A stretch of DNA of 64,000 nt, from positions 1 through 64,000 of the forward strand of contig JAHLLM010000013.1 in NCBI GenBank assembly GCA_020444175.1, given 5' to 3'. The translations under genes and the position numbers were made by a program. The notes under the pieces were generated by a model. It worked only from the letters and a program-made list of their open reading frames with translations. It was not told the origin of the DNA and did no database searches. This document shows positions 1 through 64,000 of the stretch, in pieces (position 1 is the first letter of the stretch; every line of letters begins with the position of its first letter). The stretch is from Desulfobulbaceae bacterium (GTDB lineage Bacteria; Desulfobacterota; Desulfobulbia; Desulfobulbales; SURF-16).

Positions 1-45
1 TTATAATTTTAAACAGTAATCATTTACTTTTTCCTTTTGGAACAA

Positions 46-369
46 CTATAAGTTATTCGATTTAAGGGTTAAAAATCTCAATCCAAGTCCAATATGCCGG
101 CCGTTTCGCTCTACCTGGCGCACAACTTCAGCTTCAACAATCATCGGATCTTGGAATTTGAGATTAGGAAGATTGAAGCTTAATTTGACGGCCACTCCCG
201 GCTTAACGGATTCCCCTGTCCTGATCATCATGCCGGTTGAACTGACATTCTGTGAAGAGTCTTCATGCCATTGACTGCTTCCGACAATTTTCCATTTTAT
301 TTTTGTTCCCATGGGAGCCCGGGGTGCAATTCGCCTTTCAACGCTCTTAACCATAATGACCTCCATCAC
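46..369 (-). CDS. PilZ domain protein (c-di-GMP binding)
   Basis: 107 aa ORF; N-terminal ERRxxxR motif and downstream SSTGMMI segment typical of PilZ. Confidence 0.7.
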   Translation of the reverse strand: MMEVIMVKSVERRIAPRAPMGTKIKWKIVGSSQWHEDSSQNVSSTGMMIRTGESVKPGVAVKLSFNLPNLKFQDPMIVEAEVVRQVERNGRHIGLGLRFLTLKSNNL

Positions 370-818
370 CCATTCAGTTCGCAGTGGTTAAAACGTACCT
401 TTACAATATAAATTGCAAAATAAAGGCCAGAGGCTTTATCCAATTTTTAACTGTGATATTAGGCCGATACAACACAAAAAAGACCGTGGCGAGGTATAAC
501 ATAAGTTATACATTTGCTGAACGCTCAGGCTGCAAAGCCCTATGCTGGAAGGGATAAGAGAAAATATAATATTTGGCAAAAAAATAACAAAAGTTATAAA
601 TGCACATTTCCGTCAGGCTAAGAAAAAAAAGAGAGAAATATTTACGTACTTACCCTCCGTTTGAACATACTCATCTGTGGACATAGAAGCAGAATTTAAG
701 ACAAGCCCCTAAACCTGTAATTGTTGTGCATACTGATAGATGACCGCAGTTTTTTCCCTTAAGAAGTAGAGTTTGCAATTACATTATCGTATAATAACCT
801 GGGATTTACCTGTAACAA

Positions 819-1613
819 ATGACTTCCCGAGTAGTACAAAAAATTTCGCAGGATATGCAAACGTATATGAATATTCTTAAAAATGTACTCCTCTTCGTGG
901 CAATTAGCATATTACTATCCAACTGCTCTGCTAAAGAAGAAAAGCCATTGCTGATTTATGCCGGTGATGGTCTCAAAATGGCCATGCAGGAGGTTGAAGA
1001 GATTTTTGAGGAGAGATATCAGTGCGAAATTCAAATAATTTACGCTGGCAGCAAGTCTTTACTCACCGCATTACAGAGATCACGCCAAGGCGATATTTTT
1101 ATCCCTGGTGCGCTTCATTATTTAGAGGAGGCAGGTGATTTGGTGGCTCACCATCACTTAATTGGCCACCATGTCCCTGTTTTTGCTGTCCATAAAGATA
1201 ATCAAAAAAAAATCCGTTCATATGAGGATCTGACAAACAAGAATATCAGTATAGCTGTTGGCAATAAGGATACCTGCTCCATTGGCAGACTGTCTGATGA
1301 AATCATACGGAAACAGGAATTTAAGGAAAAAATTTCTGCAAATATGGCTGTCCTGGCTTCAACCGTCAATGCCTTGGTCAGTGTGCTCAATCAGGGCACT
1401 GTTGATGTTGCCATTATCTGGCTCGACATGCTGCAATGGCCTGAAGCGGCAGAACTTACAGGTATTCCAATCCCGTCCGTTAAAAACGAAATTCAACCCA
1501 TCCATGTGGGTGTGCTTACTACCTCCCCCCACCAAGAACTAGCTGATACTTTTGCGAAATTCATGGTCGATGATGGCCGGGATATTTTTACTAAACACGG
1601 ATTTGGAGGATAA
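819..1613 (+). CDS. ModA/PstS-like periplasmic substrate-binding lipoprotein
   Basis: 264 aa; lipobox-like LLSNC; 'IYAGDGLKMAMQEV..F' and 'GDIFIPG' typical of molybdate/tungstate-type binding proteins. Confidence 0.8.
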   Translation: MTSRVVQKISQDMQTYMNILKNVLLFVAISILLSNCSAKEEKPLLIYAGDGLKMAMQEVEEIFEERYQCEIQIIYAGSKSLLTALQRSRQGDIFIPGALHYLEEAGDLVAHHHLIGHHVPVFAVHKDNQKKIRSYEDLTNKNISIAVGNKDTCSIGRLSDEIIRKQEFKEKISANMAVLASTVNALVSVLNQGTVDVAIIWLDMLQWPEAAELTGIPIPSVKNEIQPIHVGVLTTSPHQELADTFAKFMVDDGRDIFTKHGFGG

Positions 1614-1616
1614 CAG

Positions 1617-3470
1617 ATGCGTGCCTCCAAAAAATTACTGATCTGTTTTGTCTTAATCTCCATATTACCCCTCTGTATCAATTTTGTTCTCGGATTATTG
1701 GTTCAGCAAAAGAACCTGGATAGTTTTTCTCTTGTCACGGAAAAGCAATTACCTGGCAATATTGCCATGGCCCGCTTGATCGCCGAGCTTTACAATATCA
1801 AAGCGCAGCTCGTGAATTATTCCCAGAAAGACATCGACAAACAGTCTAAAATTGAAAAGGCTCTGGCCCGCTTGGACGGCTACCATGCAACTCACCAGCT
1901 TTATCATCATAATTTATATGGAGAAGATGAAACCATTCTGACCCGCCCAGCCTTAAGCAATATTAGTGCACTCATTTCTCAATATATTTTTGCGATAAAT
2001 CAAACCCAGCTCCAGAAAGCCCATCTGCTGAAGCTGGATCTTGATCGTCAAGTAAGCAATTTTATTGACTCCTGCGACGTAGCGGCGGAAAAAGATATTT
2101 GGGCAAGCCAAACAATAATCAAATCCACAAAAAAAAATCTCTTAATGGGTCGGAAAATTTTACTTGGACTCGGGTTGGCCATTTTAGTCGCCGCCATCGT
2201 ATTAAGCTCATTGATATATTATCATTCCAGACGAGCCTACCTGGCACTCGACGAACACAAGAAAAAACTTGAAAAACAGGTGGCTGAGCGGACAGTCGAT
2301 CTTGAAGAAAAAATCATCGCCTTGAGAAGATCAGAGGAAATAATAAGAGCAAAAGAAATCATGCATGAAGAGGCTCAGAAAATTGCGCATATAGGCCACT
2401 GGGAACTTGATTTACGTGGCAAAAAGATGCTTTTTTCCTGTTCAAAAGAAACAAGCAGTATTTTTGAGATTGACCAGCCGCCAGTTGAGGGTTCTTTTGA
2501 AATTTTCTTCAACGCCATTCACCCTGAAGATCAGGATGAAGTTAAGCAAGCATATTGGGAGTCAATTGAAAAGAGAACCCAATATAACATTGTACACCGT
2601 CTTCTTTTTCCTGATGACCGTATCAAATATGTCAATACAAGATGCCGGACGGAGTTTGACAGTTGCGGATTTCCGCTCCGCTCACTTGGAACCATGCAAG
2701 ACATCACAGAATCAAAAAAATCAGAGCAGGTCATTCAGGACCAATACGTCCAACTTGCCCATGCGGGACGATTGACATCCCTTGGTGAAATGGCCACCGG
2801 CATCGCCCATGAGATAAATCAGCCTTTAACGATTATCGATTTGGGAACTCAGTACCTGCAGAGAGATATGGCAAAGCAGGATGCTATGGTGGAAAAGGAG
2901 GTTATTGCAAATATTCGCGCCCAAGTCAAACGTGCTACCACGATCATTAATAATATGCGAGCCTTTGCCAGAGGGAAAAGTGGTGATTCCAAACCGATAC
3001 ATCTCTCTGAGCCGGTTGAAATGGCGCTTTCGTTTTTTCAGGAACAATTTCGGCTTCGGCAGATACAGCTTTCCTATGACGTTGTCAAGTCACTTCCCAA
3101 GGTAAAGGTTGATCCCCAAAAATTTGAGCAGATTGTCATAAACTTTCTTTCCAACGCCCGTTACGCGGTGGAGGAAAAAAATAAAAAAATGCCGAATGGC
3201 TATGAAATGACGGTATGGGTGAGGATCAACCTTGAGAAAGAAAAGAAGAACATTATCTTTGAGGTTGAGGACAATGGAATCGGCATGTCTGAAGAAGAAA
3301 AGAGCAAATGCATGGAACCTTTTTATACCACGAAGGAAGTAGGTGCAGGTACCGGGCTTGGCCTTTCCATTGTTTACAATCTCATTCGTGAATTTGATGG
3401 CATTCCGGAAGTGGAAAGCAAGGCTGGCGAAGGCACACTGTTTCGAATTCTACTGGCGGCTCATGTATAG
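1617..3470 (+). CDS. Membrane PAS-containing sensor histidine kinase
   Basis: 617 aa; two TM segments, PAS, H-box 'GIAHEINQPL', N-box 'NFLSNARYA', 'DNGIGM', 'GTGLGLSI'; starts 3 nt after the upstream binding-protein ORF. Confidence 0.9.
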   Translation: MRASKKLLICFVLISILPLCINFVLGLLVQQKNLDSFSLVTEKQLPGNIAMARLIAELYNIKAQLVNYSQKDIDKQSKIEKALARLDGYHATHQLYHHNLYGEDETILTRPALSNISALISQYIFAINQTQLQKAHLLKLDLDRQVSNFIDSCDVAAEKDIWASQTIIKSTKKNLLMGRKILLGLGLAILVAAIVLSSLIYYHSRRAYLALDEHKKKLEKQVAERTVDLEEKIIALRRSEEIIRAKEIMHEEAQKIAHIGHWELDLRGKKMLFSCSKETSSIFEIDQPPVEGSFEIFFNAIHPEDQDEVKQAYWESIEKRTQYNIVHRLLFPDDRIKYVNTRCRTEFDSCGFPLRSLGTMQDITESKKSEQVIQDQYVQLAHAGRLTSLGEMATGIAHEINQPLTIIDLGTQYLQRDMAKQDAMVEKEVIANIRAQVKRATTIINNMRAFARGKSGDSKPIHLSEPVEMALSFFQEQFRLRQIQLSYDVVKSLPKVKVDPQKFEQIVINFLSNARYAVEEKNKKMPNGYEMTVWVRINLEKEKKNIIFEVEDNGIGMSEEEKSKCMEPFYTTKEVGAGTGLGLSIVYNLIREFDGIPEVESKAGEGTLFRILLAAHV

Positions 3471-3706
3471 AATCCATCGATTCGAATGATACTGTTCTCC
3501 TTCATTTCCAGAGCCTCAGCCATTGCCTCATTTTGCCGCCACATACGTTCGTTGTTTCCCTGCATTACTTCCCGGCTCATCTTTCTTTCTGAACTCTTGG
3601 CTGAAAATGAATGGTAATCAAAATTATGAATATGCGTCTGTTCTGACCTATGATGTATAGTCTTCAGGCGAATTGAAACTCATGACTCCAAACAGAGGAT
3701 ATAACT

Positions 3707-4093
3707 ATGGGGAAGAAAAAAATTATACAGACAGATAAAGCTCCTGCAGCAATTGGTCCTTATTCTCAGGCTGTTGTTGCAAATGGATTTCTGTTTATTT
3801 CCGGTCAGATCCCGCTTGACCCTGTAACAATGGAGATTGTAGGTGATTCAGCAGAAGAGCAGACCGAACAGGTCCTAAAAAATATTGAAGCCATACTTCA
3901 TGCCGCCCGGCTGGATGTAGCCAGTGTAGTGAAAACAACCATACTTCTTACGGATATCAATGATTTTTCTGTAGTAAATGAACAATACGGAAAAGTCTTT
4001 AAAAAAGACTATCCGGCCAGGGCAACATACCAGGTTGCGGCTCTGCCCAAAGGGGCAAGAATTGAACTTGAAGCAGTGGCCGTGCTTTCATAA
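3707..4093 (+). CDS. RidA (YjgF/YER057c/UK114) family protein
   Basis: 128 aa; 'APAAIGPYSQAVVANGFLFISGQIPLDP' and 'YPARATYQVAALPKGARIELEAVA' signatures. Confidence 0.95.
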   Translation: MGKKKIIQTDKAPAAIGPYSQAVVANGFLFISGQIPLDPVTMEIVGDSAEEQTEQVLKNIEAILHAARLDVASVVKTTILLTDINDFSVVNEQYGKVFKKDYPARATYQVAALPKGARIELEAVAVLS

Positions 4094-4288
4094 TTTTCCC
4101 CCGTGAAAACAGATGGAGTTGCATTTATGCCCTTCAAGGGAAGAAGTGATGACAACCACAGCCAACGCAGCAATATAACGAAATTCGTATCTGTCCAGAA
4201 ATTGACCATCTCGAAGTCTTGCAGGCTCGCTTACCAGAGGATAGCTTTTTAAGCGTGACACAGATATCAGGGAAAAGGGCCATTTATG

Positions 4289-4320
4289 GAATGATCAAAT
4301 GAATTTCCCGTTGATCATTC
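4289..4320 (-). terminator. Hairpin overlapping the stop of the 4315..4803 gene
   Basis: Perfect 10-bp inverted repeat GAATGATCAA/TTGATCATTC with 12-nt loop; no clear T-run. Confidence 0.35.
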
Positions 4321-4803
4321 TGCCAGCTTGCAGGCCATAAGTTTGGTGCCATGCTCCCGGAAGGCTATATACGCCTTGTTAAGGGGCTTAAGCTCCGTGA
4401 CGATACCGAGGCCGAAAAGTGAGTGGTCCACTACATCTCCAACGGTTAAAGTGGCGTCAAGTGCATAGGGGATGGCAGTACTGACATCCTTGTCCCGGAT
4501 CAAGTCATCAAAATCGGCAACCTCCCGTAAAGCCTTCTTAGTGGGACTCTTGCTTTTCTTTGTCTTCGGAGCGTCTGTACTGCTTACCGTCACTTTGCCA
4601 TCTCGACGACGACGGATGGAGCTTGTCTTCTTTTTTTCCGCAACCGGAGGCCTGTAATTATGCCTGGCTCCGCAGGTATTGCACTGTACCTTGGCAATAG
4701 TGTCGCCGGTCATGGCAATAACGGTATGGTTGGTTACATCCTTGCACTTGAGACAGCGGGAATCGACATCGTCTCCTGCTGATTTGTTTGTTTCAATGGT
4801 CAT
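4315..4803 (-). CDS. Zinc-ribbon protein of unknown function with C-terminal CarD/Tudor-like segment
   Basis: 162 aa; CLKC...CNTC zinc ribbon, Lys-rich linker, 'VGDVVDHSLFGLGIVTEL' segment. Confidence 0.7.
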   Translation of the reverse strand: MTIETNKSAGDDVDSRCLKCKDVTNHTVIAMTGDTIAKVQCNTCGARHNYRPPVAEKKKTSSIRRRRDGKVTVSSTDAPKTKKSKSPTKKALREVADFDDLIRDKDVSTAIPYALDATLTVGDVVDHSLFGLGIVTELKPLNKAYIAFREHGTKLMACKLAE

Positions 4804-5019
4804 TGTCTCTTTTTCTCTCTTTCTTTTTCTCTGTTTATTTTCAACTGCCGGGGCTCATAAGCTCATTAATATATACCTGATGTTCAACAACACCCTGCAA
4901 CGTTGCCCAGACAATGAACGCTAATAGGATTGAGACGGCAGAGGATGAGCAAGTCGGTCTATCTCAGATGACGCTTTGCGAGGCCACTGCTTTTTTTGTG
5001 AACTTCTGTAAGGACAAAC

Positions 5020-5062
5020 AAAAAAAACAGCAAATCGAACTGTTGTCCAATTTGCTGTTTTT
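5020..5062 (-). terminator. Rho-independent terminator downstream of tRNA-Pro
   Basis: AAAAACAGCAAATTGG...CGATTTGCTGTTTTTTTT on the minus strand. Confidence 0.75.
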
Positions 5063-5071
5063 CAATAAAAA

Positions 5072-5148
5072 TGGTCGGGATGAGAGGATTTGAACCTCCG
5101 ACCACCTGAACCCCATTCAGGTACGCTACCAGACTGCGCTACATCCCG
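5072..5148 (-). tRNA. tRNA-Pro(GGG), CCA encoded
   Basis: Cloverleaf CGGGATGTAGCGCAGTCTGGTAGCGTACCTGAATGGGGTTCAGGTGGTCGGAGGTTCAAATCCTCTCATCCCGACCA; anticodon loop ATGGGGT. Confidence 0.95.
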
Positions 5149-5224
5149 ATGAAACACTTATTCTTTTTTGTATAAGCTATTTAGCATGCTCCCAATGATA
5201 CTGTCAAGAACCAATAGAAAGGTC

Positions 5225-5656
5225 TTACTTCCCTTTTAATATTTTTTGTATAGCAATGAGTTCGGATTTAAGTCCTGATAAAAAATCTTTCTGATCAACA
5301 ACTTCTACGTCAACAGAATCAACCTGTTTTGGTTCCTGGGCACGACTGAGAAACTTTTTTGCTCCAGGTATGGTGAACCCATCCTCTTTAAGAAGCTTCT
5401 TTATGGTCAGAATATTTTCAACATCGACCCTGCGGTAAAGGCGCTGTTTCGAAGAAGCCCTGTGGGGCCGAATCATTTTTTTAAACTCTGATTCCCAATA
5501 GCGAAGCACATGCTGTTTCAAGCCGGCAATCTCACATACTTCACTTATCTTAAAATATTTCTTTTCAGGAATCAGGCTGTTATATTCCCCTCCCTCACTG
5601 ATTTCATGAAATAGAGTGTTGTGAGGTTTTCGCGTTGCCACCGTTTTTCTCAGCAA
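5225..5656 (-). CDS. MerR family transcriptional regulator
   Basis: 143 aa; 'YFKISEVCEIAGLKQHVLRYWESEF..IRPHRASSKQRLYRRVDVENILTIKKLL'. Confidence 0.9.
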   Translation of the reverse strand: MLRKTVATRKPHNTLFHEISEGGEYNSLIPEKKYFKISEVCEIAGLKQHVLRYWESEFKKMIRPHRASSKQRLYRRVDVENILTIKKLLKEDGFTIPGAKKFLSRAQEPKQVDSVDVEVVDQKDFLSGLKSELIAIQKILKGK

Positions 5657-5753
5657 TTTCGGTTGAAGATTTTAAACGAATTTATTTAATCATATCACCT
5701 TAGCGAATCGAAAAACAGGTATCAATTTATATTTAATGTAATCTGGATGCTGA

Positions 5754-6044
5754 TCACGTGTTGATTTTCTCACGCAGTCCCTTGCTGGCTTTAAAACTGA
5801 TCATACTGCGCCGGGCAATTTCCATGGTCTCACCGGTTCGAGGGTTTCGCCCCATGCGAGGTGATTTCTGCCTAACGGTAAACGTGCCGAACTGAACCAG
5901 TTTAACAGGCTCTTCCTGAAGAAGGGCCTGCTTTAAAGAAGAAAATACTTCATCAACGAGTTCCGCTGCACTGCGCTGGGAAATACCTAATTGCTCATTA
6001 ATTGTCTGGGCCAGTTGTTTTCTTGTAAGATTGGATTGTTTCAT
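5754..6044 (-). CDS. ihfA: Integration host factor subunit alpha (HU/IHF family)
   Basis: 96 aa; 'NLTRKQLAQTINEQLGISQRSAAELVDEVF' and 'GTFTVRQKSPRMGRNPRTGE'; downstream of pheT. Confidence 0.93.
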   Translation of the reverse strand: MKQSNLTRKQLAQTINEQLGISQRSAAELVDEVFSSLKQALLQEEPVKLVQFGTFTVRQKSPRMGRNPRTGETMEIARRSMISFKASKGLREKINT

Positions 6045-6050
6045 ACTGCT

Positions 6051-8474
6051 CTATTCCTCTCGTAGTTGCCCCTCAAAACGGGTCAGAATCATATCGAGAA
6101 TTTTATTGTGTTCTTTGACAACTGTTTCATCATCAAGGGTACATTCGGAGGACCGATAGGTAACTTTGACGGCAACACTTTTACGTCCTTCACCTATGGT
6201 TTCACCACGATAAATATCAAAAAGCTCTGCATTTTCAACGAGATCAATGCCAAGATCTTTAATTGCCTGTACAATTTCTCCAGCACCTATGCGTTCAGGG
6301 ACAAGTACGGCGATATCCCACTTGACAGAGGGAAATTTGGGAAGCGGCACAAATTTTTTGCTTTCTCGAGTCAGAGAAAGCAAAATATCCATATCTATAT
6401 CAAGATAATAAACATCCTGTTTTATGCCGAAATTACCGAGAACGGCCTTGCCTATCTTTCCGCAGTGGCCAAGGTTCACATCATTGGTTGATAACTGCAT
6501 ACTGGTGTGAGGCTCACAATATTTTGGTGCGGAGGCAGGGTTTATATCAAAACAAATGCTGCAAATCCGGAGTTCTCTCAGCAGAGTTTCCACAACGCCA
6601 CGAATGTCATAAAAATCTCCCTTTTCCTGACCAAAATGAAGCACAGGTGCACCAGGCAACCTGTTGCCGCTCATTACAACTGAAAGTGAAGTCTGTTCTT
6701 TTGGCTGCTCAGCATCACTCACCGGGTGAAAACATTTGCCGATTTCAAAAAGACGGATATCAGCGGATTGATAATTGACATTGCGCCGGACATTTTCCAG
6801 CAACCCAGGCAGAAGCATGGAGCGCATGACACTCTGCTCTTCGCCAAGAGGATTCAAAAGACGAACCGTCTGGCGCTGAGAATCATTTTCATCAAGCCCG
6901 AGCATGTCAAAATGTTTGGGAGTGACAAAACTGTAATTTATGGCTTCATTAAAACCGAGCGATGTCATCATTGCTGCGACATCTTTACGAAGACTACGGG
7001 CCGGATCCGGCAAGGAAGCGGACATAGGAACCAGGGGCATGGTATGAGGAAACTCATTGTACCCCTTCAGCCGGGCAACTTCCTCTACAATGTCAACTTC
7101 TCTTTCCAGGTCAACGCGAAAACTCGGAGGAGTTACCTTCAGCGTATCACTGTCGAGCTGTTCAACCCCTATTTCTATGTCAGTGAGCATTTTTGATATT
7201 TCAGCAGCACTGAAATCATAGCCAAGAAGATCGTTTGTTCTCTGCACCCGAAGATTGACCGCTTCAGGATTTTTTACCCCTTCTGCAAAATCAATCCCAT
7301 TTGGTTCAACCTCAGCGCCGGCAAGCTCACAGAGCAAACGCACAGCCCTTTCCATGGCCCGAGGTGCCAGCTGGGGATCAACGCCACGCTCAAATCTATA
7401 GGAAGCATCAGTCCCGAGATTCAAATTTCTCGCTGTACGCCTGACGCTTACCGGGTCAAAACAGGCTGATTCAAGAAGCACTTCAGTGGTCTGCTCATCA
7501 ACCTCAGAGTTTCCACCGCCCATGACTCCGGCGACGGCTACTGGCTTCTGTGCATCACAAATCATCAACATCTGAGGATCAAGTTGTCTTTCAACGCCAT
7601 CAAGGGTTGTCATGGTCTCGCCCTGTCGTGCCTTGCGGACAACTATCGCACCACCGCCAAGCTTTTTAAAATCAAAAGCATGCAGAGGCTGACCATATTC
7701 AAGCATAACAAAATTGGTGATATCAACAACGTTGTTGATGGGACGCAGGTCCACGGCAAGAAGACGTTTCTGCAACCACCATGGCGAAGGACCAATGGTA
7801 ACATTTTTCAGGAGACGAGCTGCATATCTGGGGCAATCCGCATCTTCGACAGTAACCGAAAAACGACATCCCTCACCGGTCAACGTCGGCAATTCTTCAA
7901 CTGACACAGGATGCTTAATAGTCGTGTTGCAAAAGACTGCAGTCTCTCTGCCGATACCAATCAGGCTTGTACAGTCAGGACGGTTTGGGGTGAGATCCAC
8001 CTCAATAACGGTATCTTTTAATTCCAGTGCATCGGCAAGATCCTGACCGGATTCCTGCAACCAGTCCAGCTCCATAATGCCGGCATGGGCTTCACTGATA
8101 CCAAGATCCTTTTCAGAACAAAGCATGCCTTCGGAAAGTTGCCCTCGAATCTTGCTTTTTTTAATTGCCAAGCCGGAGGATAATGTTGTTCCCGGAAGAG
8201 CAATAGCGGTCATCAGACCCGCCCGCGCATTGGGTGCTCCACAGACAACCTGAGATTCTTTGCCGCCAATATCAACCTTACAAACGACCAAACGGTCAGC
8301 ATTGGGATGGCTGCTGACGGTAACAATACGCGCCACCTTGACACCGTCAAGATCTGTAAAAATATCTTCAACACCGTCAACCTCCAGCCCTGCCATGGTC
8401 AGGCGGTCTGCAAGTTCGCTTGAAGAAATATTCACATCAACATATTGTTTCAGCCAGTTAACTGTAAATTTCAT
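6051..8474 (-). CDS. pheT: Phenylalanyl-tRNA synthetase beta subunit
   Basis: 807 aa; 'MKFTVNWLKQYVDVNISSSELADRLTMAGLEVDGVE', 'LTPNRPDC', C-terminal anticodon-binding-like domain; next to pheS. Confidence 0.98.
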   Translation of the reverse strand: MKFTVNWLKQYVDVNISSSELADRLTMAGLEVDGVEDIFTDLDGVKVARIVTVSSHPNADRLVVCKVDIGGKESQVVCGAPNARAGLMTAIALPGTTLSSGLAIKKSKIRGQLSEGMLCSEKDLGISEAHAGIMELDWLQESGQDLADALELKDTVIEVDLTPNRPDCTSLIGIGRETAVFCNTTIKHPVSVEELPTLTGEGCRFSVTVEDADCPRYAARLLKNVTIGPSPWWLQKRLLAVDLRPINNVVDITNFVMLEYGQPLHAFDFKKLGGGAIVVRKARQGETMTTLDGVERQLDPQMLMICDAQKPVAVAGVMGGGNSEVDEQTTEVLLESACFDPVSVRRTARNLNLGTDASYRFERGVDPQLAPRAMERAVRLLCELAGAEVEPNGIDFAEGVKNPEAVNLRVQRTNDLLGYDFSAAEISKMLTDIEIGVEQLDSDTLKVTPPSFRVDLEREVDIVEEVARLKGYNEFPHTMPLVPMSASLPDPARSLRKDVAAMMTSLGFNEAINYSFVTPKHFDMLGLDENDSQRQTVRLLNPLGEEQSVMRSMLLPGLLENVRRNVNYQSADIRLFEIGKCFHPVSDAEQPKEQTSLSVVMSGNRLPGAPVLHFGQEKGDFYDIRGVVETLLRELRICSICFDINPASAPKYCEPHTSMQLSTNDVNLGHCGKIGKAVLGNFGIKQDVYYLDIDMDILLSLTRESKKFVPLPKFPSVKWDIAVLVPERIGAGEIVQAIKDLGIDLVENAELFDIYRGETIGEGRKSVAVKVTYRSSECTLDDETVVKEHNKILDMILTRFEGQLREE

Positions 8475-8502
8475 AACTCAGAATAATCTTTTGTGGAGGG
8501 AG

Positions 8503-9516
8503 TTAGAACTGAGAAAGAAAACGAAGATCGTTCTCATAATAAAGGCGGATGTCATTGATCCCATATTTCAACATGGCAATCCGTTCCACACCGAGACCAA
8601 AGGCAAAACCACTATAGACTTCAGGATCGTACCCTACCTGCTTGAAAACTTCGGGATCGATCATTCCTGCTCCCAAAATTTCAAGCCAACCGGTGTGTTT
8701 GCAGACACGACAGCCTTTGCCGCCGCACATAACACAGGCAATATCTATTTCCGCACTCGGTTCAGTAAAGGGAAAAAAGCTGGGTCTTGCGCGCATGGCC
8801 GTATTTTCATCAAACATCTTGGAGATGAAAACTCCAAGAATACCGCGCAAATCAGCAAAAGAAACTTTTTTATCGACCAGAAAGCCCTCTACCTGATGAA
8901 ACATCGGGGTGTGGGTGATATCTGAATCACACCGGTATACCTTCCCCGGAGCAATCATCCGCAGTGGCGGTTCCTGATTCTCCATGATGCGGGCCTGCAT
9001 AGGCGATGTATGGGTCCGCAGGAGAAGGCTTTCGTTGATATAAAACGTATCATGCATGTCCCGGGCAGGATGATGTTTTGGTATGTTGAGCGCTTCGAAG
9101 TTATAAAAATCCGTCTCAACATCCGGTCCCTCGGCAACACCAAACCCCATTCCCTCAAATATGGAACAGATTTCTTCCATAATCTGGGTAACGGGGTGCA
9201 GCTTGCCAAATGGAATTGCCCTGCCGGGCAATGTCAGGTCTGATTCAAGGGAGTCACTGGGACCTGCAGCACTTTGCTCAAGTTCTGATTTTCTTGCAGA
9301 AAACTTCTCTTCAAGATCAACTTTAATCTCGTTTGCCAGTTTCCCAAGACGCGGTCGGTCTTCTTTGGGAACGCTGCCGAGTTGACGCATTAAAGAAGTA
9401 AATTCACTTTTACGCCCGAGATATTTTACCCTGAAAGGCTCAAGTTCTTTGATTTCCGAGAGTGCGGCGAGATCCTCATGCGCTGCTTTCTGTAAACGAA
9501 GTAGTTCTTCTTCCAT
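8503..9516 (-). CDS. pheS: Phenylalanyl-tRNA synthetase alpha subunit
   Basis: 337 aa; '[14 protein letters not shown]', '[21 protein letters not shown]'. Confidence 0.98.
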
Positions 9517-9544
9517 TTTTATAATGATCGAGATTTTGTCTCAA

Positions 9545-9889
9545 TCAGGAAGCAAGTTTCGTTACAGCGGAAAAAGCATTCGGATCAAGAATGGCCAGAT
9601 TGGAGAGAACCTTGCGGTCAAGCTCAACATTGGCTTTTTTCAATCCACCCATCAGGCGGCTGTAGTTGGTACCATTCTCTTTGGCTGCGGCACCAATACG
9701 TACAATCCAAAGACGGCGAAAATCACGTTTTTTAGCGCGTCTATCGCGATAGGCATAGCACAAGGCGCGGTCTACCGCTTCGGTGGCGGTTCTGAAAAGA
9801 CGATGTCTTCCACCACGGAAGCCTTTGGCCAGTTTAAGGACTCTATTTCTTCTGCGGCGTGCTTTAAAACCGCGTGTTACTCTAGGCAT
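9545..9889 (-). CDS. rplT: 50S ribosomal protein L20
   Basis: 114 aa; '[35 protein letters not shown]'. Confidence 0.98.
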
Positions 9890-9903
9890 TTCAATCTCCT
9901 TGA

Positions 9904-10101
9904 TTACATATAAGGCAGAATACGTTTGATTCCCTTAACGTTGGAGGGATCAACAATATCTGATTGGCGTAAATTTCTTTTTCTCTTTGTGCTTTTTTTC
10001 GTCAGTATATGACTGGTATACGCCTTTCTGCGAACAACCTTGCCGGAGCCGGTCATTTTAAAACGCTTGGCGGCCCCTCTGTTGGTTTTCATTTTGGGCA
10101 T
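9904..10101 (-). CDS. rpmI: 50S ribosomal protein L35
   Basis: 65 aa; '[45 protein letters not shown]'. Confidence 0.98.
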
Positions 10102-10231
10102 GGTACTTACTCCTGTTTAATATCAAGGATACGATTTCCGAATCCACTTTAAATACGAGAAATCCTATCCAACTTAAGAATCTGCTGACTATTTATTATT
10201 CAGGTTGGCTCTTTGCCTTGATAGACAATTA

Positions 10232-10774
10232 TCAACCCTTTGGAGCAACAAACATCACCATCTGACGGCCTTCCATAGTGGGAGGCTGGACAATAACGGC
10301 GATATCTTCAAGTAATTCCCCGACTTTATTGAGAAGCTCTATGCCAAGAGTATCGGCGTAGACTATCTCCCGACCGCGGAATCGCAAGGTTACTTTTACT
10401 TTGTTTTTTTGACTTAAAAACTTACGGATATTTCGTACCTTGAAATCAAGGTCGTGTTTTTCAGTTTTCGGTCGGAGTTTAATCTCTTTTACTTCAACAA
10501 CAGCTTGTTTTTTCTTGGCCTCTGCCTGCTTCTTACTCTCTTCGTAGCGGAATTTACCGTAATCCATGATGCGGCAGACCGGAGGTTTTGCTGTTGCCGA
10601 TACCTCTACCAGATCAAGGCCGGATTCGTCGGCCTTGCCCAATGCCTCTTCTATGCCTAAAATACCAAGCTGAACACCATCAGAATCGATTACCCGAACC
10701 TCTTTGCTCCTGATCTGCTCATTTATGAGGGCTCTGACCTCCCGTCCACCTTTTACGCTTTTTTTTCTTTTGAT
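10232..10774 (-). CDS. infC: Translation initiation factor IF-3, probable non-canonical ATC start
   Basis: Track ORF (10642, TTG) lacks the conserved N-terminus. Manual extension gives IKRKKSVKGGREVRALINEQIRSKEVRVIDSDGVQLGILGIEEALGKADESG...; GGAGG lies 7 nt upstream of ATC at 10774; no in-frame ATG/GTG/TTG before the upstream TGA. Confidence 0.9.
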   Translation of the reverse strand: MKRKKSVKGGREVRALINEQIRSKEVRVIDSDGVQLGILGIEEALGKADESGLDLVEVSATAKPPVCRIMDYGKFRYEESKKQAEAKKKQAVVEVKEIKLRPKTEKHDLDFKVRNIRKFLSQKNKVKVTLRFRGREIVYADTLGIELLNKVGELLEDIAVIVQPPTMEGRQMVMFVAPKG

Positions 10775-10827
10775 ACTCTTACCTCCAATAAGTTTTCAAA
10801 CAATCTTCCAGGGTGAATAATGCCGTC

Positions 10828-12750
10828 CTACTCTCCGACAATACTTTCTTTCCTGATCAACCCTGCAAAATCAGACACGGACATGGGATCAAGATTCTTG
10901 CCATTACGCAAACGAACCGTAACCATTTCCGTATCTTTCTCCTTATCACCGATAATTATCATGTAGGGAATTTTAGCAAGCTGCGCTTCCCTGATTTTAT
11001 AATTTAATTTCTCGTTGCGGGTATCTTTTTCAACCCTGACACCAGCCACACGTAAATCGTTAAAGACTTTCTCCGTATAGTCGAGCTGGGCATCGGTAAT
11101 ATTCAAGACCTTTGCCTGAACAGGGGCCATCCACAATGGAAAAGCACCGGCATAATGTTCTATCAACACACCAAAGAAGCGCTCCAGAGAGCCCATCAAG
11201 GCGCGATGTACCATGATGGGTTGATGGTCCTTGCCATCTTCAGCGGTATATCCAAGCTCAAAACGTTCGGGCAGGTTGAAGTCAACCTGAATGGTTGAAC
11301 ATTGCCAGGAACGCCCCAGAACATCTTTAATTTTTATGTCAATTTTCGGCCCGTAGAAAACACCTTCACCAGGATCAACCTGGTAATCCAGACCTTTCTT
11401 TTCCAGAGCCAGCTTCAGGGCTTCGGTAGCTTTCTGCCAGTTGTCTTCCGTGCCGACGAATTTCTCCGGCTGGGTGGATAGATACACATCATAATCACTG
11501 AAGCCGAACGTCTTCAGGATGTGAAGATTTAAATCAATAATGTTAAAAATTTCTTCTTCCAGCTGCTCCGGCAGACAGAAGATATGGGCATCATCCTGAG
11601 TAAAGCCTCGAACGCGCATGAGGCCCTGCAGGGCACCGGTTCGTTCATAACGATACACGGTCCCAAGTTCGCACCAGCGGATGGGAAATTCCCGATAGCT
11701 TCTCTTTTTCGACTTATATATACCAATATGGAAAGGGCAGTTCATCGGTTTAAGCTGGTAGCTCACATCATCAATTTCCATGGGTGAGAACATATCCTCA
11801 ACATAGAAATCAAGATGGCCGCTGGTTGCCCACAGATCGCGTTTGGCGATATGCGGGGTATACAGCAGTTCATAGCCGTTACGATAATGCTCGTCCTTCC
11901 AGTAATCCTCGATAAGCTTCCTGGCAAGAGCCCCTTTGGGCTGCCAGAGTATCAGCCCCGGACCGACCTGTTCATTAATGGTAAAGAGTTCGAGTTCCTT
12001 ACCGAGTTTACGGTGGTCACGTTTTTTTGCTTCTTCGAGTTGAAACAGATATTTTTTCAGCTCTTTCGGGTCAAAAAAAGCAGTCCCATAGAGCCGTTGC
12101 AACATAACATTATTTTCATCGCCGCGCCAGTAGGCACCGGCAATGCGAATAAGCTTAAAGGCCCTCAGCAATCCGGTATGAGAGATATGCGGCCCACGGC
12201 AGAGATCAACAAAATCGCCCTGGCGATAGATGCTTACAGCATCGTCGGTAATTTCATCAAGAAGTTCAACTTTATATTTCTCCCCTTTGTCGGCAAAATA
12301 TTTTTTTGCCTCAGATAAGGGCATCATTTCACGACTGAAAGGCAGATTCGCGGCGGCAATCTCTTTGACCTTGGCCTCGATCGCTTCGAAATCATCGGGA
12401 GTAAAAGCCTCCTTCCGATCAAAATCATAATAAAAGCCGTCAGATGTTGCCGGGCCGATTGCCACTTTTATATCCGGACCAAACAGCTCAACAACTGCCT
12501 GGGCCATGACATGGGAAGCACTGTGCCTGAGGATGTCGAGCCCCTCGGGGGAGTCCTTGACAATCGGCTCCAATACGGTATCGGCATGCAAGGTCTCGGA
12601 AAGATCAAGCATCCTGTCGCCAGCCCGTGCAGCTAAAATGCGTTTCCGCTCTTTACTCGAAACAAGCGCTTTTATTGCTTCAGCGACGGTGCATCCTTCG
12701 GGAAGACTTTTTCCTTCCCCGCCTGCTATGCTAATCTGAAGATCTGCCAT
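10828..12750 (-). CDS. thrS: Threonyl-tRNA synthetase
   Basis: TGS domain start 'MADLQISIAGGEGKSLPEG', 'MNCPFHIGIYKS', 'MVHRALMGSLERFFGVLIEHYAGAFPLW'; ORF opens at 12795 but conserved start is at 12750. Confidence 0.97.
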   Translation of the reverse strand: MADLQISIAGGEGKSLPEGCTVAEAIKALVSSKERKRILAARAGDRMLDLSETLHADTVLEPIVKDSPEGLDILRHSASHVMAQAVVELFGPDIKVAIGPATSDGFYYDFDRKEAFTPDDFEAIEAKVKEIAAANLPFSREMMPLSEAKKYFADKGEKYKVELLDEITDDAVSIYRQGDFVDLCRGPHISHTGLLRAFKLIRIAGAYWRGDENNVMLQRLYGTAFFDPKELKKYLFQLEEAKKRDHRKLGKELELFTINEQVGPGLILWQPKGALARKLIEDYWKDEHYRNGYELLYTPHIAKRDLWATSGHLDFYVEDMFSPMEIDDVSYQLKPMNCPFHIGIYKSKKRSYREFPIRWCELGTVYRYERTGALQGLMRVRGFTQDDAHIFCLPEQLEEEIFNIIDLNLHILKTFGFSDYDVYLSTQPEKFVGTEDNWQKATEALKLALEKKGLDYQVDPGEGVFYGPKIDIKIKDVLGRSWQCSTIQVDFNLPERFELGYTAEDGKDHQPIMVHRALMGSLERFFGVLIEHYAGAFPLWMAPVQAKVLNITDAQLDYTEKVFNDLRVAGVRVEKDTRNEKLNYKIREAQLAKIPYMIIIGDKEKDTEMVTVRLRNGKNLDPMSVSDFAGLIRKESIVGE

Positions 12751-12859
12751 CTGAACGATTATTCCCGCTGTATATAAAAAAAAGTATCTATTCAACTAAG
12801 GCACGAAAAGGGGAAACCCGGACTCCGTGGGGTGCACAGCTGAATAGTAAAAAAAACAA

Positions 12860-12893
12860 TAAAACTTCGCAAACATACATTTGCGAAGTTTTA
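12860..12893 (-). terminator. Hairpin terminator downstream of tRNA-Val
   Basis: Perfect 14-bp stem TAAAACTTCGCAAA/TTTGCGAAGTTTTA. Confidence 0.6.
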
Positions 12894-12902
12894 TATAAGA
12901 AG

Positions 12903-12977
12903 TGGTAGGCGCGGGCGGGATTGAACCGCCGACTTCTACCATGTCAAGGTAGCACTCTCCCACTGAGTTACGCGCCT
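12903..12977 (-). tRNA. tRNA-Val(GAC), CCA encoded
   Basis: AGGCGCGTAACTCAGTGGGAGAGTGCTACCTTGACATGGTAGAAGTCGGCGGTTCAATCCCGCCCGCGCCTACCA; loop TTGACAT. Confidence 0.95.
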
Positions 12978-13119
12978 GCAAAATTTTCAAAAATTTATGT
13001 TACTAAACGGGAAGGAAATACCAATAAAGAGCCCTGATGTCAAGGATAATATGAATTTCCCAAAGCAACTTCAGTGAGCCACGTTTCCCTGAACTCTTTT
13101 CATCCCCTTCCTGAAAGGT

Positions 13120-13719
13120 TTAATACTTTTTTCTCGATTCAATGGCCCGGCCCAAGGTAATCTCATCAGCATATTTTATATCCATACCCATGGGAATACC
13201 ACAGGCAAGACGGGTCAACTTCACCTTTTTTGACTGAAGCCGATCGATGAGAAAAGCCGCGGTTGCCTCTCCCGGAACAGTAGAACTCGTGGCAATAAGT
13301 ACTTCCTTGATACCCTGCTTGTCAATACGATCTATCAAAGCCCCAACTTTAATTTCATCAGGGCCGATTCCATCCATGGGCGACAATACCCCATGGAGGA
13401 TATGGTACTGACCTTTAAACGTCCCTGTTTTCTCTATGGCCATAAGGTCCGCTGCCTCTTCAACAACGCAGACCAATGAAGGATCACGCTGCGGATCTGC
13501 ACAAATAAGACAGGGGTCTGATTCCGAAAAAGCAAAACAGTTGCTGCAGAGTTTTATCGCCTCATGAAGCTCGCTCAGGTTTCTGGCCAGAGACTGGGCT
13601 TCCACCGCCGGCCGACGCAGAAGATAAAGGGCAAGGCGGGTGGCGGTTTTCACTCCGACGCCGGGCAAACGATTGAGATCAACTATCAATCGTTCCAAGG
13701 CGGGCGGCACAACATTCAT
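13120..13719 (-). CDS. recR: Recombination protein RecR
   Basis: 'MNVVPPALERLIVDLNRLPGVGVKTATRLALYLL', CSNCF..CLIC zinc motif, Toprim 'LCVVEEAADLMAIEKTGTFKGQYHILHGVLSPMDGIGPDEI'; start set at 13719 rather than 13779. Confidence 0.96.
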   Translation of the reverse strand: MNVVPPALERLIVDLNRLPGVGVKTATRLALYLLRRPAVEAQSLARNLSELHEAIKLCSNCFAFSESDPCLICADPQRDPSLVCVVEEAADLMAIEKTGTFKGQYHILHGVLSPMDGIGPDEIKVGALIDRIDKQGIKEVLIATSSTVPGEATAAFLIDRLQSKKVKLTRLACGIPMGMDIKYADEITLGRAIESRKKY

Positions 13720-13726
13720 ATCATAC

Positions 13727-14044
13727 TCACCCGAACATGCCTGGAAGGTTGATGCCAAGTCCGCCGGTGAGTTTGCCAAGCTCCGCCTGGGTCATTTCCC
13801 GAGCCTGTTTCATGGCATCATTGACTGCCGCCACCACCAGATCCTGCAGCATCACAGGGTCATTTGGATCAATGGCTTCCTTGTCAATCTGCAGGGAAAC
13901 GACCTCAAACTTCCCATTGACAGTCACGGTGACCATGCCGCCGCCAACGGTTGATGTTATTGTTCTGCCTCCCAGCTCCTCCTGCATTTCACTCATCTGG
14001 TGCTGGAACTGCTGCGCCCTTTTTAAAATTGAATCCATGTCCAT
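13727..14044 (-). CDS. YbaB/EbfC family nucleoid-associated protein
   Basis: 105 aa; '[48 protein letters not shown]'. Confidence 0.95.
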
Positions 14045-14119
14045 AATCTATCTACCTTGATCGATTGTTTTATTGGTTCGATTTGCTTTACTTATTCATT
14101 ACAGTCAACAGAACTCATT

Positions 14120-15934
14120 CTACCTGAATCTCGGTCCTGTTCTGATTGCAGCCACCTGGCCGCCGAAGATTTCCGTGGTCATCTGAACCAGAGGATCATT
14201 TGCCAAAGCGCGCCGCTCTTCCTTGGGTCCTACCTGTCCCTCCTCTATTCCCTCTTCGGTTTTGCCCCGCCTGGCGCCTATTTTCAAAAAAAATTCTTTC
14301 TGGAAAAAATCCTGGGCGTATTCGGTGAGATCCTTCAGATTATCCTTTTTCAGCAACAGGGTATAATCGGAGGGATTATCAAAACGTATAATGAGATCAT
14401 CCCCTTCTTCCCTCGGATTTTCACAGAGCCGTAAAACCTGGGCCATCCAGGGTTTCCTTTCCTTGACATATAAAGCGAATTTCTCCCAGTTGTTCCGGAC
14501 GTCCTTGATATGCAGAGGTGCAGCAGCGCGCTGTGATCCTTCCACAACACTTTCCTGCCGGGCCGTCACATTTTCTTCAGGCTCTTTTATTTCTTCTTCT
14601 TTCTTTTCTTCCTGAACCGGCTCCTCGACAGGTTTCTTTTCTTTCAGGATCTCGGGCGCCTTTTTAACAACCGGGGATAGCGGTTGACTGTCCGTCCGGC
14701 TCTGCGGCGCTGCGGGAACAACCTTCTTTTCCCTGACTTCGTGCTTTTCCTGTTTTACGGCAGCCGGTAAATCCTGAGGCGCAGGAACTCCCCCATCTTT
14801 CATCATTGCATCAAGTCGGGCCAGCAAGGTTGCGGCCGGCGTCACCTGACCTGCCTGTATTGCCTTGACAAAGGCCATCTCAAGAACAAGACGGGGGTGA
14901 GCCGAGTACTGCATCTCGGTCATGCCCTTGAAAAGGATCTGAAAAAGATGCGACAGGGTTTCGCTGCTCTGGCCGGCAGCAATTTCCGATAACTCGGCAA
15001 ATTCCTTGTCAGATATATCCAGCAATTTTTCCGGCTGCCTGCTGGTGCGACAGACCAGCAGTGACCTGAAGTAGTCGAGCAGATCAGATGCAAAACGCTT
15101 CAGATCAAGCCCTGCACCATAGGCCTTTTCAAGCAGCTCAAAACACTGGGGCAAATCGCCTGTAAGCAGAGCCTGGGCGAGATTTGAAAAAATCTTCCGA
15201 TCAACCAGCCCGAGAACCTGAACAACATCTTCATCCGTGACCTTTTCTCCGCCGAATGAAAAAACATGATCCAGCAGACTCAAGCCATCCCGGACGGAAC
15301 CGTCCGCCTCCCGGGTAATCAGCTCCAGGGCTTTTGCGGAAATTTCAACCTGTTCGTTTTGTGAAATTTTTTCAAAAAAGGCCATGAGAGCTGGAAACGG
15401 AACCCTTTTCAACTCATAGCGCTGGCAGCGGGATAGAATGGTGATGGGAACCTTGTGCAGTTCCGTTGTGGCAAACATGAAATAAACATGCTCGGGCGGC
15501 TCCTCCAGGGTCTTCAACAGGGCATTGAAGGCCTCGGTGGTGAGCATATGAACCTCATCAATAATGATAACTTTATATCGGCACTTGGTGGGAAAAAACC
15601 GGATATTTTCCTTGAGCTCGCGAATCTCCTGAATGCCGCGGTTTGAGGCACCGTCAATTTCATGGAGATCCACTGCAGCACCTGCGGTTATCTCCCGGCA
15701 CGACTCGCATTCATTGCAGGGTTTTTCTTCGCTGTCCGACTGGCAATTGATGGCCTTGGCCATTATGCGGGCAAGGGTTGTTTTCCCAACACCCCGCACA
15801 CCGGAAAAAATCATGGCATGGGCAACGCGTTTGCGCAAAAGGCCATTCTGCAGGGTGCGGACAACAGATTCCTGGCCCACCACATCTGCGAATGTCTGGG
15901 GGCGCCACTTCCGGGCGAGAACGAGATAGGACAT
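14120..15934 (-). CDS. dnaX: DNA polymerase III subunit gamma/tau
   Basis: 604 aa; 'MSYLVLARKWRPQTFADVVGQESVVRTLQNGL', 'GVRGVGKTTLARIMAKAINC', 'IIDEVHMLTTEAFNALLKTLEEPP'. Confidence 0.97.
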   Translation of the reverse strand: MSYLVLARKWRPQTFADVVGQESVVRTLQNGLLRKRVAHAMIFSGVRGVGKTTLARIMAKAINCQSDSEEKPCNECESCREITAGAAVDLHEIDGASNRGIQEIRELKENIRFFPTKCRYKVIIIDEVHMLTTEAFNALLKTLEEPPEHVYFMFATTELHKVPITILSRCQRYELKRVPFPALMAFFEKISQNEQVEISAKALELITREADGSVRDGLSLLDHVFSFGGEKVTDEDVVQVLGLVDRKIFSNLAQALLTGDLPQCFELLEKAYGAGLDLKRFASDLLDYFRSLLVCRTSRQPEKLLDISDKEFAELSEIAAGQSSETLSHLFQILFKGMTEMQYSAHPRLVLEMAFVKAIQAGQVTPAATLLARLDAMMKDGGVPAPQDLPAAVKQEKHEVREKKVVPAAPQSRTDSQPLSPVVKKAPEILKEKKPVEEPVQEEKKEEEIKEPEENVTARQESVVEGSQRAAAPLHIKDVRNNWEKFALYVKERKPWMAQVLRLCENPREEGDDLIIRFDNPSDYTLLLKKDNLKDLTEYAQDFFQKEFFLKIGARRGKTEEGIEEGQVGPKEERRALANDPLVQMTTEIFGGQVAAIRTGPRFR

Positions 15935-16020
15935 TGATGTAGGTGTAATTGATAATTATCAACTGATATATCAGTGAAGGCGCATATAAAATATATTTTT
16001 ATAGACAGCCAAAAAAATGA

Positions 16021-16119
16021 TAGCCAGGCACCCCCGCGGCACACAAAGGGGATTCATTACCGCTGCTTCCTCCCGGACCTGACGGGGTTCATGAGCCTCT
16101 GTTGCGCGGGACCCGGCTA
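16021..16119 (-). ncRNA. ffs: Bacterial small SRP RNA (4.5S)
   Basis: Minus strand carries GAACCCCGTCAGGTCCGGGAGGAAGCAGCGGTAA within a ~99-nt TAGCCGGGT...GCCTGGCTA hairpin; sits between dnaX and tRNA-Ser. Confidence 0.93.
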
Positions 16120-16188
16120 TCAAAACTCAATAATTCATCAAACAGAGTTTATCGGTGGTACCCTGATATATATGTTCTAAACAAAAAC

Positions 16189-16276
16189 TGGCGGAGAAGG
16201 AGGGATTCGAACCCTCGGTACGTTTCCGCACACCCGCTTTCCAGGCGAGCACCTTCAGCCTCTCGGTCACCTCTCC
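16189..16276 (-). tRNA. tRNA-Ser(GGA), CCA encoded
   Basis: GGAGAGGTGACCGAGAGGCTGAAGGTGCTCGCCTGGAAAGCGGGTGTGCGGAAACGTACCGAGGGTTCGAATCCCTCCTTCTCCGCCA; long variable arm. Confidence 0.95.
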
Positions 16277-16350
16277 ACAACATTTCTGCTGGAAGCCAGA
16301 TACCTTACTAACAAAGTTAACTTTTTTAAAGAGGAATTTTACAGTCGCCT

Positions 16351-16812
16351 TTATTTTTTTCTTCTTTCCCTGAAAAAGTCTTTCAGAATAAGGGAGCACT
16401 CCTGGCCAAGGACTCCTCGCGTCACTTCCACCATATGATTCAGTCTGCCGTCCAGTCCGACCTCATAGCAGGAGATGACCCCGCCAGCCTTGGCATCGTC
16501 CGCACCAAAGACAAGACGACTCACCCGGGCATGAACAAGAGCCCCTGCACACATAACGCATGGTTCGATGGTGACATAGAGCGTTGTATCCAGGAGACGG
16601 TAATTCTCCAGAAGTTCTCCGGCCCTGCGCATGACAAGAATTTCCGCATGGGCAGTGGGATCATTCAGCTCAATGGTCCGATTGCCGTCCCGGGCAACAA
16701 TCTTGCCTTTGGAATCAATCAGTAACGCCCCAACCGGCACCTCTCCCCTGTCCGCGGCCATTCGCGCCTCATCAAGGGCCATGCGCATGTAATCCCGATC
16801 ACTCTGGGGCAC
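16351..16812 (-). CDS. tadA: tRNA-specific adenosine deaminase
   Basis: 153 aa; 'DPTAHAEILVMRRA', 'LYVTIEPCVMCAGALVHARVSRLVFGADD'. Confidence 0.96.
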   Translation of the reverse strand: MPQSDRDYMRMALDEARMAADRGEVPVGALLIDSKGKIVARDGNRTIELNDPTAHAEILVMRRAGELLENYRLLDTTLYVTIEPCVMCAGALVHARVSRLVFGADDAKAGGVISCYEVGLDGRLNHMVEVTRGVLGQECSLILKDFFRERRKK

Positions 16813-17722
16813 TCGACTCTTCCCGCTTCTGCTTGTTGGCTAAATTAGCGGCATGCCAGCCGGCAACACAGCCTTCACCAACCGCCTTGGCCATCTGCCA
16901 GGGAGGCCCCGCAATATCACCAGCTGCATAGATACCGATAATGTTGGTCTCCTGCCTCTTATTCGTATCAATATAAGAAAAGGTTTCCATATCAAGCTGC
17001 ACACCTATGGTGGTGGCAAGTTCCATGGCCCCTTTTGCTCCAAGCTCGATGAAAACACCCTCAACATCAACGGTACTGTCATCTTCCAGCAGAAGCTTCT
17101 CAACGGTGTTTTCACCAACTATTTCTTTCACCCATGTTCCTTCATGGATGACAACCTCGCTTTCAGAAAGCTTTTGCGACAAGTCGGAAGATACATCAAG
17201 TTTTTTGACAATCAGATGCACCTCAGAGGCGTATTTGAGCAGGGTGAGGGCGCCGTCAACCGCTCCACTTTCGTTGCCCACAACTGCTACCTTGGCATTC
17301 CGATAAAAATTGGCGTCACAATCAACACAGTAACTGACACCTCTTCCTGCCAATTCCTTTTCGCCGGGAACTTTCAGTTTTGTTTTATGAATTCCCGTTG
17401 CCAGAATAAGGGTCCGCCCCTGATAAGAACCGCCCTCGGTTCGCACCTGGAAAAAATCATCCTGCTGTTCAAGCCCCAGCACATCCTCTTCAACAAAGGA
17501 GGCGCCAAATCGCCTTGCCTGATCAAGACCGACTTTGACCATTTCGTGTCCATCGGTAACGCCGTCCACACAGAGATAATTCTCCACATGGGCTCGATAA
17601 ATAGCACTTTTTTCAGGCCGCCCGACAATAAGCACGGAGGCCTTTTTCCGCACGGCATGCACTGCTGCCTGCAGCCCGGCAGGACCGGCACCGATAATGA
17701 TGACATCAATAAGTTCCGACAT
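16799..17722 (-). CDS. Thioredoxin reductase-like FAD/NAD(P)-dependent oxidoreductase
   Basis: 307 aa; 'DVIIIGAGPAGLQAAVHAVRKKASVLIVG', 'YCVDCDANFYRNAKVAVVGNESGAVDGALTL', 'GIYAAGDIAG'; CVDC in place of the usual redox CxxC. Confidence 0.9.
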   Translation of the reverse strand: MSELIDVIIIGAGPAGLQAAVHAVRKKASVLIVGRPEKSAIYRAHVENYLCVDGVTDGHEMVKVGLDQARRFGASFVEEDVLGLEQQDDFFQVRTEGGSYQGRTLILATGIHKTKLKVPGEKELAGRGVSYCVDCDANFYRNAKVAVVGNESGAVDGALTLLKYASEVHLIVKKLDVSSDLSQKLSESEVVIHEGTWVKEIVGENTVEKLLLEDDSTVDVEGVFIELGAKGAMELATTIGVQLDMETFSYIDTNKRQETNIIGIYAAGDIAGPPWQMAKAVGEGCVAGWHAANLANKQKREESSAPE

Positions 17723-17884
17723 AGTTTACTCCTGAAAAAAATTATTAAAAATGAAAAATCATTCTCTTTTAAGTTTGATCCATACCCAAATCTGGGTATG
17801 TTAATTCGATACATTAATTCGGCTTTATCGTCTTGTCAAAAAACAAATCAGCAACTTAACACTTAAAATAATCCAGAAATCCCA

Positions 17885-20800
17885 ATGTACTTTCTCGCCG
17901 ACCTGCACATACACTCTCCATATTCCCGCGCCACCAGCAAAACAAGCAACATTGCCGGTCTTTATGCCTGGGCTCGAGTCAAAGGCATCCACCTCATCGG
18001 GACGGGCGACTTTACCCATCCCGGTTGGTTTAAAGAGCTGCAGGACAGCCTTGAACCGGCGGAACCGGGACTTTTTAAGTTAAAAAACGACAAGGTGCCC
18101 CCTGCCTTTGAACAGGTAACTCCTGAGAATATTAATGTCCGCTTTGTCCTCACCTCTGAAATAAGCTCCATTTACAAACGCCATGACAAGGTCCGTAAAA
18201 TCCACAACATCCTCTTTGCGCCGGACTTTTCCTCCGTGGAAAGAATGAATAAACGTCTGGCCGCCATAGGCAATATCGAGTCGGACGGCAGGCCTATACT
18301 TGGCCTTGATTCACGCAATCTCCTTGAAATTCAGCTTGAGGAAATACCTGAAGGCTTTCTTGTTCCGGCCCATATCTGGACGCCGTGGTTCTCCCTTTTC
18401 GGATCAAAATCAGGTTTTGATTCCATTGAGGAATGTTTTGGCGATCTGTCTTCCCATATTTTTGCCCTGGAAACAGGCCTTTCATCCGATCCGGACATGA
18501 ACAGGCTTATTTCCGCCCTTGACCCCTATACCCTTATTTCCAATTCAGACTGCCACTCTCCCGGCAAACTTGGCAGGGAGGTAAATTGTTTTGAGTGCAA
18601 TCTGGATTTCTTTTCAATGCGTGAGGCTTTGAAAGATCCGGGCAAGGGATTTAGCGGCACGGTGGAATTTTTCCCTGAAGAGGGCAAATACCATATGGAC
18701 GGCCACCGCAAATGCAACGTAAGCCTTGAACCCCGGGAAACGAGGATGAGGCACAACATCTGCCCGGTCTGCGACAAACCGGTCACCGTTGGTGTCAGTC
18801 ATCGCGTCATGGACCTGGCTGACAGGGATGCCCCCTTTTACCCTGAAGGATCACCAACCTTCAGAAGCCTCATCCCCCTCCAGGAGGTTATCGGCGAAAT
18901 AATGGGGAGAGGCCCGGCAACCAAAGGTGTCATGAGTCAGTACCAGAAGGCTATTAACCGCTTTGGCTCCGAATTCAACATTCTTCTTAATACCCCGACA
19001 GAGGACATCCAGACGCTTTCACCACTCCTTGCCGAGGCTGTAAAGCGCATCAGGACCAACAAAGTCATACGCCAGGCGGGCTTTGACGGGCAGTTCGGCG
19101 TCATTCGGGTTTATGAAGAGGGTGAAATAGATCACCTTTCGGGCAAGGCCAGGCTTTTTGATGATATAAAACCGAAGAAAAAACAGCTAATTGCCCCCCC
19201 GAGCACTCCTCAAAAGATTCTTTTCCCTCCAACTAAGCCTAGACAAAAAAACACGTCTTCCACTTTGCCCGCCACCAACCCTGAACAGCAGAGTGCCATT
19301 GAAAGCAGCTCACCACGCATCATTGTGTCGGCAGGGCCGGGAACAGGAAAAACCTTTACCCTGGTCTGCCGCATTCTGCATCTCTTAGAAACAAGAAAGA
19401 CCCCGGCAGATAAAATTACGGCCATTACCTTTACCAACAGGGCGGCAGACGAGGTGAAAGAGCGGCTCAGAGCAAAAGCAGGCGAGCAGGGGGAAACGGT
19501 TTTTGTCGGCACCTTCCATAAATTTTGCCTCACGTGGATGCAGGCAAAAAATCCCGAACTGAAAGTGATCGGGGATGAAGACAGAGCGCTCATTATCAAA
19601 AAACTCTTTCCCCATGAGAGCAACCGCAATAGAAAAACAACCGGCCGCCGCATAACCGATTTTTTTCTTTCTTATCCTGACCCGGCGGCGTCCCACGATG
19701 AAGATATCGCATCCTATATACATGAACTGAAACAATGCAACGCCATAGACCTGGAAGCCATTGTTCCTTTTTTCGTCGAACTTCTTGAAACAGATGAAGA
19801 ACTGCACAAAAAAATTGCCGAGAGTGTCCTTCATCTTTTTGTGGACGAGTTTCAGGATGTCAATCGCGCCCAATTTGAGCTTGTCCGGAAAATAGGTCAT
19901 TTTGCCAAAATATTCGTCATAGGTGACCCGAATCAGGCGATCTACGGGTTCAGGGGCAGCGACCTCAATTTCTTTTTCCGCTTCGCAGGTGAGGAAAACA
20001 CAGAGAGCCTTTCGCTGACCAGAAATTACCGTTCAGCGTCACATATCATTGAGGCGGCCGCAAAACTCATCAGCCACAACCGGACAAGAAATGACACCCA
20101 GCTTGCGCCCCAGAAAAATGAACACGGCGAGATACACTATTACCAGGCACCTTCCGACAAGGCGGAAGCTGAGCATGTGGTGAAAGAAATAGAAAAAATC
20201 ATGGGAGGCATTTCAAGTTTTTCCATGAACTCAGGACGCTCCAGCGGGCAGGAAAACGAATACAGCTTCAGCGACATCGCCATTCTCTACCGTCTCGGTC
20301 GCCAGGCCGACAGCCTGGCAACCGCTCTGCAACGAAGAGGCATCCCCTTCCAGCGTGTAGGAGGACGGCCATTTTTCATGGAAAAGGATTTAAGGGGACT
20401 TTCCCTGTGGATTCTGACTGCTGCCGAGCAGGCAGGTTTTGCAGAATACCTTGGGCTCTGCCGGGAGGTTCCGGGGATAGGCGACACCACACTCAGCTCC
20501 CTGGAAAATAATCTTTCGGTAACAGGCAACGATTTTTTCAAGGACGCACTCAATCTGTCACTTCCTGTCAGAAGCAAGACGAGTCTACGGCTCCTGTCTG
20601 AATCGCTGCAGCGCTTTCGGAAAGAATCGGAACAAAGTCTGGTTCAGGCCCTGCAGCCTGTTTTCAATCTTTTTAAAAGTAATCCTGATTCAGAAAACGG
20701 ACAACGCTTTCTGCAACTGGCCGGAGCATTTGGAGCACTGCAACCCTTTGCCACCCATCTTCGGGAAAACGAGCGAACAACAATCTACGACAACAGGGCC

Positions 20801-21097
20801 GAAGCTGTTTCTCTTATGACCCTGCATGGGTCAAAAGGGCTTGAGTTTCCCGTGGTTTTTCTTTGCGGCATGGATGAAAGATTCCTCCCCTGTCAAACCG
20901 GAGGTTGCGATATCGAAGAAGAGCGACGTCTCTGCTACGTTGGCCTGACCCGAGCCAAGGAAAAATTGTTCCTGTCAGCCTCCAGCAAGGATATTTCCCG
21001 TTTTATGGGTGAAATTCCGGCTTCTCTTGTAATAAAGACAGTGGAGCCGAGAAATAAACCAACAAAGAAACAGGCAAAACAGCTGAAGCTATTTTAG
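17885..21097 (+). CDS. PHP (endonuclease Q-like) domain fused to UvrD/Rep SF1 helicase
   Basis: 1070 aa; N-term 'LADLHIHSPYSRATSKTSN', 'SNSDCHSPGKLGREVNCF', CNVSL..CPVC zinc site; C-term 'AGPGTGKTFTLVCRIL', 'VDEFQDVN', 'LTRNYRS', 'MTLHGSKGLEFPVVFLCG', 'EERRLCYVGLTRAKEKLFLS'. Confidence 0.95.
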   Translation: MYFLADLHIHSPYSRATSKTSNIAGLYAWARVKGIHLIGTGDFTHPGWFKELQDSLEPAEPGLFKLKNDKVPPAFEQVTPENINVRFVLTSEISSIYKRHDKVRKIHNILFAPDFSSVERMNKRLAAIGNIESDGRPILGLDSRNLLEIQLEEIPEGFLVPAHIWTPWFSLFGSKSGFDSIEECFGDLSSHIFALETGLSSDPDMNRLISALDPYTLISNSDCHSPGKLGREVNCFECNLDFFSMREALKDPGKGFSGTVEFFPEEGKYHMDGHRKCNVSLEPRETRMRHNICPVCDKPVTVGVSHRVMDLADRDAPFYPEGSPTFRSLIPLQEVIGEIMGRGPATKGVMSQYQKAINRFGSEFNILLNTPTEDIQTLSPLLAEAVKRIRTNKVIRQAGFDGQFGVIRVYEEGEIDHLSGKARLFDDIKPKKKQLIAPPSTPQKILFPPTKPRQKNTSSTLPATNPEQQSAIESSSPRIIVSAGPGTGKTFTLVCRILHLLETRKTPADKITAITFTNRAADEVKERLRAKAGEQGETVFVGTFHKFCLTWMQAKNPELKVIGDEDRALIIKKLFPHESNRNRKTTGRRITDFFLSYPDPAASHDEDIASYIHELKQCNAIDLEAIVPFFVELLETDEELHKKIAESVLHLFVDEFQDVNRAQFELVRKIGHFAKIFVIGDPNQAIYGFRGSDLNFFFRFAGEENTESLSLTRNYRSASHIIEAAAKLISHNRTRNDTQLAPQKNEHGEIHYYQAPSDKAEAEHVVKEIEKIMGGISSFSMNSGRSSGQENEYSFSDIAILYRLGRQADSLATALQRRGIPFQRVGGRPFFMEKDLRGLSLWILTAAEQAGFAEYLGLCREVPGIGDTTLSSLENNLSVTGNDFFKDALNLSLPVRSKTSLRLLSESLQRFRKESEQSLVQALQPVFNLFKSNPDSENGQRFLQLAGAFGALQPFATHLRENERTTIYDNRAEAVSLMTLHGSKGLEFPVVFLCGMDERFLPCQTGGCDIEEERRLCYVGLTRAKEKLFLSASSKDISRFMGEIPASLVIKTVEPRNKPTKKQAKQLKLF

Positions 21098-21217
21098 CCA
21101 TTCCTTAAAGAGTTTGTTTGACTCCCGCATCAAATTGAATTATCATTCATTTTTGATATTTTTTTCTGTGAAAACCATAACCAATTATATAAAAAACTTT
21201 GCAGAAAGGGGAAAACC

Positions 21218-21577
21218 ATGACTGAAAACGTTGTTATCGTCTGTTCATGCGGCACGGATAATCCAAACAGATCAAGCCGGGCAATACATCTGGCAACAAT
21301 TGCCCATAAAGAGGGGAAAAATGTCACTGTCTTTCTTCTTGATGAAGGGGTGTTTCTTGTCAAGAAAGGAATGATCAATCACCTGCAGGCCGCAACCGGC
21401 GATGTGGCCGATGACCTGATGACCTATCTCCAGGCCCATAATGTACCGCTCATTGCCTGTACACCCTGCGCCAAAAGCAGACAGATATCAAAAGCTGATT
21501 TGATTGAAGGGGCACGGATGGGCAGTGCCGTTGAGTTGATCAACCTTTGTTGTGATGCCGCGGTTATCAGCCTGTAG
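21218..21577 (+). CDS. DsrE/DsrF-like sulfur relay family protein
   Basis: 119 aa; 'VVIVCSCGTDNPNRSSRAIHLATIAHKEGKNVTVFLLDEGVFLVKKG'. Confidence 0.8.
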   Translation: MTENVVIVCSCGTDNPNRSSRAIHLATIAHKEGKNVTVFLLDEGVFLVKKGMINHLQAATGDVADDLMTYLQAHNVPLIACTPCAKSRQISKADLIEGARMGSAVELINLCCDAAVISL

Positions 21578-21691
21578 AAGAAAATTGCTTAATGAAATTT
21601 TTCGTCCCAACAAACAACCACCTGTTTTCATTACACATAACCAGAAACAAACGGCCACAGGATGTAGGTTGAGGTTGAGCGCCATTGGCCA

Positions 21692-21769
21692 ATTCTGTTG
21701 GGTTTCGCTCAACTCTTTCTCCTCACAGCATTACGGAAGGAAATACTCCCCGGCGAAACCCAACAGAAT
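21692..21769. repeat. Inverted repeat, 17-bp arms
   Basis: ATTCTGTTGGGTTTCGC ... GCGAAACCCAACAGAAT, perfect arms around a ~44-nt loop. Confidence 0.8.
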
Positions 21770-21900
21770 GAGTTGCATGTATCCGCTCAACCACAACAAT
21801 GATGGTACTTTAAAAAGAGACCGTATGCAGAATGATTACCAAGTGATACAATATATTTTACCCCAATAACCTCTATACAATACATTAACAGCCGCACCCA

Positions 21901-22392
21901 ATGACCCAACTTGCAGAAAAAAAAATCAGAATAGGCAAGGCCACCATTGGCCTTATCGGCCTGGACCAGGCCATGAACCAGGCCAGGGAGCAGAACCTCG
22001 ATGAAGATGCTGCACTTGATTTCATTTACAAGGCAGTGAGTCGTGAAAACTACATCCCGTCTACTGCTGTTGGGGCATACAAAAATGCGCTTCGCAGCGA
22101 GTACCAGAGACTGATCAGCGGCAGCGACCAGAAAACAGGGGAACTCATCATCAAGATACTGGGGCCGGGATGCGTCAGCTGCAATAAGCTCAACACCATG
22201 ATCTTTGATATCATGCAGCGCCTCAGCATTGCCGCCGACATTGAACAGATTCACGACCTTGATGAAATCTGGCGCCACGGCGTCATCAGCACACCGGCTC
22301 TTATCATAAACGGCCAGATCAAATGCTCAGGCCGCATGCCTCCTCCGGCTGAGGTTGAAAAATGGCTGGTCGAGGCTGCCGACAGAGACTAA
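21901..22392 (+). CDS. Thioredoxin-like small redox protein (thioredoxin_3 fold) with N-terminal extension
   Basis: 163 aa; 'IKILGPGCVSCNKLNTMIFDIM' and 'GVISTPALIINGQIKCSGRMPP'. Confidence 0.8.
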   Translation: MTQLAEKKIRIGKATIGLIGLDQAMNQAREQNLDEDAALDFIYKAVSRENYIPSTAVGAYKNALRSEYQRLISGSDQKTGELIIKILGPGCVSCNKLNTMIFDIMQRLSIAADIEQIHDLDEIWRHGVISTPALIINGQIKCSGRMPPPAEVEKWLVEAADRD

Positions 22393-22415
22393 ACGTCAAA
22401 ATTTCCAGGTCTGCC

Positions 22416-24182
22416 ATGCCTTCTCCCAAACAGGCCCTCTCAAAGATTCTTTTTCCCCTGCTCCTTGCCCTGATTATTGGTGCCCTGGCCGGTGTTGGTG
22501 CTGTTTTCTTCCGTCGTCTCATCGAGGTTGGCATAGCCCTTTTCTGGCCGGGCCAGGGAGATTTTTTACAGCAATACGTTCAGGCACCCTGGATTATGCG
22601 CTTCGGCATGCCGGTCCTGGCCGGTCTCTGCCTTGGTCCCCTGCTCCATTACGTGGCACCGGAGATTCGAGGCCCGGGCGTCCCCGAAGTGATGGCGTCC
22701 CTGGCCATGCGCGACGGCATCATCAGACACCGCGTGACCATGGCTAAAAGTTTTGCCACAGCTACCTTTATTGCTGCCGGCTGTTCGGTGGGAAGGGAGG
22801 GGCCCATTGTGCAGATCGGATCTTCCATCGGCTCATCACTGACCCAGCTTTTCCGTCTTGGCCCTGACCACCGCAAACTTGCCGTTGCCTGCGGCGCAGC
22901 AGCCGGCATTGCCGCCACCTTCCAGGCCCCCATGGCAGGCACCCTTTTTGTGGTGGAAATCCTACTCTTTGACCTTGAAGTGGCCTCGCTGTCCAACATC
23001 GTTATTGCCGCGGTAACCGGCACCCTGGTTTCCAGGAACTTCTGGAACGAAGGAGCTCTTTTCCAGGCACCGCACTTCAGCCTGTCCCTCCCGTCGGAAC
23101 TGCTGCTCTATCTGATGCTTGGAATTGCCGCCGGCCTTGTCAGCCTCCTCCTTATGGCAGCCATTTTCGGACTGAACAAATGGCTTGATTCCCTGCGCGT
23201 CCCCGGGTGGCTCACCCCGACGCTGGGAGGCGTTGCCATAGGCATCACAGGCCTTTTTTTCCCCCAGGCCCTCGGTGTTGGTTATGATACCATCAACCAG
23301 ACCTTACAGGGCAATATCGTCATGACAAGCGCACTGCTGCTCCTTGCTGCCAAGCTTCTTGCCACCAGTGCCTGCGTCGGTTCCGGCATGAGCGGCGGTA
23401 TCTTTGCACCTTCTCTTTTTCTGGGTGCCATGCTGGGAGCCGTATGGGGAAACATCGCCCAACTTTTCTGGCCGGGCACGCCCTTGCTGCCTGCCCATTT
23501 TTCACTGGTCGGCATGGGGGCCATGGTGTCCGGGACAACGCTGGCCCCCATCACAGCGATTTTTACCATTTTTGAATTAAGCTATAATTATGAGATAATT
23601 CTGCCCTTGATGGTGGCCTGCATTCCCAGCATCATTATTGTTCGCCTGATCCACGGATATTCAATTTATGAAACACGGCTTCTCGTTCAGGGAATCCGGA
23701 TTATCAGAGGGCATGATGCCAACAGGTTGCGGGCCATCAAGGTACGGGACTATATCTGTACGGACTTGAAATCGTTTCAGGAACAGACGCCCTTATCGCA
23801 GATAATGGACGAGGTGGTCACCAATCCTTTTCCTCACTTTGTCGTGACCAATAAGCGTGATGAACTCCAGGGCGTGCTCACCCTGCGCGATGTCCGGGCC
23901 CTGCTGGCCGAACCCGATCCTCCGGACCACAATATAACTGCCGCAGACCTCATGACCAGGAATGTGGCCACCGTCAGGGAGGATCAGAACCTTGAAGACG
24001 CCTTTCACCTTTTCAGCAACCATCATTTTTCTTTTCTGCCGGTCATGTCTGCCGCTCACCCCGGTCAGGCAGTGGGATGCCTGAAAAAAGATGACCTGAT
24101 AACCGCCTACAACCAGCATATCCTCAGCGAGCAATGCAAACCAGGCTCACATTTCATCTGCACTTTTCCTTCAAAAAAATAG
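22416..24182 (+). CDS. ClC-type chloride channel/antiporter with C-terminal CBS domains
   Basis: 'CSVGREGPIVQIGSSIGSSLTQL', 'GAAAGIAATFQAPMAGTLFVVEIL', CBS pair at C-term; start chosen at MPSPKQ (22416). Confidence 0.93.
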   Translation: MPSPKQALSKILFPLLLALIIGALAGVGAVFFRRLIEVGIALFWPGQGDFLQQYVQAPWIMRFGMPVLAGLCLGPLLHYVAPEIRGPGVPEVMASLAMRDGIIRHRVTMAKSFATATFIAAGCSVGREGPIVQIGSSIGSSLTQLFRLGPDHRKLAVACGAAAGIAATFQAPMAGTLFVVEILLFDLEVASLSNIVIAAVTGTLVSRNFWNEGALFQAPHFSLSLPSELLLYLMLGIAAGLVSLLLMAAIFGLNKWLDSLRVPGWLTPTLGGVAIGITGLFFPQALGVGYDTINQTLQGNIVMTSALLLLAAKLLATSACVGSGMSGGIFAPSLFLGAMLGAVWGNIAQLFWPGTPLLPAHFSLVGMGAMVSGTTLAPITAIFTIFELSYNYEIILPLMVACIPSIIIVRLIHGYSIYETRLLVQGIRIIRGHDANRLRAIKVRDYICTDLKSFQEQTPLSQIMDEVVTNPFPHFVVTNKRDELQGVLTLRDVRALLAEPDPPDHNITAADLMTRNVATVREDQNLEDAFHLFSNHHFSFLPVMSAAHPGQAVGCLKKDDLITAYNQHILSEQCKPGSHFICTFPSKK

Positions 24183-24289
24183 CCGTCCACGTCTTGCTCT
24201 AAAACATGTCGGACTTTTGCCGAGAAGGCCATTGAGCGAGTAAATGCTTTTGCCTTTATGATTACCACTTATCTTCAGCCTTTTTATAC

Positions 24290-24361
24290 GTCATTCCCGC
24301 GAAGGCGGGAATCTAGGCGGATTAGCCAACTACTCTGGATTCCCGCTTTGGCGGGAATGAC
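24290..24361. repeat. REP/REPIN-like 72-bp palindromic element
   Basis: GTCATTCCCGCGAAGGCGGGAATC ... GGATTCCCGCTTTGGCGGGAATGAC; each arm is itself a hairpin. Confidence 0.85.
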
Positions 24362-24453
24362 TTTTATGTAGACGGTATTTTTTGAATTATTAATGCATTA
24401 CAGTACCTGCGGCAAGACCGGCTGAGTTTCAGTGGTAATCACATTTGCCTTTT

Positions 24454-25080
24454 TCATATTCTGTGAATCCGGGATATTTCGTCTAAATTTTTGATGCAGA
24501 CATTCAAATCTTGCAATATCCCATCTTCAATACCGTATATCCAGCCATGAACCGTTAATTCCTGGTTGCTTTTCCATGCATTCTGAACAATTGTTGTGTG
24601 GCAAATATTGGCGACCTGCTCGACAACATTCAGTTCGCACATTAAATTGATTTTTTCCTTTTCTGTTTGCAGGGCATCGATACGGCCTTGATGCTTATGA
24701 TACGTATCTTTGATGTGCCGAAGCCAATTGTCTATTAATCCATGTTCACGATTATCCATGGCTGCTTTAATGCCACCGCACCCATAATGACCACAAACAA
24801 TAATATGCTTTACCTTTAATACTTCCACGGCGTATTGGAGAACGGACAGACAGTTCATATCCGTATGGATTACCAGATTGGCAATATTACGATGGACGAA
24901 TATATCGCCTGGCAATAAATTTACAATTTCATTTGCCGGTACACGACTATCAGAACAACCAACCCACAAATATTCAGGGCTTTGCTGTTTCGAAAGTTTA
25001 GTAAAGAAATCTGGATCAGATTCCTTTATTTTGTTTGCCCATTTCTTATTATTTTCAAAAAGAGTCCCTAAAACTCGCAT
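24454..25080 (-). CDS. Beta-class carbonic anhydrase
   Basis: 208 aa; 'YLWVGCSDSRVPANEIVNLLPGDIFVHRNIANLV', 'IIVCGHYGCGGIKAA'. Confidence 0.96.
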   Translation of the reverse strand: MRVLGTLFENNKKWANKIKESDPDFFTKLSKQQSPEYLWVGCSDSRVPANEIVNLLPGDIFVHRNIANLVIHTDMNCLSVLQYAVEVLKVKHIIVCGHYGCGGIKAAMDNREHGLIDNWLRHIKDTYHKHQGRIDALQTEKEKINLMCELNVVEQVANICHTTIVQNAWKSNQELTVHGWIYGIEDGILQDLNVCIKNLDEISRIHRI

Positions 25081-25270
25081 AAACCAAACCTCTCATTCTT
25101 TCGGGAATAAATTCCCTCCTTCGCTTTTTTCGCAGGGTTAGATGGAGAATACCCAGAAGCAAGAGCTTTGCCATATGTATCTTACTATAAAAGCTATCGT
25201 TTGAACGACGAGAGGTCAATACTTTAGTGTGGTTTGCCCGGAATTGTGTGCTTACCGGACTATTGAAAGG

Positions 25271-25297
25271 AAAAAAGCCCTTAGAAACAAGGGCTTT
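25271..25297 (-). terminator. Rho-independent terminator of the 25356..25628 gene
   Basis: Minus strand AAAGCCCTTGTTTCTAAGGGCTTTTTT. Confidence 0.8.
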
Positions 25298-25355
25298 CCG
25301 GGCTCATCCGGACGATATCAGATTCCGCAATGATGCAGAGGTCAGCATCCAACCA

Positions 25356-25628
25356 TCACCATCCTGGACCATCGGGAATACCATCACCGGCGTTCGGGGC
25401 CGGGCCCTGACTTGCGTCTTCAGGAACTCCGTCTCCAAAAGGTCCGATAAGAAAACAATCCTCAGGGGGACAATTCTCATCTCCACAATTACAGAATCCA
25501 CTGCCATCAGGAATGCCGTCACCTGCATTTGGAGCAGGCCCTTTGCTATAATCGCTACCGGCAATTGCCATCCCAAAGCTAGCCGCAACAAATAATAGAG
25601 CCCCAACAATCGTCATCATTTTTTTCAT
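25356..25628 (-). CDS. Small exported repeat protein of unknown function
   Basis: 90 aa; signal peptide 'MKKMMTIVGALLFVAASFGMAIAG'; GPAPNAGDGIPDG occurs twice plus a degenerate GPFGDGVPED; SD (AGGAGG) upstream and terminator downstream. Confidence 0.75.
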   Translation of the reverse strand: MKKMMTIVGALLFVAASFGMAIAGSDYSKGPAPNAGDGIPDGSGFCNCGDENCPPEDCFLIGPFGDGVPEDASQGPAPNAGDGIPDGPGW

Positions 25629-25824
25629 CCTGTTTCCTCCTTTTTGTTTTTAGAGATGATAGCTAAAAAAACAGCTATTTCACAGGAACGTAAGCTAGAC
25701 ATGCATTGAATAATTCCAAAGCTCATTCCGGCTCCCAGAACCTGCGGTTATATTGGCAACTAAAAAAAAGCGAGGGACATGCGAGATCATCTCCACATAG
25801 CCCAAGAATACGACAGAACGTCAA

Positions 25825-25886
25825 CAGGCTGTTGAAATACAGAGCGAGCACCGCTGGGACAAGGATCTTATGCACTCCAGGGTACT
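25825..25886. repeat. Degenerate 'CAGGCTGTTGAAA' repeat fragment
   Basis: CAGGCTGTTGAAATACAGAGCGAGCACCGCTGGGACAAGGATCTTATGC resembles 26212.. and 29467.. Confidence 0.5.
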
Positions 25887-26036
25887 GCTTTATACAACGA
25901 GAAAATTGCGAGAAAGGTTGCATGAATATGCAAAAAATAGAGGCCGGACAGCTCAGATATTTTTCATGTATGCTTGACGTGGCAGGTGGGACGGGAACTT
26001 CTTTTATGATTTTAACAGATCAAGAATATGAATTTT

Positions 26037-26137
26037 GACGGTTTCGTAAAACCCCCCTCAAGCGCCGCCGACAAGTATGTAACTTGTTGATATTGCGTTG
26101 GCGGATGGTCAGCTTGAGAGCTTTTTGCGAGACCATC
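26037..26137 (-). mobile_element. 101-bp MITE-like palindromic element, copy A
   Basis: Reverse complement matches copies at 54804 and 61449 with about 2 differences; flanked by aatttt (26031-26036 and 26138-26143). Confidence 0.9.
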
Positions 26138-26211
26138 AATTTTCATGTTTCAAAGATTGACGATTTTGCCAACAATAGCTCAACCGCTGCTGCAAATCCT
26201 GCAGGCTGTTG

Positions 26212-26267
26212 AAAAATCTAGCGAAGGAAGCGGAGACAAGGATTTATGCCCTTCAAGATGAAGAGGT
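26212..26267. repeat. 'CAGGCTGTTGAAAAA' repeat fragment
   Basis: CAGGCTGTTGAAAAATCTAGCGAAGGAAGCGGAGACAAGGATTTATGCCC resembles 25825.. and 29467.. Confidence 0.6.
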
Positions 26268-26313
26268 TATATGACACATGCTACCTGGCCTTCTGCGAAA
26301 AAACTCATTGAAC

Positions 26314-27594
26314 TTATTGTGACCCGCCCCTGATCGGTAGAGTAACCTTGAATCGGCTCCCTTGGTCAAGCTGACTTTGAACGGTAATTTTTCCGTCGTG
26401 TTTTTCGATAATATCATAAGCAATTGAAAGCCCCAGTCCGGTTCCCTTGCCCACTTCCTTGGTGGTGAAAAACGGCTCGAAGATCCTGTTGAGCTTGTCT
26501 TCCGGGATGCCGCAACCGGTGTCCGCTATCTCGACGGCGACGGAATCTTCCTGCCGGTAGGTTCGGATATCAATCTGACCTTGGTCCTCGATGGCCTGAG
26601 CCGCGTTGATCAAAAGATTCATAAACACGTGGTTCAACTGAGCTGGATTACACAAAATCTCGGGCAGATCCCCAAAGGTTTTATTCAAAGTGGCCTTGTC
26701 TTTCAACTCGTTCCAGACAATCTGGAGAGTGCTTTCCAACCCCTGATTGAGGTTTGCCAGCTTAAATTTTTCCTCGTCGAGCCGGGCGAAACTTCTCAGG
26801 TTCTGAACGATCTGTTTCATTCGATCTCCGCCATCCAGTGATTCGTTCACAATCTGTTCGATATCGTCCAGGATCATATCGATACCTGAAGCCTGGCGCT
26901 GTTTTTTAACCTGAGCAAGCAAATCATTTGCCGTATTGGACGCTGCTGCAGGGCTACTGCGGATGGTCTCTTCCTGAGCCTGCAAAAACGCCCTAACCTT
27001 CTTTGAATACTTGCCCAGGGTGCTCAGATTGCTGATGATAAACGCCAAGGGATTGTTGATCTCATGGGCGACACCGGCGGCAAGTTGACCTATGGAAGCC
27101 ATCTTTTCTTGTTGCAGCATCCGGATATGGGCGGTTTTCAGATCCAGGTAGGCTTTTTCAAGCTCCCTCGTCTTTTGATTCAGCTGGTCGTTGAGTTTGC
27201 CAAGCTCGATGCTCCTCTCCTTGACCTCCTCCGCCAGGAAGACACGACCCGTCACATCCCGGCATACCTCGCCCCCCGCTACGATGCTTCCCTTATCGTC
27301 GAACAGTGGGAAACAGGAGTTTTCCAGGTGGGACATGACACCGTTCGCAGTGATGGCTGTCCGGTGCACCACGATGGATTCGCCCGTCTCGAAGACCTTG
27401 AGCACGCCGCAGCCTTCGCAGACCTGATCGCGCTCCTCATAGGCGAAGTAGCATTTTAAGCCGATCCGATCGCCGAACGCCTGTGTCATGGCGGCGTTCT
27501 GGTAAATGATGTTGAAATCCCGATCCTGGATCGTGACTCCATCGGGGATGGAATCCAAGACCTGTTTATGCAGAGAAAAATCCACCATCTCCAT
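26314..27594 (-). CDS. PAS sensor histidine kinase
   Basis: 426 aa; PAS, '[13 protein letters not shown]', '[12 protein letters not shown]', '[34 protein letters not shown]'. Confidence 0.93.
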
Positions 27595-27661
27595 GACTCC
27601 CTTTTCACGTGGCCCAGCATTGAATCGCCGGGTCTGACACTGCGGGAACAGTGGGCAGTGC

Positions 27662-29326
27662 CTATTTACGACGAAGCTCCGCCCTCACAGCCAACCCCAA
27701 TTTTTCAATGACATAGGGTTTTCTCACATAAGCCCCCGCACCAAGTGCCTGAACGTCATGCACTCGATCAGACTCTGAAAAACCGCTGACAATAATCGCT
27801 TTCTGTTTAGGAAAAATCTCAATGACACGTGTATAGGTGTCAAGTCCGTCCATGCCGGGCTCCATGATCATGTCCAAAACCATTAAATCAACATGATGCT
27901 CAGTCAAGCAGGTGATTGCCTCCTCGCCGCTGGATACACTTGACACATTATAATTCAGCGCCCTGAGCATACGGACTGCCAGATCGCGCTGCTCACTTAC
28001 ATCATCCACCACAAGAATGGATTCACCGTTGCCCATATATTCAGACATTGACACAGGAACTGCTTCAGGTGAAATTCCTTCCCGTGTTACTGGAAAATAT
28101 AAGGTGAAAGTACTCCCTTTCCCTTGTTCACTCTGAATATTGATGTATCCATGATGATCCTTCACGGTACCCCAAACCACGGCCAATCCTAAACCTGTTC
28201 CGCTTCTCCCCATAACCTTTTTTGTATAAAACGGCTCAAAGATGCGCTTCAGATCAGCCGCACATATTCCCTCCCCTGTATCTGAAACTGAAAGAACCAC
28301 ATAGTCACCCTTTCGAACTTTATCATATCCATGAATCGGCTTGTCCAGATAGCAATTGGCCGTCTTGATGGTCAAAATGCCCTCTTGCGGCATGGCCTCA
28401 ACAGCATTCGATGCCAGATTGAACAACGCCTTGCTGAGATGTACCGGAGACCCGGAAATGCACAACAGGTCAGGTTCAAGGTCGATGTTGATTTGTATGG
28501 ACGGATGGTAGGAATGGAGTCCTTCAAACTCCGGCGACAATTGTGTTTCGGTGATGATACTGTTCAGGTTGAGAACTTGTCGGCCTGAGACCCCCCTCCT
28601 GGCCATGGTCAGAAGATCATCCACAATCGCGGCAGCCTTCTGCCCCCCTTTCATAATGTTCGTAAGGTAGGGTAGGGACTGGCTTGAGCTGTCAGTAGTC
28701 AGCAAGAGTAGTTGAGCGTAGCCGACAACAACACCCAGCACATTGTTAAGATCGTGGGCAACGCCGCCTGCCAAGGTTCCCAAGGCCTCCATCTTCTCCG
28801 CCCTGTGCAATCGTTCTTTCAGCTTTTGTTTTTCCTTCTCAGCCTTATGAAACGCCTCTTCTGCCCGCTTACGTTCGCTGATATTCATGAGGACCGCCAC
28901 TCTGGCCTTATGTCCTCTGTATTGCATCTCTCGAACCCTAATTTCAAGTGGCAACCTGCTACCATCTTTTTTCAGCCCAACAGATTCATATGGACCAAGA
29001 CTCCCCGAGGAAACCTGTTTCATCAGAGAATCAAGAGCTTCAGGGGCCACGGTCAACGGTAATGCCTGTCTCCCAATCAACTCCTCTGGTTCGTAGCCGA
29101 ACATCTCAAAATATTGGTCGTTTGCGCTAAGCAGAAGACCTCCATCGTGAATAATCACGGCATCAAAGGCGGCACCTGAAAGACAACGAAACTTTTCTTC
29201 ACTTTCCCGTAGTGCTTCCTCCGTCCGTTTACCCTCTGATACTAATTTTTCCATTTCCTGAATTCTCTGTTTTAAGGCAGATACTTCTTTTAGCAGTTCT
29301 TGATTCATTCGAGCTTGATCGTTCAT
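27662..29326 (-). CDS. Hybrid sensor histidine kinase (PAS-HK-receiver)
   Basis: 554 aa; PAS, 'GGVAHDLNNVLGVVVGYAQLL', 'GTGLGLAVVWG', C-terminal receiver 'ILVVDDVSEQRDLAVRML...LMVLDMIMEPGMDGL'. Confidence 0.94.
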   Translation of the reverse strand: MNDQARMNQELLKEVSALKQRIQEMEKLVSEGKRTEEALRESEEKFRCLSGAAFDAVIIHDGGLLLSANDQYFEMFGYEPEELIGRQALPLTVAPEALDSLMKQVSSGSLGPYESVGLKKDGSRLPLEIRVREMQYRGHKARVAVLMNISERKRAEEAFHKAEKEKQKLKERLHRAEKMEALGTLAGGVAHDLNNVLGVVVGYAQLLLLTTDSSSQSLPYLTNIMKGGQKAAAIVDDLLTMARRGVSGRQVLNLNSIITETQLSPEFEGLHSYHPSIQINIDLEPDLLCISGSPVHLSKALFNLASNAVEAMPQEGILTIKTANCYLDKPIHGYDKVRKGDYVVLSVSDTGEGICAADLKRIFEPFYTKKVMGRSGTGLGLAVVWGTVKDHHGYINIQSEQGKGSTFTLYFPVTREGISPEAVPVSMSEYMGNGESILVVDDVSEQRDLAVRMLRALNYNVSSVSSGEEAITCLTEHHVDLMVLDMIMEPGMDGLDTYTRVIEIFPKQKAIIVSGFSESDRVHDVQALGAGAYVRKPYVIEKLGLAVRAELRRK

Positions 29327-29466
29327 AGTTTATCCGGCAAGAAAGAAATAAGGAGCTTACTTTGAATAAAATTAGAGATACTTTAGCTGCGATCTTCACG
29401 TTTTTTGAAATACTGTCTTACAAGGTGTAATGTCCTGTTCTTTCCGCTTGTTGGTCAACACTTTAG

Positions 29467-29655
29467 CAGGCTGTTGAAAAATGTAGCGAGCGTAGCGGAG
29501 ACAAGGAAAAATGAGGCGAAAAAGCACAGTTTACATGGAGTAAATGAGCATTTCGGAGTCTCACTCTGTTCGCTTACCTGAGCCGAATTTTGACGCAGTA
29601 TCAGCAGATAGCGAACAAAGTGAGACTTCGAGCGCAGTAGTTTTTCAACAGCCTA
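29467..29655. mobile_element. MITE-like nested palindrome with 14-bp terminal inverted repeats
   Basis: AGGCTGTTGAAAAA ... TTTTTCAACAGCCT; inner inverted repeat GTCTCACTCTGTTCGCT (29558-29574) / AGCGAACAAAGTGAGAC (29610-29626). Confidence 0.75.
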
Positions 29656-29873
29656 TTAGGCATTTCATCAATATGATTTTAGCAAGTTCGCATGTAAAGA
29701 TCAGCTCCTTTCTTTAAAGATCGCCAACCGTCGTCATCAACAAATTGATCCAGCTATGAAAGAGTGACACCAGGTAAATCATTGAAAATAACAATGGCAG
29801 AAAGAAATTATGATTCAGATACTAAACGCAAAGCAATTTCAGCGGACAGAGGAAGCAAGTCGAACGCTAGCTG

Positions 29874-30014
29874 GTGCCTGTCCATAAATGGTCTTTTTAC
29901 TCAATATCTGCGTCTTGCTCAAAAAATCATCCTCGGAATATCACATATATGCCTCCGGTAATTTTTTTCGCAGTCCTTGATCTTGAACAAAAATCCTCAT
30001 CTCTGGACAGGCAC
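29874..30014. mobile_element. 141-bp MITE / IS-end-derived element
   Basis: Perfect 11-bp terminal inverted repeats GTGCCTGTCCA/TGGACAGGCAC; right ~80 bp has a diverged copy at 39630..39716. Confidence 0.75.
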
Positions 30015-30034
30015 TAACTGAAAGAGCAGAAAAT

Positions 30035-30676
30035 TCAGGAAATTGTTATATCAAATTTTGTCAGTTCCCATTGTTTTTCATACTCCATGATGTAAGCAAC
30101 CTTATCTATAAATTCAACATCATATCCAAACCTTTTGAGAATATGAAAAGCAACCTCAATACCGGAGGTAATACCACCACCAGTGATGATACGACCGGAA
30201 TCAACGACCCGGTGTCTATCAATAATGCAATGTGGAGCAAGCTGAGCAAGACGATCAATAGGAACTATAGGTTCATTGGGGTCACCATTTTTTCTGTTTG
30301 TTGCCTTTAGGCCATCAAGAAGTCCTGCAACACCATAAACCCAAGACCCGGTACAAACACTGACAAGGAGTGTTTCCGGCGGAACTGATTTTACAAAACG
30401 CAGTAATCTTTTATTATGAATTTCCGGTCGTGTTCCTATACCGCCAGGAATAAGAAAGGCATCCATACTCGGATTGTCATTTAATCCATATTTCGGAATA
30501 ACTCTCAGTCCTCCCGTTGCTACGACAGGCAGGTTGGTATCACCCACCAAAAATGTTTCAAGCTCAGGATCCATTCTTTTGGCTACGGCAAAAACTCCGG
30601 TGGGGCCGGCCCAATCAATAACTTCCGCGTTGTCGAAAATGTAAACACCTAATCTTTTGTTCATTGCAACCTCCAT
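30035..30676 (-). CDS. DJ-1/PfpI family (GATase1-like) protein
   Basis: 213 aa; 'LGVYIFDNAEVIDWAGPTGVFAVAKR', 'DAFLIPGGIGTRPEI', 'LLVSVCTGSWVYGVAGLLDGLKAT'. Confidence 0.92.
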   Translation of the reverse strand: MEVAMNKRLGVYIFDNAEVIDWAGPTGVFAVAKRMDPELETFLVGDTNLPVVATGGLRVIPKYGLNDNPSMDAFLIPGGIGTRPEIHNKRLLRFVKSVPPETLLVSVCTGSWVYGVAGLLDGLKATNRKNGDPNEPIVPIDRLAQLAPHCIIDRHRVVDSGRIITGGGITSGIEVAFHILKRFGYDVEFIDKVAYIMEYEKQWELTKFDITIS

Positions 30677-30690
30677 TTTCCTTACAGCTT

Positions 30691-30707
30691 ACAGACCAGT
30701 CTGTCTG
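30691..30707. promoter_or_regulatory. Putative TetR operator 1
   Basis: ACAGACCAGTCTGTCTG upstream of the DJ-1/PfpI gene; shares ACAGAC-N2-GTCTGT with two other sites. Confidence 0.65.
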
Positions 30708-30758
30708 CAAACCGATGTTGCTTTGAGTAAGTTTTCATAAACCGCCAAAACAAAAAAT

Positions 30759-30774
30759 ACAGACAAGTCTGTCT
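30759..30774. promoter_or_regulatory. Putative TetR operator 2
   Basis: ACAGACAAGTCTGTCT between the tetR-like and pfpI-like genes. Confidence 0.65.
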
Positions 30775-30791
30775 TGGTGTGCTTAAAAAAA

Positions 30792-31376
30792 TTACTCGCC
30801 TATTAATGCTTCCACGGCTTTCTGTGCAGCTTCAATGGGCCAAACTGAACTGTAGTTTTGGCTAGATACGATGGCACCCTCCACCAAGATATAGACGATT
30901 TTTGCTAACTCTACCGGGTCAGAGCTGGTCGGTTCATCTTTTGATTCAAAAAAATCAGCCATGGTTTCAAGAATATATTTTTGCAGGCTATTTTTATGTT
31001 TTACAACTTCATTTCTTATCTCTGAGTCAGCTAAGGGGACTTCCGATGCTATATTCAAGAACGCACATCCGCGATAATTACTTTCCTGCATCCACTCTTT
31101 AAGAAATGAAAATATACCTGTCAGCTTTTTTCGGGGGGCAGAATCGCTCTTAATACTATCAGTCAGCCACCCCATCCAGATTTTATGCCGTGCTTGCAAG
31201 TATGCAAGACACAAAGCTTCTTTTGATGGAAAATTGGCATAAAATGTTGCTTTTGCCACCTGTGACTCTGAGATGATTTGATTAATGCCGGTAGCTAAAT
31301 ATCCCTGCTTATAAAATAGATTTAATGCCGTTTCTATTATTCGATCTCGAGCCGTATTTTCATTTTTAGTAGCCAT
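30792..31376 (-). CDS. TetR/AcrR family transcriptional regulator
   Basis: 'MATKNENTARDRIIETALNLFYKQGYLATGINQIISESQVAKATFYANFPSKEALCLAYL' HTH; start set at 31376. Confidence 0.93.
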   Translation of the reverse strand: MATKNENTARDRIIETALNLFYKQGYLATGINQIISESQVAKATFYANFPSKEALCLAYLQARHKIWMGWLTDSIKSDSAPRKKLTGIFSFLKEWMQESNYRGCAFLNIASEVPLADSEIRNEVVKHKNSLQKYILETMADFFESKDEPTSSDPVELAKIVYILVEGAIVSSQNYSSVWPIEAAQKAVEALIGE

Positions 31377-31393
31377 GCGACAAGAATAAACCA

Positions 31394-31407
31394 GACAGAC
31401 CTGTCTG
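31394..31407. promoter_or_regulatory. Putative TetR operator 3 (autoregulatory)
   Basis: ACAGACCTGTCTGT palindrome immediately upstream of the TetR start codon. Confidence 0.65.
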
Positions 31408-31510
31408 TCAAGAAGCACTTGCAAAATATTCCCTTTTCAAGAAAAAAGGACGCCAAGCCCACCGGATTGTGCGGAGCAAGGCGGGACACAATTCCGAGTA
31501 AAATGACAGG

Positions 31511-31894
31511 TTATACCGAATTTATTACATTATTAATTTCATTCTCAGATCGAACAACAACAACCTTATGCTGTGGATTTGTAATTTCATGAAATGTTTG
31601 CAGCATTCTCCCAATTCCGTACGCTAAATTTTTTTCACAAACAAATATTGTCGCATCGATTAGACGCTTGTTTTTCGGCTCTTGATAACTCTCTGTAATT
31701 CTACTACTTTCGGTAAATGAAATTTTAAAATCAGTGACATGTGTGAAATATACTATTTCAATTGCACCAGGCTTTATTTCTTTATCGTTTTCCAGCCTGT
31801 CAAAGTATTCAATTGTTTGCCCTAAGTCCAACACTCCTTTCGGGAATGCTTCTATGCGCCTTCCATCTAAAGATACTTTATATTCAATTGACAC
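31511..31894 (-). CDS. Conserved hypothetical protein, possibly SpoIIAA/STAS-like
   Basis: 127 aa ORF without overlapping alternatives; fold guess weak. Confidence 0.5.
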   Translation of the reverse strand: MSIEYKVSLDGRRIEAFPKGVLDLGQTIEYFDRLENDKEIKPGAIEIVYFTHVTDFKISFTESSRITESYQEPKNKRLIDATIFVCEKNLAYGIGRMLQTFHEITNPQHKVVVVRSENEINNVINSV

Positions 31895-32174
31895 ATCGAC
31901 ACCTGTTGTTCTGTTTAGAGTTCATGGTATAAGGTCCCCCGGATGACAGGCACCATGGAGCGATGGACATCCGGCAGACGATAAGTGGAAAATTTTCCAT
32001 GCCAACATGCCACAGAGATGCCTTTTACCCCACCTATTGTGATATTATAGCATTAAAAAAGAACCTAAATTCAAGACAAAACTCCGGGAGTTATGGCGAG
32101 GTTGGACAAAAAAACCTGAACAACAAAATCAAACATTGTTCAGGTTTCATATCTTGATGCCGGAGCGAGAGACG

Positions 32175-32777
32175 CTAAGCTGCTTCAGGCCACGGAAATT
32201 CCGGATGATCAAGCAACTTGATCATCCTCTGTTTTTTCTTGGTGTGCTTATCGTGGAAATCCACGAGTTTGACAATGGCGTCGAGCATTTCCTCTTCAGT
32301 CGCTCCGCTTATAATTCGCCGGGCAGTTTTGGGATGCGGGCCGCCTTTTCCTCCGGCGTAGACATCAAATCCGCCCCTGGTCGCCACAACGCCTATGTCC
32401 GTTGTCATGACACCGGAGCAACAGAGTGTGCATCCGGAAACGGCAATTTTGAACTTGGGTTTTGTCGTGGTTTTGTACTTGAATTTCTCAAGAATTTTAT
32501 TTGAGATATCCTCGGTTTCCACAACACCGAGGTTGCAATGGTCTTTTCCCACGCACACCCTGGGCAGAGGGAATTTGCCGGGTGCCTTGAAATCAGCGCC
32601 AAGGGCGGCAAGTTCAGCCTTAACCTCATCGGCATTTTCTTCGGGGACATTAATCAGTCGCAGGTTCTGAGCCGTTGACAGATATACTCCCAGATTAAAC
32701 TTTGCCGCCATTTCATGGGCTTTGTTCATAATATCGAGGGGCAGCCGACCGGCTGGAAGTAAAACCGTTATATTCAT
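32175..32777 (-). CDS. Nitrite/sulfite reductase-like half-domain with 4Fe-4S cysteines
   Basis: 200 aa; ferredoxin-like half domain then CVGKDHC and 'GCTLCC' (C-x5-C ... C-x2-C-C) Fe-S pattern. Confidence 0.8.
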   Translation of the reverse strand: MNITVLLPAGRLPLDIMNKAHEMAAKFNLGVYLSTAQNLRLINVPEENADEVKAELAALGADFKAPGKFPLPRVCVGKDHCNLGVVETEDISNKILEKFKYKTTTKPKFKIAVSGCTLCCSGVMTTDIGVVATRGGFDVYAGGKGGPHPKTARRIISGATEEEMLDAIVKLVDFHDKHTKKKQRMIKLLDHPEFPWPEAA

Positions 32778-32933
32778 AGTATTTCACCTTTATTTGGAGA
32801 GATTGAAATAGGAAATCGTTTAAAAAAAATCCTATACCCTAATTTTTCCGCCCTTTCAAAAAAAATTTATAGCCCTTTCAGTTCTCAACGAGTAAATAAC
32901 CATGGATATAAAGAATTTACAGGGAGGAATAAA

Positions 32934-33365
32934 ATGGGACACCACGCGCACAACCCCTATGGAGCAGGGGATAAAGCGGTCAGGGCTATTGACCGGAAAA
33001 GAGAAAAAGAGCGTAGATTCATGCTCTCGGCGGCTTTTAAGTATGCCGATGACCTGGCCATGAAGCTTGTTCAGCGCCTGCTTGACAACAAGATTATCGA
33101 AACAACTTCTGAAAGTGCAATCCGGGAAGTTTTTGCCAACCTGCTGCAAAACCTGCAGGACATGGAAGAGTTTGATATGAATTTCAAGATTGCGCCGATC
33201 CGCCAGCTTACGGTTAATCCGAATTTCATCAGCCTCTATCTGACCCAATACATTATCGAAGATCTTATTAACCATTCTAAAATTGATGATGTTTATGGAG
33301 ATGATATCGATATCTACAAAGCCGTTGATTCAGTAATGGATAAAATTCGTCCAAAAGAGAAATAA
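32934..33365 (+). CDS. Conserved hypothetical protein
   Basis: 143 aa; SD AGGGAGGAA upstream, predicted in a unit with the downstream radical SAM gene. Confidence 0.65.
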   Translation: MGHHAHNPYGAGDKAVRAIDRKREKERRFMLSAAFKYADDLAMKLVQRLLDNKIIETTSESAIREVFANLLQNLQDMEEFDMNFKIAPIRQLTVNPNFISLYLTQYIIEDLINHSKIDDVYGDDIDIYKAVDSVMDKIRPKEK

Positions 33366-33375
33366 AATCAACTCA

Positions 33376-34671
33376 ATGAGGAACTCAGCGCATCCAGACC
33401 AAATGCCGTGCCTGATTTTTGCCAATGAAAAAGGTGAAATCCTTGATTTTCCCGAGCTTGAAATGGCTGGTCGCAGCGGTTCCTGGTACTCCCGTCCTGA
33501 ACTGACCGACATCATTCCTCTTCCCGAAGGAAGCGATCTCTTTGTCCTGCCGGGAAGAGTTCCAATCGGTATTGAAAAAAACACAGGCGACCCGGTGCTT
33601 GTTGATGCCAACCCCTATGCACCCCATGAAGGGCTGCAGGCAGTAGCGGCCTTTATGGCCCCTGCGCATACTGCGCTTTTCAGTGCCGCATTCGAGAAAA
33701 CCGATCCTGATGTCACTCCCCTTCCTCTTTTTGCCTACACTGCGGTTGGCTGGCTGGATGATCGTTTCTGGGTGTGCGGTTTTCGGAGTGATAATGATAA
33801 CCGTCAGGATTTCGCCGGATTCAATGACGGGCAGATTCGCAAAAAAACACTGAAAAAGCAGAGTGACTGTCCAAAAAACAGACTTATCCAGCATCTTGGC
33901 AAGTGCAGTCTCACTTACAGTTGCCCTGCCGCCAAAAACTATTTTTTAGGACGCTATGAGGCCCCCCTTCCCACTTCGCCTGCCTGCAATGCCAAATGCG
34001 TGGGATGCATTTCCCTGCAACCTTCAGGCTGCTGCCCATCCACCCAGGAACGCATAAAATTTGTTCCCAAACCTGCTGAAATTGCCGAAATTGCCGTGGC
34101 CCATCTGCAGACAGCCCAAAGGCCTGTGGTCAGTTTCGGGCAGGGCTGCGAGGGAGAGCCTCTTCTGCAGGCGGACACCATCGAAAAATCAATACGCCTG
34201 ATCCGCAAACAGACAGACAAGGGCACCATTAACTTAAACAGTAATGCCAGCCTGCCAGAGGCCGTGGAACGCCTTGCCGCGGCAGGGCTTGACTCGATCA
34301 GGGTCAGCATAAACAGTGCCCGCAAGGGCTGCCACACCCTCTACTACAGGCCCCAGGGCTTTAATTTCAAGAATGTTCTGGAATCAATACTTGTGATGAA
34401 AAAAGCAGGACGCTTTGTTTCCCTTAATTACTTCATCCTGCCAGGATTTACGGACGATCCCGACGAATACGATGCCCTGTGCGATATCGTTGACCTCTAT
34501 CGTCCCGACCTGATTCAGCTACGCAACCTCAACATGGACCCGGACTGGTACTTTGAAGTTATCCAGCACCCGGCCAAAAAACCTCCCATGGGCATGCGAA
34601 ACTGGCTTGAAAAACTCAAAAAACGATTTCCGGCCCTGCAATTCGGCTATTTTAATCCGCCATTACGATAA
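33376..34671 (+). CDS. Radical SAM protein
   Basis: 431 aa; 'CNAKCVGC' (CxxxCxxC), 'QGCEGEPLL', 'LNSNASLPEAVERLAAAGLDSIRVSINSA'. Confidence 0.9.
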   Translation: MRNSAHPDQMPCLIFANEKGEILDFPELEMAGRSGSWYSRPELTDIIPLPEGSDLFVLPGRVPIGIEKNTGDPVLVDANPYAPHEGLQAVAAFMAPAHTALFSAAFEKTDPDVTPLPLFAYTAVGWLDDRFWVCGFRSDNDNRQDFAGFNDGQIRKKTLKKQSDCPKNRLIQHLGKCSLTYSCPAAKNYFLGRYEAPLPTSPACNAKCVGCISLQPSGCCPSTQERIKFVPKPAEIAEIAVAHLQTAQRPVVSFGQGCEGEPLLQADTIEKSIRLIRKQTDKGTINLNSNASLPEAVERLAAAGLDSIRVSINSARKGCHTLYYRPQGFNFKNVLESILVMKKAGRFVSLNYFILPGFTDDPDEYDALCDIVDLYRPDLIQLRNLNMDPDWYFEVIQHPAKKPPMGMRNWLEKLKKRFPALQFGYFNPPLR

Positions 34672-34764
34672 AAAAAGCCGAATACTTCGCTTCCAAAAAA
34701 GTATTTCTCGCTCTCCGGCACCCTCTCCTTAGACTGCAAACACTTTCCAGGTTGGTTTCTCTTT

Positions 34765-36447
34765 TTACTCCACCTGGCTTGAGCGCACAAAGCTGTTTCC
34801 CCCGCCTTCTTTGGCCAGATACATTGCGGTATCCGCCTGAGCAATAAGGTCCTCTGTGCTCTTTCCATCATCAGGATACACACTTATCCCTATACTGACA
34901 CCAAGACTGTGGGAGGATTTATCAACCTCAAAGGGAATGATTATTTTCTGGATAATTTTCTCAGCAACCCGTTCTGCATCTTCTGGTTCCTTTAAGCCAC
35001 TCAAGAGAAAAATAAACTCATCCCCGCCCATACGAGCCACGATATCATCTGCCCGGACAATTGCATTCAGTCTGCCGCCAACCTCCTTGAGTACCAGGTC
35101 TCCAACATCGTGGCCGAATGTATCGTTAATGGGTTTAAATTTATCAAGGTCAAGGTAAAGAAGCGCAAAGACGCGATTATGCCGCTTGGCATCAAGCAGT
35201 GCACGGTCCAGACACTGAAAGAAAAGATTGCGGTTGGCAAGCCCGGTGAGAGGATCATAATGGGCCATTTCCTTTAATTTCTGTTCAGCATTTTTTAATT
35301 CGGTAATATCATTAAATACACAGATTATCCCCTGCAACTCATCGGCTTCGTTGGACATCAAAGATCCGGAGAAATAGGCGGGAAATATCCGTCCTGTCTT
35401 GGAACAACAGGTTGTGTTCATATTTTGCACCGGGCCACCGGCAATTACTTGCTTCACTGTTGAAGCTGATATTTCATCGTCAGCGCTACTGGCAAAAAGA
35501 AGGCCTGCCTGCTTGCCGATAAGCTCATCCTCCCTGTATCCAAAAAGATCAATTGCCCGCTGATTGATTGTCTGTATTGCCATGTCCGGTTTAAGAACAA
35601 GCAAGGCTTCCGACATATTATGAATTATATTGTCTACATACTTTTTGGAAACTGTTGTTGTTTTAAGATTCTCAGTCAAATTCCAGAAGGACACGGCAAG
35701 ATGACCTATTTCGTCTGAACGCTCTGTGGCAGGCGGCTCAATAACACTTTGCCCCAGTGAAAAACGTTTTATGTTGTCAAGAATCTTTGAAATTGGCGTA
35801 ATGAGAAGTTTGGAAGAAACACGATTCACGATGAAGGCCACACAGAGCAACACGGTGAAAAAAAGAGTACCGAGGAACAATACAGTATAGAGTCCCTGTT
35901 TCTTGTCTTGCTCTATATTATCAGTCAGCGATGTAGCGAATCTGTCGCTCATGCTTCTAATATCTTTTTCAAGAGCTCCCTGCATCTGACCCAACTCCTG
36001 TATCTTCTTCTGATGCTCACGGGACAAATTTTCAATATCAGTATGGGAATAGACCTTTTCTGCCAGATCTGAAAAGGCTAAATAATCCTCCCTGATCGTC
36101 AGCACCTCTTTCTGCAATACCGGTGAGCAAGGCGAATTTTTCACAATAAGTAACGTTTTTTCTATGAGTTCCAGCATGTCGGACTTTAATGCATTGGCCT
36201 TTACGACCAAATTTTGTTCGCCGACCAAGAAAGCGTCTTCATACTCGCCGGTCTGTAATTCAAAGGTATGAAGCAACTGGGAACTAAATGAAGCCAGGGG
36301 GTAGTGTTCAACCTGAAGATGTGAAAGATTTTCATACTGCCGAATATTTGTATAAAAGCCGGCAATAGTGGCAATGAGATAGCCGCCAAGGGCAATAGTG
36401 ACGCAAAACCAGATTTTAGAACGTATGCTGCACAGAAAGCACTTCAT
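34765..36447 (-). CDS. Membrane diguanylate cyclase (periplasmic sensor, HAMP, PAS, GGDEF)
   Basis: 560 aa; PAS 'NIIHNMSEALLVLKPDMAIQTINQRAIDLFGYREDELIG', 'YDPLTGLANRNLF', 'RMGGDEFIFLLSGL'. Confidence 0.95.
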   Translation of the reverse strand: MKCFLCSIRSKIWFCVTIALGGYLIATIAGFYTNIRQYENLSHLQVEHYPLASFSSQLLHTFELQTGEYEDAFLVGEQNLVVKANALKSDMLELIEKTLLIVKNSPCSPVLQKEVLTIREDYLAFSDLAEKVYSHTDIENLSREHQKKIQELGQMQGALEKDIRSMSDRFATSLTDNIEQDKKQGLYTVLFLGTLFFTVLLCVAFIVNRVSSKLLITPISKILDNIKRFSLGQSVIEPPATERSDEIGHLAVSFWNLTENLKTTTVSKKYVDNIIHNMSEALLVLKPDMAIQTINQRAIDLFGYREDELIGKQAGLLFASSADDEISASTVKQVIAGGPVQNMNTTCCSKTGRIFPAYFSGSLMSNEADELQGIICVFNDITELKNAEQKLKEMAHYDPLTGLANRNLFFQCLDRALLDAKRHNRVFALLYLDLDKFKPINDTFGHDVGDLVLKEVGGRLNAIVRADDIVARMGGDEFIFLLSGLKEPEDAERVAEKIIQKIIIPFEVDKSSHSLGVSIGISVYPDDGKSTEDLIAQADTAMYLAKEGGGNSFVRSSQVE

Positions 36448-36872
36448 TTAACAATAGCTATCTTTTTAAAAGTATCGTCGTAATGAGCAATATTAATATA
36501 GGTTATGGCATCTTCATGATTGCTCACGTAATTTATTGCTTCCTCATCGTTTTTTACATAAACAGGAAGCATACTTTTGCCGCTGAAAAGAACTTTCCTC
36601 CAATAATTGGAAAACTGTGATGGTGACTTCTTGAGCACATCTCCGGTAAACTGAGAATGCACTTCTTTATTTATGTTGACAACAATCTGAATTGAAGTGC
36701 CGGTCGGCCATTTTTTCATTTTCCCCAGAAAAATCCTTTTGACTTCTTGAGAGGTCAGTTGCTCGACCGGACTCTTTTTATGTGAGATGAGCACATATTC
36801 TTCTCCATATGCAGTTTGACTGCTCATCAGCAGGGACAGGAAACTCATTATGATCACTGTAATTTTCTTCAT
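36444..36872 (-). CDS. PstS-like periplasmic phosphate/oxyanion-binding domain protein
   Basis: 142 aa; signal peptide; 'LTSQEVKRIFLGKMKKWPTGTSIQIVVN'; overlaps the DGC start by 4 bp. Confidence 0.85.
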   Translation of the reverse strand: MKKITVIIMSFLSLLMSSQTAYGEEYVLISHKKSPVEQLTSQEVKRIFLGKMKKWPTGTSIQIVVNINKEVHSQFTGDVLKKSPSQFSNYWRKVLFSGKSMLPVYVKNDEEAINYVSNHEDAITYINIAHYDDTFKKIAIVK

Positions 36873-36887
36873 ACCTGATCAGTTTCC

Positions 36888-38123
36888 TTAAAAGATAAAT
36901 GAAATCCTGGCGGCTCCGTAATGCCAGTAGCGGTCAGAACCATCCGGATTAAATGTTCCCAATTGCATTGCAGCACCATCAATCCAGTGATATTCAGCCT
37001 TTGCCACCCAATAGTCGTTGATCTCCCACCTGGCACCAACACCAACATCCTTGCGCCATGATGTAGCTGAACTTATCTGCGGTCTGGATGAACCATCCTT
37101 ATCATCCTTCAGTCTATAAAATTCATCATACATGGCACTGAAGGTCCAGTGTTCAAATGGTGTATAATTGATCATGCCGTACCAGGACTGGGAGGGTCCA
37201 TCAAGAGATACCCTGTCAAACTGGATTGAGGTGCGGTCCGTCTCACTGTATTCCGATATAAAGACAAAATCTCTCCAGCTGTATTCAGCGGAAATGACAA
37301 ATTTACCATGGATAAGTGTTTCACCTGTGGGCTTTGACAGGTCATTGACAAATACCTCGTATTTGGCATGCAGAAAACTGACTCCGAAGCGTAATCCCTC
37401 AATAAACTCCGAATTATAAATAAAGGCCCCGCCATATACATGATCGCTCTCCCTTTCTGCGGAATTATACACTGACGGAATTGCAGGATTGCGCTTGGAT
37501 GCATTTGAAATTGCGTTATTCCTGTCAATATTCGACTGGATGGAATTTTCTAAATTTGCCAGCAGAACGCTGTCAGAAGGGAAATCGACATCACCCAGAA
37601 AAAAATGGTAATCCACATCACCCCAGGACCCCACTCTCACATTCCCGTATACCCCGGCGCCCACATAAGCAAGATAGGTGTCACGCCGGGTTTCGTCATA
37701 CACACTCTGGGGCAGAAATATCATGGGCAATAAAAAATCTGAATCCCTGTTTTCGTTATACAGGCCAATGGGCATTTTGACTTTGCCGACTTTGAGCCCG
37801 AAAAAATCAAAAGGTTGATAATCAATTATGGCCCAGTCAACAGTGATATCGTCTTCACAGTAGTCGCCAAGATTACGATAAAAAAGCTGGCCGCCGATTC
37901 GCAAATTATTAAAAAGAGACAGATTGGCATTCAAACCGATATCGGTAAATTCAAAGCTTCCATCTATACTGTCAGAAGCCAGGAAATTGTTATTATTACT
38001 GTTGAGATAACCCTGGGAAAAAAAACCATGAATTTGCAATGACTCTGCAAAATCAAATGCCATCAAAGGGGAATGGAAAAGAAGAAAAGAAAAAAAGAAA
38101 AAACTGGAAATAAATCGTTTCAT
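36888..38123 (-). CDS. Porin-like outer-membrane beta-barrel protein
   Basis: 411 aa; signal peptide, 'LQIHGFFSQGYLNSNNNNFL', aromatic-rich alternating strands, C-terminal 'ARISFIF'. Confidence 0.8.
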   Translation of the reverse strand: MKRFISSFFFFSFLLFHSPLMAFDFAESLQIHGFFSQGYLNSNNNNFLASDSIDGSFEFTDIGLNANLSLFNNLRIGGQLFYRNLGDYCEDDITVDWAIIDYQPFDFFGLKVGKVKMPIGLYNENRDSDFLLPMIFLPQSVYDETRRDTYLAYVGAGVYGNVRVGSWGDVDYHFFLGDVDFPSDSVLLANLENSIQSNIDRNNAISNASKRNPAIPSVYNSAERESDHVYGGAFIYNSEFIEGLRFGVSFLHAKYEVFVNDLSKPTGETLIHGKFVISAEYSWRDFVFISEYSETDRTSIQFDRVSLDGPSQSWYGMINYTPFEHWTFSAMYDEFYRLKDDKDGSSRPQISSATSWRKDVGVGARWEINDYWVAKAEYHWIDGAAMQLGTFNPDGSDRYWHYGAARISFIF

Positions 38124-38375
38124 ATATGCAAATTGCTCTTGTTACAAGGTTAGCGCACCTGACTGAATTTATGACAAAAAACACTCAATGAATAAAATAA
38201 TTAATACCATTGAACCCCGATCATATCATAAATAAAAAAGCAGGTTCAACTTATTCGACATCACCTAACCGTATGATATAGCAACATTTAAATTGTTTTT
38301 TCCCAGGAAGGATAAAAGACGTATTAGAAGGAATATTTGGAGTGGGTTTTCTGAACTTCAAGAAGGAGTATTTGA

Positions 38376-38403
38376 ATTTTAATCCGCCATTACGATAAAA
38401 AAA
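38376..38403 (+). repeat. 28-nt exact duplicate of the 3' end of the radical SAM gene (34649..34676)
   Basis: ATTTTAATCCGCCATTACGATAAAAAAA at both sites; translates as NPPLR-stop in both. Confidence 0.85.
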
Positions 38404-38438
38404 CGGAGAGCAGGATTTCACCCACTCTCCGTTTTTTT
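38397..38438. terminator. Bidirectional Rho-independent terminator
   Basis: AAAAAAACGGAGAG...CTCTCCGTTTTTTT. Confidence 0.85.
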
Positions 38439-38467
38439 ATCAAGCACTGGTGCAGATGTCCAGTTTC

Positions 38468-39541
38468 TTATCTGCCTTTTTGTTTCATGCCGCCATCGCT
38501 CAGGGCATATAGAAAGGCTACAATATCAGCTAGTTCCTGATCGGTTAGCTCAACAGTAACCGGATCAACCATATTTGTTGCAACTTCAGGCTCCAAAGCC
38601 CCTCTATCCACATGAAAACGGACCATCTCCTCCAATGTGGCAAAATAGCCGTTGTGGGAATAAGGCGCTGTTTCGGCAATGTTTCTTAAGGTAGGAATCT
38701 TAAATTTGCCGTCCTCGCCTTCTACAACATAACCGAGGCCCAGGTCGGGTGGCGCATAGTGTCCCCCTTCCACGCCAATCAATTTTTCGTTCACAGGCAC
38801 ACCTATGTTGGCATAGCCGTAAGTGGTAAAAAGCGGGCCGGGTGCTGTAGCAGGCGGTGTCAGCGAGTGACAGGCATCACATTGCGCCTTCTGGAAAGCC
38901 GTAAAACCATCAATTTCCTGTGCTGTTAACTCGTCTCTGTCAAACCTGGAATTAAAGGGATTGAGCTCCTCGCTTCTTTCATAGGCGGCAATGAGTCTGG
39001 CGATTTCATCAAAGGCAGCAAGGGGATCATCAAAAAACTCTACCCCGTAATTTTCAATAAAGAGATGGGCATAGGGAGCTTCCGCCACCCGTGCCACAAC
39101 GGACGCCTCATCCGGCATATTCATTTCAACAGGATTCAATGGAGGCCCCTGGGCCTGTTCCGCTAAAGGATCGCCAAGAACGTCTCCTGTCATGCGTCCA
39201 TCCCAGAACATGCCGCCAATCCACTCTCCGTTTTCGTCTTGAGCAAGGATAGGACTGTACCCGGCATAGGCTGAAGAGGGTGCGTTCCGTCCTCCCAGGG
39301 AAACACCGTCATCCCCCAGGGAAACCATGGTATTTTCCGGGTCCCGGCTGTTGGTCGGATCAGCAAAACCGGCTGATCTGTGATGGCAGGTGGAGCAGGA
39401 CTGAGTACTGTTCCATGACAGATCCTTATCCATGTAAAGATGCCTGCCCATCTGCTCTTGTACGGTTAAGGCAAAGGCGCTCACGCTGCCGGCCAGTAAT
39501 GCCAGTGAAAAAACTGCTGATGATGCCAAACTTTTTTTCAT
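38468..39541 (-). CDS. Di-heme cytochrome c peroxidase / MauG-like protein
   Basis: 357 aa; signal peptide, CSTCH and CDACH heme sites, 'GRHLYMDKDLSWNSTQSCSTCH', 'TLRNIAETAPYSHNGYFATLEEMVRFH'. Confidence 0.93.
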   Translation of the reverse strand: MKKSLASSAVFSLALLAGSVSAFALTVQEQMGRHLYMDKDLSWNSTQSCSTCHHRSAGFADPTNSRDPENTMVSLGDDGVSLGGRNAPSSAYAGYSPILAQDENGEWIGGMFWDGRMTGDVLGDPLAEQAQGPPLNPVEMNMPDEASVVARVAEAPYAHLFIENYGVEFFDDPLAAFDEIARLIAAYERSEELNPFNSRFDRDELTAQEIDGFTAFQKAQCDACHSLTPPATAPGPLFTTYGYANIGVPVNEKLIGVEGGHYAPPDLGLGYVVEGEDGKFKIPTLRNIAETAPYSHNGYFATLEEMVRFHVDRGALEPEVATNMVDPVTVELTDQELADIVAFLYALSDGGMKQKGR

Positions 39542-39629
39542 ACGGGTCTCCTTTCAAAAAAATTAAAAAAATATGGAACTATTCAACTGCACCTCATCTT
39601 TGAACGATCAGGCCTGCTCACATAGACGG

Positions 39630-39716
39630 GGAATATCGCATATATGCCTCCGGTAATTTTTTGCACAGTCCTTGATCTCAAACAAAATGCCCTATTTCTG
39701 GACAGACACTTACTCA
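39630..39716. repeat. Diverged partial copy of the 29874..30014 element
   Basis: GGAATATCGCATATATGCCTCCGGTAATTTTTTGCACAGTCCTTGATCTCAAACAAAATGCCC...CTGGACAGACACT. Confidence 0.75.
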
Positions 39717-39851
39717 ATGGATACTGTTCTTTTGCTTTTAAAGTAGAAGCGTTTTATGGTTATTTTAGATGGCCTTGTAGCAAAAGCACCTCATGTGAAA
39801 AAGTGAGAAAGAGAAATTTTGACGATCTTGCATTTAAAGACGTAACGTAAA

Positions 39852-40976
39852 ATGCAGTCAAAAAGGTTCCATGGTTCAACAAAAAAACAGGAAGCCAGGT
39901 CCATGAAAAAAAATACCTGTCAAAAGTCACCTTTACAGATTTTAGTCCGCCCAGGCAAAAGTCTTTACCTGGCCCGCTCCATTCTTGGATCAAGACTGCA
40001 TTACTACCTCAGGCAGTCCTTTTATGACGAAAATGACTGCCTCCGTCACAGGGAAATCGCAGATCTAGGCGAAGATCCATCCAAATATATTGTTACCATT
40101 GAGGACAATGGCTATTACATAAGTGAAGGACTGGTGGAGGCCATTGAACCGTGTGTGGAGGGAGATGCCGATTCGTTACTGGAAGAGCTTCTCTGGCCTT
40201 TTGTTGCTCCTGAAATCCGTTCCAAACTGCAGTATTTCAACAATCGCGGCAAAGTAAAACCAATCACTAAAGTAAGCCGACAGGAAAAAGAGGCCATTGA
40301 TCGGGAAATACATATTTTTGACAGGCGGAGAATGCATTACCTCTGGTACGGAGCCATTGACCAGAGCGGTCTCTATAAAATGCCGGATAAACTGTGCCGC
40401 AAGCTGCTTGGCAAATCAAGGGACGAAAAAGAGCAGTACTTTGTTCGAAAGGAGCGGGTTTTTTATGAGGATCAGATCAAGGAATACCTCTACACCATAT
40501 TTAATCTGCAGCAGTATTTCGCCGAACTCTATACACGCCTCATGCCCCAGGCCCTTGGTCAGGAAAAACTTGATACATTCTTTGTTGAAGAACTGTGTCT
40601 TCTCGCTCAAGACGATGTCTTCTGGATGGGCATGGAAAAGACGGAAGTTTTATCGCCCTATCTCATCCGTTACCTGATTATGTTTTTTGATTATGAATTT
40701 GCAGAGCAATCTTATATTGATGATTATATTCGGCAGTTTATGAACAGCCACCGAAAATTCAGCTGGCCGCAAAGAAAAAAACAAGTGACATTAGAGCAGG
40801 CAAGTGCAATATTTGGCCTGCCTGCGGAGAAGTTGGCCGAACTGAGCAAAAAAGAGCTTACAAAACTCTACCGCCAGAAAGCCAAAGAACTGCATCCCGA
40901 TACTCCCGGCGGCGAACATGACGAATTCGTTAAACTGACCCAGGCTTATGAAGAGTTACTTTTCAAAAAAAACTAA
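39852..40976 (+). CDS. Protein with C-terminal J-domain (DnaJ-like)
   Basis: 374 aa; C-term 'LTKLYRQKAKELHPDTPGGEHDEFVKLTQAYEELL' with HPD; start may be internal (39903). Confidence 0.85.
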   Translation: MQSKRFHGSTKKQEARSMKKNTCQKSPLQILVRPGKSLYLARSILGSRLHYYLRQSFYDENDCLRHREIADLGEDPSKYIVTIEDNGYYISEGLVEAIEPCVEGDADSLLEELLWPFVAPEIRSKLQYFNNRGKVKPITKVSRQEKEAIDREIHIFDRRRMHYLWYGAIDQSGLYKMPDKLCRKLLGKSRDEKEQYFVRKERVFYEDQIKEYLYTIFNLQQYFAELYTRLMPQALGQEKLDTFFVEELCLLAQDDVFWMGMEKTEVLSPYLIRYLIMFFDYEFAEQSYIDDYIRQFMNSHRKFSWPQRKKQVTLEQASAIFGLPAEKLAELSKKELTKLYRQKAKELHPDTPGGEHDEFVKLTQAYEELLFKKN

Positions 40977-41252
40977 CCCACTCAAGAGAAAGAAAATCGA
41001 GAACTTTTTAGGATAAGTGCCTTGAAGCTCAAGGCAACCTTTTAGTTTCATAAGCAGATTCTCAGTTTCTCTTTTTTTATACACCTCAAAGGGGAGACTA
41101 AAAAGTGCCGGTTTTTCAGAAGAAAGCCACTAAGTTCTTTGCAAAGACAGACAAATTAGGGTAAAAAAAACCTTCGCACAGAGATACCACAGAGTAGCCA
41201 AAAAACTCATTTATCCCTCTGTTAAAGTTATAAATCAGCACAAGGAAACACC

Positions 41253-42992
41253 ATGAAAAAGAATCCAATCCGCCTCCAGGACTGCGTTAAACACTATACC
41301 CTTGACCAGGACAAGGTATGTACTCCGGTTGAAACCGTAAAACGCTTCAAAGAACGTTTGAAAAAACTCAACCTTGATGTACTCAAGGAAGTACGCCGCA
41401 TAGACAATGGTCGTCTTGACATCCCGGTTTATTTCAGTATCTGCGGCAAAGACGCTCTTAAAACAATCGGCAACAAAAAGCAAATGGGCAAAGGGAGTAC
41501 GCCTGAACAGTCCCAGGCAAGCGCCTGCATGGAACTTGGAGAACGCTTTACTTTTTTCAGTTTCATGAAAAACGATGATAACTTTATCCTCGACACCTAT
41601 GCAAACCTGAAGAACTCGAACTATCCCCTGCTGCCCCTGGAAAAACTCCTGCAATCAGTCCATGACACAACAACGGACATTGATACAATGGAAAAACTGA
41701 TTGAAGATATTCCTATCCAGTGGACCTGGGCAACGAATCTGACCAAACAGCAAGAAGTGCTGGTTCCTTTCAGCTGGTTTTACGCCATTAATGAGTTCAA
41801 CGGACCTTCTGCCGGGAACACCCTGGAGGAAGCCATCAGCCAGGGACTCTGCGAGGTTGTCGAGCGCCATGTTTCAGCAGTGGTCAGTCATGACAAGGTA
41901 GCCACTCCGATCATCGACACTCTTACCCTTCAGGATCCCATTGCCAGAGAACTGATGTCAAAATTTACCAAAAACGGCATTGAGGTCTACTTAAACGATT
42001 TCACCCTTGATACCGGGATTCCGACGGTGGGGGCTCTTGCCATTGACCGCACCACCTTTCCGGAAACAAGCGAAATCGTCTACACTGCGGGCACAACCCC
42101 TGATCCGGAAAAAGCCGTTATCCGTGCTCTTACCGAGGTGGCCCAGCTGGCTGGCGACTTTAACTCCCAGGCAAATTATGTGGCAAGCGGTCTGCCGAAA
42201 CCTCTTTCCATGGAGGAGGTCACCTACCTTACACATCCGGGCAAATCCATCACCATTGACGAAATGGCGAATCTGTCCGACGACAACATGAAAGTCGAAA
42301 TCGAGAACTGCCTGGCAGCTCTGGAAAAAATCGGCATGGATGTCTATTTTATCAATGTCACGCACCCGGATCTGCAAGTTCCGGCAATTTATACCATCAT
42401 TCCGGGAGCACATTTCCGGGAACGGTCACGAATCAGCAACGTCGGTCTTTTTGCTGCCAAATTGGTTGCCGAGAAATGCGACCCCTATACCGGCAGGGAG
42501 CGTCTCATCGCAATGCAGAAAATTCTGCCTGATGCCTATTATCTTGAATTCTATCTGGGGAAAAATCTCATTGAACTGGGAGACCTGGACGGTGCACTCA
42601 GCCATTTGCAAAGGGCATTGAGCCTGAACCCCCAGGAGGAGGATCTTCCGTATATACATTCATACCTTGGGGACTGCCTGAAAAATCTTGGAAAATTCGA
42701 AGAAGCCATGACAGCTGTCAAGCTCGGACTGGAATATGACGAAGAGCGCCCTGACATGCACAATATCATGGGCGTCTGCTACTTCAAACTCGACCAGTTC
42801 GATAAGGCAATCACCCATTTCCACCGCGCTGTGGAACTTGCCCCTACTTCAGCCATAGATTATGCAAATCTCGGCGTGAATTACCGCAAAGTCGGCAACG
42901 TCAAGGACGCGGTCAAATACTTTGAACTTGCCCTGTCCATGGACCCATCTATCGAGTTTGCCCGCGAACAGTTAAACGCCTGCCTGGGGTAG
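41253..42992 (+). CDS. YcaO-domain protein with C-terminal TPR repeats
   Basis: 579 aa; 'KGSTPEQSQASACMELGERFTFF', 'EEAISQGLCEVVERHVSA', then TPR units such as 'IHSYLGDCLKNLGKFEEAMTAVKLGLEYDEERPDMHNIMGVCYFKLDQFDKAITHFHRAVELAP'. Confidence 0.92.
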   Translation: MKKNPIRLQDCVKHYTLDQDKVCTPVETVKRFKERLKKLNLDVLKEVRRIDNGRLDIPVYFSICGKDALKTIGNKKQMGKGSTPEQSQASACMELGERFTFFSFMKNDDNFILDTYANLKNSNYPLLPLEKLLQSVHDTTTDIDTMEKLIEDIPIQWTWATNLTKQQEVLVPFSWFYAINEFNGPSAGNTLEEAISQGLCEVVERHVSAVVSHDKVATPIIDTLTLQDPIARELMSKFTKNGIEVYLNDFTLDTGIPTVGALAIDRTTFPETSEIVYTAGTTPDPEKAVIRALTEVAQLAGDFNSQANYVASGLPKPLSMEEVTYLTHPGKSITIDEMANLSDDNMKVEIENCLAALEKIGMDVYFINVTHPDLQVPAIYTIIPGAHFRERSRISNVGLFAAKLVAEKCDPYTGRERLIAMQKILPDAYYLEFYLGKNLIELGDLDGALSHLQRALSLNPQEEDLPYIHSYLGDCLKNLGKFEEAMTAVKLGLEYDEERPDMHNIMGVCYFKLDQFDKAITHFHRAVELAPTSAIDYANLGVNYRKVGNVKDAVKYFELALSMDPSIEFAREQLNACLG

Positions 42993-43089
42993 CCGCCAGC
43001 ACGACGCCTGCAATTTCGCCGGTTTTGCAGCAACATGACCGGCGAAATTGCACAGCGTTTATGACAAAAAATTCGTGTAAAACTCTTCC

Positions 43090-44523
43090 TCAACCAGAGG
43101 TCAGGTTACGGGCTTCAGCTCGTACCTTGGCCATGCAGTCCGGGCAGATGCCATGACTGAAACTTGCTTCTGAATGATCGGACACATACGTTTCCAATCG
43201 CTTCCAGGCTCCTTCGTCGTCACGGATGCTGTGGCAATAAGAGCAAATCGGGATAATACCTCGTAATGTTTTTATCTCATCCAATGCCTTTTGGAGATCA
43301 GCATTTATGGTGTTGAGTTCCTCTGTTCGTTCCTTAACTTTATCTTCCAACTCTGCATGATAGGCGAGCAACCTGTCTTCAGCTATTTCTCGCTTTTTAA
43401 TGTTGATGAGCAGAAAAAGTATCAGCAACGATTCGACGATTAACAGAAAAACTCCGCCAATAATCTGCCATTTGAATAACTCAAAAAAGCTGTACGTCCT
43501 GTTCTGAATAATACTGTCTGCTGGCAGCTTGCTTTTATCAATATTCCATCTGACAAGCTCACCCCAATCATATATGTATTCAAAGTAAGGCGAAGTAATT
43601 TCAATGGATTCGATTGGCGTTTCCTGAAGTATCTTTTTAACAACATCAGCAGCCGCGGAGACGGTAGCCCTGGTTGTCGTTACCCTCCCACCTAAGATTT
43701 TATTATTTAAAGTAAAAAGGTCAAGAAAGGTAAATACCGGTCTATTTGACTTTTCGCCAACCAACTTGCAGAAATCGACAGAAATAACCGTTTTGCCATG
43801 GGGATCGGCCGTATATGACAGATAATAAACAAACGAGTGACGGGGAAGATTTGCAACGCGAGCCAAAAGGTCTTCAGTAGACAGATCCGTCAAATAATGA
43901 AAAGAAATTCGATTTTCAAATTCCCTGGTTTCATTGCGGAACTGGGAAACGTTTCGCATATCCACCCTATCGCTTCCCGCAACCACATAGATGTTTTGGG
44001 TATCAGGCAATAAGTCGAGTGCGTGCTCAATATTCCCTTTAAAGTCAAAGGCAAATGGAATGGCAACCGAATGCGGAAGGGCAGTAAACCCAGACTGTGA
44101 AGGCAGGACAAATATCTTGGGGACATCAGGGAACACATCATATTCTGTTATAAATTTGATGGCAGCCGAAAAGGTTATGATCATGACGTCCGGGGGAGAC
44201 TCAGCGTATTTATACTCCAGTTGAGTTTTTACATTTTCTTTATAGCTCTTTTCATCAAACTGCACCAGATCAAGGTTTTCTATCTCCACCTCATAATGCG
44301 GCAGCTTCCGTTGTTTCAGCTCTTCTACCAGATAGCGGTTAAAGAGCCGGACCCAAGGCCTTTTGGCTTTAAAGGTATGCAAGACAAGGATCTTTTTGCT
44401 GTCCGGAACATCCTCCCCTTCCACAGCAAAACTTAAATAATTTCCCAATGGGAATAAAAAGAAGAAGATCAAAATGCCTCCCCTTAAAAAGAGGAAACGA
44501 AAAAGAGGTAATTTCATAACCAT
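43090..44523 (-). CDS. Periplasmic ABC-substrate-binding-like sensor protein with TM, coiled coil and C-terminal Cys motif
   Basis: 477 aa; 'KKILVLHTFKAKRPWVRLFNRYLVEEL', single TM, coiled coil, 'GIIPICSYCHSIRDDEGAWKRLETYVSDHSEASFSHGICPDC'. Confidence 0.8.
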   Translation of the reverse strand: MVMKLPLFRFLFLRGGILIFFFLFPLGNYLSFAVEGEDVPDSKKILVLHTFKAKRPWVRLFNRYLVEELKQRKLPHYEVEIENLDLVQFDEKSYKENVKTQLEYKYAESPPDVMIITFSAAIKFITEYDVFPDVPKIFVLPSQSGFTALPHSVAIPFAFDFKGNIEHALDLLPDTQNIYVVAGSDRVDMRNVSQFRNETREFENRISFHYLTDLSTEDLLARVANLPRHSFVYYLSYTADPHGKTVISVDFCKLVGEKSNRPVFTFLDLFTLNNKILGGRVTTTRATVSAAADVVKKILQETPIESIEITSPYFEYIYDWGELVRWNIDKSKLPADSIIQNRTYSFFELFKWQIIGGVFLLIVESLLILFLLINIKKREIAEDRLLAYHAELEDKVKERTEELNTINADLQKALDEIKTLRGIIPICSYCHSIRDDEGAWKRLETYVSDHSEASFSHGICPDCMAKVRAEARNLTSG

Positions 44524-44902
44524 AATCCCCCCACCTGACCTGCCTCCCCATCAGCAGTGAGCATCCTTTTCAGCAGCCTCCTTGTTATCCTCTAACCGAA
44601 CAACAAGGCCCAGGGAGAATGATCAAAATTGACTTTAAAACTTATCCCTACCCTAATCTGAAATAGTTATCAATCAATCTTCTTACTTCTCTCAGCCTTA
44701 CCTTTCACATTATTGATTCACATTCCCTTTACGGCAATACGGCATGCAAATTGCCTTTCTTCCATATCCACAGGGTGGATAAAAGCGGGACAAACAAATT
44801 AACCAACTGAAATTAAATAATAAAAACAGGGAGCCATTCTCTTGACTCCCATATCATTTAATAATTTTGTGCTGCTATTTAGCAACAGAGGAGAAAAAAA
44901 TC

Positions 44903-46306
44903 ATGAAAAAAGCATTGTGCAATACAGGAGTCATACTTCTTGTATTTCTCGCTACAGGGTTATGCTGGGCACAGAGCGGAGATAAAAATTCAGCCACTCA
45001 AATCAATACGTCGTTTGAAGACGACGCACAGTGGACCTTTCTTTTTTATCTTGCCGCTGACAATGAGCAGGAAACATATGCCGATGCCACCATTACTCAA
45101 CTCATTGCAGGTAGCGCCCGCATCCCAAATCATCCGCAAATCCTTGTTCTGACGGATCGTTTGTCCGAGACGGGAAGCGAAGTTTTTGAGATTAACAACG
45201 GTGAAATTATACCGGTACAAAGCTCCCCGGAACAGGACACCGCAAATGGTGATGTATTGCAGGATTTTGCGCGCTATGCCCTTGAGCTGGCTGTTCATGA
45301 AAATGTGGCTTTTGTGATGAAAAGCGAAGGCCTGTCCTGGCGGGGTATAGGACGCGACAACACACATGATGCGGAAAGCAGGGACCAACTCATGTCAACC
45401 GGAGATCTTGCCGAAGCCCTCATCGCAGCGCAGGAAGCAACAGACAAAAACATCGATCTTCTTGTACTAGAAGGATCGATCATGGCTTTTATTGAAGTCG
45501 TTTATGAATTAAGAGATGCGGCCCCGGTACTTCTCGCCTCGCAATCAAAAATTCAGCCAGACGGTCTGCCCTGGAAGATGGTGATTGAAGATCTTGGCCA
45601 AACACCTGGCATGACAAACCTGGAACTCGGCACCGCGATTACCGACGACCACATCGAGTACTATTCGGACAAAGGCAACAACGGTGCGCCTCAATTTGAC
45701 ACCTCGATCAATTTTGCGGCAATGACTGTTTTCGACATGTCTCATATCGACGACGTCCTCCGTGAACACAGGCTCTGGGCTGCGGCGACCTGGCCCCTTT
45801 TCGATTCCATCTACAATATTTTACCCCACGCGCGTGATCTTTCTGAGGTAGGTGGTTTTGGGGAAATCACAGAATTTGACTATCAATTCGACATCAAGAC
45901 ATTCATGCTTGAAGGACTTCGGTTGATTGACGAGGCAGGATTATCCTTCCCTGAACTCAATGAAGCTGTTACCTCCTATCTGGCTGCCCAGGATGAGCTG
46001 ATTGTTTACGAAAAAAGCCCAAGCGATGGATCTAAGCTGAGAGCTGCAGAGGGCTTGAGCATTTGGTATCCGCCCACCTGGAACAAATACGAAACACGTG
46101 ATGAAAGCGACGAGGTATTTGGTTCAACCATCTATTATGAGGACCCTGAAATTGCTCTTGACTGGATTTCCGACTCTAACTGGACGACCTACCTTTTCGA
46201 ATATTTTGACCGTGCTGATGCAAACCTGGCCGGGAGTGGTGTTGATGGTGACGAACCGCCCAAAATAGGAGTTTTCAAAAAAATCAATCTCATTGATGAG
46301 GATTAA
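44903..46306 (+). CDS. Clostripain-like (peptidase C11) secreted protein, predicted inactive
   Basis: Signal peptide; 'WTFLFYLAADNEQETYADATITQL', 'LLVLEGSIMAFIEVVYELRDAAPVLLASQ', 'SEGLSWRGIGRD'. Confidence 0.8.
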   Translation: MKKALCNTGVILLVFLATGLCWAQSGDKNSATQINTSFEDDAQWTFLFYLAADNEQETYADATITQLIAGSARIPNHPQILVLTDRLSETGSEVFEINNGEIIPVQSSPEQDTANGDVLQDFARYALELAVHENVAFVMKSEGLSWRGIGRDNTHDAESRDQLMSTGDLAEALIAAQEATDKNIDLLVLEGSIMAFIEVVYELRDAAPVLLASQSKIQPDGLPWKMVIEDLGQTPGMTNLELGTAITDDHIEYYSDKGNNGAPQFDTSINFAAMTVFDMSHIDDVLREHRLWAAATWPLFDSIYNILPHARDLSEVGGFGEITEFDYQFDIKTFMLEGLRLIDEAGLSFPELNEAVTSYLAAQDELIVYEKSPSDGSKLRAAEGLSIWYPPTWNKYETRDESDEVFGSTIYYEDPEIALDWISDSNWTTYLFEYFDRADANLAGSGVDGDEPPKIGVFKKINLIDED

Positions 46307-46401
46307 AAAAACACCGGAGATTCAACCGATCCATTTCCGAGGGCGCGGCCTGGAGGAATGGATCGGCGAACAGATTAAGGCACAACCTGTTACCCCAGGT
46401 T

Positions 46402-47589
46402 TTATGAGGAGACAAGCCGCTGGCGCTCACCATGCTCAATGATTTTTAATGCAACCATGGTCAGACAGAGCACAAGAATGCCGATCAAAAAAAAGGCTGA
46501 ATGGAGCCCAAAGCGGTCGGAGGTGAATCCTGCCCCGAGGGCACCGACAAAAACACCGACACTCATGGACAGATTGAACACCCCCATCATGGCCCCATGC
46601 CCGTACAGCCTTCCTTCTTGTGTGGCCAGGGCTCCCAGAGTCGGCCAGATAATCGCTTCGCCGCTGCCCAGAATCACGAACAACAGGATCAACATCCAGA
46701 GATTCCCGGCCAGAGGAATGAGACACATCACTCCGCTGACCACCACGCATCCCAATCGCAGAAAACGAACCTTGTCCAATCGGTCGGCCAGTCGGCCGCA
46801 GGGTGTCTGCAGCAAGGCATTAACCAGGGTGCGGGCGGCAATCACTATGCCGATCTGCATGCCGGTGGCCTGAAACTCCTGATGCATCAGGAGAGGTAAA
46901 AAAGCCAGGGTGGGGACCATGATAATCATGGTCGCCATGCGGGCCAGCAGGATACCGGCTGTGCGACCTGTCGTCAGCATCACCTTGAGAGATTTGAATA
47001 TCCCCATGCCGTGTCCTGTTTTCGAACAGGATACAGGAGCGCTTGGCAACTGCAGAAGAACCAGCATCAGGGCCAGAAAACTTAAACCAGCCATAACATA
47101 GAATGCAGAGGCCATGCCCCAAAGATCTGTAGAAATACCCCCGATCAACGGGCCGCTGCCAAACCCGGTAAAGATGGCAATATTAAGCATTCCCATATAC
47201 CGACCTTCATGTCCAACCGGAGCCAGATCACTGACATAGGCCATGGCCACGGGTACGATCATCGCCGACCCCACCCCGTGCAGAAAACGAATCAAAACCA
47301 GACCCCCCACGGTGGTGGCTTGCGGTATCAGGAGCCCCACAAGTGCATAGACAACAAGTCCGGTCACCAGGAAGCCTTTCCTGCCCCAGCGATCCGATAG
47401 ATTCCCCACTATCGGCTGACAGAGCCCACGACTAATGGAAAAAGACGCGATTATAAAACCCAGAGCCAGCCCACCGGCACCGAGGCTTGCCGCAAAAACC
47501 GGCATCACCGGTACAATAATACCGATTCCAAGAAGGGCTATAAAAACGGAAAGCAGCAGAGGAATCAAAAGGTGTCGATGCATGGTCAA
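46402..47589 (-). CDS. MFS transporter
   Basis: 395 aa; 12-TM-like, 'GNLSDRWGRKGFLVTGLVVYAL', 'GRLADRLDKVRFLRLG'. Confidence 0.94.
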   Translation of the reverse strand: MTMHRHLLIPLLLSVFIALLGIGIIVPVMPVFAASLGAGGLALGFIIASFSISRGLCQPIVGNLSDRWGRKGFLVTGLVVYALVGLLIPQATTVGGLVLIRFLHGVGSAMIVPVAMAYVSDLAPVGHEGRYMGMLNIAIFTGFGSGPLIGGISTDLWGMASAFYVMAGLSFLALMLVLLQLPSAPVSCSKTGHGMGIFKSLKVMLTTGRTAGILLARMATMIIMVPTLAFLPLLMHQEFQATGMQIGIVIAARTLVNALLQTPCGRLADRLDKVRFLRLGCVVVSGVMCLIPLAGNLWMLILLFVILGSGEAIIWPTLGALATQEGRLYGHGAMMGVFNLSMSVGVFVGALGAGFTSDRFGLHSAFFLIGILVLCLTMVALKIIEHGERQRLVSS

Positions 47590-47775
47590 ATAAAATTAGT
47601 CCCTCAGACGACGGGTTCAGGTTGTTTTTTTGTAACATTTTCCCAAGTCAGATTCGACACAGAAAAACATGGGGGCAGAAAACAAATGAGTTCAGCTTGA
47701 CTTCCACTCATTCAATGTGCAGTTATAAAAAGAGAAACACTTACTTTCCGAGTCTACAACAAGGAGCACAGTTTA

Positions 47776-48690
47776 ATGAAAAAAAAGATACTGTGGATAG
47801 ACAATAATCCGGAGAAACTCAATGAAATAGTGGAAGAGATTAAAGACAGCGGATTTGAGGTCGAGCTGATCGAGTCAGCCAGCCATGGAGCCGACAGGAT
47901 AGCTCAATCTTCTGACACTTTTTTTCTCATTATTGTTGATCTCATCATGTATGGAGATTCCTTTATGGTTCCCGGCGACAAGGGTGTCGAAATACTGGAA
48001 TCTCCCCCCGGAGCCACGGCAGGGATGGCCCTGGCACGATGGATCAAGAGACACTACCCGGAACTCTTCACCATTAACATTTCCATGAAAACCAACATGT
48101 ATGATCCAGAGGTTATCTGGTTCAAGGAAAAAGGAGATGGCTATTTTGACAAATATTCGCTCATGCTGTCACCGTCCCCACTACTGGATCGGATACGTTT
48201 TTTAGCAGCCCGCATTTCGCCGAAAGGCACCCTTAAAACCTATATCATTCACGGCGAGGCTGAAATATCCAAAAACGAACTGAAAAAATACCTACACACC
48301 AATCTCAGAATTACAAACCCCATCATCATCAGAGAACAACTGCAACGAGGAAAAGGTATTTTGGAAAATTTCAATTTTGAGGGAGCCGATTTCCATGCCA
48401 TTTTTGTCCTTTTAACCCCTCAAGACCCATTCTGCACCAGCACAACGGAAAGGGATATGAAAAGGAAATGCAGACAGAATATTTTTTTTGAAATGGGTTT
48501 CTTTTACAGTCTCTGCAGACAGGGAAAAGGAAAAATATTTTTCCTCCATAAGGACAACGCAGAATTACCCGATGATATCATCGGAGTACACTCTCTCGAT
48601 ATCAGCAATGGTCTCAAAGACGCGGATAAAGTAATTCGGCGTGAACTTGGGTCGTACTTGCCGTTACTGCGTCGTCAACCCGTTGCCTGA
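47776..48690 (+). CDS. Receiver-like domain fused to TIR-like nucleotide-binding (CAP12/PF10137-like) domain
   Basis: 304 aa; N-term 'KILWIDNNPEKLNEIVEEIKDSGFEVELIESA...LIIVDLIMYGD'; C-term 'TYIIHGEAEISKNELKKYL..PIIIREQLQRGKGILENF...HAIFVLLTPQD...KCRQNIFFEMGFFYSLCRQGKGKIFFLHKDNAELPDDIIGVH'. Confidence 0.85.
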   Translation: MKKKILWIDNNPEKLNEIVEEIKDSGFEVELIESASHGADRIAQSSDTFFLIIVDLIMYGDSFMVPGDKGVEILESPPGATAGMALARWIKRHYPELFTINISMKTNMYDPEVIWFKEKGDGYFDKYSLMLSPSPLLDRIRFLAARISPKGTLKTYIIHGEAEISKNELKKYLHTNLRITNPIIIREQLQRGKGILENFNFEGADFHAIFVLLTPQDPFCTSTTERDMKRKCRQNIFFEMGFFYSLCRQGKGKIFFLHKDNAELPDDIIGVHSLDISNGLKDADKVIRRELGSYLPLLRRQPVA

Positions 48691-48705
48691 AAATGAGGCA
48701 ACGGG
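48679..48705 (+). terminator. Hairpin overlapping the stop of the receiver-TIR gene
   Basis: CCCGTTGCCT GAAAATG AGGCAACGGG then TTT. Confidence 0.55.
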
Positions 48706-48736
48706 TTTGAAATGAAATCAGACGCTGTCGCTTGTT

Positions 48737-48925
48737 TCAGGCGTTGCCTGGTTGACAGTCGCTTCTCCAACAGCAATCGAATTGATCGCAAAAATCCGTC
48801 TTCACCTGAAAACAGGGGAAATTTCCTTCCTTGCTCTGGACAGCTTTAATTAAATCCCCTTTTTTCATTCTCCCTGGTTTGATTCCCAAATTCACTGCCA
48901 CTTTCTTGATTTCTGTCATTTTCAT
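48737..48925 (-). CDS. SAP/Rho-N-like domain small protein with Cys-rich tail
   Basis: Starts at MKMTEIKKVAVNLGIKPGRMKKGDLIKAVQSKEG with SD GGAGGC; tail CFQVKTDFCDQFDCCWRSDC. Confidence 0.8.
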   Translation of the reverse strand: MKMTEIKKVAVNLGIKPGRMKKGDLIKAVQSKEGNFPCFQVKTDFCDQFDCCWRSDCQPGNA

Positions 48926-48980
48926 CTGTGTGCCTCCTTTTTTCGGTATGATGCCGCCAAATAAATCCTGCAGCCTTACC

Positions 48981-49508
48981 CTACTCGGGCAACTGGATAA
49001 CAAGTACAGGAATGTTTGTGGCATCGATTATCTTGCGAACAGTACTGCGATGCACAGCCTCGTGCAGGGCACTGTGGGCATGACGCCCTGTAACGATCAG
49101 ATCATATTGTTCTTTTGTCGCGTATTTCACAATTTCCTCTACCGGATCACCCAGCTTTATAACAATATCATATGTTATATATTTATTTTCATTGGAACCT
49201 ATTCGAATTTCAGAGCAATACTGGTCGACGCATTCACCAATAATGAGGGAGTTATTGCGCTGTCGTCTCACGAGAGTCTCCTTAGCCTCCTGCATGCCCC
49301 GGCTCTTAATTTCCTCCCAGAGATCTTTTTTCATGTATCCGACAAGTCGCTGGTCCAATTCAGGCTGCTCATCTACAACATGAATAACGCTGAGTTTAGC
49401 ATCATACACCCTGGCAAGACTGGCAGCGTGAGCAAAGGCATGTCGACCGGTTTCGGAAAGATCTGTTGTATAAAGGATTTTACAGATAGAAATCTGAGGC
49501 ACATCCAT
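48981..49508 (-). CDS. Universal stress protein (UspA family)
   Basis: 175 aa; 'ICKILYTTDLSETGRHAFAHAASLARVYDAKLSVIHVVDE', 'YDLIVTGRHAHSALHEAVHRSTVRKIIDATNIPVLVI'. Confidence 0.93.
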   Translation of the reverse strand: MDVPQISICKILYTTDLSETGRHAFAHAASLARVYDAKLSVIHVVDEQPELDQRLVGYMKKDLWEEIKSRGMQEAKETLVRRQRNNSLIIGECVDQYCSEIRIGSNENKYITYDIVIKLGDPVEEIVKYATKEQYDLIVTGRHAHSALHEAVHRSTVRKIIDATNIPVLVIQLPE

Positions 49509-49907
49509 TTTAAACTCCCGTTCAAAAAGAGCGCTTGCGATTGAATTTTTCCCAAAACCGTCAAAGCCTCATGTTGCAAAAAAGACATTTCCTGTTCTTG
49601 GGAAAAAAGGCTTTCATTTCCCGCCCTCCCAGGAGAGGACAAACACAAGGCATATAGTTATTCTGCTAAAAAAAAAAGATTAGGCAAGGAAAATTTAATA
49701 AATTTGCCTATACCTGAATGAAAATTTTGTATGTGACACTGGAAAAAGAGAATTCCAGAAAATTGAACACCACATTCCGCAAACGAGGAAAAAGATTCCA
49801 TTTTTCCCCTCACAATTCGACTTCCATCTTTTGTGCACTTTCTCTGCCCTACCATAACACCTTGAAAAAACAGACCTTTCAAAACTACGCAGACATAATA
49901 TTTCGCA

Positions 49908-49923
49908 TGGAACGCGTTTTGCT
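49908..49923 (+). promoter_or_regulatory. Putative sigma-54 (RpoN) -24/-12 promoter
   Basis: TGGAACGCGTTTTGCT: GG and GC separated by exactly 10 nt, ~74 nt upstream of the 49997 ATG. Confidence 0.65.
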
Positions 49924-49996
49924 GTAACGCAGGGCTCTATAACAGCATTGGAGGGTGCTGAAGGGTTTAACAACAGGTCATTGGAGGAGGCAACCG

Positions 49997-50947
49997 ATGA
50001 AAGAGAAAATAAAAAAAGGCGCGTGGTTCTTTACCGCAGTCTTAGCGGCCATGATTGCCGCCCCTTTTCAGGTGCAGGCAACATCAATTTCTTTGGGCAC
50101 TGCAGGAGATTTTAATACATTTATTTTTGAAAACTTCAGCGGCAATTCAGATACCGAAGGACGACTGGCCGTCGGTGGCGACGCCTATCTGGACGGATAC
50201 AGTGTCGGCCTGAAAATTGACCCTCCCGGCGGACCTGCACTGGTTGTGGGAGGTAACCTGACACTCACCAGCGGGCATATCCTTAACGGTGACACCCATG
50301 TCGGTGGGACTGCAAATATGCCTGGGTATGACGCAGTTGACAACGGAGAACTCTACGTTGGCAGCCAACTTCCCATAAATTTTGCCGCCGAGGCAACCTA
50401 TCTAACCAATCTCTCCAGCTCATTATCCCAGGAGACTGCGAACGGCACCAATGAGTTAAAGTGGGGCAGCAATCTTTTTTTGAATGGGGACGGGGAAAGC
50501 GACCTTCAGATATTTAACGTTCTTGGATCAGACTTGCTCAGCGCAACCGTTTTCAGAATAAATGATATTCCCGAAGATGCGACGATCCTGCTTAACATTT
50601 CAGGAAACTATGCGGGTTTCACGAATATGGGCTTTATCACATTTGAAAATTATCGAAGCGACACGCTCTTCAACTTCTATCAGGCAGACACATTAACCAT
50701 TTCCGGGGCCGGAGTCATGGGAAGCATCCTGGCACCCCGAGCGCATATTGACGCAAGCAATGGCGTCATTAACGGCACAACAATCGGCGCTTCCTGGAAT
50801 GGCCCTGTACAACAAAATCACTCCCTGTTCACCCCTTACACACCGCCCGACGGACCTGCACCGGTACCGGAACCGGCCACCATGCTGCTTTTTGGCACAG
50901 GCCTGGCAGGAATGGCAGGTTCGAGACTGAAGAGAAAAATGAGCTAA
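49997..50947 (+). CDS. Choice-of-anchor A family, PEP-CTERM sorted protein
   Basis: Signal peptide; 'LGTAGDFNTFIFENFSGNSDTEGRLAVGGDAYLDGYSVG', 'GSILAPRAHIDASNGVINGTTI', C-term 'PVPEPATMLLFGTGLAGMAGSRLKRK'. Confidence 0.92.
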   Translation: MKEKIKKGAWFFTAVLAAMIAAPFQVQATSISLGTAGDFNTFIFENFSGNSDTEGRLAVGGDAYLDGYSVGLKIDPPGGPALVVGGNLTLTSGHILNGDTHVGGTANMPGYDAVDNGELYVGSQLPINFAAEATYLTNLSSSLSQETANGTNELKWGSNLFLNGDGESDLQIFNVLGSDLLSATVFRINDIPEDATILLNISGNYAGFTNMGFITFENYRSDTLFNFYQADTLTISGAGVMGSILAPRAHIDASNGVINGTTIGASWNGPVQQNHSLFTPYTPPDGPAPVPEPATMLLFGTGLAGMAGSRLKRKMS

Positions 50948-50975
50948 CTCCTTCTTTTATTTTAAAAAAGAAGTT

Positions 50976-51010
50976 TGCGGCAGGGACAGTGTGTCCCTGC
51001 CGCTTTTTTT
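50976..51010 (+). terminator. Rho-independent terminator of the PEP-CTERM gene
   Basis: GCGGCAGGGACA GTG TGTCCCTGCCGC TTTTTTTT. Confidence 0.95.
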
Positions 51011-51295
51011 TATCAACCACGCGGTGCCCCACACTTGTTCGGGAAAGCACACTTTTTTGCAAAATTATCCCCAAAGTACCCCCACACACGTAACATGCTG
51101 AAGTCATGGAACTTATTTTCATATTCCTAAATATTTAAAAAATGCTGAAAATTGAGCACCAATCTTAATTTACTTGATTTCTCATCTTTATTACCTTCAT
51201 AATACATTATAATCTCAGACAAAAACTAACAAAGAGATACCATGTGGTCATCTTCAGCACAACAAACTCCTTCAAAATCATTTTTTTGAATCACA

Positions 51296-52345
51296 ATGCG
51301 AAAAATTTCAATAACCGATGTTGAAACCGGCATGGTCATTGCCGCTGATGTTTTTGATCAAGATTTCGGCTCAGACCTCCCACTTCTCGGCCGCGGCGTA
51401 ACCCTGACAGAAAAATACATCACAAAAATGAAGGAACGCGGCCTTGATGAGATCCTTATTGTCACCCCTCCTGACTATCGCGGTGCTCCTGGGGAGACAC
51501 TTGCCCTGCTGGAGGTAAAGGACGATATCGTCTCTGAAGGCAATCTCGAACTGCAATGCGACATACCGCCAGGAACCAAGATTGCTGCCAGTGAAAATAT
51601 ATTTATTGAGGGAATTGTCAATCAGGGATGCTCAGTTATCAGTGCCCAGGGAGATATTGTTATAAAAGGCGGCATTATCGGTTGTGACGATCACAGGGTG
51701 ATGATCAATGCCGGCAAGAGAGTGACGATTTCCAATAATACCGATAGCCCTGTAATTTGCGCCGACATAAAAGCACTTGAAGAAATTAACGCCAAAGGAG
51801 ACATGGACAAATGTTCTTTGTCAGCCAAAGGAAGACTTTTTGTTGACGGAAAAACTGTCGAGTCAAACATATACAGCCATACGAGGATTCGCCTCAAAGA
51901 ATGTGGCAACAGCAGCGGCACCCCCTGCCGGCTTCTGATAAAACCAGCAGAATGCCGGGAACTTTTCCAGAAACTTCTGGCCCTTGACAAACAGCTTGCC
52001 CAACTGAAAAAAGACAAGGACAGGCTCCACAACTCCATCAATCTGGTGAGAAGCATCTGCAAAGACATTGACTCATTGCCCCAGGACAAAAAAATGGAAC
52101 TGGCCCTTGATGTAAAAAATTTCAAGGAAGCCGACAATAAAATTGCTTGTGGCGCAAAGGCCAAAGAACAACTCAAGGATAAAGTCGTGACCGCCCTCGA
52201 AGCCCAGCGAATTTTCATTGACAACGTAATCTCCCCCCCCACACAGATAACCATAGAGAACTGCAGCCTTTGCCTTGATGACCCACTCCACTCAGTTGCC
52301 TTTTATGTGCAGGACATGAAGGTAAGAAACACATCACTCAGATAG
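51296..52345 (+). CDS. FapA (DUF342)-like polymerising-repeat protein
   Basis: 349 aa; 'NIFIEGIVNQGCSVISAQGDIVIKGGIIGCDDHRVMINAGKRVTISN' beta-helix repeats followed by coiled coil. Confidence 0.75.
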   Translation: MRKISITDVETGMVIAADVFDQDFGSDLPLLGRGVTLTEKYITKMKERGLDEILIVTPPDYRGAPGETLALLEVKDDIVSEGNLELQCDIPPGTKIAASENIFIEGIVNQGCSVISAQGDIVIKGGIIGCDDHRVMINAGKRVTISNNTDSPVICADIKALEEINAKGDMDKCSLSAKGRLFVDGKTVESNIYSHTRIRLKECGNSSGTPCRLLIKPAECRELFQKLLALDKQLAQLKKDKDRLHNSINLVRSICKDIDSLPQDKKMELALDVKNFKEADNKIACGAKAKEQLKDKVVTALEAQRIFIDNVISPPTQITIENCSLCLDDPLHSVAFYVQDMKVRNTSLR

Positions 52346-52392
52346 CAGCAGCTGCGAATTTCACGGATACCGGACCTGCGGAGAACTATTTC

Positions 52393-54045
52393 ATGAAGCT
52401 TAAATTGAAAAAAAGCATAGGTTTTAAAATGGCTGTTGCCATGACATTCGGCCTTTTTATTGTGATCAGTTTTTTCTCTCACACAAGCGTTCGTTTATCT
52501 GAAAAACGCCTGCTGGCCATGGCGGAAGATGAATCGGCAAAAATGAGCAAGGCAATTAAAAGCAGCCTTGACACAGCCATGCTGAACAACGAAGAGGGTG
52601 GAGTACAGGGCATCATCGACGCTCTGGGCCAGGAAAGCATGGTCCGTGATATAAAAATTATTGATCTTAACGGTGAAGTAAAACGTGCCGAAAACAAAGC
52701 CGACATCGGCATTGTACTTGACCAGGGAGAAAAAAGCTGCGCGTTGTGCCATGCAGGTTCCCAGGTCTCCAACCAGAACCTCTCTGTTTTGTTTACCCTT
52801 AACAACGGCACACGCATTCTCAGAAACGTCAATCCCATCGAAAATGAAGACCGCTGCCATGGCTGCCACGATCCGCAGAACAGAATCCTCGGCAAACTCC
52901 TGGTTGACTTTACCACAGATGATATTGAAAAAATGGTGGTGGACAACAGAAAAGTCCTTATCCTGTCGGCAGTGGCGACTCTGTTTACCTCTGTCCTTCT
53001 CTGCTTTCTCCTGGCCACAGTGCTCGTCAAAAATCCGCTTCGAAATCTTCTTATTAAAATGAAGAACGCGGAAGGAGACATGGACCAGCAGGAAGATATC
53101 ATCGGCGAGGATGAAGTTGCCGTTCTGGACAGCACTTATGACTCCCTGATGACCGCTATCGAAGAACGAAACCAAAAGATAGAGCAGCAGATGAATGAGC
53201 TGCTTGCCCTTTACAATGTCAGCGAAATACTGAACAAAAGTACTTCCATAGAAGACAATGTGGACCTCATTCTCAAAGCACTGCAAATAGGTTTTCACGT
53301 TGAGAAATGCGCCATTCTCCTGCTGGACGGCCCATCTTCATTCGAGCTGAAAGGCTGCCTCGGCCAGGACAGAGATAAAGCCCAGGAGCTGACAGATTAT
53401 CTTGCCAGTCCTGAACAGCTTGAAAAGATTATGCAGGGGAACACCTTCATGGCCCAGGGGTGCGGCGAGAACAAGGATGCATTCCTGGTCGTGCCCCTGA
53501 AGGCGGCTAACACTATCATTGGAGTGATTGCCGTCTGCTCAGTGACTGGTACGGAGATAACCGCGGATGATCTTCAGAAATCTTTTGCCATTATCGCCAC
53601 TTCGCTTGCTCCTCACTTTCAGATCGGCCTGTCCCAGACCGAAAAGCAGGAAATGCAGATAAGCCCCTTCAACTCTTTTATCTCTTCAGTGGATAACGAA
53701 ATAGAAAATGTCCGGGAATATATGGGCTCTCTGTCCCTCGGCACCTTGCAAGTAACTAATTACCAGGACCTCTGCCAGACCAAAGGCGTAGAGCAAGCCT
53801 CCCATCTTGTTCAGGAGACTGCCGCCCAGTTTTCAGCCAACCTGAGCGCCGTTCACCAATGCACGCGTCTTTCAGAAAATGTCATTGCCGTTATTCTGCC
53901 CATGCTTGATTCCTTTGAGGCAACCGATGCTGTCCAACCAGTGCTGTCTCTTCTTAACACTGAGGCTCAACTGGACTTGAAACTTGCAACCTTCCCGGAC
54001 AATGGAGAAAACGGGCTTGAATTACTTCATATCCTGCAGGGATAA
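52393..54045 (+). CDS. Heme-binding membrane sensor (CxxCH x2, HAMP, GAF-like, degenerate GGDEF-like C-term)
   Basis: 550 aa; TM1, periplasmic CALCH and CHGCH, TM2, HAMP-like linker, GAF-like region. Confidence 0.8.
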   Translation: MKLKLKKSIGFKMAVAMTFGLFIVISFFSHTSVRLSEKRLLAMAEDESAKMSKAIKSSLDTAMLNNEEGGVQGIIDALGQESMVRDIKIIDLNGEVKRAENKADIGIVLDQGEKSCALCHAGSQVSNQNLSVLFTLNNGTRILRNVNPIENEDRCHGCHDPQNRILGKLLVDFTTDDIEKMVVDNRKVLILSAVATLFTSVLLCFLLATVLVKNPLRNLLIKMKNAEGDMDQQEDIIGEDEVAVLDSTYDSLMTAIEERNQKIEQQMNELLALYNVSEILNKSTSIEDNVDLILKALQIGFHVEKCAILLLDGPSSFELKGCLGQDRDKAQELTDYLASPEQLEKIMQGNTFMAQGCGENKDAFLVVPLKAANTIIGVIAVCSVTGTEITADDLQKSFAIIATSLAPHFQIGLSQTEKQEMQISPFNSFISSVDNEIENVREYMGSLSLGTLQVTNYQDLCQTKGVEQASHLVQETAAQFSANLSAVHQCTRLSENVIAVILPMLDSFEATDAVQPVLSLLNTEAQLDLKLATFPDNGENGLELLHILQG

Positions 54046-54187
54046 ATGCTCTTTACCGTGAACATCAAGAAGACTTGTTGCGGAGGACTTATCACGACGA
54101 TGTGCCATGGAGAAAAGGACAATCAAAGTCATAAGGAAAAGAAGAAGGCCCCTGACTTGACTGTCACAGTAAAGCAGAAAATACAGG

Positions 54188-54751
54188 TCAGCCGATGGTG
54201 GCTGACTCAATGTGAGTTGTACTGATGCAGATGAAATTGTGGGGCAGAGCTACTTCCTTCTTAAACCACTTGCCGTCCTTGTTGTAGATACTTATCATCT
54301 GCACATTCGTGAGTGGAATGAACTTATCATGGGACTTCTTTTTAAACAGTCCGTAAAAATCCCCTTGAATATCATAAAATGAATTTCCAACGACATTGGT
54401 GATGACATTGATCCGCTGCATTTTCTCATGCGCCTTGGAGACCATGGATGAAGCTCTTTTCTTCTCTTTCTCATCACCAATAGTCTGGAAATCGTCATAA
54501 AAATAAAATACCTCGGAAAGCTTCAATTGAATTTTATTAAATTTTCTGAATACCGCTGAATCATCAAAAGTCAGTGCCGCATCATACATCAGTATGGCGT
54601 TTTCAAAACATTTCTCACCAGGATTTTTCCAAAATACGTTCGAGCTGTTGAAAATGTCCGTTGTCCTTAATGCTGCGTTAGGTATATCAATGAGCCCTGA
54701 ATACTTTCTCCCCAAGGATGTTACAACCGCTACTTTTCTCTGTTCCGCCAT
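54188..54751 (-). CDS. Conserved hypothetical protein
   Basis: Start at MAEQRKVAVVTSLGRKYSGLIDIPNAALRTTDIFNSSN; 187 aa. Confidence 0.65.
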   Translation of the reverse strand: MAEQRKVAVVTSLGRKYSGLIDIPNAALRTTDIFNSSNVFWKNPGEKCFENAILMYDAALTFDDSAVFRKFNKIQLKLSEVFYFYDDFQTIGDEKEKKRASSMVSKAHEKMQRINVITNVVGNSFYDIQGDFYGLFKKKSHDKFIPLTNVQMISIYNKDGKWFKKEVALPHNFICISTTHIESATIG

Positions 54752-54803
54752 GGTAATCGCCCGGTTATCTCTCTCTATTTTTAACAAAAAAATTTCTAAT
54801 TAT

Positions 54804-54904
54804 GATGGTCTCGCAAAAAGCTCTCAAGCTGACCATCCGCCAACGCAATATCAACAAGTTACATACTTGTCGGCGGCGGTTGAGGGGGTTTTTACGAAAC
54901 CGTC
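54804..54904 (+). mobile_element. 101-bp MITE-like palindromic element, copy B
   Basis: Identical by eye to copy C; flanked by aattat (54798-54803 and 54905-54910). Confidence 0.92.
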
Positions 54905-54948
54905 AATTATACTTGACGCAAGCATGTTTCATAACGAACCACCCTGTA

Positions 54949-56391
54949 TTAATACACAAAATCTTCCAGGGCTTCTTTTTCAAATCTTTCAACGCGCTCT
55001 CTCCCTTCAACAAGAAATTGAGCGGCGTAAGAACTCAAGGATTCAGCCGCTTCAGCAATTTCAGCGACAATTGTCTTTGTTTTGTTTGAACCGATTTTTG
55101 CCAATCCAGCAAGAGCAACAACACGTAACTCAAAAAAATCCTTCCTGTCCAAAGCAATTTCCTGCAATTTCTTTTTAACACAATTGGGACTTCCATGGAC
55201 AAGGTATACCAAGGCTCCATAGCGGATATCATCCCGGTTGCTTTTATCTAGAAGCTTTATAGCAGCAGATGTAGCCTTATGATTTTTCATTTTGGCGAGA
55301 ACATATAAGGCAGTCTTCAAAAGCTGCCCCTGGAGTTTCTCTGCGACCACAAGCTCCACCGCAAAATCAAGAGCTGTCTGATTATGGTAGAGGATGAGCG
55401 ACTTGAGAGCCCGTCGTGAAACAGCCTCCTGATAGGCATCCATGTTCTTCAAAATACTCAAAACAACTGTTTCTCCACCCTTGTCCCCAATACTTACGAT
55501 GGAATCAATGCAGGCTATTTGAATTCTGGGATCCTCGTATTCGTCAAACTCCAGCATGGTGGCCAGAGCTGGAACCGCCTGAGAGTTTTTCAGCCTGCCA
55601 AGTGAAGCTATCGCTTCAAGGCGCAGAAGCAGTGGCAAATTTCCATCCTGAGCAATGGAACAGAGCTTTTCAACAGCTCGCTCGTCATTTTTTCTACCAA
55701 GCATCTTGACGGCATTGACCTGTTGCTCATCATCTCCTCTTTCATAGAGGGTAAGCAGTATAGCTACCGGATCCAATCGCTTCGATTCAAACTTTTCATA
55801 GATATTTTGATTTTCGAAAGGCAGCTCTGCCTTTCGTCGCACTCGGTGTATTTCCTGTCCACCCCATTTTCTGGCCAAGGGCTTAACTCCGAGATTATCT
55901 GAAGCAAAATCCTGCCTGCCGGCTTTCTCCAGATAGCGCACAAAGGTATCGCAGGTCCACACCTCTCCAGGACGAAGTATCGGTTCCAGCCGCGAGGCGA
56001 GATTAACCTGTGCCCTGATGACTGCCCCGTCACCCGGAATAGTCCCGCTACTGTAAAACCTGCTGCTGTGCAGAGAAATGCGAACAGGCAGTCGAGGCAG
56101 TTGCAATTTGTCGAAATCATATTCCTTGCAGAAATCTCTCACCTTAAGGGCGCAGCTTGTTGCAGAAACTGGATTGGAAAATACGCAGCAAACTGTTCCC
56201 CCCACTGATGTAGAGGACAATGGATCAAAAGCGGAGATCACAGAAAAAAGGGTCGGATGGAACTGTTCAAAAAAACAACGTAGATGAGCACCACCTGCCA
56301 AGTCAGCAAATCCCTTGATATCAGCAATAAGCAAAAAAACCGTCTGGCACTCTTTTCCAGATGCTTTATCAACTTCAGTTTTTTGAGTCAT
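54949..56391 (-). CDS. Class III nucleotidyl cyclase-like domain (degenerate) fused to HEAT repeats
   Basis: 480 aa; 'FLLIADIKGFADLAGG', 'VGGTVCCVFSNP', 'VIRAQVNLASRLEPIL', then HEAT-like repeats 'LPLLLRLEAIASLGRLKNSQAVPALATMLEF'. Confidence 0.8.
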   Translation of the reverse strand: MTQKTEVDKASGKECQTVFLLIADIKGFADLAGGAHLRCFFEQFHPTLFSVISAFDPLSSTSVGGTVCCVFSNPVSATSCALKVRDFCKEYDFDKLQLPRLPVRISLHSSRFYSSGTIPGDGAVIRAQVNLASRLEPILRPGEVWTCDTFVRYLEKAGRQDFASDNLGVKPLARKWGGQEIHRVRRKAELPFENQNIYEKFESKRLDPVAILLTLYERGDDEQQVNAVKMLGRKNDERAVEKLCSIAQDGNLPLLLRLEAIASLGRLKNSQAVPALATMLEFDEYEDPRIQIACIDSIVSIGDKGGETVVLSILKNMDAYQEAVSRRALKSLILYHNQTALDFAVELVVAEKLQGQLLKTALYVLAKMKNHKATSAAIKLLDKSNRDDIRYGALVYLVHGSPNCVKKKLQEIALDRKDFFELRVVALAGLAKIGSNKTKTIVAEIAEAAESLSSYAAQFLVEGRERVERFEKEALEDFVY

Positions 56392-56989
56392 GTTTTTAAT
56401 ATTGTCGATTGAAGTTCAGTGCTGCACGGGTACATTTTTTTTACGCATATGCCATTTTAAGCAAAATGAAATATCAAGGTCAATATTTTCAATTTATTTC
56501 TCCTGACAACTTACTGTTTTTTTTACAACTTCCCCGCAAGACAGGAAATCATCAAGAAGAAAAACAAATTACTAAACATACTATTTCAAAGCAGACTGAC
56601 ATGGCAAGCAATCATTTTTTTCGACTCTGGACTCAAGGAGCCCGACTGGCGCATCAGCTCCGGAGATTCAGGGAAAACTTTGTAAGAATTCAACTTTTCT
56701 TCTGATGAATATTTGTGTTTTCAGACAATCGCTGAAAAAAATATTTTTCCTGCTCGAAGTTGCGAACCCGCTCCACGCATAGAAAAAACCTATCCACACT
56801 ATAGGTGCGACAATTTGCCACATTTCCATAATTAAAACCCATGGTATAGTACCACACTGTGTTAACTGGAATATTATTAGGTATTATTATCAGCAAGTAA
56901 GACTAGATATGGAAATCCGGTTAGCGTAATAATTTTGGAATGATCTAACAGCGTTTGGATCATGAAAATGAAAATGATGGAGGAGATTC

Positions 56990-57784
56990 ATGAAAGAAGG
57001 AAACAATGACTGCAAAGGATTATCACGACGTAAAATGCTTATCGGAACAGGTGCCTTGGCTGCTGGAGCAGCCCTGACGCAGTTCGGTGGTTTTATTAAA
57101 CCAGCCATGGCAACTGGCGGAAAAACAGAAAAATGGCCCTGGCCATATGAAAAACTCGATCCCGCAAAAACAGCAGAAATCTGTTACAATGAATGGTACA
57201 GAGTTTTCTGCGGTGCTGCTGTAATCAATAGTGTTGTCAGTCAGTTACGGGAAAAAGTAGGTGAGCCCTACACCTCTTTCCCTGCAGATGCATTCGTATT
57301 CCTGGAAGGTGGACAGCTTGGTTGGGGAACAATCTGCGGATCCCCTGCCGGAGCCAATATCGTTGCCAACCTCATTATCGGCCCCCGCATCTCCGGAGCC
57401 CATGAGGGTCACCTGATCGCTGCTGACATCATGCAATGGTACTCTGAAACAGCTCTGCCTACCTTTACACCGAAACACCCAAAAATTTCAGCAACCCTGC
57501 CGACAACCACAAGTCAGTCTCCGCTTTGCCATATTTCTGTTGGTAAATGGATGAAGGAAGCCAATAAAGCCCTGAAGAGCCCTGAAAGAAAAGATCGTTG
57601 CGCACGCGTTGCCGCCAGCACCGCCTACCGCCTGGTAGAATTGCTCAATGATTGGAAAGACGGCAAATACGAATCGACTTCCGACTTCAGCTGCGCAAAA
57701 GAGAATGGGATCACCGGACAGTTCAATTGCATGGAATGCCATGGCAACGATGTCCCTGAAGCACCTTCACCAACAAAATCATGA
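56990..57784 (+). CDS. Tat-exported split-Soret cytochrome c-like / C_GCAxxG_C_C-like redox protein
   Basis: 264 aa; Tat motif 'LSRRKMLIGTGALAAGAAL', 'SPLCHISVGKWMKEA', single C-terminal CMECH heme site. Confidence 0.75.
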   Translation: MKEGNNDCKGLSRRKMLIGTGALAAGAALTQFGGFIKPAMATGGKTEKWPWPYEKLDPAKTAEICYNEWYRVFCGAAVINSVVSQLREKVGEPYTSFPADAFVFLEGGQLGWGTICGSPAGANIVANLIIGPRISGAHEGHLIAADIMQWYSETALPTFTPKHPKISATLPTTTSQSPLCHISVGKWMKEANKALKSPERKDRCARVAASTAYRLVELLNDWKDGKYESTSDFSCAKENGITGQFNCMECHGNDVPEAPSPTKS

Positions 57785-57926
57785 TAGTTTGGTAACTATT
57801 CAGCAAGCCAAAGGATCTTGCCTCAAGGCATGCTACGAACACGGTTTTACCTCCCTTTGACTGTGTTATGCACTTACATGCAGGCAAACATCTGAAGTAC
57901 TGCTGAGCTGAATAGAAGCAGTCATC

Positions 57927-57987
57927 AAACACAGAAACCCCTTCCTGGGCCGGAAATATACCGGACCAAGTAGGGGTTTCTGTGTTT
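57927..57987. terminator. Bidirectional hairpin terminator
   Basis: AAACACAGAAACCCCTT ... TAGGGGTTTCTGTGTTT. Confidence 0.8.
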
Positions 57988-58724
57988 TAAGAAAAATCAG
58001 GCTCGTATAGTTTGGCCATTTGCGAGGAATATGCACCACCTGGTTGATCATAAATGAAAAAAGGAGGCAGAATGGTCAGTTCCTCCCCGCCGTTCTTGAC
58101 AACTTCCAGCATCACAAGCCTCCCCACGCCACCAGGATAACTGTGAACAACCTGAAGTTTTTTGGGCTCAAGCCCGGCCTGTTTCAGGGTGGCAACAAGA
58201 ACAGCAGCACGATTAGCAGGATAAATCAGTGCTGCTTTCCCCCTGTTTTTGAGACTGTACGATATGGCCCGGGATATATCGGCAAAGTCAGCCGCAATTT
58301 CATGGCGGGCAATTGCCTGCTCACTATCAGGATTAAGTCTGCCTGTGTCGATTTTTCCATAAGGAGGGTTGCAAACCACCCAATCAAAAATCTCCGCAGT
58401 AAACAGGGAGTTCATTTGACGCAAATCTCCCTGTTTTACATGAAAACGATCTTTGAAATTATTTAAAGAAATATTTTGCTTGATAAGGGAGACAAGGTCC
58501 GGTTGAAGCTCCAGGGTGGTGAGTGAAATCGCAGGCCATCGGTAGGCGAGAATGAGAGAAATCACACCACACCCCGCCCCCAGATCCAGGATTACATCTT
58601 TTTGGCGGGGATGAATAAAGTGGGCCAGCAAGACGGCATCAATTGAAAAACGATATCCCTCACTGTGCTGCACACAGGCAAGTCTGCCGTCAAAAAGAGT
58701 GTCCTCGGAAAGCTGTCCGGACAT
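57987..58724 (-). CDS. tRNA1(Val) A37 N6-methyltransferase-like (TrmN6/YfiC family)
   Basis: 245 aa; 'QHSEGYRFSIDAVLLAHFIHPRQKDVILDLGAGCGVISLILAYR', 'DWVVCNPPYGKIDTGRLNPDSEQAIARHE'. Confidence 0.92.
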   Translation of the reverse strand: MSGQLSEDTLFDGRLACVQHSEGYRFSIDAVLLAHFIHPRQKDVILDLGAGCGVISLILAYRWPAISLTTLELQPDLVSLIKQNISLNNFKDRFHVKQGDLRQMNSLFTAEIFDWVVCNPPYGKIDTGRLNPDSEQAIARHEIAADFADISRAISYSLKNRGKAALIYPANRAAVLVATLKQAGLEPKKLQVVHSYPGGVGRLVMLEVVKNGGEELTILPPFFIYDQPGGAYSSQMAKLYEPDFS

Positions 58725-58738
58725 GTCAACCCGGCAAA

Positions 58739-60097
58739 TTACTCGACAACTTCGTCTGCAACTATTTTATTGATCAAAAGTCCGGTGAGAATTTTCGGAT
58801 AAAAATAAGTTGATTTGTGGGGCATGATAAGATTCTCATCTGCAATTCTTTTAACCTGGGCCACAGGTGTATGATTCATCAAAAAAAGGATGGGGCTCTT
58901 ACCACCATCGCCTGCAACATCTTTCACGGCCGCATCAAGAGCCTCATCCGGATCACTGTAGTAGCTCACCAGGCCCTCATTGTCGCATTTATCATGACCC
59001 AGACCTAAAAGCCGATCAATAATAAGATCGGACAAGACAACAACATCAAGTTCCTGCAAGGCGTCGGGAATATCCGGACCAAGTGTTTTTGACATGATAT
59101 TCGGCTTTAAAGTGAGAAGAAAGCAGCGGTCCGAAGAGGGTTCATACATGCCGAAAACGGTTTCTTCCGTCCCCCTTTCCTCCATCCTTTCCAAGGCTTG
59201 CTCAATAAGAGTTTCTCTGCTGCCGCCGCCTATTTCGGTCAGCTCAAAATAATCGCCCATTTTTTCCTGCAAGGCATCAATACCAATTGACTCAGGAAAA
59301 TGAACGAGCCTATGGGTTGGCAGAACGGAAAGACCGGGGTCTTCCATGGGGCAAAGATACATCATAATATGATTATAGGGACTGCTGGCAGCAACCTTGC
59401 CCTGGCGCTTTTCCATTAACTCCCGCAACTGCAAGGCAGTTGTATAGCGATGATGGCCGTCCGCTATATAAAGCGATTTTTCATTGAACGCTTCCTGAAC
59501 TCGCTTGATTACGTCACTGTTTTTTACAGCCCAGAGAGAATGAATGCAGCCGTCCTGGTCTTCAACCCGGCAAAGGGGTTCGTCAGGGCAGGCTCCTTCC
59601 AGAAGCGACATTATTTTCCCTTCATTATCCGGATACAGTGAAAAAATCTGACTAAACTGAGCCTGGCATGTGTCAATAAGACGCAACCGGTCATCAGTGA
59701 CACCACGAAATGTCTTTTCATGGGGCTTGACTATTCCTTCCTCAAATTCAGCAAGTTGTACCAGTGTCACCAGTCCTTTTCTGGTAAAAACACGTCCATT
59801 TGCCAGGGTGTACTCTGTCTGATAGAGGTAAATGGATAAATCCTGGTCACGAATAAGAATCTCCTCATCCTGCCAGAGCCCGAATATTTTTTTAGCACTT
59901 TCGTATCGTTCTGTAGACGGTTGATCACCGGCCTGCTTGGTAAGATCAAGCTGAATCATGTTATATGGATTTTTCGACATGAGCGCAGCCTGGGCCTTTT
60001 CATCAATAACATCGTAGGGCGGCGTCACAACATCTTCCATGCGATTAATTTTTTTCAAATTATAGCGAAGGCCTCTAAAAGGGGCGATTTTAGCCAT
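58739..60097 (-). CDS. DUF1015 family protein
   Basis: 452 aa; 'PFRGLRYNLKKINRMEDVVTPPYDVIDEKAQ', 'LYIADGHHRYTTALQLRE'. Confidence 0.93.
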   Translation of the reverse strand: MAKIAPFRGLRYNLKKINRMEDVVTPPYDVIDEKAQAALMSKNPYNMIQLDLTKQAGDQPSTERYESAKKIFGLWQDEEILIRDQDLSIYLYQTEYTLANGRVFTRKGLVTLVQLAEFEEGIVKPHEKTFRGVTDDRLRLIDTCQAQFSQIFSLYPDNEGKIMSLLEGACPDEPLCRVEDQDGCIHSLWAVKNSDVIKRVQEAFNEKSLYIADGHHRYTTALQLRELMEKRQGKVAASSPYNHIMMYLCPMEDPGLSVLPTHRLVHFPESIGIDALQEKMGDYFELTEIGGGSRETLIEQALERMEERGTEETVFGMYEPSSDRCFLLTLKPNIMSKTLGPDIPDALQELDVVVLSDLIIDRLLGLGHDKCDNEGLVSYYSDPDEALDAAVKDVAGDGGKSPILFLMNHTPVAQVKRIADENLIMPHKSTYFYPKILTGLLINKIVADEVVE

Positions 60098-60226
60098 GGA
60101 ACTTCCTCTCCTTCTTACTCAATGGATATTTAAACTTTGCGAATAATACTATTTATGATTAAATTGCGAGTTTCAAATATCATACTTTACTGCAAATTGT
60201 GACAAAAAACATCAGGAGAACTCTCT

Positions 60227-60607
60227 ATGTTTGACATTTTTATAAAAACCCATTTCTCAGCAGGGCATCACCTGCGCAACTATCCAGGTAATTGCGAAAA
60301 GCCCCATGGACACAACTGGAACGTCAAGGTTACCGTCAGGGCGACTGAGCTTGACGAACTCGGCATGGGTATTGATTTCCGCACTATCAAAAATGCGGTA
60401 AACAAGGTGATGGATGACATTGACCACTGTGACCTGAACGAGCACAGCGCTTTCCTAGACAGGAATCCATCCTCGGAAAACATTGCTGTTTACATCTTTG
60501 AAACATTGAAACAGGAACTCTCTTCAGAACGTTATCACCTGCATTCAATCATGGTGGGCGAAACAGATAGCAGCGGTGTGGTTTACCATGGCCCATCCGC
60601 AGCCTGA
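60227..60607 (+). CDS. queD: 6-carboxytetrahydropterin synthase
   Basis: 126 aa; 'THFSAGHHLRNYPGNCEKPHGHNWNVKVTV', 'MGIDFRTIKNAVNKVMDDIDHCDLNE'. Confidence 0.95.
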   Translation: MFDIFIKTHFSAGHHLRNYPGNCEKPHGHNWNVKVTVRATELDELGMGIDFRTIKNAVNKVMDDIDHCDLNEHSAFLDRNPSSENIAVYIFETLKQELSSERYHLHSIMVGETDSSGVVYHGPSAA

Positions 60608-61289
60608 TACCATCGACCCATTGCATCTTCAGGTTTCCGAACTTTTTTACTCTATACAGGGGGAATCGACTTTCGCCGGTTACCCCTGTGCCTTTATACG
60701 ACTGGCCGGCTGCAATCTCCGCTGCTCCTACTGTGATGCCCGTTATACATACGAGGAACCGTTCAGACCTCTGCAGCTTAATGAAATCATCAATTTTACG
60801 GAAAAATATCCTGCGGCCCTGGTGCAGATAACAGGAGGAGAGCCCCTCATCCAGCAGGGCACCTATCCATTACTGGAAAAACTCCTGCTGGCCGGTCGTC
60901 TTGTGCTGCTTGAAACAAACGGCAGTATCAGCCTGAAAGATGTGCCGGATGATGTCGTGAAAATCATGGATTTCAAGTGCCCCGGCAGCGGGATGTCTGA
61001 AAAGATGCATGTTGCCAACCTCAAAATGCTTTCCCCGGCTGACGAGCTGAAATTTGTTATCAGTTCAAGAGGAGATTATGAGTGGGCTGTCAACTGCCTT
61101 TATGACCACATTCCGGATGTTAATAACCCTGTCCATATTAAGAACCGGGTAAAAGTGCTCTTCTCACCAGTGACAGGGGCATTGGACCAAAGCGAACTTG
61201 CCCAGTGGATTCTTGACGACGGGCTTCTTGTTCGCCTGCAACTGCAGCTCCACACCATTCTGTGGCCAGCAAAGACAAGAGGCTTCTAA
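60588..61289 (+). CDS. queE: 7-carboxy-7-deazaguanine synthase (radical SAM)
   Basis: 'VSELFYSIQGESTFAGYPCAFIRLAGCNLRCSYCDARYTYEE'; overlaps queD by 20 nt. Confidence 0.95.
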   Translation: MAHPQPDTIDPLHLQVSELFYSIQGESTFAGYPCAFIRLAGCNLRCSYCDARYTYEEPFRPLQLNEIINFTEKYPAALVQITGGEPLIQQGTYPLLEKLLLAGRLVLLETNGSISLKDVPDDVVKIMDFKCPGSGMSEKMHVANLKMLSPADELKFVISSRGDYEWAVNCLYDHIPDVNNPVHIKNRVKVLFSPVTGALDQSELAQWILDDGLLVRLQLQLHTILWPAKTRGF

Positions 61290-61448
61290 CCTCTTCTTTT
61301 TTCCGCATACATACACACCAGTTTACATCTCGCACCCATACCTCAAACACCGGGAGTTCAAGTTGATTTATCTGTCTCTGCAGCACAAGCAATGCGGGTT
61401 CCTGCTTTAGCGGACTCACACTGTGCCAGCGAATAATCAGCCAAATAT

Positions 61449-61549
61449 GATGGTCTCGCAAAAAGCTCTCAAGCTGACCATCCGCCAACGCAATATCAAC
61501 AAGTTACATACTTGTCGGCGGCGGTTGAGGGGGTTTTTACGAAACCGTC
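61449..61549 (+). mobile_element. 101-bp MITE-like palindromic element, copy C
   Basis: Identical by eye to copy B; flanked by aaatat (61443-61448 and 61550-61555). Confidence 0.92.
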
Positions 61550-61815
61550 AAATATGTACTGTTAAATTTTTTTTACCTCAATCACCATAAAAAGGACAAA
61601 TTCCTTTACTTCACAAATGGAAAAAAATTTGCCCCCCCCTTAACCATCCGAAAAGAAATGATATCTTGAATATCATTTTTGGCGGGTCTATTTATTGCTT
61701 ATCTAAATATCTATTCATTTCCTGATTTATTTTCCGATATAATTAGAAGTGTGATTAAATATCATATGCGCGATTAACTTTTCTTCAAGGTCACAAAGCT
61801 TGACAGGAGAGGAAG

Positions 61816-62658
61816 ATGAACCATATGGATAAAGTACATATACCCCCCAAACATTCGACAGGGAAATACCCTCTTGCAGTAACGCTTCTGCTGTGGTCCT
61901 TCTGCTTTATCCTTCCTGTCCAGGCAGGAATTTTGAACAGTGCATTATCAAAAGCCGTCTACCAGAAAATAACACCAAGCCTCGAATCAGAGCTCGTACG
62001 CCACAACCTCATACTTGGCAGTCCGATATTTATCCGTATTTTTAAAGAATCAAGCGAACTTGAAATATGGGTAAAAGGTAAAAACAAATACGAACTTTTC
62101 AAAACATATGATATTTGCTCTTTTTCCGGCGAGCTTGGTCCCAAGCAAAGGGAAGGAGATCTACAGAGTCCGGAAGGCTTTTATCTTGTTGAAGGCAGTC
62201 AGCTTAACCCCTTCAGTCGTTTTCACCTCTCTTTTAACCTGGGTTACCCAAATCAGTACGACAGAATCCATGGCCGTACGGGCAGCGCGCTTATGGTTCA
62301 TGGGAGCTGTGTTTCCGCTGGTTGCTTTGCCATGACTGATCCCATTGTCGAAGAAATTTATACCCTTGCAGAAGCAGCTTTAAAAAACGGTCAGCCTTTT
62401 TTCAAAGTCCACATTTTCCCCTTCAGAATGACTGCAGATAATATGGCAAGGCATAAAAACTCCCAGTGGATAAACTTTTGGAAGAATCTAAAAGAAGGCT
62501 ATGACTATTTTGAAAAAAACAACCAGCCGCCGGATACATCAGTAAGAAAAAAAAGATACGTTTTTGGCTGCGAATTTATTGAAACAATAAGCAGCCAGAA
62601 AAAGAAAATTCCTTATCAAACTCATACATCGACACACCCTAACGACTCGGCCACATAA
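61816..62658 (+). CDS. L,D-transpeptidase (YkuD family) exported protein
   Basis: 280 aa; signal peptide; 'GRTGSALMVHGSCVSAGCFAMTD' (HGxxxSxGC). Confidence 0.92.
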   Translation: MNHMDKVHIPPKHSTGKYPLAVTLLLWSFCFILPVQAGILNSALSKAVYQKITPSLESELVRHNLILGSPIFIRIFKESSELEIWVKGKNKYELFKTYDICSFSGELGPKQREGDLQSPEGFYLVEGSQLNPFSRFHLSFNLGYPNQYDRIHGRTGSALMVHGSCVSAGCFAMTDPIVEEIYTLAEAALKNGQPFFKVHIFPFRMTADNMARHKNSQWINFWKNLKEGYDYFEKNNQPPDTSVRKKRYVFGCEFIETISSQKKKIPYQTHTSTHPNDSAT

Positions 62659-62801
62659 ACCATTTTCACTCTTCCATTCTCTCTTTCCGACAAATCCGGC
62701 TCTCTATAAAACACCTCTTTTTCTTCAATCCCAGCTGTTTGACATCAATCGGATTACCCTGCAAACACGCTGACACACACTCCCTCCTTACAGAAAAAAA
62801 C

Positions 62802-62830
62802 TTGACACACCCACAAATAAGATTTACATA
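62802..62830 (+). promoter_or_regulatory. Sigma-70-type promoter of the arsR-like operon
   Basis: TTGACA-N17-TACATA, ~44 nt upstream of the ATG at 62874. Confidence 0.6.
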
Positions 62831-62873
62831 TAGCCACATGGGAATATTTAAATAAAGACATCAGGAGAACACC

Positions 62874-63218
62874 ATGAAAGATTTTATCCGCGTCATGAAG
62901 GCCTTATCGGATCCGAGCAGAATTAAAATTATCAAAATGCTCGGAGAGAAGGAAATGTGTGTTTGTGAAATGACAGCAGTTCTGGAACTTGCTCAGCCGA
63001 CTGTATCAAAACACATGAAGGTACTTGAAGATGCGGGTCTTGTCGATTTCAGCAAGCAAGGCTCCTGGGTTAATTATCGCCTTGTGCAGGATGACTCCAA
63101 TCAATATGCCCAAACCATGCTCATCCACATGAAAAAATGGCTCTCAGATGACAAGCAGGTCATGGACGTAATTATCAGGGCAAAAAGCGTAAACAGATCA
63201 AGAATAAATGCGGCCTGA
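62874..63218 (+). CDS. ArsR family metalloregulator
   Basis: 114 aa; 'MKALSDPSRIKIIKMLGEKEMCVCEMTAVLELAQPTVSKHMKVLEDAGLV' with CVC metal site. Confidence 0.93.
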   Translation: MKDFIRVMKALSDPSRIKIIKMLGEKEMCVCEMTAVLELAQPTVSKHMKVLEDAGLVDFSKQGSWVNYRLVQDDSNQYAQTMLIHMKKWLSDDKQVMDVIIRAKSVNRSRINAA

Positions 63219-63244
63219 ATCAGGCCTCTAAGACGGGTAAAGTT

Positions 63245-64000
63245 ATGGAATGGAAAAGAGAGTGGAAACCGTTGTTATGGATTATTGCAGCATTTTTAGG
63301 TTGCTATTACCTGCCGGTTGGGAGTGGGCGTTTTGAAAATGCAGTTATCGAGTCACTGCATCTGGTAAAGTGGTATGCCCGTGAGCACGTACTTCTTTGC
63401 CTGATTCCCGCTTTTTTCATCGCCGGTGCTATCTCCGTTTTTGTCAGTCAGGCATCTGTTTTGAAATATCTGGGAGCCAAGGCAAACAAGGTCGTTGCCT
63501 ATGGTGTTGCCTCGGTTTCAGGGACCATTCTTGCCGTCTGTTCCTGCACCATCCTGCCTCTCTTTGCCGGTATTTACCGAATGGGAGCAGGGCTTGGCCC
63601 GGCAACCGCTTTTCTTTATTCCGGCCCCGCAATCAACATTCTTGCCATTATCCTTACTGCCCGTATTCTGGGTCCAGAGCTTGGGCTGGCCCGGGCTTTA
63701 GGCGCCATCATTTTCAGCGTCATTATCGGACTCCTTATGCACTTTTTTTTCAGAAAGGAGGAACTTGAAAAAGCAGAGGCACAAATGGCCATGCCTGAAG
63801 CCGAGGTGAGCAGGCCTCTCTGGCAGAATGCCTTCTACTTTGCCATGATGATCGGCATCCTGGTTTTTGCAAATTGGGGAAAGACCGAAGAAACATCAGG
63901 ACTCTGGTTTGCCATATACTCAAACAAGTGGTTGATCACTTCATTTTTTTCCGCGGCTATGGGAATTACCCTTATGCTCTGGTTCAAACTTCCTAAATGG
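63245..64000 (+). CDS. Permease (ArsP / DUF318 family), truncated by window end
   Basis: Not in the ORF track; manual translation MEWKREWKPLLWIIAAFLGCYYLPVG...VCSCTILPLFAGIYRMGAGLGPATAFLYSGPAINILAI... stays open to 64000. Confidence 0.9.
   Translation, partial: MEWKREWKPLLWIIAAFLGCYYLPVGSGRFENAVIESLHLVKWYAREHVLLCLIPAFFIAGAISVFVSQASVLKYLGAKANKVVAYGVASVSGTILAVCSCTILPLFAGIYRMGAGLGPATAFLYSGPAINILAIILTARILGPELGLARALGAIIFSVIIGLLMHFFFRKEELEKAEAQMAMPEAEVSRPLWQNAFYFAMMIGILVFANWGKTEETSGLWFAIYSNKWLITSFFSAAMGITLMLWFKLPKW

Follow-up and report, generated by a model that had tools for sequence, protein, structure and literature searches.

The window, by which we mean the whole stretch of 64,000 nucleotides analysed here from a Desulfobulbaceae bacterium, carries three copies of a 101-bp repeat, named A, B and C. 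There is no difference between copies B and C; A departs from them at 2 of 101 positions (98.02% identity). Copy B sits between two convergent genes, coding for a 550-aa chemosensor-like protein and a 480-aa HEAT-repeat protein; copy C has a radical-SAM gene on one side and a YkuD-like gene on the other. Each copy is bounded by a perfect direct repeat of its own:

26031..26036: left target-site duplication of copy A, AATTTT (plus strand)
26037..26137, minus strand: MITE copy A, 101 bp, 99/101 identical to B and C
26138..26143: right target-site duplication of copy A, AATTTT (plus strand)
54798..54803: left target-site duplication of copy B, AATTAT
54804..54904, plus strand: MITE copy B, 101 bp, consensus sequence
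54804..54820, plus strand: B-type terminal repeat GATGGTCTCGCAAAAAG, 16/17 to either end of a broken insertion sequence (IS), L005:517-1813
54888..54904, minus strand: A-type terminal repeat GACGGTTTCGTAAAAAC
54905..54910: right target-site duplication of copy B, AATTAT
61443..61448: left target-site duplication of copy C, AAATAT
61449..61549, plus strand: MITE copy C, 101 bp, identical to B
61550..61555: right target-site duplication of copy C, AAATAT

The two ends of the unit, GATGGTCTCGCAAAAAG and GACGGTTTCGTAAAAAC, are imperfect inverted repeats of about 17 bp. An initial annotation of this DNA had given the same three positions, the identity of B and C with A about 2 positions away, the imperfect inverted-repeat ends and the copy-specific 6-bp flanks, and all of these hold exactly. 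The 101-bp unit has no conserved ORF. In line with that annotation, no transposase with ends matching the MITE was seen in the window.

The hairpin and its folding

The interior of the repeat is largely self-complementary. Folded as RNA, it beats 200 of 200 shuffles, with a z of -3.7 on one strand and -4.9 on the other; folded as single-stranded DNA, it reaches a z of -2.9. The long hairpin proposed in the initial annotation is thus stronger than shuffled sequence would give, as one would expect of a structured RNA or regulatory hairpin that had been copied by recombination and not transposed. A consensus fold over 17 subfamily sequences, however, keeps 7 pairs, of which one covaries, and Rfam recognises only tRNAs and SRP RNA in the window, with no match at the repeat. 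The hairpin is therefore a consequence of the inverted repeats, and the data do not support a conserved RNA role. Unrelated flanks with duplications moreover indicate insertion, which makes such an RNA origin highly improbable.

Insertion sites, copy number and placement

The genome examined comprises 5,418,684 bases in 90 contigs. A genome-wide search with the 101-mer, suggested along with the initial annotation, finds 40 full-length copies with identities of 97-100%, among them 17 without a difference from B, as well as 3 weaker or partial matches; the 101-mer itself is absent from all 57 of the other genomes searched, which are relatives. At least 5 further copies are severed at contig ends, which shows that the repeat interrupts the assembly. 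A profile search over about 1.5 Mb of the genome also recovered older subfamilies; they are similar in length, reach down to about 70% identity, and many have duplications of their own. The element has multiplied recently to at least 40 near-identical copies. The 17 identical ones support the recent mobility that had been supposed from the window, and such a number of identical copies makes the species a candidate for direct observation of MITE transposition.

Perfect duplications flank 38 of the 40 copies, with a length of 6 bp in 22 cases and 7 bp in 16; the other two are imperfect. When left and right flanks were drawn at random from different copies, matches of 6 bp or longer occurred in 6.5%. 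All 38 duplications begin with A and finish with T, and 36 have A as their second base, which gives AANNNT or AANNNTT as the target. The initial annotation had made its MITE call depend on how flanks behave throughout the genome, and it stands, since over all 40 copies the flanks differ from one another while nearly every copy has its own perfect duplication. Its target-site duplications are therefore genuine, although their length is not always 6 bp, and its AAWTWT-like target is corrected by the flanks of the full set. The 7-bp duplications had been overlooked, as had the phylum-wide occurrence of the ends on unrelated interiors and a broken IS on another contig, both described below.

One copy, L020 (C71:85626), is inserted in a different high-copy repeat. 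Once its flanks are joined and one AATTATT is taken out, they match the uninterrupted paralogues L085, L051, L024 and L071 at 100% over 130-134 bp. This paralogous empty site spans the junction and settles where the 101-bp unit begins and ends and that the duplication is 7 bp long. The exact insertion boundaries read from the window, for which a comparison with empty sites had been proposed, are borne out by it. The unit is short and non-coding, has terminal inverted repeats, is duplicated at its flanks in independent insertions and has an empty site with one copy of the target; this supports its identification as a MITE, a non-coding, non-autonomous transposon. A very abundant repeat thereby obtains exact boundaries and a target rule.

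High copy number, intergenic position and hairpin formation are shared with REP-like palindromes spread by a tyrosine (HUH/RAYT) transposase, and REP-like interiors do occur in some elements with the same ends (see below). HUH transposition creates no target duplication, however. The 6-7-bp duplications of 38 out of 40 copies, together with the proven empty site, refute this origin for the present element and leave it with next to no probability.

At the empty site, an ORF of at least 150 aa is crossed by only 2 of the 40 copies; for random positions the share is 76%, and for AAWNWT sites 65%. The MITE survives almost only between genes. The flanks of the 40 copies are also richer in AT, at 60% compared with 54% in a sample of the genome.

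A broken insertion sequence and the candidate transposase

No intact autonomous copy with the ends of the MITE was seen in about 1.5 Mb of the genome read base by base. In genome G456, two contig ends begin with GATGGTCTCGTAAAAAGTAAAAG, followed by promoter-like sequence and an ATG 132 bp from the end. Comparison of these ends with all loci leads to L005 on contig C56 of the window's own genome, where 34 bp separate the matching end from a MITE copy:

L005:517-1813 (C56), 1297 bp: broken IS with ends GATGGTCTCGTAAAAAGTATAAAAC and GATGGTCTCGTAAAAAGCTCAGCC, matching the MITE

The IS encloses a 296-aa transposase fragment, whose start lies 131 bp from the left end, next to the 132 bp of the ATG in G456. 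Its right end agrees with the first 20 bp of the B end of the MITE at 19 of 20 positions. With a stop and a truncated 3' part, this transposase appears non-functional, and the flanks, AACTTCT and AAATATT, show no matching duplication. The interiors differ beyond about 20 bp, which means that this IS copy did not give rise to the MITE by simple internal deletion. The initial annotation had recommended a search for an IS with matching termini: a broken one lies on another contig, and no intact copy was seen.

The fragment contains DUF772 (PF05598). Against NF033551, the IS1182 model, it scores 39.8 bits, far below the cut-off of 270, and its relative from Microvirga 181.9, also below it; by sequence, the candidate partner group therefore counts as divergent and IS1182-like, and not as an established member of IS1182. 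The Microvirga protein, an unannotated full-length transposase, is the fragment's best plasmid match (37% identity, 2e-56). Its domains are PF05598 (DUF772), PF13751 and PF01609, with DDE_Tnp_1/DDE_Tnp_1_6 at the C-terminus. GACGGGGCGGTAAAAAGT is found in both terminal repeats of the Microvirga element, 18 bp inside the ends, and the element has an apparent 9-bp duplication; ends and duplication length therefore vary within the IS1182-like group. Haloarchaeal relatives, with 24-25% identity over the fragment, have the ends GAGGGCACCGTAGAAAGGG and GACGGCACCGTAGAAAGGG, and the element with the GAGGGCACCGTAGAAAGGG end carries a 7-bp duplication, AGACCTT. Since relatives this distant have a related motif and a 7-bp duplication, the group probably reads GAYGG...CGTARAAAG ends.

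We consider it quite probable that the MITE, which inserts at AANNNT(T), is moved in trans by a divergent IS1182-like transposase reading the shared ends. This enzyme would be a DDE transposase with a DUF772 N-terminus and a DDE C-terminus, and may recognise only the outer ~17-20 bp (GAYGNNNTCGYAAAAAG). An intact member of the group probably performs the movement.

The same MITE could in principle be driven by another transposase, from a different DDE family or Tn552-like, with autonomous copies that were not sampled. Such a driver would fit the failure to find an intact autonomous element with these ends and the missing duplication around the broken IS, and mixed 6/7-bp duplications are known for other transposon families. 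Against it, the IS1182-like fragment is the only transposase sequence found within matching ends, distant homologues in two other lineages retain related terminal motifs, and the other transposases of the genome and of the order have different ends. On this evidence we find a different driver unlikely and keep the IS1182-like transposase as our candidate.

Other candidates were considered individually. In the loci examined, a search for a complete IS whose matching ends, more than 0.4 kb apart, are flanked by a duplication gave just two distant pairs, and neither is such an IS. The first is formed by two neighbouring MITEs. The second, at L371, is a MITE into which an NF033593-type IS has inserted, flanked by a TAACTA duplication of its own; the transposase fragment inside belongs to this later, nested IS. 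NF033593 elements were rejected as the driver: they have the ends GTGTCTGTCC and a 6-bp TANNTA duplication. An ISNCY transposase (L166) matches the interior of the MITE over 17 bp in its 5' region but was set aside, since its relatives end in CAGCAATTCCC and make duplications of about 9 bp. The ends of an IS5-like element (L377) are superficially MITE-like, its best reading gives a 4-bp duplication, and its relatives have different ends. An IS1182 transposase of the same genome (L163) has neither related ends nor similarity to the L005 fragment. Elements of IS4 type have the ends TCAGTAATGTCCGG. The viral collection holds only Geobacter-like MITEs and no transposase.

Shared ends across the phylum and related elements

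The outer ~17 bp of the MITE are common to many other MITEs across the phylum, which have different interiors and the same target. With no more than one mismatch allowed, the window's own genome has 218 occurrences of the end motif and 5 of a reversed control. Other genomes of the order contain elements of 116-276 bp with different interiors, the same ends and 6-7-bp duplications. Phylum-wide, GAYGGYNTCGYAAAAAGTCC is present in 56 of 297 genomes, with up to 101 occurrences per genome, and the control gives 0 hits. A scan of named genomes yielded 80 loci, mostly in MAGs labelled Deltaproteobacteria, Desulfobacteraceae, Desulfobulbaceae or Syntrophaceae. The 54 two-ended elements from these named genomes measure 59-220 bp (commonest lengths 133 and 150-160), and 36 of them have a 6-7-bp duplication, compared with 6 of 492 mispaired flanks. 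REP-like interiors, for example GTCATTCCGGCGAAAGCCGGAATCC, occur in some of the elements that share these ends.

Were only the outer ~17-20 bp read, many unrelated palindromic interiors would be mobilised by the same enzyme family throughout the phylum. We lean slightly towards this wider claim, that one divergent IS1182-like transposase group has mobilised them through the same ends. If it is true, the high-copy palindromes of these genomes form one MITE superfamily, set by the end code and AANNNT(T) and not by their interiors. One terminal code connects several palindromic repeats of the phylum, and a testable transposase can be named.

Correia, RUP and other bacterial MITEs are objects of the same kind: small palindromic non-autonomous transposons. 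Those of Correia/RUP type have TA-type duplications and other transposases.

Closer in its likely partner are the ISMac2-related MITEs of Methanosarcina acetivorans, which derive from IS1182, measure 160-169 bp and exist in 7-14 copies (PMC3852290). Like the present element, they are short and non-coding, with terminal inverted repeats and a likely IS1182-type partner. Compared by description and not by end sequence, the MITE studied here has a more divergent candidate partner and 6-7-bp AANNNT(T) duplications; it also differs in its 40 near-identical copies and in ends common to many unrelated interiors across the phylum.

The Chunjie MITE of Geobacter uraniireducens has 38 full copies of 178-235 bp (PMC10969869). 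It too is high-copy and non-coding, with terminal and direct repeats, and its bacterial group is probably the same in a broad sense; it is longer than 101 bp, and the likeness is one of description, not of terminal sequence. Multicopy palindromic sequences are also described in Geobacter metallireducens and G. bemidjiensis, and these accounts take many of them to be regulatory or assign them no known function (PMC2700814, PMC2996986). By that description they resemble the present MITE in being high-copy and intergenic, some with inverted-repeat ends. Repeats of this kind break assemblies, and where similar ones have been read as regulatory, annotation as MITEs alters that reading.

A second high-copy repeat in the window

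Window 24259-24441: MITE-like repeat, high-copy, 183 bp

This second repeat has the termini TGATTACCACT...AGTGGTAATCA and is also present in a shorter version of 137 bp. About 28 copies occur in the sampled part of the genome, bordered by direct repeats that appear to be ~9 bp long. Nested within one of them, at locus L020, is a copy of the 101-bp MITE.

Diverged, tandem and interrupted MITE copies

L031:5108-5227, L100:8083-8196, L083:7728-7845, L108:11509-11600: MITE copies of older subfamilies
L106:7187-7393: two diverged MITE copies, head to tail
L106:5608-6209: pair of small ParD/ParE-like ORFs
L371:723-1936: MITE with ends of the 101-bp type, split by an IS

Near one end of the older copies we find a CCCTNAAGGGCATAAATGCG-like stretch, additional or substituting, as though the terminal repeat had received another small palindrome by exchange. 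The head-to-tail copies of L106 have a single AAAATT in common at their junction, the arrangement that insertion of one copy next to the other, at a pre-existing duplication, should produce. In the same locus the ParD/ParE-like pair adjoins one end motif; the pair itself shows no sign of mobility. The MITE of L371 is flanked by a 7-bp duplication, ATATGTT, and the IS splitting it is a truncated element of the NF033593 type with its own duplication, TAACTA.

A transposase remnant, contig ends and a further repeat

L166:1318-2693 (contig C66 of the window's genome): ISNCY-type transposase, frame-broken
L427, L429, L430, L447, L448: contig ends of another genome, G456, with a common 135 bp
L053:490 and L121:15137: further interspersed repeat

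Relatives of the ISNCY-type transposase have the ends CAGCAATTCCC and apparent 9-bp duplications. In the 5' region of L166, AATATCAACAACTTACA matches the interior of one MITE subfamily at 17/17 positions, probably by chance.

The 135 bp common to the five G456 contig ends start exactly at a MITE-type end, preceded by five different flanks, and run on into TGCTCTTTGACAACATAAATAA, a stretch similar to the leader of an rRNA operon; the body is unassembled.

The further interspersed repeat reads AGCGAGCGTAGCGGAGACAAGGATTTATGCCCTT..., with an end near GTTTTTCAACAGCCTGCTAGA.
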